From positions 1 through 39,657 of IMG/VR virus record IMGVR_UViG_3300019124_000102: a DNA stretch of 39,657 bases. One strand, 5' to 3'. Numbering within the stretch: position 1 is the first letter of the stretch; every line of letters begins with the position of its first letter. Source of the stretch: a virus. Shown here piece after piece: positions 1-39,657 of the stretch. The notes under the pieces were generated by a model. The model saw only the letters and a program-made list of their open reading frames with translations, was not told where the DNA came from and made no database searches. The position numbers were made by a program, and so were the translations under genes.

Positions 1-402
1 CTAGCCCCGCCTGAGCCCTTCTAGCGCCTCCACCCCTTTGTCGACGCCATCTTTCCTGTCCAGCTGACGCAGGACATGAATTGTTGAGCGTTGCTCCAGG
101 CCCGCTAGCGCGATCAGGGGCGCCGCCTCCTTCATGACGGCCAGCAGCCCCGGCAGGTCGTCGGCCACGAACTCCGCAAGGCCGTGCTCGGAACCCCAGA
201 CGTCCAAGAAGAAGCGCGGCTTACCGGAATCAGGCTTGGTGTTGACCCATAGCGTGACCTCGCCGCCGACCCCTTCCTCAAGCCCTGACGTCAGCTCCTT
301 CCGGTACCCAGCGTCGAACAGAGCCTTCACCGGGTCGGAAGCGTCGCCGTAAGGCGGGTCCACGGGCTCGAACTTGCCGTTGACGAGTTTGTAGCAGTCC
401 AT
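1..402 (-). CDS. Hypothetical protein at the left end, 133 aa
   Basis: The start is the ATG at 402, which has an AGGAGG Shine-Dalgarno sequence 7 bases upstream; a longer frame to 423 exists but lacks such a site. The stop codon is exactly at base 1 of the window. The product is soluble, acidic in its first half, with no membrane segment, signal peptide or cysteine motif, and I do not recognise the family. It is the last gene of the late arm, after the com/methylase pair, a position where transposable phages often carry accessory (moron) genes. Function unknown. Confidence 0.7.
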   Translation of the reverse strand: MDCYKLVNGKFEPVDPPYGDASDPVKALFDAGYRKELTSGLEEGVGGEVTLWVNTKPDSGKPRFFLDVWGSEHGLAEFVADDLPGLLAVMKEAAPLIALAGLEQRSTIHVLRQLDRKDGVDKGVEALEGLRRG

Positions 403-433
403 GAAGTCCTCCTGAAGGAGCAATCGTACTGGC

Positions 434-1228
434 CTAGAAATTCCGGATGAGCAGCTCGCCGGTCGGCTGCCTGCCCGCCCCGCCGCTTACTGTGTAGCGG
501 ATGGTCAACCGCTTCATAGTGAGGCCGCTGAACGCCCGCCGCATTTCCGGGATGTCGTTGACGCTCACCAGGGCCTTCCCCTTCATCGTGCGCAGCAGTT
601 CGGCCATGCGGTCGTACTCCTCGAGGCCGAACCCGACGCCGTATCCCTCGGTGCCCCAATACGGTGGGTCCAGATAGAACAGCGTGCCCGGGCGGTCATA
701 CCTGGCCACGCAGTCGGCCCACGGCAGGTGCTCGATGGTGACCCGGTGCAGGCGGAGGTGCGCGGCGCTCAGCTCCTCCTCCAGCCGCAGCAGGTTGATG
801 GATTTGCCGGCGCCGAAGTTCTGGCCGTCCACCTTGCTGCCGAACGCGAGCTTCTGCAGGTAGAAGAAGCGCGCCGCGCGCTGAATGTCCGTGAGGGTCT
901 CGGGCGGTGTCTGCTGCAGCCAGGCGTACATCTCCCGGCTGGTGAGCGCCCAGCGAAACTGCCTCACGAACTCCTCCAAGTGGTTCTGCACCACGCGATA
1001 CAGCCGCACCAACTCGCCGTTGATGTCGTTCAACACCTCGGCCTTGGACGGCTCCTTCAGGAAGAAGAGCGCGGCCGCGCCGCAGAAGGGCTCCACGTAG
1101 CGGTCGTGCGTCGGGAACAGCGGCAGGATGTGCGGCGCCAGGCGCCGCTTTCCGCCAATCCAGGGCACCAGCGGCGCCGCGTCCGTCAGGTTGTTAAAGA
1201 GCGCGTGAGCCCCTTCGTTCTTCGCCAT
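434..1228 (-). CDS. dam: D12-class DNA N6-adenine methyltransferase, 264 aa
   Basis: Transfers a methyl group from S-adenosylmethionine to adenine N6 in DNA. Visible motifs are the SAM-binding region with VEPFCGAAALF at about residues 45-55 and the catalytic DPPY at 187-190 (context YLDPPYWGTEGYG), the order and length typical of the MethyltransfD12 (Dam) family. An N-terminal PWIGGKRRL segment also fits the family. The ATG at 1228 is preferred over the upstream GTG at 1234 because AGGAG lies 8 bases before it. It overlaps the end of the com-like gene by 35 bases. In Mu the gene in this position and overlap is mom, so this enzyme probably provides the phage's anti-restriction modification. 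The start codon is inside a predicted RNA stem (1223-1252). Target sequence unknown. Confidence 0.93.
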   Translation of the reverse strand: MAKNEGAHALFNNLTDAAPLVPWIGGKRRLAPHILPLFPTHDRYVEPFCGAAALFFLKEPSKAEVLNDINGELVRLYRVVQNHLEEFVRQFRWALTSREMYAWLQQTPPETLTDIQRAARFFYLQKLAFGSKVDGQNFGAGKSINLLRLEEELSAAHLRLHRVTIEHLPWADCVARYDRPGTLFYLDPPYWGTEGYGVGFGLEEYDRMAELLRTMKGKALVSVNDIPEMRRAFSGLTMKRLTIRYTVSGGAGRQPTGELLIRNF

Positions 1229-1394
1229 CAGCACTACTCCTTTGCGATGGCGCTCTGGGCGCTCGATGGAGGGGCTCAGCCCCTCTGACGTTCATGTGCC
1301 CGCAGCGCGGGCACTTGATCTCCAGCCTTGTGTACTCCGCGACCGCCAGCTTCTTGCTGCAGCGGCCGCACCGCACTTCTTCCACTTCCGGCAT
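1194..1394 (-). CDS. com: Com-like zinc-finger translational regulator, 66 aa
   Basis: Mu Com is a small zinc-finger RNA-binding protein that opens a translation-inhibiting structure at the mom start. Here a 66-residue frame carries CGRC (C9, C12) and CPRC (C28, C31) with the intervening segment LEIKCPRCGHMN, very close to the Com pattern of two CxxC pairs around I-x-I-K/R-CPRC. The basic, serine-rich tail lies in the part that overlaps the methylase gene. The ATG at 1394 is chosen because the zinc finger begins just after it; the frame stays open upstream without family similarity. Its own promoter is likely in the 116-bp gap upstream. It almost certainly controls the overlapping methylase rather than a mom gene. 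Confidence 0.85.
   Translation of the reverse strand: MPEVEEVRCGRCSKKLAVAEYTRLEIKCPRCGHMNVRGAEPLHRAPRAPSQRSSADGEERRGSRAL
1223..1252 (-). promoter_or_regulatory. RNA stem that would hide the methylase start codon
   Basis: On the minus strand CGCCATC (1252-1246) pairs perfectly with GATGGCG (1229-1223), leaving a 16-base loop. The ATG of the methylase (1228-1226) is in the 3' arm and its Shine-Dalgarno AGGAG (1241-1237) is in the loop. This is the same layout as the translation-inhibiting stem-loop of Mu mom, which Com opens. It lies inside the com coding region. The pairing is seen; its function is inferred by analogy. Confidence 0.6.
1269..1285 (-). promoter_or_regulatory. Strong hairpin upstream of the methylase start
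   Basis: Perfect 7-bp stem GAGGGGC/GCCCCTC with a 3-base loop, within the com coding sequence about 40 bases before the methylase ATG. There is no T-run, so it is not a terminator. It is a candidate Com-binding or alternative-fold element that would favour or oppose the stem at 1223-1252. Confidence 0.4.
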
Positions 1395-1405
1395 CTCCGA
1401 TAATG

Positions 1406-1430
1406 CCCCGGCCTGTACAGGTGGCAGGGT
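1406..1430 (-). promoter_or_regulatory. Candidate com promoter with CCTGTACAGG palindrome
   Basis: Reading the minus strand, CTGCCA (1427-1422) could be a -35, followed directly by the perfect palindrome CCTGTACAGG (1421-1412), and CATTAT 16 bases after the -35 could be a -10 just before the com start. The 15-mer TGCCACCTGTACAGG recurs on the plus strand at 36967-36981, also in an intergenic region. The position corresponds to the Mu mom promoter. The -35/-10 assignment is only moderate. Confidence 0.45.
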
Positions 1431-1510
1431 CTTCGGCCAATGCCGTGCTCGCTCACGGCGGAGGCGGGTGGCTTCGGTGTTACCGCACCTGGTCACTCGC
1501 CCTGTCTTTT

Positions 1511-2077
1511 TTAACCGGGGGTGGCACCTCCGTCCATGAACAAGGGCCACGGGCCCGGAACGCGTCCCGAGCCTCCGCAGTGGGCGCATCCATCGGCGCC
1601 GGGCCTCACGCCCAAGCCGTCGCACCCGCCGCAGATGATCGCGTCACGTCGCCCGAGCAGCGCCAGCTCCAGATCCGCCGGCGACGGCACCTCGGCGAAG
1701 TGCTTCGGCCAGCCCAGCGCGATCAGCACGTTGGCCACCCACTCCGAACAGATCTCACCGCCAAAGTTGCGCGTGCTCTTGCCCACCAGGTGGTAGGCCC
1801 AGCGGAAGGCGAACGCGATGTAGTCGCGGAAGCCGTACTCCACGGTCTGATCGAGCACCTGGTCGTCCAGGAAGCGCGAGGTGACCGGCACCGGGCAGTC
1901 CACCAGGATCACGCGCTCGGCCGAATAACGCCCCTTCCAGGCGCCGACGCGGCGGTGCTTGTGCATGTCCCAGAACCACTCGCCGTCCGTGAATCCCACG
2001 TGGTAGCAGGTGGAGCCCGTGAAGAGCTTCGTCAGCGTCGAACTTGGCTGCTTGCCGTAGATGAAGGCGAGCTGCAT
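1511..2077 (-). CDS. Permuted papain-like hydrolase (YiiX type) with DnaJ-like zinc motif, 188 aa
   Basis: The region up to about residue 125 has the hallmarks of the permuted NlpC/P60 (YiiX/YebB-like) fold: a histidine in CYHVGF (H26) precedes the cysteine in GGEICSEW (C110), the reverse of the usual order. Such enzymes act on amide or acyl bonds. The C-terminus carries two DnaJ-type CxxCxGxG-like repeats (C149/C152 with GLG, C164/C167 with GSG), an unusual addition. It lies 4 bases after the tail-fibre chaperone gene and before com, so it is likely expressed late. Cell-wall processing or host-entry roles are possible, but I see no signal peptide. Substrate unknown. Confidence 0.7.
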   Translation of the reverse strand: MQLAFIYGKQPSSTLTKLFTGSTCYHVGFTDGEWFWDMHKHRRVGAWKGRYSAERVILVDCPVPVTSRFLDDQVLDQTVEYGFRDYIAFAFRWAYHLVGKSTRNFGGEICSEWVANVLIALGWPKHFAEVPSPADLELALLGRRDAIICGGCDGLGVRPGADGCAHCGGSGRVPGPWPLFMDGGATPG

Positions 2078-2081
2078 GGTC

Positions 2082-2609
2082 TCAGATGCTCAGTCCCAGC
2101 GCCGTGCGGATTGCCGCGACGAATCCCGCCCACTGCTGCAACGCCGCCTCGACGCCGGCCGGGTCTGCGGCCTTGCGCGCCAGCTCCTTGCACTGCAGCC
2201 GATTGGCCCGGATCTGCGCCTGAGCGCCGCGCCAGGCGGCGGCGGTGGCCAGGATGTCGTCGGCCGCCTGCTGCGCCGTCCAACCTTCCTTGGCCGCCAG
2301 GTGGTCGGCAACGAAGGGCGGCACGTCGCCAGCGTAGCCGGCCTCCTTGAAGGCGAGCGCGTCCGCCTCGGCCTGGCGGTACTCCTCGACCCGCGCACCC
2401 ACCGTCTCGGTGTAGATCCGATCCGTATCGCGGTCGATCTGCTGCAGCGCGCTTTCGATGCGCTTGGAGAGTGGCACCTGCGGCGAGCGGAACTGGGCCA
2501 CCTCCTCGTCGGTCATGGGAACCAGCTCGGGTGCGCCCCACTGCTGGCGCTCGTCTTCGGAGTCGTAGGCGAATACCTCGCCAGTGGTCGGATTGCGGTA
2601 ATGCTTCAT
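2082..2609 (-). CDS. Tail fibre assembly chaperone-like protein, 175 aa
   Basis: The N-terminus (MKHYRNPTTGEVFAYD, then a short W-containing segment and L-x-P-M-T-D-E-E) matches the start of many phage tail-fibre assembly proteins, followed by a long helical region with AEADALAFKEAGYAGDVPPFV and regularly spaced alanines. It would help fold or trimerise the fibre encoded immediately upstream at 2619-3410, nine bases away. A GGGG-containing ribosome site precedes the ATG. Assigned from the N-terminal pattern and position; the exact family is uncertain. Confidence 0.75.
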   Translation of the reverse strand: MKHYRNPTTGEVFAYDSEDERQQWGAPELVPMTDEEVAQFRSPQVPLSKRIESALQQIDRDTDRIYTETVGARVEEYRQAEADALAFKEAGYAGDVPPFVADHLAAKEGWTAQQAADDILATAAAWRGAQAQIRANRLQCKELARKAADPAGVEAALQQWAGFVAAIRTALGLSI

Positions 2610-2618
2610 GTCAGCCCC

Positions 2619-3410
2619 TTAGCGAAGTTCGGCCCAGGCGTTGAGGACAGTCCCGCCCGTGAGGACATACGTTGCTCCCGGGGGAATGACGGCGAAGATC
2701 GTCCCATCGACGCCGTTGTTGGAAAGGGTCGTGATGCCAACTCCCCCGACCGTGAGAGTCCAGACCTGCGACGACGTGGAAGCCACACGGATGGCAACTT
2801 GGATCGGTTTGCCCGTGGTGTTCGTGTACGTGACGCCGATGCTGCGGCCGCCTCCAGGCGGTTGCCAGGTCTGCCCCGAGCCCAAGGCGTTGACACCCTG
2901 AGAGGGGTTCAGGAGAACGAACTTGTCGAGCGCCTGGTCGTACTTCAAGACCAACCAATGGCCCGCCCCTGCAATGTCCCCTGCGACCAGCGCCTGGTTG
3001 TTGCCCTTGACGATGGTTTTCGCAGCCAGCGCGTCAGCCTTGAAGGTGGGCGTCGTCGACGTGTTAGCCGCCGCCGCGCGCACGTGTACCACCATGCCGT
3101 CGGTGTAGGCTGCCACGTCAGGCGAAAAGTCCGCCGTGATCGCGTCCGCAGTTCCGCCTGCGCTGGCAACTGAGCTCGTTCGCTTTCGGAACATCACAGC
3201 GATTGCCTGTCGGAGCTGCGTGCGGTCCGCAGCGGACGGAACAAACCCGGCCTCCTCGATGATCCCGAGCAGCTCCTCCTGGACTCCGTTGAACCATTCG
3301 GCATCGAAGTCGGTCGCGGGCACGCCGGCAGCGAGGTTGCCGTTGCGGAAGCCGTGCTTGCCGACGCCGAACAGGTCGACGGCCTTGGTGGCGGTGTTGA
3401 TCCTTTGCAT
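2619..3410 (-). CDS. Tail fibre protein, 263 aa
   Basis: The N-terminal 70 residues (MQRINTATKAVDLFGVGKHG, later FNGVQEELLGIIEEAGF and a short AADRTQLRQAI helix) are the widespread attachment module of short phage tail fibres. The middle is a beta-rich alanine/threonine segment. The C-terminus (NTTGKPIQV, GTIFAVIPPGATY, VLNAWAELR) resembles compact beta-sandwich tips that bind the host surface. It lies between the gp48-adhesin fusion and the fibre chaperone, replacing Mu gene S. Shorter than Mu S, so probably a short fibre. Host receptor unknown. Confidence 0.85.
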   Translation of the reverse strand: MQRINTATKAVDLFGVGKHGFRNGNLAAGVPATDFDAEWFNGVQEELLGIIEEAGFVPSAADRTQLRQAIAVMFRKRTSSVASAGGTADAITADFSPDVAAYTDGMVVHVRAAAANTSTTPTFKADALAAKTIVKGNNQALVAGDIAGAGHWLVLKYDQALDKFVLLNPSQGVNALGSGQTWQPPGGGRSIGVTYTNTTGKPIQVAIRVASTSSQVWTLTVGGVGITTLSNNGVDGTIFAVIPPGATYVLTGGTVLNAWAELR

Positions 3411-3435
3411 GTCCTCTTCCTCTCGTTGATCGTTC

Positions 3436-5607
3436 TCAGGCGGTAGCCGCCTGCAGCTCGGCGTCGCTCAGGCGCCAGCGGTACGTGCGGAACTCGTGGA
3501 TGTAGACGGCCGGCGCTTGGCTATCACTTCCCGGGACTGTCTGGCCGAGAAGTACCCGACTCATTGCGCCACTCGTCGCGGCATCGGACGCCACGGTCCC
3601 GCCGTTCAGGACGATTGAGCGCCCTGCGGCGTCGCAGCTCGCCGCGACCTTGCCACGCGTGCCGAGCGCATATGCATTCGGCGTGCCGACGTTGGTCGAG
3701 CCGTTCCACACCGCGGCAACACGGTTCGGGCTCGGATTGATGTAGATCCCGAGCGCGTTGTCGCCAGTGAGTCGAGATGCGACGCCCGGCAGCGTGTCGG
3801 TCATCGCGAAATCGATCAGCTGCGAGTGGGCCTCCCCGGCCTTCACGTCCACCGGGATCGAGATTTCGTCGCGGGCGCGCACGCCAGGCGTGGCACCACT
3901 GATGATCGGCGACGTCATCACGGTCCCGGGTTCGAGCTGAGGCAGCCAGACCCAGAAAGGGAAAGGGGTGGCGAACTCGAAGTCGAACATGTCCGGGCCT
4001 GCGCCCTTCACGAACGTGTCGAACGCGATGCGCTGCCAGCCTGGCGCCGCGGGAACCGAAGCGCTCGCACCCGCCGAATCGTCGTTCACGCTGACGCCAA
4101 ACGCATTTCCGGGTGAGCGCACGAAGATCGACGGCTTGTAGTTCCCTGCGCTCAGTCCGGGATTGAACTGGCGCAGGAACAGGGTCGTGGACGTGTAGTC
4201 CTTCAGCACCACCTTCATTGCCGTGTTGCCGCCGTCCGGCGACTGCACCACAGGATCATTCAGGGTGATGTTGGCGAAGTCCGGCTGGCCCTGCGTGTCA
4301 ACAAGCCGAGGCTCGGTGATCGCAATGCGCGCCGGGGCACCGTTCGCGCCACCCCAATCGGCCAGCAGGTAGACGCTTTTCGCGTGCGTTGACGCGAGCG
4401 CACCGGTCGTGAACTCCAGGAAGAACCGCCGCCACTCACCATCCAGGCCGCTGCCATTGATGTTGATCTGACGCCGCTCGTTTCCTGCCACCCCGTCAAA
4501 GTCGCTTTCGACAGCGGCAAGCGTCCCGGCGTTGAGCACAGAACCGCTTACCACTCGCGCCCAGATGGCGAGCTTGTAGCGGTTGCTGTTGGCAAGGGCG
4601 GCGGGCAGCTGGTAGTTCAGCCAAACGTTGGCCGGTAGACCCGCAGGCGCCTCGTAAACCACGGCATTGGCCACCCCGGGCGGGCCGGCAATCGTCCCGA
4701 TGCGCGTGAGGTTCGCGCCCTTTAGCCAGGAGCCTCCCGACGTGGTGGGTTCCACATCGGCCGGCAGCAGGTTGGGCCGGTTTCCCGGGAGCGATTGGTC
4801 GAACTTGACCCAGGCGGCATTCGACAGGTCGCCGCTGTGCCGAAGCAGATTTGTGCTCTCCGGCTCTCGCAGCGCCGCCATCACGCCCGCAGGGCTCGGC
4901 ACGACCCGGAGGATGTTGGGCGCGAACTCCTGCAGGACGCCGCTTGCGTTGAAGGCCCATGCCTTGGTGGCTCGCGTGTGATACGCCTGCAGGTCGGCCG
5001 GACCGTAGGAGGTAACCGCATACGCGAAGATCACCTTCGTGTGCGCCGGCTTGCGCTCCTGGATCGGGCACTCCGCCAACGCAGGCTCGACCAGGTACAC
5101 CGCGTCATTGCAAGTGTCGTTGCAGTTGCCCGGCCGATTGCCCGACGCGGCGCGGCGGAAGTTCACACGCCAGGTGAAGGCGTCTGCCAGGCTGTGCAGC
5201 GCCGCGTTGCAGTTGCTGTTGCAGTTGGCCTGCCGGAACTCATCGATCCAGCTGTTCGGCTCGCCGAGCTGCTCGGCCACGTCGATGAAGTACTGCCGCG
5301 ACGCACCGCCCTGCTCTAGGAGGCGCTGGTTGGTCAGCCGTTGCCGCTCGGCGATCGAGAGACTAGCCGTCGGGGCGCACTCGTCGGGAAGACCCAGCAG
5401 ACGCTCCCAATCGGGCAGCATGGTCGTGGCGCGCAGCGGGTCCATCTCCTGCAAGAGCGCCTCCAGGCGGAGCTGCGCAGCCAGGAACATGGCCGCGATC
5501 GCCTCCAGGAAGCGCGTGAGGTTCGCGCTCGGCTCGCGGGTGAGTGCCCGGCCAGGCGGCAGCAGCGCCTGCAGCGCGGCCAGCCAGCTGGACAGGGTCA
5601 CACCCAC
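3436..5607 (-). CDS. gp48-like (DUF2313) tail protein fused to a large adhesin region, 723 aa
   Basis: Residues 1 to about 200 match Mu gp48 (YmfQ/DUF2313), a baseplate-to-fibre connector: an LL-PPGRALTRE start, DWERLLGLPDE, and the closing RKPAHTKVIFAY segment. Ordinary gp48 proteins stop near there at about 190-200 aa. This one continues for over 500 residues with repeated beta-rich carbohydrate-binding-like modules (STNLLRHSGDLSNAAW, an ISGATPGVRARDEISIP segment) and a concanavalin-like C-terminal domain ending FRTYRWRLSDAELQAATA. NCNSNCN and NCNDTCN cysteine pairs lie around residues 128 and 162. The start could be the GTG at 5607 or the one at 5601; both overlap the stop of the gp47 gene. 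Confidence 0.85.
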   Translation of the reverse strand: MGVTLSSWLAALQALLPPGRALTREPSANLTRFLEAIAAMFLAAQLRLEALLQEMDPLRATTMLPDWERLLGLPDECAPTASLSIAERQRLTNQRLLEQGGASRQYFIDVAEQLGEPNSWIDEFRQANCNSNCNAALHSLADAFTWRVNFRRAASGNRPGNCNDTCNDAVYLVEPALAECPIQERKPAHTKVIFAYAVTSYGPADLQAYHTRATKAWAFNASGVLQEFAPNILRVVPSPAGVMAALREPESTNLLRHSGDLSNAAWVKFDQSLPGNRPNLLPADVEPTTSGGSWLKGANLTRIGTIAGPPGVANAVVYEAPAGLPANVWLNYQLPAALANSNRYKLAIWARVVSGSVLNAGTLAAVESDFDGVAGNERRQININGSGLDGEWRRFFLEFTTGALASTHAKSVYLLADWGGANGAPARIAITEPRLVDTQGQPDFANITLNDPVVQSPDGGNTAMKVVLKDYTSTTLFLRQFNPGLSAGNYKPSIFVRSPGNAFGVSVNDDSAGASASVPAAPGWQRIAFDTFVKGAGPDMFDFEFATPFPFWVWLPQLEPGTVMTSPIISGATPGVRARDEISIPVDVKAGEAHSQLIDFAMTDTLPGVASRLTGDNALGIYINPSPNRVAAVWNGSTNVGTPNAYALGTRGKVAASCDAAGRSIVLNGGTVASDAATSGAMSRVLLGQTVPGSDSQAPAVYIHEFRTYRWRLSDAELQAATA

Positions 5608-6650
5608 GTGATCACCCCCATCGTCGTGATCTCACCCGTGCTGCGCACCACGTTCGCGGCGGGCGCCGTGAGGATGTGGTCCGTCTCGCCAGCCGCGATG
5701 GAGATGGCCTCGCGAATGTGCGAGATCAGCAGCGTGCCGCCAGGCACCGCCTCGCGCCGGATCAGATCCTGCAACTCAGCTTCAACGGCGGCTTGAATGG
5801 CCGGCGAGTTCGGCAGCAGCTGGATGGTGAAGTTGAGCGGCACGGCCACAGGCGCCACGACGAACACCTTCGCCGTCACCGGCCGCAGCGGATCGATGTG
5901 CGCCTGAACCGTCGCCACTTCGCCGGCCGATGGAATCCCACCGCCCAGGTCGTCGTCGCGCATGAAGCGGATCACGACGCTGTCCGGCCCCTGCTCGCCC
6001 GGGTAGACCCACACGCGCGTGACGCCCGGCACTTCCTTCGCCCACTCGATGTAGTCCTCTTCCCGTCCACCGTGCGCGGGTTTGCGGATGCGGGCGAGGA
6101 TGCGCGCCCGATACGGCTCATCTCCCTCGGCATCGGCACCGCCCGCCAGCTCGGTGGAAGCGGTTGCAGCGGCGTTCACGCCCGCGATCGGGCTGGTCAG
6201 AGTCAGCGCCGTGTTGACCGCCGCGTTCGAGGTCTGCCCCGAGGTCAGCGCCTGCACCGGGACCAGCGCCTGGCCGGCGGCGATCGCGCCCGCAGCTGTC
6301 GTCTCGTACTGCAGGCCGTCGGCCCGCTGGACCACCGTGCCCTGCGGGACGGCACTGCCGTCGACGCCGGTGAAGCGGACGGTGCCGGTCGCATGCGCCG
6401 CCGGGTTGCGGGCCACCCCCCAGCGCGCGCCGTGTCCGTCCAGGTGCTCACCTTCGGCCGTGTCCGGCCAGGCCTGGCGATTCAGGAACTCGGCGTACTT
6501 GTAGAGCGCGTCGAGCGCCCCGGCCAGAACGCGGTTGATCACGCCGACTAGACTGCGGCGCACCCGGGCGAGCACGCCCGGCAGGCGGCTCTCGAACTCG
6601 GCAGCGCCCTGGTCGATCAGCTGCGGGATGGTCGGTCGCTCGAACGGCAT
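5598..6650 (-). CDS. Baseplate J-like protein (Mu gp47), 350 aa
   Basis: Forms the wedge of the contractile-tail baseplate. Typical J-family features are present: PTIPQLIDQ near the start, EFLNRQAWPDTAEGEHLDGHGARWGV at about 70-95, GTVRFTG with a threonine/valine-rich beta region, DEPYRARILARIRKPAHGG, then VWVYPGEQGPDSVVIRF. Length fits the family. The ATG at 6650 shares a TGATG overlap with the stop of gp46, so the two are translationally coupled; a longer upstream frame is ignored. Confidence 0.93.
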   Translation of the reverse strand: MPFERPTIPQLIDQGAAEFESRLPGVLARVRRSLVGVINRVLAGALDALYKYAEFLNRQAWPDTAEGEHLDGHGARWGVARNPAAHATGTVRFTGVDGSAVPQGTVVQRADGLQYETTAAGAIAAGQALVPVQALTSGQTSNAAVNTALTLTSPIAGVNAAATASTELAGGADAEGDEPYRARILARIRKPAHGGREEDYIEWAKEVPGVTRVWVYPGEQGPDSVVIRFMRDDDLGGGIPSAGEVATVQAHIDPLRPVTAKVFVVAPVAVPLNFTIQLLPNSPAIQAAVEAELQDLIRREAVPGGTLLISHIREAISIAAGETDHILTAPAANVVRSTGEITTMGVITWV

Positions 6651-7120
6651 CAGTACGCCTCCCCGGCGAAGCGCCACACCTGGGCGCTGTCGTTCCACTC
6701 GAACCGGAAGCGGCGCGAGCCGCCGTCGAGCTGGAGGGTGACGAGGGCAGCCAGCCAGCCACGCTGCGGGACGAACACGGTGACCTGCACGCCCTTGACC
6801 AGGCCGTCATCCACCATCCACTCCAGCGCCTCGCGGAAGTAGGCACGCGCGCGCTGCAGGGTCGCCGGCACCTCCTTCTCGCGCTCCAGCAGCCAGAGGC
6901 GGCTGCCGAAGAGATCTTCGTCCTCGGCGAAGGCATCGGCCCACCAGCCGCGACGATCGGCGCCGGCCGGAACCTCGCTCTCCTGCGCCAAGCGGTCGGC
7001 CATGAGGGACAGCACCACCGCCGATACCAGCGTGTCCTCGCCGGCCAGATCGGCACGCAGTGCGTCGATCGACAGATCGAACGCGTCGAGCGAGCGGCTG
7101 TAGGTCAGGGCGAGGTCCAT
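6650..7120 (-). CDS. Mu gp46-like baseplate protein, 156 aa
   Basis: Resembles the phage GP46 family, a gp25/lysozyme-like baseplate initiator: MDLAL start, ADRRGWWADAF with EDEDLFGSRLWLLEREK, AREYFREALEWMVDDGLV-type helix, and a short beta region ending in FEWNDSAQVWRF. A GGAAGG ribosome site precedes the ATG at 7120. It is the first gene after the palindrome at 7156-7169, suggesting that it starts its own late transcript. Confidence 0.9.
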   Translation of the reverse strand: MDLALTYSRSLDAFDLSIDALRADLAGEDTLVSAVVLSLMADRLAQESEVPAGADRRGWWADAFAEDEDLFGSRLWLLEREKEVPATLQRARAYFREALEWMVDDGLVKGVQVTVFVPQRGWLAALVTLQLDGGSRRFRFEWNDSAQVWRFAGEAY

Positions 7121-7138
7121 CCTTCCGAGTCTCTTGAA

Positions 7139-7171
7139 TGCCGGCTGAACGTCCAGTAAAGCGCTTTGCTA
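7139..7171 (-). promoter_or_regulatory. Candidate late promoter/activator site before gp46 (PP-like)
   Basis: Minus-strand GCAAAGCGCTTTAC (7169-7156) is a one-mismatch copy of the 14-bp palindrome also found at 19456-19469 and 26997-27010. It lies in the 48-bp gap between gp45 and gp46, the stop of gp45 touching its edge. GAGACT begins 23 bases after the palindrome and could be a weak -10. In Mu the C-dependent promoter PP lies nearby, upstream of gene P. Confidence 0.55.
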
Positions 7172-7711
7172 CATGCCCTGATTGGGCTGGCCCGTCACCG
7201 CCCCACTTTCGGGGTGGGTGTGGCTATTGAACGTAGTGCGCATCTGGGCCATCGTCTTGCCGTTCGTATCGCACCGATCCTTCACCTCGCCGGTGGCCTC
7301 GATGTCGGCCTCCACTCGCAGCTTGGTCAGGTTCACCAGCTTCACCAGCTGGCCGGCACCGTCCACCACGATTCCGTCTCGGGTCAGGTGCACCTTGTGG
7401 CCGAGGTCGTCGTACAGGGCCACCTCGCCAGCCGCCAGGCTCTTCAGGCGGTAGCGTCGGTCGTCCACGTTGATCACCACCACGTGGTCGGTGCTTCCAC
7501 CCAGGGCCAGATAGATGCCCTCAGCGCCCGGCATGGGCACGCTGGTGAAGCCGTAGTGCTGGAAGTGCTCCGCGCGATCGCGCACGACGTCCGCCTGCAG
7601 CTGCACCTGAACGGCCTGCAGCTTGGCAGCATCGTTCACCAGCGCAAGCACGGCGCGGCCGACCAGCAGCCGCACCCGCATCGCCACCCGGTGCAGGGCC
7701 GACGCGCTCAC
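7169..7711 (-). CDS. Baseplate assembly/spike protein (Mu gp45, gpV-like), 180 aa
   Basis: Central spike family: N-terminal R-V-x-L-L-V-GRAVLALV, then an OB-like region (GFTSVPMPGAEGIYLALGG, RYRLKSLAAGEVALYDD), a beta-helix repeat GTRDGIVVDG-like segment and a C-terminal metal-binding NSHTHPESG motif. The GTG at 7711 overlaps the P stop as GTGA, so I use it rather than the frame start at 7744. It forms the membrane-puncturing tip of the contractile tail. Confidence 0.9.
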   Translation of the reverse strand: MSASALHRVAMRVRLLVGRAVLALVNDAAKLQAVQVQLQADVVRDRAEHFQHYGFTSVPMPGAEGIYLALGGSTDHVVVINVDDRRYRLKSLAAGEVALYDDLGHKVHLTRDGIVVDGAGQLVKLVNLTKLRVEADIEATGEVKDRCDTNGKTMAQMRTTFNSHTHPESGAVTGQPNQGM

Positions 7712-8871
7712 CGGCGGATCTCCTTCGGCGGGTCCAGATCCCACGGCGAGGTGAACCCACCGCGCCCCTTCTTGTGGTGCTTGTCCTTTTCGACGCGGTC
7801 ACCCAGGCGGCGATTCAGCCGGCGGCGCTGCGCGCCTTCCACCAGCTCGAACGCCTCGGGCCGCGCGAAGGTGAGCGTCGTCTTGCGGCCGGCCGGGCCC
7901 TTCTCGAAGTGGCAGGCCACGATCAGTACGTCGCGATCGAGCGTCATGCGATCGCTGACCACCCGCACCAGCATGTTCGGCCGCCACAGCGGCCCGGTGA
8001 GTCCGTCCTTGCCCGTGCGCCAGCCGACTACCTCGCAGCTGCCTCGCTTGCCGCGCCCCATGCGGACCTTCACCTCCCACTCGGCGCGGTCCCTCAGGGA
8101 CTTGTTGCTGGTGTGGTGCTCGGCGTGGACGATGAGCGGGCGGTAGCGATTGATTTCCGGGTCCTCCGCCGTCGCCTTGGGATGCGCAGCAGCGGCGCCG
8201 TGCTCGTCGTCATCGCCGGGCGTCTGCGCCTTGACCGTGATCTTCGAGAAGCGGTCCTTCCAGGTGTGCAGCGCCCGGATGCGCTTGATGTTCACGCCCT
8301 CGATGAGCGACACGCCGGAGTGCTCCTCGCTCGCCGTGGTCAGCAGCAGGTCGCCTGCCGGCGTGCTGGTGCACAAAATGGCGCGCAGACGGCAGGCCCG
8401 ATCGATGGCGTCGAACGCCTTCTCGCCGTCCTCCAGAGCGAAGCGCTTGAACACCTCGCCTGTGTTCAGGCCAGGAGCCACCGTGACGCCGATGCCGAAG
8501 GGCACGGCGATGTCCTTCACGATCTGCTCCAGGCGCACGCCGCTCCAGGCGCCGGACTTGTGGATGGCGGAGCAGTCGACCAGGTCGGCGGTCCTGTCCC
8601 GGCCCTGCACGCACAGGCGCGTGTCCTTCTCGGTCAGGTCGGGCTCGTACTCATCGACGTAGCCGGTGATCACCGTCTCTCCGCCGATGCGCACCTCGCA
8701 AGGCAGACCCTCGCGCAGACCGACGGGCAGGTCCGCGCCCGGGGCGTCGTCCGTCAGTTCCAGCCTGAAGCACCCGGCGATGTGTTCGATCGACCGCTCG
8801 ATGTCGATCTCCCTCCACCCGGTGTACACGCGGCCGCCGATCACCAGCTCGACTTCGTTGGCGTCGCTCAC
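7708..8871 (-). CDS. P: Baseplate hub protein P (Mu gp44, gpD-like), 387 aa
   Basis: The hub of the baseplate. It matches Mu P/late control D proteins: VELVIGGRVYTGWREIDIERSIEHIAG at the start, GYVDEYEPD and GRDRTADLVDCSA at about 70-105, a central FALEDGEKAFDAIDRACRLRAIL segment, and a basic C-terminal tail. GTG start at 8871 overlaps the N stop (GTGA), and its own stop overlaps the gp45 start. Tight coupling along N-P-gp45 fits coordinated baseplate assembly. Confidence 0.92.
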   Translation of the reverse strand: MSDANEVELVIGGRVYTGWREIDIERSIEHIAGCFRLELTDDAPGADLPVGLREGLPCEVRIGGETVITGYVDEYEPDLTEKDTRLCVQGRDRTADLVDCSAIHKSGAWSGVRLEQIVKDIAVPFGIGVTVAPGLNTGEVFKRFALEDGEKAFDAIDRACRLRAILCTSTPAGDLLLTTASEEHSGVSLIEGVNIKRIRALHTWKDRFSKITVKAQTPGDDDEHGAAAAHPKATAEDPEINRYRPLIVHAEHHTSNKSLRDRAEWEVKVRMGRGKRGSCEVVGWRTGKDGLTGPLWRPNMLVRVVSDRMTLDRDVLIVACHFEKGPAGRKTTLTFARPEAFELVEGAQRRRLNRRLGDRVEKDKHHKKGRGGFTSPWDLDPPKEIRR

Positions 8872-10091
8872 CTCAGTACCTCCAGAGGCCGTGCCGGCAC
8901 GAACGCGGGGTGGCGCACGCCATTGCGCAGCTCCAGCTCCTCGGCTCGCGCGGCATCCTGGTAGATGCGATGCGCCAGGACTACGCTGGGCAGCACGGTC
9001 ATGGGCGTGAAGGTGGACGCCTGGCGCCGCTGCTCCGCGCGCTCCGCGACGTCGCGGGTCACCGCCGCGCGCAGGCGCACCAGGGCGCTGGCCACCTCGG
9101 CCGGCGGGTCGTTCTCCTCCAACTCCACGTCGACCAGGGCGAGCAGCTCGTCGCGCAGCTGCACCGCCTTGCTCGCGGTGGCCACGGCAGGCTCCTGGGT
9201 GCTGCTGGCCTGCAGTGCGAGCGCCAGGGCGCGGGCATGGTTGGACAGAGCCAGTCGGCGCTGCAGGTCCGCACGGGCCGATTCATTGGCCAGCAGGCGG
9301 GCGCGCGTCGAGCCAGGCCGGGCCGCAGCCACCAGGTCGGCGCTGGGGCGCTTGTTGGACCCGAAGGTGCTCCTGAAGTCCGCGATTGCGCCGAGCGGGC
9401 GCTTGAGCGCAAGCGTCAGGTCCTGGTACAGGCTGCGGAAGCGCTGCACCAGGGTGACCGGCGTGCGCAGCAACGTGCTCACGTCCGACGTGATCAGGCC
9501 GACGGTGCGCACCAGGTCGCCGGCCGACTCGAAGCTCGTGACCTGGCGGACGGTGCTGGCGATCCCTGCAAGGTCTTTTTGAAGGGCCGTCAAAGCCTCC
9601 TCGGCGAGCACGCTGGCACCCTCGACGCTGAACTCCTGCCCGAAGGCCTCGGAGGCTGCGTCCTCCAGCTCGGCGCTGGCGTTGTCCACCTCCGCGACCG
9701 TGCTCTGCGTCACGCGTGGGAAGGTGTTGGCGCCCGCCTCCACGAACGTGATGGAGAAGCGGGCGATGCCGCCCTCACGCGGCGTCTCCCGCTCGGTGGC
9801 ATCGACCACCTGCACCTGCAGCGTGCCGTAGCGCGGATGGATCAGCTCGCCGGGGCCGCTCTGCTCGATCGCCTGGATCAAGGCGTTGCGGCGGTCGAGG
9901 TAGTCGTCGCCCAGGACGTAGGCCTCGACGGAAAAGGTGCGGGCACTGCGGCCAAGATCCTCGACAAATGGCTCGTCCCGCATCGGGAACTGGTGCACGA
10001 CCGCACGGCGGCCGATCTGCAGCTGGGCATCCACCGTGGAGAACGGCACACCCCGGAAGCTCGCGCCGGTCTTGAGTTGGTCGCGCCACAT
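8868..10091 (-). CDS. N: DNA circularisation protein N (Mu gp43), 407 aa
   Basis: The N-terminal DNA_circ_N domain is clear: MWRDQLKTGASFRGVPFSTV, HQFPMRDEPFVEDLG, VEAYVLGDDYLDRRNALIQAIE and GTLQVQVVDA. The remainder is a long helical, alanine-rich region. In Mu, N is needed for tail assembly and has been linked to circularising infecting DNA. Start at the ATG 10091, two bases from the tape-measure stop region; length is slightly below Mu N. Confidence 0.92.
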   Translation of the reverse strand: MWRDQLKTGASFRGVPFSTVDAQLQIGRRAVVHQFPMRDEPFVEDLGRSARTFSVEAYVLGDDYLDRRNALIQAIEQSGPGELIHPRYGTLQVQVVDATERETPREGGIARFSITFVEAGANTFPRVTQSTVAEVDNASAELEDAASEAFGQEFSVEGASVLAEEALTALQKDLAGIASTVRQVTSFESAGDLVRTVGLITSDVSTLLRTPVTLVQRFRSLYQDLTLALKRPLGAIADFRSTFGSNKRPSADLVAAARPGSTRARLLANESARADLQRRLALSNHARALALALQASSTQEPAVATASKAVQLRDELLALVDVELEENDPPAEVASALVRLRAAVTRDVAERAEQRRQASTFTPMTVLPSVVLAHRIYQDAARAEELELRNGVRHPAFVPARPLEVLR

Positions 10092-10093
10092 GG

Positions 10094-12097
10094 TCAGTAG
10101 CCCGCCGAGGTGTTGGTGCGCCCGGTGTCCGTGCGGAACGGAATGCGCGGGCTGCTGGTGCGCGCTTCGGTCTCGACGCTCACGCCAGGTGCCGTCGTCA
10201 CCCGCAGCAGGATCTCGCCCTTCAGGTCCTGCTGCAGCAGCGGCAAGGTGCTGCCGCCGGTGCGCGACAGGCGATCGCCCAGGCCGCGCGCCTCGAACGC
10301 CTTGGCGCCCGCAGCCTCCGAGGCCAGGGCTGCGCTCGCTTCCTTGTTGCCGAAGAAGGAGAGCACCTGGGCCACGCCGCGGCCCACCAGGTTGCCGCCG
10401 GCATTGCCTTCCAGGAGGCCCTTGTAGAGGAGCGTCCCGGCGCCGTATCCGGCGGCACCCGCGACGCCAACACCGCCCGCGCCGAGCGCGAGCCTGCCCG
10501 CAGCGCCAGCGGCTGCCCCAAGCGCGGCGCTTCCGCCGGCAGCAGCGGCCTTGCTCCCGCCAAGAACTGAGAGGGCGGCGGCGCTGCCGGCCAAAGCCAC
10601 CAGCGCCGTCGTGGCTGCCGCGACGGCAGTGGTGTAGCCAGGGTACTGGCGCATCAGCTCGGCCAGCCGATCATTGACGCCCCCGATGGTGGGCATCAAG
10701 CCTTCCAGCGAGGAGTGCAGCGCGATCTCCTGCTCCTGTCGCCGTTGCTCCACCTTGAAGCCGGCCATCGAGGAGATCAGCTCGAAGTTGCGGTCGACGG
10801 CATTCGTGTTGCCGAGAGCGCCTTGGGTGATCGCGCCGACGCGATCGCGGCCCTGCATAAAGCCGTACAGCGCCATGAGCGCCTGGCGATCCTGGAACAC
10901 CTTGCCGATCGTGGTGCCCTGGGCGATGTTCCCGACCGACTCCAGCGCGGCGCGCCGCTCGGAATCGGAACGCGCGTCCTTCAGCTGGCGCTGGATGGCC
11001 TGGTAGTTCTTGTCCTTCTCCAGCTGGCCCTGCAAGAGGTTGCCGACCACGTCCAGGGCGTCGAGCCCGCGCATGCGGCCCTCTGCCAGCTGCTTCGGCA
11101 GGTCGACCCCCTGCTTGCGGAAGTCCCGCACGGTGTCCAGCGAGCCGATCTTGGCCAGCAGGTTCACGACGTTGTTCCCGGCCTCGTCGCGGGTGCCGGC
11201 CGTGACGATCGCCGCCTGGTTCAGCGCGGCGAGTTTCGCGAAGCCCGTCTCGCCAGCCATGCCCACGGCCTTGGCTGCCGCCATCTGCTGGGGCAGCCAC
11301 TTCGCCATGTCCTTGATCTCGAAGCCGCCCTGCTGGCCAGCGAACGTGCCCATGCTGAACAGCGCGCCCATCCGACCAGGCTGAATGCCCATCGTCTGGT
11401 TGGCGGTGATCGCCATCTGGGCGAAGGCGGACGACTCCGTGTTCGTGGCTGTGCCTGCCTTGACGGCTTCACGCAGGATGGTGCGGATCTCGCCCGGCTT
11501 GAAGATGCCGGCGCCGAACAGCGCCTCGGCCGCCGTGACCGCGCTGTCGCGAGTGCCGCCGCCGGTGCGCACGGCATCCACGATCATGGCGTTGATCTCG
11601 CGCAGTCCCGCGCGCCGATCGCCGACGGCCTTGTCGTTGAACGCGGTGTTCGCCAGATGGGCGATCCGCATGTCGTAATCGAGCGTCTGCTGCACGCGCG
11701 GCGCGGCGATCGCGGTGGCGACACCGGCGCCTGCGCCGAGCGCCGCCACGCCCTTGAGGCCGAGCACGGCCTTCTGGCGCGCGGTGAGGCGACCCATCTC
11801 GTTGGTGAGCCTGGTCACCTCCTCGCGCATCTTCTGCGCGGCCCGCCACTGTTCGCGCCAGCTGAGGGTGCCGGTGCGGGCGAGGCGGTTGTACGCCGCC
11901 TCGGTCCTCTGGATCTCGCGCTGCAGCTCGCGCTCGGAACGCACGCCCAGCGTCTCGCGAGCCTTGGCCATCTTCTGGTATTCGGCCAGGCTGCGCGTGC
12001 CCATCCGCTTCAGCGCGTCCTCACCGTCCTTGGCGGCTTTGGCCAGGCCGGAGGCATCGCCGAAGAGGTAGACACCGAAGCGGTAGGTGGCGTTCAC
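10094..12097 (-). CDS. Tail tape measure protein, 667 aa
   Basis: Sets tail length. Residues 1-110 are charged helices (coiled coil); the body contains the TP901-type region with GGGTRDSAVTAAEALFGAG, MAITANQTMG and FEIKDMAKWLPQQMAAAKAVG. A long glycine/alanine-rich hydrophobic stretch at about 490-560 is the usual membrane-active part. The GTG at 12097 overlaps the stop of the frameshifted chaperone product (GTGA), which supports that start and the frameshift. Confidence 0.92.
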   Translation of the reverse strand: MNATYRFGVYLFGDASGLAKAAKDGEDALKRMGTRSLAEYQKMAKARETLGVRSERELQREIQRTEAAYNRLARTGTLSWREQWRAAQKMREEVTRLTNEMGRLTARQKAVLGLKGVAALGAGAGVATAIAAPRVQQTLDYDMRIAHLANTAFNDKAVGDRRAGLREINAMIVDAVRTGGGTRDSAVTAAEALFGAGIFKPGEIRTILREAVKAGTATNTESSAFAQMAITANQTMGIQPGRMGALFSMGTFAGQQGGFEIKDMAKWLPQQMAAAKAVGMAGETGFAKLAALNQAAIVTAGTRDEAGNNVVNLLAKIGSLDTVRDFRKQGVDLPKQLAEGRMRGLDALDVVGNLLQGQLEKDKNYQAIQRQLKDARSDSERRAALESVGNIAQGTTIGKVFQDRQALMALYGFMQGRDRVGAITQGALGNTNAVDRNFELISSMAGFKVEQRRQEQEIALHSSLEGLMPTIGGVNDRLAELMRQYPGYTTAVAAATTALVALAGSAAALSVLGGSKAAAAGGSAALGAAAGAAGRLALGAGGVGVAGAAGYGAGTLLYKGLLEGNAGGNLVGRGVAQVLSFFGNKEASAALASEAAGAKAFEARGLGDRLSRTGGSTLPLLQQDLKGEILLRVTTAPGVSVETEARTSSPRIPFRTDTGRTNTSAGY

Positions 12098-12545
12098 TGC
12101 GGAGGGGTCTTGCTTGCGAGGTCGATGAACAGCTTGGTGTAGGCCTTGAACTCAGCCATCGGCAGCCCGAGGATCTCGGCTCGGCTCCATCCGGTCTGCC
12201 GTGCGATCAAGGCCACCTGCAGCCTCAGCTCGTCTGCCCAGGGCTGGGCTGCGAGTCTTCCCCCAGCTTGTCGGCCTCCTCCATCACGGCCCGCACGGCG
12301 TTCCAGTTCTTCGTCCGCATGGCCTTGAACTGCGCGGACGTGAACGGGCCGGTGAAGTCGCCGGCACGCACCGTGGTGATCGCGGCCAGCGCCGCGTTGA
12401 AGCCGTGGGGATTCATGCCGGGGTGCGCCTCCTTCTCGGCTTCGATCAGATCGCCCAGCAGGGGCGGGCGCATCTCAATGTCGGTGGCGACCTTGCCGCC
12501 GACGGTCCAGGGCTGGGGAAGCGGCTTGACGATGGTGTCGGGCAT
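12094..12545 (-). CDS. Tail assembly chaperone, -1 frameshift product, about 150 aa
   Basis: The zero frame (12545-12225) can pass into the -1 frame at the G5 run (12264-12260), giving 95 shared residues followed by 55 new ones (PWADELRLQVALIARQTGWS, ILGLPMAEFKAYTK, ending SKTPPQ). The -1 frame is open to a TGA at 12094-12096 that overlaps the tape-measure GTG. Long tail chaperones made this way are a conserved feature of lambda-like and Mu-like tails; in Mu the reported shift is -2, here the frames require -1 (or +2). Confidence 0.75.
12225..12545 (-). CDS. Tail assembly chaperone (Mu gp41-like), 106 aa
   Basis: The unshifted short form, placed between tail tube and tape measure as always for this role. 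Helical, with a conserved-looking RPPLLGDLIEAEKE region and WNAVRAVMEEADKL near the end. It probably coats the tape measure during tail assembly together with the longer frameshift form. ATG at 12545. A hairpin (12591-12614) separates it from the tube gene. Confidence 0.85.
   Translation of the reverse strand: MPDTIVKPLPQPWTVGGKVATDIEMRPPLLGDLIEAEKEAHPGMNPHGFNAALAAITTVRAGDFTGPFTSAQFKAMRTKNWNAVRAVMEEADKLGEDSQPSPGQTS
12257..12264 (-). promoter_or_regulatory. Slippery sequence for programmed frameshift
   Basis: On the minus strand CTG GGG GAA G has five consecutive G residues over codons 94-96. The tRNA on GGG can re-pair perfectly after slipping back one base; the next codon does not fully re-pair, so it resembles a single-tRNA slip. 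The -1 frame from here stays open to the tape-measure start. Confidence 0.6.
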
Positions 12546-12590
12546 TGCGTGTGCTCCGGTAAAAGGGTTTCAACAGTGGTTCCAAGAAGA

Positions 12591-12614
12591 GCGAGCCACC
12601 AGCTGGTGGCTCGC
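12591..12614 (-). terminator. Perfect 24-bp palindrome after the tail tube gene
   Basis: Twelve-base arms GCGAGCCACCAG/CTGGTGGCTCGC with no mismatch. On the minus strand it is followed by TCTTCTT, giving a plausible intrinsic (partial) terminator between the tube gene and the tail chaperone. It would lower chaperone and tape-measure levels relative to tube and sheath. Confidence 0.6.
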
Positions 12615-12634
12615 GCGGTGGAGTCGAGGGCGGA

Positions 12635-12982
12635 TCAGCCCTCCAGGCACTCCTGGGCCTCGAACACCAGGTCCACCTCGCCCTTGGCCATGCGGGGCGG
12701 CGTGGCGCACCAGGCGCCCGTGAGCGTGAAGACCTTGCCGGTGTCGGTCTCGAAGACGAGCGTGCCGTCCTTGAAGTCCTGGAAGTCCTTCAGCGCCATG
12801 TCGGCGTTGTGCTGGACCTTGCACTCGACGCGCGGCACGGCGGTGCTCTCCACGAAGCCGTCGACGCCGGCATCGCTGACGGACGCCTCGCGGTTCGCAC
12901 CGCCGATGGACAGGCTCGCGCCTTCCTTGCTGCGGATGCGCCGGCCGTTGATGGAGATGAAGGCTTTTCCGGTGAGCTGCAT
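12635..12982 (-). CDS. M: Tail tube protein M (Mu gpM), 115 aa
   Basis: Matches the Mu-type tail tube family: MQLTGKAFISINGRRIRSKEGASLSIGG at the start, a VECKVQHNADMALKDFQDFKDGTLVFETDTGKVFTL core typical of these small beta-barrels, and GEVDLVFEAQECLEG at the end. It sits directly after the sheath gene. GGAGAA ribosome site upstream. Forms the inner tube of the contractile tail. Confidence 0.92.
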   Translation of the reverse strand: MQLTGKAFISINGRRIRSKEGASLSIGGANREASVSDAGVDGFVESTAVPRVECKVQHNADMALKDFQDFKDGTLVFETDTGKVFTLTGAWCATPPRMAKGEVDLVFEAQECLEG

Positions 12983-13006
12983 GGTTTCTCCTTCGGGTGA
13001 TCGCGG

Positions 13007-14479
13007 TTACAGGATGAACTGCACGCTGGCCGCGAACACGCGGAACTGGTTGACCACGTTGGCCGGCAGGATCGCGTTCACGCGGTTCACGTCGCTCATG
13101 CTGCGAACGACGATCAGGTCCTGCTTGAACTGCTCGAACCCTTCCAGGATGCCGGCCAGCTCCAGCTGGCGAGCGACGTCCAGCAGCTCGCCACGGATCA
13201 TTCGCGGCGTGGCGATCGCCTGGCCGGGCGCGAAGTTCGTGCCGTCGTCCGCCAGTTTGTGGCGGGGGAAGCGCAGCGCGATGCGCGCGCGGAAGGCGAA
13301 CCGCATGTAGTCGGCGGTCCACTTCGTCTCCAGGTCCAGCAGGCTCACGTCCTCGATGCCGTAGGCGTTCGTCTGGTAGGTCGTGATCACCCGCTCGATC
13401 AGCAGGTTTCCGCCCTGGTCGACCGTGAACGTGCTGATGCCGTCGCGCAGGAGCAGTTCGCGCTCCTGCCGCGTGAAGCGGTCCGCCTGCGCCGGAGCCA
13501 GCAGGCCAGGGAGCGCCAGAGTCTGCAGCGGCCGGGCAGGATCGATCGCGCCGCTGAACTCGGCCACGGCGGCGAACACCGAGGCCACCACGTAGCAGGG
13601 ATGAGGCGTCTTCCGGCAGCCGACGATCGTGCTGTGCGGGCTGTTGCGGGCCGCGCCGAACGTGGTGAGCGCGCTGTGGGTGCCTTGGTAACCGACGAAC
13701 AGGTGCCCCGTGCGCATGTCCATGCCGTTCCAGCGCGCGGCAAGCTCGGTCTCGACCTTCCCGATGTTCGTGGCGTCGTTCCACGGCATCACGATCGTGT
13801 AGAAGGCCTCCTGTGCGATCGACGCCAGGGCCGTCGCCACGTCGGGGTTACCGGCGCCCGCGACACCGGAGGCGATCGCGATGTTGACGCCGGCGGGCAG
13901 CTTCTCGTCGGGCTGGTAGCACACGCGGATGTCCGCGTCGCTGCCGAAGGTGCCCTTGTGCTTGGCGGTGAGGGTCACAACGCCTGCGGCGGCCGCAGCC
14001 GTGAACGGGCTGTCCTGCCAGGCCGTGATCGCGGCGGCGATGTTGGTGGCCATTGTGGCCACCGCGTCGCCGTTGGCCACGCCGACGCTCAGGAGGTTGC
14101 CGTTCACGTACAGCGAGATCGTGCCCGCAGCGGTGGCCGCGCCGGTCACGGTGATCGTGTGGGTCGCCTGGGTGCCGGCGGGGTTATCCGCCAGGCCGAT
14201 GGCCCACATGTCGGTTTCCTTGTTGGCCGCACGCGCCGCCGTGAGCATTTCGTGCAGCACGGAGCCGCGGCCGAACAGGCCGGCCGCCTCGGCGGCGGAG
14301 TTGATGCGGTACAGCTGCCCGGCAACCGCGTTGCCGGCGGCGAGCTTGTTGCCGATGAACAGCATGCGCCGGTTCATGTTCGGCAGGCCGCGCAGCGCCT
14401 TGGTGTGGTCGATCTCGACGTACTGGCCGGCGGTGCGGATGTCGATCGGGATCGTGTTGAACGTGATGTTGTCGGGCAT
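13007..14479 (-). CDS. L: Tail sheath protein L (Mu gpL), 490 aa
   Basis: Contractile sheath subunit. Features: IPIDIRTAGQYVEIDHTKAL, LPNMNRRMLFIGNKL, a variable outer domain at about 80-210, and a conserved C-terminal core with GISTFTVDQGGNLLIERVITTYQTNAYG and DVNRVNAILPANVVNQF. The ATG at 14479 has a GGAG site upstream. Length fits Mu L (495 aa). Confidence 0.95.
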   Translation of the reverse strand: MPDNITFNTIPIDIRTAGQYVEIDHTKALRGLPNMNRRMLFIGNKLAAGNAVAGQLYRINSAAEAAGLFGRGSVLHEMLTAARAANKETDMWAIGLADNPAGTQATHTITVTGAATAAGTISLYVNGNLLSVGVANGDAVATMATNIAAAITAWQDSPFTAAAAAGVVTLTAKHKGTFGSDADIRVCYQPDEKLPAGVNIAIASGVAGAGNPDVATALASIAQEAFYTIVMPWNDATNIGKVETELAARWNGMDMRTGHLFVGYQGTHSALTTFGAARNSPHSTIVGCRKTPHPCYVVASVFAAVAEFSGAIDPARPLQTLALPGLLAPAQADRFTRQERELLLRDGISTFTVDQGGNLLIERVITTYQTNAYGIEDVSLLDLETKWTADYMRFAFRARIALRFPRHKLADDGTNFAPGQAIATPRMIRGELLDVARQLELAGILEGFEQFKQDLIVVRSMSDVNRVNAILPANVVNQFRVFAASVQFIL

Positions 14480-14503
14480 CGGAGGCTCCAGGCGAAAACG
14501 GGA

Positions 14504-14746
14504 TTAGCTGCGCTTGGCGCGACCGCCTTCGGCGGAGGTGCTGGCGCTCGGCTCGGCCGGCGGGGTGGCTTCTTCCACGTCGCCGTCGGCCAGGCGGCGC
14601 AGCCAGTAGCTGTCGCGGTCCACCCACTCGCCGGCATCCGCCAGGTGCTTGCCGATTGGCTTGCGCACCTTCAGCCGGGGCTCGGGCTGGCCGGCCTCCT
14701 GCGTGGCGTTGCGGTCGAGGGCGGGCCTCACAAACATTCGGTTCAT
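14504..14746 (-). CDS. Mu gp38-like protein (DUF2635), 80 aa
   Basis: Small protein between gp37 and the sheath. It shows the DUF2635 pattern: an FVRPALD start, then GKHLADAGEWVDRDSYWLRRLADGDV, where YW-RRL-DGDV is diagnostic. The tail is serine/alanine-rich. The ATG overlaps the gp37 stop as TGATG. Structural or tail-assembly role, not defined in the family. Confidence 0.88.
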   Translation of the reverse strand: MNRMFVRPALDRNATQEAGQPEPRLKVRKPIGKHLADAGEWVDRDSYWLRRLADGDVEEATPPAEPSASTSAEGGRAKRS

Positions 14747-15351
14747 CAGGAAGCTCCTTGGAGGGTGGCGTCCAGCTGCAGGTCCGGACGGCTTTGGGCG
14801 TAGCTGGGCGGCTCCTGCAGCCAGCTCTGGTACTCGGCCTCACCGGCCATCGGTTTCAGATCGACGTCGGCGTGGAAGGTCTTGAAGTCGGCCAGCTCGT
14901 CCAAGTCCCAATCGGCATCTAGCGCGACCGGCGTGCTCTCGAACGTCATGGAGATCGCGGCGATCCCGGTCGCGTCAAAGATCGGGTCGTCCTCCATTTC
15001 GGCACGCACCAGGTTCCAGGTGGCCGATCCGATCTGCTTGCCGTGGATCGCACGCACGGCCATCTGCAGGAGGTGGTCCGCGCCAAGGTCCAGGCCGTCC
15101 CCAGCAAAGGCCTTTTCATGGCCGCCCACGTTGCGCACGACTCCAGCGAGGGTGAACGTCATCACGGCGGCGTCGTCCTGGACGCGCAGCGTCCCGGGCA
15201 GCCAGTACAGGGCCGGCGCGTCGGCCGCGTAGCGCTTGAGCAGCTCCTCCAGGTCGAGCTGCGGCAGCGGGCCGACCTCGCGCACCTTGTCCTTGATCAG
15301 GCGGTGATCGCGCGTGGTCTGCAGCAGGGCGTTGCCGTGCAGGGCCAGCAT
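14746..15351 (-). CDS. Mu gp37-like tail terminator-type protein (DUF1834), 201 aa
   Basis: Resembles Mu gp37/DUF1834, placed near the head-tail connector genes and probably a tail terminator. Recognisable parts are PQLDLEELLKRYAADAPALYW, VVRNVGGHEKAFAGDGLDLGADHLLQMAVRAIHGKQI and the central IAAISMTFES. Starts immediately beside the stop of the G-like gene (overlap by one base). Confidence 0.85.
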   Translation of the reverse strand: MLALHGNALLQTTRDHRLIKDKVREVGPLPQLDLEELLKRYAADAPALYWLPGTLRVQDDAAVMTFTLAGVVRNVGGHEKAFAGDGLDLGADHLLQMAVRAIHGKQIGSATWNLVRAEMEDDPIFDATGIAAISMTFESTPVALDADWDLDELADFKTFHADVDLKPMAGEAEYQSWLQEPPSYAQSRPDLQLDATLQGAS

Positions 15352-15944
15352 CAGAGGCCTCCCCGGCCCTTGGCCGCTTCGTCCACCACCAGGCCGCTGA
15401 GAGCGCCGATCTCGCGCTGGTCGGCCTCGTTGATCCCCAGGAAGGGGCGGGCCGGCATCTTGATCGTGTGCGCGTCGACGGTGTAGCGGCGGGTCACCGC
15501 GCGCTTGTGCGTGGCCTTGGCGAACACCGCCAGGCGCTCATGGTCACGCTGGCGCAGGAGCCGGCCGCTCGCGTTGGTGCGCAGGCGCAGCCAGGACGAG
15601 AAGGCGGCGCGCTTGATCTCGCCGCCGAAGTTGTGGATGCCGGCGTAGACCACGTTCGTGCCCCACTCGGCCGAGTTCGAGTCGTGGCGGTGCGCGATGC
15701 TGCGCAGCAGGCGCGCGGTGTGCACCAGGGTCATCGTGCCCTTGCCCTGCTTGACGCGCTTGCTGGGCGTCCACTTCTTGCCGTCCGGGCCCACCTGGTT
15801 CTTGAACCTGGCGCGGGTGCTGCTCTCGCCGTAGGCGGCGATCGCACCGAACAGTGCACGGGGCGAACGGCCGAGGGCCTGCAGGCGACGCAGCGCCGCC
15901 TGCGCGCCGGAGTCGCGGACGTTCATCTCCAGGGACGCCGTCAC
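15351..15944 (-). CDS. G: Virion morphogenesis protein G (Mu gpG), 197 aa
   Basis: Tail-completion/virion morphogenesis family: MNVRDSGAQAALRRLQALGRSPRALFGAIAAYGESSTRARFKNQVGPDGKKW, the VHTARLLRSIAHRHD motif, WGTNVVYAGIHNFGG, and PARPFLGIN near the end are all characteristic. A basic stretch at about 115-160 (SSWLRLRTNASG to RRYTVDAH) is longer than in many relatives. In Mu this gene follows F; here it follows gp36. Confidence 0.9.
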   Translation of the reverse strand: MTASLEMNVRDSGAQAALRRLQALGRSPRALFGAIAAYGESSTRARFKNQVGPDGKKWTPSKRVKQGKGTMTLVHTARLLRSIAHRHDSNSAEWGTNVVYAGIHNFGGEIKRAAFSSWLRLRTNASGRLLRQRDHERLAVFAKATHKRAVTRRYTVDAHTIKMPARPFLGINEADQREIGALSGLVVDEAAKGRGGL

Positions 15945-16447
15945 AGGAACCCTCCCGAGTTGCCCCGGCTCCAGATCCGGTCGCCGCTGACCAGCTCGGC
16001 ACCGGCCGTGCTGGGCGGCGCCTGGTTGCTGACCGGATCGGTCCCGAGCGAGGCCTTGCCGTCTCGAACCGCCTGCAGTAGCTTCATGTCCTCGTCATGG
16101 GCGGCCTTGATCGCATCGGTGACCTGGTCGTCGTACAGGTAGCGGCGCGCCAGGTTGCAGGCGATCCGGCCAAGGATGGCCGGCACCGGCACGATCGGCA
16201 GCTGGTAGCGGGCGCTGATGTGGGCGTCGATCGTGTCGTTAGAGTCGGCCAGGGCGCGGTTGACCACCACCATTGCGTCGGCGGCTGCGGCCTGCTCCTG
16301 GGCGGAGTAGGCGTCCAGGCTGTTGCCCGCCGCTGCGTCCTTCATCAGCTGCTCGTTGACGCGGCGCGGCACGCCGCGATCGGCGCGCTGCGCGATCTCC
16401 TTCGCGCCGAAGCGCGTGATCAGGTCGGTGGCGGTGGCGTAGGGCAT
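15941..16447 (-). CDS. Mu gp36-like head-tail connector (DUF1320), 168 aa
   Basis: DUF1320 pattern: MPYATATDLITRFGAKEIAQRADR at the start, VNRALADSNDTIDAHISARYQLPIVPVPAILGRIACNLARRYLYDD in the middle. These proteins form a connector ring below the portal. The ATG at 16447 is used because family members begin just before DLI-RFG; a GTG at 16474 in the same frame would start inside the hairpin at 16464-16490. The stop overlaps the start of G. Confidence 0.9.
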   Translation of the reverse strand: MPYATATDLITRFGAKEIAQRADRGVPRRVNEQLMKDAAAGNSLDAYSAQEQAAAADAMVVVNRALADSNDTIDAHISARYQLPIVPVPAILGRIACNLARRYLYDDQVTDAIKAAHDEDMKLLQAVRDGKASLGTDPVSNQAPPSTAGAELVSGDRIWSRGNSGGFL

Positions 16448-16463
16448 CGAGGGGCTTTCAACA

Positions 16464-16490
16464 AAGCCGCCCACACGGGGCGGGCGGCTT
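16464..16490 (-). terminator. Hairpin between gp35 and gp36
   Basis: Nine-base perfect arms AAGCCGCCC and GGGCGGCTT around a 9-base loop; on the minus strand the stem runs into TTTGTTG, a weak T-run. Plausible partial terminator or RNA-stability element lowering expression of genes after the capsid group. Confidence 0.5.
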
Positions 16491-16517
16491 CAGTGAAGGT
16501 CCGTGCTGCTGCTCGGC

Positions 16518-16766
16518 TTACTTCCGGGCGTTGCCGCCGTTGCCGGTGGCCTTGTCGGCCTCGGCCTTCGGCAGATCCACCTCGGTGACCACCAGCTGGG
16601 AGTCGCCCTTGAGCTGCTCCACCTGGCCGGTGGTCAGCTCCTCGTAGGGGATGACACGGCCCTCGCCGGTGAAGGCGTAGCCGGCGCGGCGCCAGCCCTC
16701 GCGCTTCGGCACCACCTTGAGGCCCTTGCCGGCCGGACCGCCCGGCTTCTTGTCGTTCGTCGCCAT
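16518..16766 (-). CDS. Mu gp35-like protein (HI1506-related), 82 aa
   Basis: Small protein right after the major capsid gene. The pattern GKGLKVVPKREGWRRAGYAFTGE followed by IPYEELTTGQVEQLKGDSQLVV matches the HI1506-related family of Mu-like phages. The second ATG (16766) is preferred because AAGGAG lies 8 bases before it but only 2 bases before the ATG at 16772. Role in the virion not established. Confidence 0.85.
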   Translation of the reverse strand: MATNDKKPGGPAGKGLKVVPKREGWRRAGYAFTGEGRVIPYEELTTGQVEQLKGDSQLVVTEVDLPKAEADKATGNGGNARK

Positions 16767-16788
16767 GTGCATTGCTCCTTCTCAGTGA

Positions 16789-17841
16789 TCAGGCGAGCCA
16801 GGGGCACAGCACCACCTTCGTGGTGTTGCGGTAGACGTTCGTCGCGCCGTTGGCCAGCGTCTCGGCCTGGACGATCTTCAGAGCGGCGTCCCAGTTGCTG
16901 GGGCCGACCAGGAGGACCGTGGGCTTGACGTTCAGCGGCTGGCCGGCGTCGGACTTGAAGCCGACCATCTGCGCGAAGGCCAGGCCGTAGTTCGTGGCGT
17001 CCAGCACCTGGCGGCTGCGCACCGCCAGCTGCCACAGGCCGTAGCCCACGTTGACGCGGGCGTCGCTGCCCCAGACGAACTCGTTCTGGAAGAACACGTT
17101 GTCATCGGTCAGCGCGGTCTTGGCCACGAAGTTGTAGTCGCGGCGCTTCTGGAAGATGACCGGCTTGATCACCTTGCTGGTGTCCAGCAGGAACCAGGCG
17201 TTGCCCGCGCCGCCCATGTCGTTGCTGACGCTGGCCACCACCTCGGTGCCGACCGGGTGGTCGGTGTCGAAGAAGTACTGGCCGTCGTAGCACAGCTGCT
17301 GGTGGCCGTTCAGGAGGGCGCTGAAGACCAGGCTGTCCGGGTGCAGTGCGGCGTCCTGACCGAGCTGCTCGAACAGCGGAGAGAAGATGCCGTACTGGTC
17401 GTCCTCGATCTTCTCGCGCGGCACGCTCACGGTGTTCTCGAACGTCTTGTTCTTGATCGTGTAGCCGTGCGTCTTCAGGTTCTGGATGACGCGGTCACCG
17501 AGCCACTCGCGGAACGCGGTGGTCATGCCCAGCCAGCCGTACTCCTCCTCCGAGGTGGTCGACGGCACCAGCAGTGCGACCTCCTGCCAGAGCGGCTTGG
17601 CGGTGCCCAGGCCCTTCTTGAAAGCGGCGTTGAACGCGGTCTGGATGGTCTTCAGGTTCGCGGAGCTGATGACCAGGCCGCCGAAGCCGAGCCAGGACAG
17701 GCCGTCCACCGGCAGGTGCTGCGGCATCAGCCCGGCCACGATCGGGTCGGCGGCGTGCTGACCCATTCCGGCGACGAAGACGGCGAGCGTGCCCAGGGCG
17801 AAGACCGCCAGGGCGATGAGGGAGTAGAGAGAGCGTTTCAT
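16789..17841 (-). CDS. T: Major capsid protein T (Mu gpT) with hydrophobic N-terminal extension, 350 aa
   Basis: From about residue 57 on it is a standard Mu-type capsid subunit: ISSANLKTIQTAFNAAFKKG, EEYGWLGMTTAFREWLGDRVIQNL, TFENTVSVPREKIEDDQYGIF, then FFDTDHPVG and YGLAFAQMVGF with NVKPTVLLVGPSNWDAAL. Before that is an extension with a strong transmembrane-like stretch (SLYSLIALAVFALGTLAVFV, residues 4-23), not expected in a capsid protein. The ATG at 17841 has a GGAG 5 bases upstream; an internal ATG at 17727 (before PQHLPVDG) has only a weak site and would give a normal-looking capsid protein. Confidence 0.92.
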   Translation of the reverse strand: MKRSLYSLIALAVFALGTLAVFVAGMGQHAADPIVAGLMPQHLPVDGLSWLGFGGLVISSANLKTIQTAFNAAFKKGLGTAKPLWQEVALLVPSTTSEEEYGWLGMTTAFREWLGDRVIQNLKTHGYTIKNKTFENTVSVPREKIEDDQYGIFSPLFEQLGQDAALHPDSLVFSALLNGHQQLCYDGQYFFDTDHPVGTEVVASVSNDMGGAGNAWFLLDTSKVIKPVIFQKRRDYNFVAKTALTDDNVFFQNEFVWGSDARVNVGYGLWQLAVRSRQVLDATNYGLAFAQMVGFKSDAGQPLNVKPTVLLVGPSNWDAALKIVQAETLANGATNVYRNTTKVVLCPWLA

Positions 17842-17860
17842 GTGGTCTCCGGGTTGGGGG

Positions 17861-18280
17861 TCAGACGAACTCGATCCAGACGCCGCCGTCGGCGTCGACG
17901 TCACGGATCTTTCCGGCCTTGCTGCGCGTGGCGCCGCCGTCGGTCAGGGCCACCGTCTGGTCGTCGACCATGTAGCAGTCCTTGCCGATGTCGTCGCGCG
18001 CGATCGCGTCGGCCGCGGCGCTGTTGGCGAACTTGAACCAGCCTTCGCGGTCGACGGGCACCTGCTTGTCGCCAGCGGCGCCAGCGGAGTTGTCGACCGT
18101 CTCGCGGGCGACGCCCACGGCGACCAGGTTGGCTGCGACGGCGCCCTTGGTGGCGAAGCCGGTGGCGGCGCTGACGGCCACGATGGAGCCGGCGAAGAGC
18201 TTGGTCGCAGCGGCGACGGGCAGCGACATCTGGTCGCCGGCCCGGCGCTTGGTGTCACGTTCTGCGGTGAGAGCAGGCAT
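17861..18280 (-). CDS. Small head protein, probable capsid decoration (DUF2190-like position), 139 aa
   Basis: Lies between protease/scaffold and major capsid, the usual place of decoration or cement proteins. Beta-rich: KLFAGSIVAVSAATGFATKG, VAVGVARETVDNSAGAAGDKQVPVDREGWFKFANS, then CYMVDDQTVALTDGGATRSKAGKIRDVDADGGVWIEF. This small-barrel arrangement fits DUF2190-type head proteins. Assigned from pattern and position. Confidence 0.72.
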   Translation of the reverse strand: MPALTAERDTKRRAGDQMSLPVAAATKLFAGSIVAVSAATGFATKGAVAANLVAVGVARETVDNSAGAAGDKQVPVDREGWFKFANSAAADAIARDDIGKDCYMVDDQTVALTDGGATRSKAGKIRDVDADGGVWIEFV

Positions 18281-18301
18281 GTGTTCTCCTGGAGTTGAGG
18301 G

Positions 18302-18892
18302 TCAGGCCGCAGCGACTTCGGCCTTGGTGGCAGCGAAGTCCTTCGGGTCGATGCCGGTCGCCTTGCAGACGGCCAGCTCCTCGCTGGACAGCTGCGTCTC
18401 GCCGTCCTTGGCCGGCGGCTTGCCGTTGGTCTGGGTCTTGCCGGCCAGCGCCGGATTGGCGGGCGTCTTGTCGATCAGGGCGCGCAGCTGCGCGATGTCG
18501 GCCTTGCCGACGTTGCGCCACACCTCGGCAACCACCGGGGTGCACTTGCCTTCGGCCGTGGCCTTCTCGATCAGCTCGTTCACCTCGCGATCGGTGTCCT
18601 TGGCCTTGAGCGCGACCACCTCGGCGTTCAGCTGGTTGAACTTCTCCAGGCTGACCCACTTGGTGGGGTCGGGCTCGCCAGTCGCCTGCGCCTTGCTGCG
18701 CAGCGTGGCGATCGCCGTGGTGGCGGTGGCCACGTCGGTGGTCTCGGCCACACCCAGGCTCTTGAGCAGGGTGGTCAGGTCGGACTTGGCGGTCTTCAGG
18801 GCGTTGAGGGCGGCCGTGGCTTGCGCCTCGGTCGTCGCTTCGGTCGCCGGCAGGCCGAGGCCTTCCAGCAGCGCCTTCAAAATCGGATTCAT
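18302..18892 (-). CDS. Probable internal scaffold (Mu Z-like) inside the protease gene, 196 aa
   Basis: In Mu the scaffold Z is made from an internal start in gene I. Here an in-frame ATG at 18892 (NPILKALLEGLGLPATE) has GGAG 9 bases upstream, and the residues after it form the typical helical, alanine/lysine-rich scaffold region. Seen: start and ribosome site. Inferred: use as a separate product. Confidence 0.55.
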   Translation of the reverse strand: MNPILKALLEGLGLPATEATTEAQATAALNALKTAKSDLTTLLKSLGVAETTDVATATTAIATLRSKAQATGEPDPTKWVSLEKFNQLNAEVVALKAKDTDREVNELIEKATAEGKCTPVVAEVWRNVGKADIAQLRALIDKTPANPALAGKTQTNGKPPAKDGETQLSSEELAVCKATGIDPKDFAATKAEVAAA

Positions 18893-19417
18893 CGAGTCGA
18901 TCTCCGGGTCGGTGGGGAAAAGGGCGGACATGCGCGCCAGGCGCTCCTGCGCCACGGGGCTGATGTCCAGAGCGGGGATGTTGGTCAGCGCGGCGTTGAT
19001 CACGCCGGTGACTTCGCCAGTGCGCTTGTCGTAGGAGATGACCGGGCTGAGGTAGGCGTACTCGCCCGCCTCGATCATCTGACGCGCGCGGTCGGTCCAC
19101 TGCACGTCGGTGGCGAACAGGCCTTGGCCGTCGCGCCACTCGAACTTGGTGGCCCACGCCGAGGCAGGCGCAGGCTGGCCGTTTTCCTCGGACAGCATCG
19201 CCTGGTGCTCGTAGTCGAAGTTGAAGCGCACCGTGGAGTGGCGCTCGTTCAGGCGGGCGGCCAACGCGCGCCCCTTGTCGTCAGGCAGCTTCCATGTGAG
19301 ATCCTTCCCAGGACGACCATCGCGGCCTTTGAACTCGCCTGCAGGCAGCAGCTGCACGACGGCAGAGGCCTGCAGCGACAGGGCCGCAGTGAGCAGAGCG
19401 ATGGCGTTGCGTTTCAT
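18302..19417 (-). CDS. I: Head maturation protease/scaffold I (Mu gpI), 371 aa
   Basis: Matures the capsid by cleaving the scaffold. The N-terminal VQLLPAGEFKGRDGRPG and WKLPDDKGRALAARLNERH, then FNFDYEHQAML and APASAWATKFEWRDGQGLFATDVQWTDRARQMIEAGEYAYLSPVISYDKRTGEVTGVINAALTNIPAL are diagnostic of Mu-type I proteases. The C-terminal 196 residues are the scaffold. It is the first gene after the palindrome at 19456-19469, like Mu I after PI. Confidence 0.93.
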   Translation of the reverse strand: MKRNAIALLTAALSLQASAVVQLLPAGEFKGRDGRPGKDLTWKLPDDKGRALAARLNERHSTVRFNFDYEHQAMLSEENGQPAPASAWATKFEWRDGQGLFATDVQWTDRARQMIEAGEYAYLSPVISYDKRTGEVTGVINAALTNIPALDISPVAQERLARMSALFPTDPEIDSMNPILKALLEGLGLPATEATTEAQATAALNALKTAKSDLTTLLKSLGVAETTDVATATTAIATLRSKAQATGEPDPTKWVSLEKFNQLNAEVVALKAKDTDREVNELIEKATAEGKCTPVVAEVWRNVGKADIAQLRALIDKTPANPALAGKTQTNGKPPAKDGETQLSSEELAVCKATGIDPKDFAATKAEVAAA

Positions 19418-19425
19418 CGAGCGCC

Positions 19426-19473
19426 CATCGTCCCGCGCGCCCGGGGCTCGAACCAGTAAAGCGCTTTACCGGC
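19426..19473 (-). promoter_or_regulatory. Candidate late promoter/activator site before the protease gene (PI-like)
   Basis: Perfect palindrome GTAAAGCGCTTTAC (19469-19456) in the 56-bp gap between F and I; with one mismatch it extends to 20 bp. On the minus strand GACGAT begins 23 bases after it, a weak -10-like hexamer at the same distance as CACTCT after the lysis-gene copy. Mu PI lies at the same place in gene order. Confidence 0.6.
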
Positions 19474-20232
19474 TTACAGGTCCGCAGCGCGTTGCTTTTC
19501 GTCCAGCAGCTGCTGCAGGTGCGCGCGACGTCCGCCGGGCGGATAGTTGAAGGCGGGGTCGACGCCCTCGGGCACTTGCGAGATCTCGCCGCTGCGCGGG
19601 TTGACGTACTCGCGGTACACCTCTGTCGGAGCCTTGCCGACGGTCAGGCCCTCTCGCTGCAGCGTGCGTTCGGTGTGCTGGATGACCGTGCACTTGCAGC
19701 CCCATTCCTTGACTGGCATGTGCCGCTGCCAGAAGGGGTCGTCGGCCGGCAGCACCAGGCCGGCGTAGGCCAGGTGGCTCGGTCGAGGGTGCGCGGCCGA
19801 GGACCGCACGTATTCCAGGAACGGGAACAGCCGCTTGCCCGCCTGGATGCGCTCCCACTGGCCCTCGCTGTAGGCGGTGGCCAGGTTCTTGTCGAAGACC
19901 CGCTTCAGACGGCGCGGGCCGACCTCGACCTGGACGATCTCGCCCGTGTCGGGGTCGGTGACTTCCTTCTTGCCCCACCAGCCCTTGGCCGCGAGCTTCG
20001 GCATCAGCTCCTTCTTGAAGGTGCTGAACGCCACGCCCTCGGCCAGCGCCTGGTCGACCGCCTCCCGGATGTCCTGCAGGACGTCCAGCTGCATGATCTT
20101 GGCGACCGTGAACGCGGCCTGGTGCTCCTGCTGCCAGACGTCCCGATAATCGAAGCCGATCCGGTAGCCCTTCTGGCGGAAAAAGGCGATCGCCTCGGCC
20201 GGCGGGAGGGGTTGGAGCCGGATTTCAGGCAT
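19474..20232 (-). CDS. F: Head morphogenesis protein F (Mu gpF), 252 aa
   Basis: Minor head protein of the Mu F/SPP1 gp7 family. LQPLPPAEAIAFFRQKGY at the start, the helical VWQQEHQAAFTVAKIM region, and RPSHLAYAGLVLPADDPFWQRHMPVKEWGCKCTV (the family's H-x-P-DDPFW-x-GWGC motif) are clear. Start at ATG 20232, which overlaps the end of the 68-aa gene; an alternative TTG at 20301 would add 23 residues without family similarity. Confidence 0.93.
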   Translation of the reverse strand: MPEIRLQPLPPAEAIAFFRQKGYRIGFDYRDVWQQEHQAAFTVAKIMQLDVLQDIREAVDQALAEGVAFSTFKKELMPKLAAKGWWGKKEVTDPDTGEIVQVEVGPRRLKRVFDKNLATAYSEGQWERIQAGKRLFPFLEYVRSSAAHPRPSHLAYAGLVLPADDPFWQRHMPVKEWGCKCTVIQHTERTLQREGLTVGKAPTEVYREYVNPRSGEISQVPEGVDPAFNYPPGGRRAHLQQLLDEKQRAADL

Positions 20233-20431
20233 CGGCGGGCACCAAACCGGGGCAACGGCTGAGCCTTGGCAGGCCAGCTGAGCCGTTAAACACCCCTTCA
20301 ACAGCCGCGATCAGCTCTGCGGCAGTACCGATGGGGCATCCCGGCCCGAAAACGCGCCTACGGCCCGATTTCGGGCCTTGCCGGGCGAAACCCAGCAACG
20401 GCGCGGGCTGGCGGGCGGTTTCCTGCCTCAT
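20225..20431 (-). CDS. Possible small coupled protein between portal and F, 68 aa
   Basis: This frame fills the gap between portal and F exactly: its ATG overlaps the portal stop as ATGA and its stop overlaps the F start by 8 bases, the coupling pattern used throughout this phage. The product is basic and glycine/proline-rich at first (ARQGPKSGRRRVFGPG), then has a short helix (GTAAELIAAVEGVF). No family recognised. The coding status is not proven: the same DNA holds repeated hairpin arms (20362-20377). Confidence 0.45.
   Translation of the reverse strand: MRQETARQPAPLLGFARQGPKSGRRRVFGPGCPIGTAAELIAAVEGVFNGSAGLPRLSRCPGLVPADA
20362..20377 (-). repeat. Hairpin in the portal-F gap
   Basis: GGCCCGA and TCGGGCC arms around a 2-base loop; a second copy of CGGCCCGA lies at 20342-20349 so that the right arm has two possible partners. 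No T-run. Could be an RNA structure separating the portal and F messages. Confidence 0.4.
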
Positions 20432-22038
20432 TTTTCAGCAGCCGGCTTCCTGGCGGCGTTCAGCCGGCCCCAGATCCGCGCGGCGAAGCTGCCCCGCGCC
20501 AGCAGGTCCACCAGCTTGTCGGGCGACACCCTGGCCAGCCCGGCCTCCAGCGCGCGCTGGAAGTCCTCGAAGCTGGTCGCCGCCTCCAGCGCCTCCTGGA
20601 CAGGCGCCACCAGCTCGCCCATGCCCTCCTGCCACTCGGCCAGCATGTCTTCGGTCAGGACGTCCAGCTCGTCCGGCTCGCCTGCTGCACCGGCAGGGTC
20701 GGCCTTGAGGTTGGCCTTGCCAGGCGGCGTGCGGCGAGGCGGCGTGTCATCGGCTGGCGCCGGCTCCCGGCCGGCCGGCTTGGCGACCAGGACGTCCTTG
20801 TCCTCGGCCGTGGCCTCCGGGATCTTCAGCTTCGCGTGCGCCCAGCTGCGCGGGATGCGCATGCCCATGTCCACCAGCTTCGGGATGGACTCGGCGTAGA
20901 GCTTGACGTCCTCGGGCTCCTGCGTGTCGAACTGGAACCGCGGGCACCGGGACAGGCTGGCCAGCCCCTTGTTCAGCGCCAGGATGGGGAAGACCAGGTC
21001 GCGCGTGAGCGTGCCGGCAACCTGCCTGGCGTCCGAGTCCCGGATGTCGTGCCGGAGCTTGTTGTGGATCTCTCCCAGCGCCTGCGTCCCGTGCTCGCCT
21101 TCGCCGCTGGTGAGCGTCCCGCCCAAGACCACCTTGGACTGGATGCGCTCCATGTGGGTGATCATCGCGTTGAACGCCTTGTCATCGCCCTTCGCCGCTT
21201 CCTTGAAGTCGATCAGCATCCCCTCGGGAATGATCGCGGCCGCGTCGTGGCCGATGCCCACCACGGCGCGCAGCAGCGTCGCCTTGTCTTCCTTGCTGGC
21301 CGAGGGCGGGTAGGTGCCGAGCCGCAGCGGCAGGCCATAGATCTCCAGGAACTCGGCCAGGTCGCGCACGGCGTAGTTCTTGAAGATGAACGGCCACACC
21401 AGCATGCGGTACAGGCCCGAGCGCGCCACGTAGCCGCTGCGCGAGCGGTGCCGGTGCAAGATCCAGCCGAACGGCCACAGCTGCGCGCCGTCGGCGCTGC
21501 CGTCCCGCAGCCGCAGCTCGTTGCGATCGAGATCCGGGTTGGACACCGGGGTCGTGAACCACGACTGCGGACGGTGCGTGGCGCGCACGGGCACCTTCAG
21601 TCCGCCGTCGGTTCCCCACTCCAGCTCCAGCGCGGAGAACCCGTGGCCGATGCCGTCCGTCATGTCGAACAGCACGTCCTCGAAGTCCTGCATGCCGGCC
21701 AGCACGCCCTTGACGAACGCGGCCAGCTCCTTCTCGGCGGCGGTGGCGTCCTCAGGCGGCACCACGTCCCATTCCAGCCCCTGCAGCGCCAGGCGCCGCG
21801 TCTGCATGACCGAGAAGATGTGGCCGTCCTTCTCTTCGATGTCCTGGTACAGCTCATGCTGCGCGATCAGGTCGCCCTGCTCGGCGGACTGCAGGATCTT
21901 CGCGAGCTTGGCGGGCGTGAGGCCCCGGCTGGGGTGGTTCTCCCATTCGGAGCGCAGCTGCCCGAGGCGGGCGGTCTGCGGCTCGCGCAGCTGCTCGCGC
22001 TGGATGGGGAGGCCCCGGTGATCAAGGATGGTGGTCAT
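20428..22038 (-). CDS. Portal protein (Mu gp29, DUF935), 536 aa
   Basis: DNA entry/exit channel of the head. Typical Mu gp29 features: ILDHRGLPIQREQLREPQTARLGQLRSEWENHPSRGLTPAKLAKILQSAEQGDL, QHELYQDIEEKDGHIFSVMQTRRLALQGLEWDVVPP, then LVWPFIFKNYAVRDLAEFLEIYGLPLRLGTYPP. ATG at 22038 overlaps the stop of the small upstream membrane-protein gene (ATGA). Length fits the family. Confidence 0.95.
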   Translation of the reverse strand: MTTILDHRGLPIQREQLREPQTARLGQLRSEWENHPSRGLTPAKLAKILQSAEQGDLIAQHELYQDIEEKDGHIFSVMQTRRLALQGLEWDVVPPEDATAAEKELAAFVKGVLAGMQDFEDVLFDMTDGIGHGFSALELEWGTDGGLKVPVRATHRPQSWFTTPVSNPDLDRNELRLRDGSADGAQLWPFGWILHRHRSRSGYVARSGLYRMLVWPFIFKNYAVRDLAEFLEIYGLPLRLGTYPPSASKEDKATLLRAVVGIGHDAAAIIPEGMLIDFKEAAKGDDKAFNAMITHMERIQSKVVLGGTLTSGEGEHGTQALGEIHNKLRHDIRDSDARQVAGTLTRDLVFPILALNKGLASLSRCPRFQFDTQEPEDVKLYAESIPKLVDMGMRIPRSWAHAKLKIPEATAEDKDVLVAKPAGREPAPADDTPPRRTPPGKANLKADPAGAAGEPDELDVLTEDMLAEWQEGMGELVAPVQEALEAATSFEDFQRALEAGLARVSPDKLVDLLARGSFAARIWGRLNAARKPAAEK

Positions 22039-22166
22039 GGCTGTAGGTAGTCCAGGAGAAGGCCGGCGCCGGTGCATACCAGGGCGACCCAGCCGCACGC
22101 AGGGGAGACGCCTGCCAGGAGGCCGACGAAGGACAGAACGGCAATGAGGGTGAGCAGCTGCAGCAC
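22035..22166 (-). CDS. Small membrane protein between TerL and portal, 43 aa
   Basis: GTG start at 22166 with GAGGG upstream, 10 bases after the large-terminase stop; the TGA overlaps the portal ATG. The peptide has two hydrophobic helices (LQLLTLIAVLSFVGLLAGV and WVALVCTGAGLLLDYL) with a short turn. Membrane proteins in this position are odd; it may be a small lysis accessory or pinholin-type protein. Function not known. Confidence 0.6.
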   Translation of the reverse strand: MLQLLTLIAVLSFVGLLAGVSPACGWVALVCTGAGLLLDYLQP

Positions 22167-22176
22167 ACGCGTACCC

Positions 22177-23781
22177 TCACCAGGCGCCGGCCTGTCCGAC
22201 TCGCAGGTCGCTGTCGTCGTCGCGGATGGGCCCATCCCAGCGGCTCGCACGCGAGGGCGCTGGCTCGTAGCCGAACTCCGTGGTGCCGTGCAGCTCGCGG
22301 CTGGCGTACCAGGCCAGGGCGCCGGCGATGAACGTGTCGCCGTGCCGCTTCCTCTTCTGGGCGTCTGCCTGGCGAAGCTCGGGAATCTGCGGCACGCCCT
22401 TGATCACGCGCGGCACGCGGTGGTCGGCCAGGATGTCCGCGTCCATCGGTAGCTCGATGAGCCGGTCCTCGAACGCGGCCTTGTAGGGCGGCAGGTGCTC
22501 CAGGTACCAGGGCTGGGTGGCCTGGACCATCAGGATTCGCGTCTGGCCGTACCGCTGGGCGGTCTGCTCCGCCATCTGCATGCCCAGGCCTCGCGCGTCC
22601 AGCGCGGCGCCGCTGAAACGCGGCAGGCCGTCAATCACGTACCACAGGATCTGCAGCTGCTGCTGGAAGGGCATGCCGCGCAACTCGATCACGAAGGGCA
22701 CACGGCGGCGCAGGTCGCGGAACTGGATGAGGGGCAGGAAGGCGGACAGGTCGCCCGTGCGGGCGAAGTCGCCGCCGACGTAGCTGGTGACGTTCTGCAG
22801 GTCGCGCAGCTGCAGCAGCAGCGGTTTCAGGTGCTCCTCGCACCAGTCCAGGATCTCGAGCTTCCGGGTGCGCTCGGGCGCGAAGGTGAACTCCGGCTTG
22901 CGCTGGTCGCGCAGCACCGGCAGGCCCTGGCGCATGCACCGCTCGATCAGCTCGCGGGTGAGGAAGGCGCCAGTGCCGTGCTTGGGCACGCAGTCCAGCT
23001 CCTCCTCTGCATCGTCGCCGTAGAAGGCGCGGATCTCGGCGGCCCACTTGGCTTGCGCCTCTGCCGACCACTGCTGGCCGGTGCGCAGGCAGATGCGGCG
23101 GTACAGGCCTTCGTAGAGGGCGTCCTCGAACGTGATCCGATGAACGCTGTACGGATAGCGCCCCGCGCGAACGTCTTTCAACAGCAGGTTGAACGGGTTG
23201 TCGTCGCCGTCGTGCGTGCTGATGATGCGAAGATCGCCGCCCCAGATCAGCAAGGCCATCGCGGCCTTCAGGATCTCGGCCTGGTTCTCGTGGAAGGCGG
23301 CCTCGTCCAGGATCACGCGCCCCTGCTTGCCCCGCAGGTTGCGCGGCTTGGAGCTGAGGGCCGTGATCCGGTTGCCGCTGGCGAACTTGATCGAGAAGGC
23401 GAAGACCGACTTCTTCTCCTCGCCGTCGATGAAGACGTCCTCGGAGATCTCGATCGCCTCGGCCACCGACTGGAAGTGCTCGGCCCACTGCGCGCAATCG
23501 AGGATGAACTCGATGGCCATGTCCTTGACGTAGCCGATGTACCAGACGTCCATGCCGCTGGTCGCGGCGGCGCACAGCACGGCGTCGCAGGCCTCCGCCC
23601 AGGACAGGCCGATTCGCCGGCTCTTCTCGCACGCCTTGACCTTGCTGGTGTCGGCAAGCCAGCGCTGCTGGTAGGGCAGCAGCACGTTCCCGTCGTCGTC
23701 GGCAATCGGCTTGCGCTGCTCGAACTGGTAGTCGGCCTCCTCGCCGAGACGGCGCATTTCCGGCGTGATGATCTCGGTCAT
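22177..23781 (-). CDS. Terminase large subunit (Mu gp28-like), 534 aa
   Basis: Packaging ATPase and nuclease. The variant Walker A region CEKSRRIGLSWAEA at about 51-64 and Walker B RVILDEAAF at 155-163 match Mu gp28; the nuclease half has GGDFARTGDLSAF (D338) and GAALDARGLGMQMAEQ (D395). The ATG at 23781 has GGAAGG upstream and overlaps the previous gene by ATGA; the frame extends further upstream without similarity. Works with gp27-like small terminase encoded two genes before. Confidence 0.95.
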   Translation of the reverse strand: MTEIITPEMRRLGEEADYQFEQRKPIADDDGNVLLPYQQRWLADTSKVKACEKSRRIGLSWAEACDAVLCAAATSGMDVWYIGYVKDMAIEFILDCAQWAEHFQSVAEAIEISEDVFIDGEEKKSVFAFSIKFASGNRITALSSKPRNLRGKQGRVILDEAAFHENQAEILKAAMALLIWGGDLRIISTHDGDDNPFNLLLKDVRAGRYPYSVHRITFEDALYEGLYRRICLRTGQQWSAEAQAKWAAEIRAFYGDDAEEELDCVPKHGTGAFLTRELIERCMRQGLPVLRDQRKPEFTFAPERTRKLEILDWCEEHLKPLLLQLRDLQNVTSYVGGDFARTGDLSAFLPLIQFRDLRRRVPFVIELRGMPFQQQLQILWYVIDGLPRFSGAALDARGLGMQMAEQTAQRYGQTRILMVQATQPWYLEHLPPYKAAFEDRLIELPMDADILADHRVPRVIKGVPQIPELRQADAQKRKRHGDTFIAGALAWYASRELHGTTEFGYEPAPSRASRWDGPIRDDDSDLRVGQAGAW

Positions 23782-23990
23782 CTGCACGCCTTCCATGCAG
23801 CGACCAACGCCTGCAGGTCGAACTCGATTGCCTCGAAAAGCAGTTCGGAGCGGTCCCAGTCTTGCAGCAGTAGGGCACACCACACGGCGCCGACCAGGTT
23901 CAGCACATAGGCCACCGGCAGGATCACGCCGAAGCTGAATGCAGCCTTCGATGCGATTCGGGCGCGTCGCATGAGAATGTGCGTGCTCAT
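23778..23990 (-). CDS. Small membrane protein between terminase subunits, 70 aa
   Basis: Overlaps both neighbours by ATGA, so it is clearly part of the late operon. A basic N-terminus is followed by a hydrophobic helix of about 25 residues (FGVILPVAYVLNLVGAVWCA) and an acidic helix. No family recognised. As no holin was found next to the endolysin, this and the 43-aa protein at 22035-22166 are possible holins, but position alone does not prove it. Confidence 0.65.
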   Translation of the reverse strand: MSTHILMRRARIASKAAFSFGVILPVAYVLNLVGAVWCALLLQDWDRSELLFEAIEFDLQALVAAWKACR

Positions 23991-24568
23991 GCAGCCGCCT
24001 TCGGCTTCGCATCGGCGACGCCCAGGATCTTCTTCTTGATCAGGTCGACGGTCTCGTCGGACAGGCCTGCCTTCTTGGCGGTCTGCGCCACCTCGCTGGC
24101 CACCTTCTCAGCGCGCGCGGCAATCAGCTTGCGCACGGCCAGCTCGCGGTCCACGATCAGCTTGTCGGCGCCGGCGATGTCCTTCATCGCCTTGCCCAGG
24201 AACATCAGGTCCTCGGGGCTGGCCTGCTCGATGTCGCCGATGCTCTTGAAGGCCACCAGGCGCAGCATCTCCAGCACCATGCGGCCGACATCGCCCTCGG
24301 GCTCCTTCCCGAGCTTGTCGACCCACACCGCCGCCATCTGCGTGGCCTGGCGGTAGTCCTCCATCCGTTCCTTCGCGTTCTTCACGTAGCGGCCGACGGC
24401 CGAGCGCGAGGCCTCGGCGCCATGCTGCTCGATCAGCTGCACGATGCCGTCGATCGTGAGCCGCCCCTCGCGGATCGCGGTGTCCACCGCTTCCTTGATC
24501 TTGGGGTCCAGCTGGGTGATCGAGCTGGGGCGCGAGGGCTTTCGCTTGCGGAGCGTCTTCTCGGCCAT
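23987..24568 (-). CDS. Terminase small subunit (Mu gp27, DUF3486), 193 aa
   Basis: DNA-recognition part of the packaging motor. DUF3486 features: RKPSSITQLDPKIKEAVDTAIREGRLTIDGIVQLIEQHG with a helix-turn-helix and ASRSAVGRYVKNAKERM, then a helical body and a lysine-rich C-terminus. ATG at 24568. Its stop overlaps the next gene's start. Confidence 0.92.
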   Translation of the reverse strand: MAEKTLRKRKPSRPSSITQLDPKIKEAVDTAIREGRLTIDGIVQLIEQHGAEASRSAVGRYVKNAKERMEDYRQATQMAAVWVDKLGKEPEGDVGRMVLEMLRLVAFKSIGDIEQASPEDLMFLGKAMKDIAGADKLIVDRELAVRKLIAARAEKVASEVAQTAKKAGLSDETVDLIKKKILGVADAKPKAAA

Positions 24569-24577
24569 GCGAGCCTC

Positions 24578-24874
24578 TCAGGGCATGGGGCGCTTGACGC
24601 CCGGCACGTGCGCGCGTCCGGCCGCCACGTCGGCGCCCCGGCTGGTCAGGGTGGCGATCGCGACGTCGCCGCGCGTCTGCGCCGCGGCCAGCCCTTGCTC
24701 GGCCAGCCAGGCCAGGTCGGTCTTGACCTGGTCGATGCTGGCGTTGTGGCCGTAGATGGCGGCGATCGCGTCGCGCAGGAGGAAGGCGTTGGCGCTGTAG
24801 CCGGGCGTCTCCGCCAGCACCAGCAACAGCGACAGGCGGCGGTCTTCGGTGAGGGTCTGCTGGAAACTGCTCAT
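24578..24874 (-). CDS. Mu gp26-like winged-helix protein, 98 aa
   Basis: Small winged-helix protein upstream of the terminase genes as in Mu: LTEDRRLSLLLVLAETPGYSANAFLLRDAIAAIYGHNASIDQVKTDLAWLAEQGLA, then a beta hairpin with VAIATLTSRGADVAAG. ArsR-like fold suggested by the pattern. ATG overlaps the gp25 stop. Role in the family unknown. Confidence 0.85.
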   Translation of the reverse strand: MSSFQQTLTEDRRLSLLLVLAETPGYSANAFLLRDAIAAIYGHNASIDQVKTDLAWLAEQGLAAAQTRGDVAIATLTSRGADVAAGRAHVPGVKRPMP

Positions 24875-25245
24875 ACGCGGCGCAGGAGGTGTTCGTGGAT
24901 CAGGTTGGTCTGGCGTTCGACGCGGCGCATGCCTTCGCTCAGTGCCTCGACCTGGGCCTTGGTGGTAGCCACGTCGGAGCGGATCTGGCCGATCTCCTCG
25001 TCGGTCGGCATGTGCTTCATCGCGGTTTCAAGCCGCGTGAGACGCACGTTCTGCTGCTCGTTGGCCTTGGCGCTGGCGTCGATGAACGACGCCAGGCGCT
25101 CCGCGACTTCCTTGACGGCCTTCTCGTTGCCGCCGTCGGCCTTGCGCAGGTACAGCCACGCCGCGATGCCGGCGTTGAAGAGCCACTGCAGGATGAACAA
25201 CGAGATGTAGACGAGGGGCCAGTTGACGGCGGGTTCGGTGCTCAC
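24871..25245 (-). CDS. Mu gp25-like protein (DUF2730), 124 aa
   Basis: An N-terminal transmembrane helix (LVYISLFILQWLFNAGIAAW) is followed by a long coiled coil with EQQNVRLTRLETAMKHMPTDEEIGQIRSDVATTKAQVEAL, the typical DUF2730 arrangement. GTG start at 25245 overlaps the stop of the spanin gene (GTGA). Membrane-anchored; function unknown, possibly late gene/lysis related by position. Confidence 0.87.
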   Translation of the reverse strand: MSTEPAVNWPLVYISLFILQWLFNAGIAAWLYLRKADGGNEKAVKEVAERLASFIDASAKANEQQNVRLTRLETAMKHMPTDEEIGQIRSDVATTKAQVEALSEGMRRVERQTNLIHEHLLRRV

Positions 25246-25877
25246 GGCGCTCCCTTGATGTTCTGCACGGGCACCTCTGCGCCCTTCTTGTTGATGAAGT
25301 CGATCAGGCGCTGATGCCGGAGGAAGTTCTCGGCGCAGATGCGGGCGTTGAGGGCGTGGTTGTCCCAGGCGTCCTCGACGGTGACCCCGGCGTCAGCAGC
25401 ACAGGCGGCCTCGGAGGTGTCAGCAAGTCCGCAGGCACCCGAAGGGACGTCCCGGCCGGCGAGGGCCGAGTTCCACATCCAGACAGCCCCATGAGTGAGA
25501 GAAGGATCGTCGCGAGCAGGAACCGGCACGAGGAGTACTTCGGGCGTGCCGGGCTGCGCGGCCGGCGGGGGAGCTGGAGGGCGCCCCACCGGGCAGCGCG
25601 AGACGACGAGTGCGTGGCGGCGCTTGTAGTCATTGAAGGCCTTCGTGAGTTGGTCGTTGGTGATCTGCCTGGCCAGCAGCTCGGCCTGCAGCGCGCCGCT
25701 GGCCTTCTCGCCACGGCGGATCTCGGCCTCGCGGGCTTCGGCCTCGGCCTGCAGGCGCTTGCCTTCCTTGGCCTGCCAGGCGTTCTCGGTGTTCTTCACG
25801 CCCACGCGGTGGCCCATCGCCGCAGCCCAGATAGCGACGACCAGGACGACGAGCGCCTGCGCAGCCAGCCGCCTCAT
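25242..25877 (-). CDS. Inner-membrane spanin (Rz-like), 211 aa
   Basis: An N-terminal transmembrane helix (LAAQALVVLVVAIWAAAMGH) is followed by a coiled coil (AWQAKEGKRLQAEAEAREAEIRRG and onwards) and a periplasmic tail ending in helix LNARICAENFLRHQRLIDF. With the embedded Rz1-like frame this is an i-spanin, which fuses inner and outer membranes at the end of lysis. The ATG overlaps the lysozyme stop as TAATG. Confidence 0.8.
   Translation of the reverse strand: MRRLAAQALVVLVVAIWAAAMGHRVGVKNTENAWQAKEGKRLQAEAEAREAEIRRGEKASGALQAELLARQITNDQLTKAFNDYKRRHALVVSRCPVGRPPAPPPAAQPGTPEVLLVPVPARDDPSLTHGAVWMWNSALAGRDVPSGACGLADTSEAACAADAGVTVEDAWDNHALNARICAENFLRHQRLIDFINKKGAEVPVQNIKGAP
25304..25633 (-). 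CDS. Outer-membrane spanin lipoprotein (Rz1-like) embedded in the Rz gene, 109 aa
   Basis: An alternative frame inside the Rz-like gene contains a lipoprotein signal FLLATILLSLMGLSGC with lipobox LSGC, followed by a proline-rich mature part (TPPRPPVLLTPGSPSRTPG), the classical Rz1 composition. The nearest in-frame ATG before the signal is at 25633, giving a long basic leader; a non-ATG start closer to the signal is possible, so the start is uncertain. Confidence 0.65.
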   Translation of the reverse strand: MTTSAATHSSSRAARWGALQLPRRPRSPARPKYSSCRFLLATILLSLMGLSGCGTRPSPAGTSLRVPADLLTPPRPPVLLTPGSPSRTPGTTTPSTPASAPRTSSGISA

Positions 25878-26503
25878 TACGCGGTCCCCTTGCACTTGGC
25901 GTGCAGGCGCAGGCGGTCCTTCCATAGGCCGCTGCAGACCTTGTTCGGCTTGGAGCAGTCGATCGAAGTCGGGCCGAGCGGCCCTTGCACCGTGACGTAC
26001 TTCCAGTCCAGGATGTGGTCGCACGCGCGCGCGTAGTCGCCTGCGCGGGCGGCCCTGACGATGCTGGAGCGGCAGAAAGCGCCTTCGCCGATGTTGTGGG
26101 CCAGCTCGATGTACGCGTCGTACTCGTACTGCGTGAGCTTCAGGTCCGGCGCGCAGCGCTTGATGGCGCTCTCCTTTGCCTGCACCTCGCGCAGCGCGCG
26201 ATTCACGGCCGAGACCGGATCGGTCTTGTCGCCCAACTTGACGCCTTCGGTGGAGCCGAAGCCGATCGTCGCCACCGCCGCGCCCTTGGCCGGGTCGGGA
26301 TAGGCCACCGAGCTGTAGCCCTCGCGTGTGAGGATGCCGACCAGGCCGAGGCCGGAGATCGCCAGCGCAGCGATCGTCACGCGCATGCCGATCGTCGCCT
26401 CACCGAGCTGGCGGCGCAGGCGCAGCACCTGACCCGGCGCGCAGGCGGCTATCACCTCGCTGACGCGCCGGGCCAGGGCCGACCAAACCGAACGGGGGCT
26501 CAC
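25877..26503 (-). CDS. Endolysin, GH24 lysozyme with SAR-type N-terminus, 208 aa
   Basis: Cleaves peptidoglycan. The catalytic region EGYSSVAYPD then TIGFGST gives the E-D-T pattern of T4-type lysozymes (E61, D70, T79 counted from the GTG). Just before it a weakly hydrophobic, glycine/alanine-rich segment (RVTIAALAISGLGLVGILT, residues 41-59) looks like a signal-anchor-release domain. The GTG at 26503 overlaps the previous stop (GTGA); an ATG at 26386 would begin right at the SAR segment and may be used as well. Confidence 0.9.
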   Translation of the reverse strand: MSPRSVWSALARRVSEVIAACAPGQVLRLRRQLGEATIGMRVTIAALAISGLGLVGILTREGYSSVAYPDPAKGAAVATIGFGSTEGVKLGDKTDPVSAVNRALREVQAKESAIKRCAPDLKLTQYEYDAYIELAHNIGEGAFCRSSIVRAARAGDYARACDHILDWKYVTVQGPLGPTSIDCSKPNKVCSGLWKDRLRLHAKCKGTA

Positions 26504-26961
26504 AACAGACCCTCCATGTAGCGCATGGGGGCGGCGAACTCGAAGCAGCCGGTCTGCACCTGGCGGCGCGGAGAGCGGCCGACCGGCGGGATGTCCAGCT
26601 GGACCCAATCGCCCGCATTCACCAGGCGATCGAAGGCCACGCCGTGCGCTACCAGGTGCGCACAGATCTCGCGTGGCGAACCGAACTCGGGGGCGATGAA
26701 CTCGGCGGAGCGGCCTTCGCCAGCGGCGTCATCCACGGAGCCGACGGGAAGGTGGTGCGGCCGGACCCTGAAGGCCCGCAGCACGCAGATGGTGGCGCCG
26801 TCCAGGTGGGCGCGGACCACCTCCAGCGTCTGCGCCAGGCGGCGCAGGTTCTCGATCTGCTGGCCGAGCGGCTGATTGCGCAGCCCCGCCTGCCCCATGA
26901 GGGGGCTGACGGTCAGCTGCGAAAGGAAGAAATGCCTGGTGAGGCGCTCATCGGTCGGCAT
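26500..26961 (-). CDS. Peptidase M15-like protein with altered metal ligands, 153 aa
   Basis: The fold pattern of peptidase M15 (D-Ala-D-Ala carboxypeptidase-like) is visible: FFLSQLTVSP, GLRNQPLGQQIENLRRLAQTLEVVRAHL, then the S-x-x-x-x-G-x-A-D-F region and a W-V-H-L region. The usual zinc ligands are replaced: the His position is A80, the Asp is E87 and the second His is Q121 (WVQLD). It is the first gene after the palindrome at 26997-27010 and probably a structural or regulatory relative of the enzyme. No Shine-Dalgarno is visible; a hairpin lies directly upstream. Confidence 0.72.
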   Translation of the reverse strand: MPTDERLTRHFFLSQLTVSPLMGQAGLRNQPLGQQIENLRRLAQTLEVVRAHLDGATICVLRAFRVRPHHLPVGSVDDAAGEGRSAEFIAPEFGSPREICAHLVAHGVAFDRLVNAGDWVQLDIPPVGRSPRRQVQTGCFEFAAPMRYMEGLL

Positions 26962-26978
26962 CGCGGCAGAGTGCCGCG
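26962..26978 (-). promoter_or_regulatory. Hairpin touching the M15-like start codon
   Basis: CGCGGCA and TGCCGCG arms, 3-base loop, ending one base before the ATG at 26961. It occupies the place where a ribosome site should be. A structured leader controlling the first late gene, or part of the promoter region, are both possible. Confidence 0.4.
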
Positions 26979-27012
26979 CGCGCGCGAGCCCGACGAGTAA
27001 AGCGCTTTACCG
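26965..27012 (-). promoter_or_regulatory. Candidate late promoter/activator site before the lysis genes (Plys-like)
   Basis: Perfect palindrome GTAAAGCGCTTTAC (27010-26997) in the 71-bp gap before the lysis block; CACTCT begins 23 bases after it on the minus strand and is the best -10-like hexamer. Copies also precede the protease gene and gp46. Mu promoter Plys has the same position in gene order. Confidence 0.6.
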
Positions 27013-27032
27013 GGCTATGTGGTGAAGCGGGG

Positions 27033-27617
27033 CTACTGGCCCCAGGCGACGATCTTGCCAGCCATCACGTGGGCATACATCCTGCCAGCCTGGTACGTGG
27101 ACACGACGCCGTCGGCGCGATTGATCTGCCCTGTGAGCTTGAAGTTGGCGACGCACTCCTGCGCCCTAGTTATGGCCATGCCGACGCGGATGTTCCTGTA
27201 GTCGGCCCCGCATGACGCCTTGCGGGCAGCCTCCTTGTCCGCAGCGACCTTCGCGGCTTTCGCCTCAGCGCGGCGCTCAGCCTCCGCCTCGCGGTCCAGT
27301 TGCTCCTGGCGGGCTTGCCGCTCAGCTTCCTCACGCTCCCGCCGGACGCGCAGTTCCTCTTGCCAAGCAGCTTTGCGTTCAGCGTCGGCCGCCTTTCGCT
27401 CTTCCTCTCGTTGCCGGGCGGCTGCGAGCTGTGCCTGGGTCCTCGCCTCCGCCGCGGCTCGCTCCTGAGCATGCTTGCGCAGGACGTCGCAGACGCGCGG
27501 CTCGATCGACCGTCCATTCGCGTAACGGCAGTTCTCAAGGTCATTTGCCGCGGCAGTAAATGGGGCGACTGCCCCCACTGCCAGAAGAATGATCGAAAAG
27601 CGCAACCCACGGTTCAT
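27033..27617 (-). CDS. Secreted coiled-coil protein coupled to the repressor, 194 aa
   Basis: A Sec signal peptide (FSIILLAVGAVAPFTAAA, cleavage near AAA-ND) is followed by a long charged coiled coil (about residues 45-130) and a C-terminal globular part with two cysteines (CGADYRNIRVGMAITRAQEC). The ATG at 27617 overlaps the repressor stop and has AGGAGG upstream. Because it is coupled to the repressor it should be expressed in the lysogen, where periplasmic proteins sometimes cause superinfection exclusion. No family recognised. Confidence 0.75.
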   Translation of the reverse strand: MNRGLRFSIILLAVGAVAPFTAAANDLENCRYANGRSIEPRVCDVLRKHAQERAAAEARTQAQLAAARQREEERKAADAERKAAWQEELRVRREREEAERQARQEQLDREAEAERRAEAKAAKVAADKEAARKASCGADYRNIRVGMAITRAQECVANFKLTGQINRADGVVSTYQAGRMYAHVMAGKIVAWGQ

Positions 27618-28474
27618 CGTTCGCCTCCTATCCAGAGAACCTTCGCCACGACCCGCAGCAGCTCGGACTGCTCCGGCTCCACCATCTCGGTCTCGTACTT
27701 CGGGTTGTCGGAGCGGATCTTCACACCGCCGCCTACCAGCGCCTGCAGGCGCTTGCATCTCAGCTCGCCTGCCTGCTCGATCAGATAGATGCCGTCGGCG
27801 CGCACGCTCTGCACGGAGGTGTCAACCAGAAGAATGTCGCCGTCCCGCACGGTGGGCTCCATCGAGTCGCCGTCGGCGCTGACCACCGCTAGGCTCTCGG
27901 CCCGGATGTTGCGCGACTCCAGCCAGGCGCGACGGAAGGCGAAGCGGCCGATCACGTCTTCCGATGCCACGAACGCGCCCACGCCGGCGCTGGCCCGCAC
28001 GCCGTACTCCGGAATTAAGACGAATTCCTTCGCGATGTCGTCCGTCGCCTCCGGCAACACGGAGCGCACGTCGTACAGCTCCTCGATGCGGATGTTGAAA
28101 AGGCGGCAGAGCCGTTCCAGCTCCCACGCGTCGGGCAATGCGTCGCCGCGCTCGAACTTCGCGATGGTGTTCGGATGCCGACCGAGGTAGGCCGCAACCT
28201 CGGCCCGGCTGCGCTCGCCTCGCAATGACCGCAGCTTGGCACCCAACGCCAGGGCGAACTCGTCCCGTGCTGCCTGTTCCCGCTTGACGTCCAGGGTCAC
28301 GAAGTGCGCCTCGCGATCGCCGGCCGGCGCGGCCACGGCCGTCAGGTAGTGCTTCGGGTGCGGCTCGCCCGAGTCGGCCGGCCAAAAGAGAAGGTGCCGC
28401 TCTTCGGTTGGAGCGGCGGCTGGCTGGCCAGTAGTGCTCGCGCCTGTCCCCGGCGCACTACGGTTTGTGTCCAT
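27614..28474 (-). CDS. Phage repressor, XRE helix-turn-helix plus S24/LexA-type peptidase domain, 286 aa
   Basis: Maintains lysogeny. Residues about 76-132 are a Cro/C1-type helix-turn-helix (AEVAAYLGRHPNTIAKFERG); the C-terminal half has the self-cleavage site AG at 163-164 (ASAGVGAF), catalytic S204 in DGDSMEPT and K241 in CKRLQ. This implies RecA-dependent induction. An N-terminal region of about 70 residues before the helix-turn-helix is longer than usual. ATG at 28474 lies 7 bases after a -10 hexamer, suggesting a leaderless message. The stop overlaps the next gene. Confidence 0.93.
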   Translation of the reverse strand: MDTNRSAPGTGASTTGQPAAAPTEERHLLFWPADSGEPHPKHYLTAVAAPAGDREAHFVTLDVKREQAARDEFALALGAKLRSLRGERSRAEVAAYLGRHPNTIAKFERGDALPDAWELERLCRLFNIRIEELYDVRSVLPEATDDIAKEFVLIPEYGVRASAGVGAFVASEDVIGRFAFRRAWLESRNIRAESLAVVSADGDSMEPTVRDGDILLVDTSVQSVRADGIYLIEQAGELRCKRLQALVGGGVKIRSDNPKYETEMVEPEQSELLRVVAKVLWIGGER

Positions 28475-28487
28475 GAACACAATTAGA
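28464..28487. promoter_or_regulatory. Operator-like dyad at the repressor start
   Basis: TTGTGTCCATGAACACAA (28465-28482) is an 18-bp dyad with one mismatched pair, covering the repressor start codon. CCATGAACACA within it is repeated exactly at 28610-28620, over the ner start codon. Candidate binding site for Ner or for the repressor itself (autoregulation). Confidence 0.55.
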
Positions 28488-28510
28488 GCACGGCGAAACA
28501 CGTTTGGCAC
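28482..28510 (-). promoter_or_regulatory. Leftward promoter of the repressor gene
   Basis: Minus-strand -35 GTGCCA (28510-28505, 4/6 to consensus), 17-bp spacer, -10 TCTAAT (28487-28482, 5/6). The expected start point is at or within one base of the repressor ATG (28474). It abuts the palindrome at 28511-28530. Confidence 0.6.
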
Positions 28511-28530
28511 CACTGTTCGCGCGAACAGTG
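28511..28530. promoter_or_regulatory. Perfect 20-bp palindromic operator
   Basis: CACTGTTCGCGCGAACAGTG reads the same on both strands. It lies between the two divergent promoters, directly next to the -35 of the repressor promoter. Strongest operator candidate in the window, for the repressor or Ner. A binding site here could block one promoter and influence the other. Confidence 0.75.
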
Positions 28531-28574
28531 CCACGTGCGTGTTGCGGCGCACAGAAAGAGGGTTTCCCCCTAGC

Positions 28575-28604
28575 TTGCGCCGAACACATTTGTGTGTCCA
28601 TAAT
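28575..28604 (+). promoter_or_regulatory. Rightward early promoter before ner
   Basis: -35 TTGCGC (28575-28580), 18-bp spacer, -10 CATAAT (28599-28604, 5/6). The ner ATG starts exactly 7 bases after the -10, the usual initiation distance, so the message would start at the ATG. Drives ner, the transposase and the whole early arm. Confidence 0.65.
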
Positions 28605-28624
28605 CACGACCATGAACACACAAA
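28589..28624. promoter_or_regulatory. Operator-like inverted repeat over the ner start
   Basis: TTTGTGTGT (28589-28597) and ACACACAAA (28616-28624) form 9-bp arms 18 bases apart, enclosing the -10 and the ner start codon. TTTGTG and GTCCAT recur at 28464-28474 near the repressor start. A protein binding both arms would shut off the early promoter. Confidence 0.5.
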
Positions 28625-28914
28625 AAGGTGTCGCCGCACAGGATTGGCACCCTGCGGACGTGAAGGCCGCACTGGAAAAGAGAGGACTGTCGCTGCGTGA
28701 GTTAGCGCGCGCACACGGTTACTCACATTTCCAGCGCGTGCTGACCTCGCCGTGGCTCGCGGCGGAATTGATCGTCGCCCAGGCGCTCGGCATGGACGCC
28801 AAGCAGATCTGGCCAAGCCGCTACCGCGTTCCCCGCGATCGCGCGCAGCAGATGACCCGCAAGGTCTCGATCACCCGCCGGGGCCGGGTTCGCGCTCTGG
28901 AGAGCCGCGCATGA
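28612..28914 (+). CDS. ner: Ner-like winged-helix regulator, 100 aa
   Basis: Early regulator of Mu-like phages that represses both divergent promoters. The pattern QDWHPADVKAALEKRGLSLRELARAHGYSHFQRVLTSPWLAAELIVAQALGMDAKQIWPSRY matches Ner/Nlp/SfsB proteins including the DW-x-P start and IWPSRY end. The basic tail is longer than in Mu Ner (75 aa). The ATG has no Shine-Dalgarno and lies at the predicted transcription start. Its stop overlaps the transposase ATG. Confidence 0.93.
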   Translation: MNTQKGVAAQDWHPADVKAALEKRGLSLRELARAHGYSHFQRVLTSPWLAAELIVAQALGMDAKQIWPSRYRVPRDRAQQMTRKVSITRRGRVRALESRA

Positions 28915-31082
28915 CGCAGTGGCTCTCGATCCCCCAACTGGACGGCCTCCCGGGCCTGCCCGCCAGCCGTCCCCGTCGCCGCGAACTCCTGGAGCGGCTC
29001 GGCGCCCCGAAACGTCAACGCAGCTCCCGGGGCGGTGGATTCGAATATCACATCTCCGCCCTACCAAGGGAGACACAAATGGCGCTGGCTGCGCGCGCGG
29101 CCAGCACCGTCGCCGGACTGGTCAAGCCGGCGGCTGACGCACTGCAGGCTGGCCGGGAGGCCGAGCGTGCTGCGACGGTGAAGGCGTGCGCAGACGCGAT
29201 GGCCCGCTTTGGCGTGCAGCTGGAGGCGCGCGGCGCCTTCGACCCGACGACCAATCCGCGCCTGGATCTGTTCCAGCGGTTCGAGACCTATCACCGCCTG
29301 CGCGGCGGCGCGGTGTGGCCCGCGATCGTGGAGTTCTGCGCCATGTGGGAGCGTGGCGAGATCGAGGCGCACCCCAACACCCGGGCCGCGTACCCGAAGC
29401 TGTCCGACAAGACGCTGGACAAGTGGTACCGCGCCTGGCGCCTGCAGGGCGTTGAAGCCCTGTTGGAGCGCAAGCCGCGCAAGGACAAGGGCCAGACCGC
29501 GCTGACGCGCGATCCCGACCTGTACGAGGCCTTCATCGCCGCCCTGGCGGGCATCCACGACCCCACCGCGCGCCAGGTGCACACGGTCATGGGCTTTCAG
29601 CTGGCCCAGGTCGGCAAGGAGCCTCCGCCGCAAGGAACGATCAAGCGTTGGCTGCGGGAGTACAAGGCAACGCACCGCGTCGAGCTGCTGCGGTTCAAGA
29701 ACCCGGACGCGTTCAAGAACAAGTTCCGCGCCTCCTTCGGCAGCATCGGCGAAACCGTCACCGGCCCGAACCAGCTCTGGGAGCTGGACTCCACGATGGC
29801 CGACGCCATGCTGCTCGACCCGGAGACCGGCGAGATCCGCCGGCACGCGATCATCAGCTGCATCGACGTGTTCACGCGTCGGATGAAGTTCCTGGTCAGC
29901 CGCACCAGCAGCGCCAACGCGATCAAGAGCCTGGTGCGCGCCTGCATCCTGGATTGGGGCAAGCCCGAGGCGATCAAGACCGACAACGGCAAGGACTACC
30001 TCGCGCACGACTTCGAGTTCGCCCTTCAGGCGCTCAAGATCGAGCACAAGGTCAGTACCCCGTTCAGCCCGGAGCAGAAGGGCCACATCGAGCGTGGCCA
30101 GGGCACGATGCTGCACGACCTGTTCCCGCTGCTGGCCGGCTTCGTCGGCCACAGCGTGGAGCAGCGCAAGGCCATCGAGTCCGCCAAGAGCTTTGCCGAG
30201 CGCTTCGGCCGCAAGAGCGAGGTGGTGGAGCTGCGGATGTCGCCGCAGCAGCTGCAGGCCGTCATTGACGGCTGGGTGACCGAGTACCACGCCCGCGAGC
30301 ACAGCAGCCTTGGCTGCTCGCCGGCAGAGATGGCCGACCGTCACACCACGCACGTGGTGCGCATCGATGAGCGCGCACTGGACCTGCTGCTCATGCCCGT
30401 TGCTGGCACGGGTGTCCGCACGGTCACCAAGCAGGGCATCCACCTCGAAAACCGCTGGTTCCGCGCGCCGGAGCTGGCCGCTGCCATCGGGCACCAGGTG
30501 CGCTGCCGCCAGGACGAAGCCGACCTGGGCGCGCTGCACGTGTTCTCGATGGACGGCGCCTACATCTGCAAGGCGCTCGACCACGCCCTGCTCGGCATCA
30601 ACCGGGCCGAGCTGGCCGCGCGCGCCCGCGCGATCGAGAGCGAGCGCATCAGGCCCTTCCAGCAGGCGATGCAGAAGGCCCGGCGCAGTGGCGTCGTGCA
30701 GGCGGCGGTCGACTCCATCTACCGCGATCGGCAGGAGGAGGCCGTCGAGCGCGCGCCCAACGTCGCCCGGCTGCAGCCGCGCGTCGTGATCGAGACGCCC
30801 CCCGCCGTCGCCTCCCTGATCGCCGCACGGGACACCACGCCCCAGGACGACGCACGCGCTGCCGCGCGCAAGGCCTTCGATGAGGAGGCGCCGGTCGTGC
30901 GCCTGGACACGGCGAAGCAACGGTACAGCGCCTGGGTGCGCATGAAGGCGCGCATGGCCGACGGCGAGCAGCTGTCGCAGCGCGACGCGGAGTGGTTCAG
31001 CAGCTACGAGGACAGCGCCGAGTGGAAGGCGATGGACCAGCTGCACAACGGTTCAGACCCGCTGGCGATCGCCACGGGCTGA
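28911..31082 (+). CDS. A: DDE transposase A (Mu/BcepMu type), 723 aa
   Basis: Catalyses integration and replicative transposition. The N-terminal Mu-type DNA-binding domain is visible at about 3-60 (WLSIPQLDGLPGLP, EYHISALP). The RNase-H-like core has D293 (WELDSTMAD), D358 (KTDNGKDYL) and E394 (GHIERGQGT), a classic D-D-35-E spacing. A C-terminal beta/helical region follows and the end is charged, for contact with B. ATG overlaps the ner stop. Longer than Mu A (663 aa). Confidence 0.96.
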   Translation: MTQWLSIPQLDGLPGLPASRPRRRELLERLGAPKRQRSSRGGGFEYHISALPRETQMALAARAASTVAGLVKPAADALQAGREAERAATVKACADAMARFGVQLEARGAFDPTTNPRLDLFQRFETYHRLRGGAVWPAIVEFCAMWERGEIEAHPNTRAAYPKLSDKTLDKWYRAWRLQGVEALLERKPRKDKGQTALTRDPDLYEAFIAALAGIHDPTARQVHTVMGFQLAQVGKEPPPQGTIKRWLREYKATHRVELLRFKNPDAFKNKFRASFGSIGETVTGPNQLWELDSTMADAMLLDPETGEIRRHAIISCIDVFTRRMKFLVSRTSSANAIKSLVRACILDWGKPEAIKTDNGKDYLAHDFEFALQALKIEHKVSTPFSPEQKGHIERGQGTMLHDLFPLLAGFVGHSVEQRKAIESAKSFAERFGRKSEVVELRMSPQQLQAVIDGWVTEYHAREHSSLGCSPAEMADRHTTHVVRIDERALDLLLMPVAGTGVRTVTKQGIHLENRWFRAPELAAAIGHQVRCRQDEADLGALHVFSMDGAYICKALDHALLGINRAELAARARAIESERIRPFQQAMQKARRSGVVQAAVDSIYRDRQEEAVERAPNVARLQPRVVIETPPAVASLIAARDTTPQDDARAAARKAFDEEAPVVRLDTAKQRYSAWVRMKARMADGEQLSQRDAEWFSSYEDSAEWKAMDQLHNGSDPLAIATG

Positions 31083-31090
31083 AGGAGGAA

Positions 31091-31122
31091 GGCCCGCCAG
31101 GTGCTGCAACACAAGGCGGGCC
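31091..31122 (+). promoter_or_regulatory. Hairpin between A and B genes
   Basis: GGCCCGCC (31091-31098) pairs with GGCGGGCC (31115-31122); inside the loop GTG and CAC can add three more pairs. It lies in the 82-bp gap, about 43 bases before the B start. No T-run follows, so it is more likely an RNA processing or stability element that sets the A to B ratio. Confidence 0.45.
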
Positions 31123-31164
31123 CAGAGGTGTCGATCGGTACGAACGAATCAACAAAGGAAGTCT

Positions 31165-38424: not shown

Positions 38425-38869
38425 CAACCGAAACCGCGAGGTCACGCTGATCCAGATCGCGCGCCGGCAGCTGAAGCTGACCGACCCGCAGTACTACGGC
38501 ATGCTGATGGACCTGGCCGGCGTCGACAGCTCGCGCGACCTGGACGCGCCCGGCCGTGCCCGCGTACTGGAGCACCTGCGCAAGCTGGGCTTCAAGGACG
38601 AACGTCCGCCGGCATCGAAGAGGCCGCGCCGGCCGGTCCCTTCGGCCGATCGCCTGCCGCTGGTGCGCCGCATCCGTGCGCAGCTGATCAGCCTCGACCA
38701 CAAGCCCGATGAATACGCCGACGGCATCGCCAAGCAAATGCTCGGTGACGCGGCCCCGAAGTACTTCGAGTGGTGCAGCACGCGCGACCTGTACCGCATC
38801 AGCCAGGCGCTGGGCGTCGAGCAGGAGCGCCGTGGCGCTCCGACGGCACCGAGCCGACGTCGCGCCTGA
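38405..38869 (+). CDS. gemA: GemA/gp16-like regulatory protein (DUF1018), 154 aa
   Basis: GTG at 38405 with GAGGAGG-type site upstream. Matches the Mu gp16/GemA family: REVTLIQIARRQLKLTDPQYYGMLMDLAG near the start, PGRARVLEHLRKLGFK in the middle, then RRIRAQLISLDHKPDEYADGIAKQMLG and FEWCSTRDLYRISQALGV. GemA in Mu modulates host gene expression and DNA supercoiling. Placed directly before mor as in Mu. Confidence 0.9.
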   Translation: MSKLARDNRNREVTLIQIARRQLKLTDPQYYGMLMDLAGVDSSRDLDAPGRARVLEHLRKLGFKDERPPASKRPRRPVPSADRLPLVRRIRAQLISLDHKPDEYADGIAKQMLGDAAPKYFEWCSTRDLYRISQALGVEQERRGAPTAPSRRRA

Positions 38870-38882
38870 AAGGAGGACTGCC

Positions 38883-39272
38883 ATGAGCTTCCCACCCGAG
38901 ACCGCGACCGAGGCCCGACGCCATGAGCTGCTCGCCCAGGTCGCGGAGCAGATCGCGCAGCGGCTGATCGAGAAGCTCGGCACCGACGAGGAGCTGGCGT
39001 GCGACGTCGGCAACCACCTGGCCGACTTCCTCGCGGCCAGCTGGAAGGGCCAGATCATCTACATCCCGGCCGACCAGGCTTTCAAGCTGAACGGCCGCGA
39101 TTGGGAGATCTTCCACCGCTTCAGGCGAGGCAACGCGAACGACCTGGCGCGCGAATACGGCGTCAGCAAGGTGCGCATCCACCAGATCTACAAGCGGTGC
39201 CTGGCGGAGTACCGTGCGCGCACGCAGCACAGCCTCTTCAGGGACCCTGCCGTCGATGCCGATCAAGCCTGA
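38883..39272 (+). CDS. mor: Mor/C-family transcription activator, 129 aa
   Basis: Activator of middle/late transcription. AAAGGAGG precedes the ATG. A dimerisation half (ETATEARRHELLAQVAEQIAQRLIEKLG, then GQIIYIPAD) is followed by a helix-turn-helix with DWEIFHRFRRGNANDLAREYGVSKVRIHQIYKRCL, the hallmark of Mor/C. It is the only such activator in the window, so it may perform the roles of both Mu Mor and Mu C. Confidence 0.93.
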   Translation: MSFPPETATEARRHELLAQVAEQIAQRLIEKLGTDEELACDVGNHLADFLAASWKGQIIYIPADQAFKLNGRDWEIFHRFRRGNANDLAREYGVSKVRIHQIYKRCLAEYRARTQHSLFRDPAVDADQA

Positions 39273-39657
39273 AAACAGGGGCCGCTACCCGGCGGACTGG
39301 CCAGAGATCCGCGAGCGCATCTTGGCCCGCGCTGGTAGGCGCTGCGAGTGGCCCGGGTGTGGCGCCTGGCACCGGGCGCTTGGCTACTGGCGTGGTGAGC
39401 GGTTCGTCTACCTGCCGCGTGCGCTCCGTGAAGCCGGCGTCGACCGGCCCTGCACGATCGCCGCAGTCGACGGGCCGCTGAAGATCATCCGCATCATCCT
39501 GACGATCGCCCACCTGGACCACCAGCCCGAAAACTGCGACCCGGCGAACCTGCGCGCCTGGTGCCAGCGCCACCACCTGGCGTACGATGCCGAGCACCAC
39601 GCTCGGACGGCCTACGCGACCCGGCTGGCGAGGGCGAACACCTTGCCGCTGTTCTAG
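39256..39657 (+). CDS. HNH nuclease-like protein at the right end, 133 aa
   Basis: Contains an HNH-like core: RRCEWPGC (C30, C35), then LTIAHLDHQPENCDPANLRAWCQRHHL with H86, N98, C103 and H106, in line with a zinc-stabilised HNH nuclease. An insert (ALGYWRGERFVYLPRAL) separates the first cysteine pair from the HNH core. ATG at 39256 overlaps the end of mor by 17 bases. The stop is the last base of the window, so phage end sequences lie beyond. Substrate unknown. Confidence 0.83.
   Translation: MPIKPENRGRYPADWPEIRERILARAGRRCEWPGCGAWHRALGYWRGERFVYLPRALREAGVDRPCTIAAVDGPLKIIRIILTIAHLDHQPENCDPANLRAWCQRHHLAYDAEHHARTAYATRLARANTLPLF

Follow-up and report, generated by a model that had tools for sequence, protein, structure and literature searches.

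A palindrome set at a nearly fixed distance from start codons suggests Mor-activated late promoters at or near the ATG in a Mu-like phage

Introduction

In phage Mu, the published accounts of Pm describe a Mor dimer on a dyad spanning -51 to -36, centred at -43.5, which replaces the -35 element and is accompanied by a -10 (PMC4287176, PMC4390567). The sites described below come from a Mu-like phage (IMG/VR virus record IMGVR_UViG_3300019124_000102, positions 1 to 39,657; this whole stretch of 39,657 nucleotides is called the window). The window sites share the dyad-to-minus-10 geometry of Pm; they differ in that Mor would here drive late operons directly, the site is TAAA-N4-TTTA and the ATG would lie at or near +1. 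The sites also resemble Plys and PI of Mu, activator-dependent late promoters that work with C and stand before the same genes. However, the Mu record, unlike the window, shows an annotated ribosome binding site in front of the ATG at Plys, PI and Pmom, placed where each promoter ends or immediately beyond. Mu PP is annotated within gene N, some 335 bp upstream of P (gp44), whereas the third window site precedes gp46, and we found no mom-type site in the window. Upstream of Mu com/mom a 14-bp dyad with a 6-bp spacer, TTAT-N6-ATAA, can be read, which we take to be the C site.

The B3-type Pseudomonas phages B3 and JBD25 are like the window in having one annotated Mor gene, one palindrome type at three late positions, and their gpI genes carry an NAnnnT hexamer 6-7 nt before an ATG. 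They are unlike it in that the palindrome is TTTTCG-N6-CGAAAA or a variant and in that the lysis and tape-measure genes have leaders.

There is precedent for leaderless starts in other settings. In Deinococcus, leaderless mRNA arises where a -10 motif stands about 6-7 bp ahead of the ORF (PMC12340547); there the motif is TANNNT before host genes and involves no phage activator, whereas here it is SANNNT and probably requires one. The cI mRNA of lambda is a naturally leaderless phage mRNA (PMC4965119), but cI is a repressor gene, unlike the co-regulated late regulon proposed here. In the literature searched, leaderless mRNA was joined with Mu-like phages only in work on a CRISPR-transposon regulator.

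Results

Three palindromes in the late region of the window

The features of the window on which the analysis rests are as follows.

26997..27010, minus strand: P-lys-like predicted activator palindrome, GTAAAGCGCTTTAC, ahead of the lysis block; motif search and shuffles, 7/7 phages
26968..26973, minus strand: lysis promoter -10 hexamer CACTCT, 6 nt before the ATG
26963..26977, minus strand: inverted repeat GCGGCA-CTC-TGCCGC around the lysis -10
26975..26986, minus strand: alternating CG run of 12 nt in the lysis spacer, directly 5' of the -10
26500..26961, minus strand: first lysis-operon gene; ATG at 26961 is the predicted +1
19456..19469, minus strand: predicted activator palindrome GTAAAGCGCTTTAC before gpI (PI-like)
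19427..19432, minus strand: gpI promoter -10 hexamer GACGAT, 9 nt before the ATG
18302..19417, minus strand: gpI protease (Mu-like_Pro, PF10123); predicted leader about 3 nt
7156..7169, minus strand: predicted activator palindrome GCAAAGCGCTTTAC (minus-strand sense) before gp46
7128..7133, minus strand: gp46 promoter -10 hexamer GAGACT, 7 nt before the ATG
6650..7120, minus strand: gp46 baseplate gene (PF07409); predicted +1 on its ATG (7120) or adjacent to it
38883..39272, plus strand: Mor-family activator (PF08765), the sole one found among window ORFs
27614-28552: cI-like repressor (Pfam)

A motif search bore out the sequence-only reading that had drawn attention to these palindromes: GTAAAGCGCTTTAC is exact at 19456-19469 and 26997-27010, the copy at 7156-7169 carries one mismatch, and these are the only matches with up to one mismatch (3, vs 0 in 100 shuffles). 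All three lie in the late region and are read on the minus strand. Allowing up to three mismatches added a single match, TTAAAGCCCTTTTC at 37068 in the early region, where 0.49 are expected by chance. The ATG of the next gene follows the palindrome at offset 36 (26961, lysis block), 39 (19417, gpI) and 36 (7120, gp46). Pfam also identified gp45 (PF06890), and the first lysis gene of the window gave no Pfam match. That reading had equated the three positions with Mu Plys, PI and PP, which holds for Plys and PI and fails for the third site given the location of PP inside gene N.

Conservation in related phages

In the comparison of gaps in related phages that had been proposed, the same kind of site stands before the lysis genes, gpI and gp46 in 7/7 phages (21/21 places) of what we call the window clade, that is, the window and six relatives (G1, G4, G5, G7, G8, G9). 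The identity of two window copies might suggest chance or a functionless duplicated segment, but we give this explanation almost no credence: the shuffles gave none, and six relatives, with differing flanks and with gp46 proteins that share only 55-71% identity with that of the window, retain the sites in position. The lysis site is also kept before different enzymes (M15-like in the window, G1, G5 and G7, the first lysis gene of G1 being an M15 peptidase; amidase in G4, G8 and G9).

The 14-bp core was rejected as the conserved unit, as its central four bases (GCGC) vary in the relatives; the ACT-S-G flank that had been pointed out is common to the three window copies but likewise differs in the relatives. 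Among the 21 window-clade sites the outer bases of the palindrome are variable and one core is 3 bp. Judged from the sequences, the conserved unit is TAAA-N4-TTTA, both halves being equally conserved (per column, 33-34/34 for TAAA and 34/34 for TTTA). The strict form occurs at 27 places in the seven phages and is thus not confined to late starts; ATG counts at these places are highest at offsets 36 and 37, with 7 at each against 0.84 expected, and no other offset exceeds 3. Some relatives also have near-matches to the palindrome within coding sequence or directly ahead of TerS, sheath or gp41. An extra site in G5 (oriented 15196) has no ATG at +1; we dropped it as an internal control with a leader and Shine-Dalgarno sequence because the next ATG opens only 12 codons, so that the site shows little.

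Further afield, the extended pattern GTAAAGCGCTTTACTSG was found exactly in two IMG/VR contigs, G2 and G3. G2 belongs to a distant Mu-like phage, and its second site has no ATG at offset 36; G3 was set aside since it has no homologue of the window genes and its proteins look by eye like those of an ordinary tailed phage. Pseudomonas phage Bise has four sites, each with an ATG at offset 36 annotated by others. In Bise-type loci, 20/20 palindrome places have an ATG at offset 36 or 37 (13 loci; 14 places without five duplicate loci). In 42 other, mostly more distant loci, 7/62 oriented palindromes had such an ATG, a count that does not stand out clearly from the remaining offsets (5 apiece at 20 and 21); Halomonas/Vreelandella gpI accounts for three of these seven.

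A weak -10 at a nearly fixed distance

NAnnnT hexamers had also been noted, and they are present in the window as CACTCT, GACGAT and GAGACT, after 23, 23 and 22 intervening bases. Across 35 sites, 34 of which differ in sequence, a weak -10 hexamer of the form S-A-N-N-N-T follows the palindrome at a nearly fixed distance in every case: the A of NAnnnT is at offset 25 in 28/35, the remaining 7 have it at 24, 26 or 27, counts for other offsets are 0-3, and the first base is C or G in all 35. The best -35 match is 2-4 of 6, and thus none is good. In 28/28 sites (14 window-clade lysis/gp46, 14 Bise-type) the -10 ends 6-7 nt before the ATG, with A-11/T-7 in 22 and A-12/T-8 in 6, and most of these starts have no strong Shine-Dalgarno sequence. 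This fixed -10-to-ATG distance, the most informative feature, was absent from the earlier reading.

Since the -10 ends 6-7 nt before the ATG, the expected start of the lysis and gp46 transcripts of the window clade and of Bise-type transcripts is the ATG or a position beside it, which would make these mRNAs leaderless. In the window, the spacing of a leaderless gene is seen at the lysis gene (6 nt) and gp46 (7 nt) but not at gpI (9 nt). With +1 placed on the A of the ATG, the dyad centre lies at -42.5 for lysis and gp46, so that, as at Mor/C promoters, a dyad near -43 would replace the -35, with a -10 at fixed spacing.

It is also conceivable, although unlikely, that these are Mor promoters that start further upstream, for instance with TTTANT in the palindrome as the -10, and have short leaders lacking a Shine-Dalgarno sequence. 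TTTAAT/TTTACT within the palindrome does resemble TATAAT, and on this view the inverted repeat that precedes many ATGs would form a hairpin in the mRNA. Against this, the equal conservation of the TAAA and TTTA halves is what a dimer site would be expected to show, and NAnnnT is a separate motif whose A and T stay at a nearly fixed distance even at gp46 sites with little or no stem.

The activator

The product of 38883-39272 matched PF08765 at 83.3 bits (cut-off 24.9) and, weakly, the sequences of solved Mor and C structures (1rr7, E=0.0037; 9vw8, 0.0089; 9l0x, 0.0097). As had been stated, it is the single activator of this type that we found; no second Mor/C gene was detected among the window ORFs, which makes a Mor regulon the best reading. 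The suggestion of such a regulon has gained good support for the late promoters from the relatives, its equation of the third site with PP aside. We consider it likely, on sequence grounds, that the palindromes are operators of this single Mor-family activator and that it drives the late operons from promoters at or near the ATG.

Much less probable is that the palindrome is the operator of a host LacI-type regulator or a phage S24/HTH repressor that keeps late genes off in the lysogen. TAAAGCGCTTTA resembles LacI-family operators, and the window encodes the cI-like repressor listed above. However, (i) the cI/early control region has no copy with up to three mismatches; (ii) such sites span phages and prophages of Polaromonas/Burkholderiales, Pseudomonas and Halomonas/Vreelandella, and occur once per phage in enterobacterial ones; and (iii) a weak -10 at a fixed distance downstream of the site is consistent with activation.

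Start codons and the inverted repeat

As a group, the starts linked to these sites have weaker Shine-Dalgarno pairing than other starts. In Bise the four site-linked starts range from -2.3 to 0.4 kcal, and the median is -7.7 for 49 of its 51 other CDS; in the window clade the median is -2.9 kcal for 21 starts vs -5.6 for 73 others. A value of -4 kcal is reached by 7/21 window-clade starts, 5 of them gpI, and by 17/67 distinct leaderless-type upstream 18-mers. In window-clade gpI the ATG is at offset 39-42, which predicts a short leader of 3-6 nt, and in four of the seven the -10 hexamer is GAGGAT, which could double as a Shine-Dalgarno sequence. Leaderless starts are not universal among these phages: longer leaders are found at the lysis and tape-measure genes of B3 and JBD25, SHP3 lys, and the lys and gpI-position genes of PhiKM, some of them with Shine-Dalgarno-like sequence.

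Both arms of the lysis inverted repeat have changed together in relative G8 (GCGGGA..TCCCGC). Over 79 promoters, nine of them picked by hand and the related lysis sites not being independent, the stem around the -10 exceeded arm-swapped controls (mean 3.03 vs 2.18; 0/2000). The excess is strong at lysis promoters (n=15; 0/2000 swaps), weak at gp46 promoters (n=8; 51/2000) and absent at gpI promoters (n=10; 1195/2000), and we rejected the repeat as a universal element. If the conserved block acted chiefly as RNA, forming a hairpin by the start codon that controls translation of any passing mRNA, this stem excess would be accounted for, yet the palindrome and hexamer are kept at gpI and gp46 too, and we regard the explanation as very improbable. 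An alternating CG run occurs in window-clade lysis spacers (6-12 nt), G5 gp46, B3 and G2; it is missing from Bise-type sites and is therefore not part of the promoter rule.

Discussion

In the model that we favor, TAAA-N4-TTTA, with its centre near -42.5, would be the binding site of a Mor dimer, which would bring host sigma-70 RNA polymerase to the weak S-A-N-N-N-T hexamer, which has no good -35. Three consecutive late operons would be switched on in this way, the first running from lysis to head, the second from gpI to gp45 and the third from gp46 onward to the end. The layout suggests that each late switch (lysis, protease, baseplate) is built so that its mRNA begins at or a few letters from the ATG.

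More tentatively, the fusion of promoter and ATG may act as a gate, the lysis, protease and baseplate-wedge genes being translated only from mRNA started by the activator. In read-through RNA that comes from the prophage or early region, the same AUG would be internal and have no Shine-Dalgarno sequence, and at lysis genes this AUG would often be closed by a hairpin with the -10 hexamer as its loop. As the specificity of the activator drifts, Mu-like phages of several bacterial families would retain the geometry.

With regard to that specificity, the Mor proteins of SHP3 and JBD25 are closer to the window Mor (5e-18 and 3e-17) than are those of Bise and G2 (1.4e-7 and 4.3e-6), but of these four only Bise and G2 have the TAAA site. 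We have withdrawn the idea that motif type follows Mor type, as overall Mor similarity does not sort the motifs. GTAAA-N4-TTTAC with up to one mismatch was not found in JBD25 or SHP3; both have repeated late-gap motifs of other kinds, the SHP3 repeat CGTGCAAATGACCTG not being obviously palindromic.

The layout provides a simple sequence rule by which the late operons of Mu-like prophages, and their probable start codons, can be located; under it, the annotated start of B3 gpI looks wrong. If the model is correct, phages of common laboratory hosts would contain a co-regulated leaderless regulon, and the role of leaderless translation in phage timing would become directly testable.

A scan of IMG/VR found the layout before protease, baseplate-wedge and lysis genes. 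Among the matches listed (122, of a real total of at least 122), 64 start an ORF of at least 100 aa, vs 1 of the 53 that make up the complete shifted-hexamer control. For the other 58 of the 122 listed the ORF is below 100 aa; most of these are in AT-rich contigs, and they look coincidental. Four of the 64 longer ones (L132, L195, L220 and L222), also in AT-rich contigs, may be coincidental too. The single longer control match, L236, carries an A-11/T-7 of its own.

Palindromes before the late genes

A genome-wide motif search recovered the three palindromes noticed in the sequence-only reading, with GTAAAGCGCTTTAC in two exact copies (19456-19469 and 26997-27010) and one copy with a single mismatch (7156-7169); at up to one mismatch these are the three matches in the window, with none in 100 dinucleotide shuffles. 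Allowing up to three mismatches added one match, at 37068, with 0.49 expected. All three palindromes lie in the late region and are read on the minus strand. As had been claimed, they stand before the gp46, protease and lysis genes, with the following offsets (palindrome to ATG).

26997 to ATG 26961, minus strand: palindrome before the lysis block, offset 36
19456 to ATG 19417, minus strand: palindrome before gpI, the Mu-like protease gene, offset 39
7156 to ATG 7120, minus strand: palindrome before gp46, the baseplate gene, offset 36

Pfam names the gpI protease, gp46 and Mor (38883-39272); the first lysis gene had no Pfam match. An ORF search of the window with the Mor protein returned 38883-39272 and no second Mor-family protein, in agreement with the earlier proposal of a single C/Mor-type activator.

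Terminase scans of IMG/VR and of Burkholderiales/Polaromonas genomes provided close relatives, and the six whose late region is complete (G1, G4, G5, G7, G8 and G9) were taken. The gaps were compared, and the same kind of site precedes lysis, gpI and gp46 in all seven phages, window included (21/21); a further relative, the short contig L023, with no Mor or gp46 match in its genome, showed no site and was excluded from this count. Some of the 21 sites differ at both outer bases, and the core of the G9 gpI site is 3 bp. In G1, whose Mor is 71% identical, the offsets (36, 39, 36) are those of the window. With the G9 gpI site left out, the conserved unit is TAAA-N4-TTTA (TAAA 33-34/34 per column, TTTA 34/34, core mixed). 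The ACT-S-G flank, noted earlier in all three window copies, is not kept among the relatives.

Behind the lysis site stands an M15-like gene in the window phage, G1, G5 and G7 and a non-homologous N-acetylmuramoyl-alanine amidase (PF01510) in G4, G8 and G9 (oriented 12913, 15016 and 12445), so that the promoter stays in place and the enzyme changes. The first lysis gene of the window (26500-26961) shares 49% identity with the M15 peptidase (PF08291) of G1. Like the G7 copy, it lacks the SAHLDGRAAD and WVHL stretches of G1 (the window gene reads VDDAAG-EGRSAE and WVQL), and because of this both proteins may have lost their metal ligands. G5 (L077-L079) carries a second lysis-type site at oriented 15196, with the same spacer and no ATG at +1; the following ATG opens 12 codons only.

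Promoter type

The weak -10-like hexamers proposed after each palindrome proved to be a regular feature of 35 sites, 34 of them distinct in sequence (21 from the window clade and 14 from loci resembling Pseudomonas phage Bise). The A of A-N3-T lies at offset 25 after the palindrome in 28/35 sites and, in the other seven, at 26 (five sites), 24 or 27 (one site each); other offsets have 0-3/35. The hexamer is S-A-N-N-N-T in 35/35, the consensus first T is never present and TTGACA at 16-18 bp is matched at 2-4 of 6 bases, which looks like an activator-dependent promoter. Outside the two clades the first base can differ (AATACT in PhiKM and KP12).

In excerpts of published work, the Mu middle promoter Pm has a Mor dyad at -51 to -36, centred at -43.5, with a -10 and without a -35 (PMC4287176, PMC4390567); if the A of the ATG is +1, the dyad centre in window-type sites is -42.5, compared with the -43.5 of these excerpts. 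The sequence-only reading had equated the three sites with the Mu late promoters Plys, PI and PP. Plys and PI do correspond to the lysis and gpI sites, but the annotated PP of Mu falls within gene N, some 335 bp ahead of P, and the gp46 site is therefore not PP. We read the sites as late promoters that very probably depend on Mor; the layout, the finding of no other activator of this type and the analogy with Mu support Mor as the probable binder.

Alternating CG runs (6-12 nt) directly precede the -10 in the lysis spacers of the window clade (window 26975-26986), and Pseudomonas phage B3 (L090) has similar runs near 11590 and 26848. Within the clade, 0.2-0.6% of 22-nt windows are taken up by a run of at least 8.

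Predicted leaderless starts

At 28 sites (14 window-clade lysis/gp46 and 14 Bise-type), the distance from the end of the hexamer to the ATG is 6 nt (22 sites) or 7 nt (six), which would put +1 on or beside the A. An excerpt on Deinococcus reports leaderless mRNA where the ORF begins about 6-7 bp after a -10 motif (PMC12340547). At the seven window-clade gpI sites the ATG is at offset 39-42, for which a short leader is predicted (about 3-6 nt). The Mu record, by comparison, places a ribosome-binding site ahead of the ATG, at the end of Plys, PI and Pmom or immediately behind it; the window type would thus work as Mor/C promoters do, except that it would have one Mor and no leader. This predicted leaderless arrangement of late promoters is the new part.

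Shine-Dalgarno pairing mostly agrees with this prediction: (i) in Bise, the annotation of which is independent of this work, pairing at the four such starts ranges from -2.3 to 0.4 kcal, whereas the other CDS have a median of -7.7 (49 of 51 counted, two being omitted) and 42/49 reach -4 kcal; (ii) the 21 window-clade starts have a median of -2.9 kcal versus -5.6 for 73 other starts (p = 4e-4), some of which are window ORFs begun at the longest ORF and may be wrong; (iii) -4 kcal is reached by 7/21 window-clade starts, five of them gpI, versus 51/73 others; and (iv) 17/67 distinct leaderless-type upstream 18-mers, scan matches included, reach it.

Many lysis promoters also carry a GC-rich inverted repeat with a loop that roughly coincides with the -10 hexamer. 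Stems average 3.03 versus 2.18 for arm-swapped controls (0/2000; 79 promoters, nine hand-picked); the excess is strong in the lysis class and weak in gp46, with no excess over these controls at gpI sites. The arms change together between phages (GCGGCA/TGCCGC, GCGGGA/TCCCGC, GTCGCC/GGCGAC). Our guess is that the repeat keeps read-through RNA untranslated; in a consensus scan of the window for terminator-like sites, 26900-28395 had none and the sole match was 28396-28417.

The layout in other phages

Bise has four TAAA-N4-TTTA palindromes, each with its annotated ATG at offset 36; the genes they precede are a lysis-side gene, gpI, one at 19271 and the gene for the baseplate wedge. Across 13 Bise-type loci the ATG is at 36 or 37 for 20/20 palindrome places (14 places, some still very similar, after removal of five duplicate loci). 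Three Halomonas/Vreelandella contigs have the site before gpI, with ATG at 37. Over the whole set of 42 other loci, offsets 36/37 do not stand out. E. coli phage PhiKM, Klebsiella KP12 and the E. coli D6 element have one site each, before the wedge gene at its annotated start, and Komp_PAO1_1 has one with a mismatch; exceptions to the layout are, in PhiKM, the lysis and gpI-position genes and, in D6, the holin. In the distant Mu-like phage G2, whose Mor shows 39% identity over 72 residues, one palindrome is exact and has its ATG at 37, and a second site departs from the layout.

The D6 element (L282, 9296-25055) lies between lysC and yjbD and is tailocin-like, with Mor, lysis and tail genes and no annotated head genes. 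An 801-bp wedge-gene stretch of L107 matches 194/5426 E. coli genomes. The KP12 record (L280, OM835952), filed under Vequintavirinae, is a 34.9-kb sequence with a Mu-like gene set.

Scanning IMG/VR with TAAAGNNCTTTA-N24-SANNNT-N6-ATG returned at least 120 stretches; a control in which the hexamer, but not the ATG, was shifted upstream by 6 nt had 53 matches, the complete number. Among the matches listed, the ATG opens an ORF of at least 100 aa in 64/122 versus 1/53 controls (Fisher 3e-12), or 43/86 versus 1/39 with duplicates removed (Fisher 4e-8). Again among the matches listed, a window-gene homologue occurs in 42/62 long-ORF versus 3/58 short-ORF stretches (controls 3/53), and a Mor-family ORF in 9/62 and 1/58 of the fetched stretches (controls 0/53). 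Nine of ten chosen proteins (nine from the scan plus the Bise wedge protein) had Pfam matches, the families being Mu-like protease, GPW_gp25 wedge, M15 peptidase, glycosyl hydrolase 108 and Mu gp36.

Activator and motif

The B3 genome contains three copies of TTTTCG-N6-CGAAAA, which precede lysis, gpI and tape measure, and Pseudomonas phage JBD25 carries a variant at these genes. Each phage thus shows one type of palindrome in its late gaps, and one Mor-like gene. The Mor proteins of SHP3 and JBD25 match window Mor better than those of Bise and G2 do, and it is Bise and G2 that have the window's site type; judged from these sequences, overall Mor similarity is not a predictor of motif. The C-terminal recognition region of Mor, compared by eye, may decide it.

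The B3 gpI protease (L090, AF232233) is annotated from CTG 19857; the layout predicts a start at ATG 19887. Phage phiSHP3 (L019) has CGTGCAAATGACCTG in both the gap before 11317 and the gap before 19300, ahead of lysis and gpI, perhaps as a third type of activator site; the gpI of this phage has GAACAT 6 nt before the ATG.
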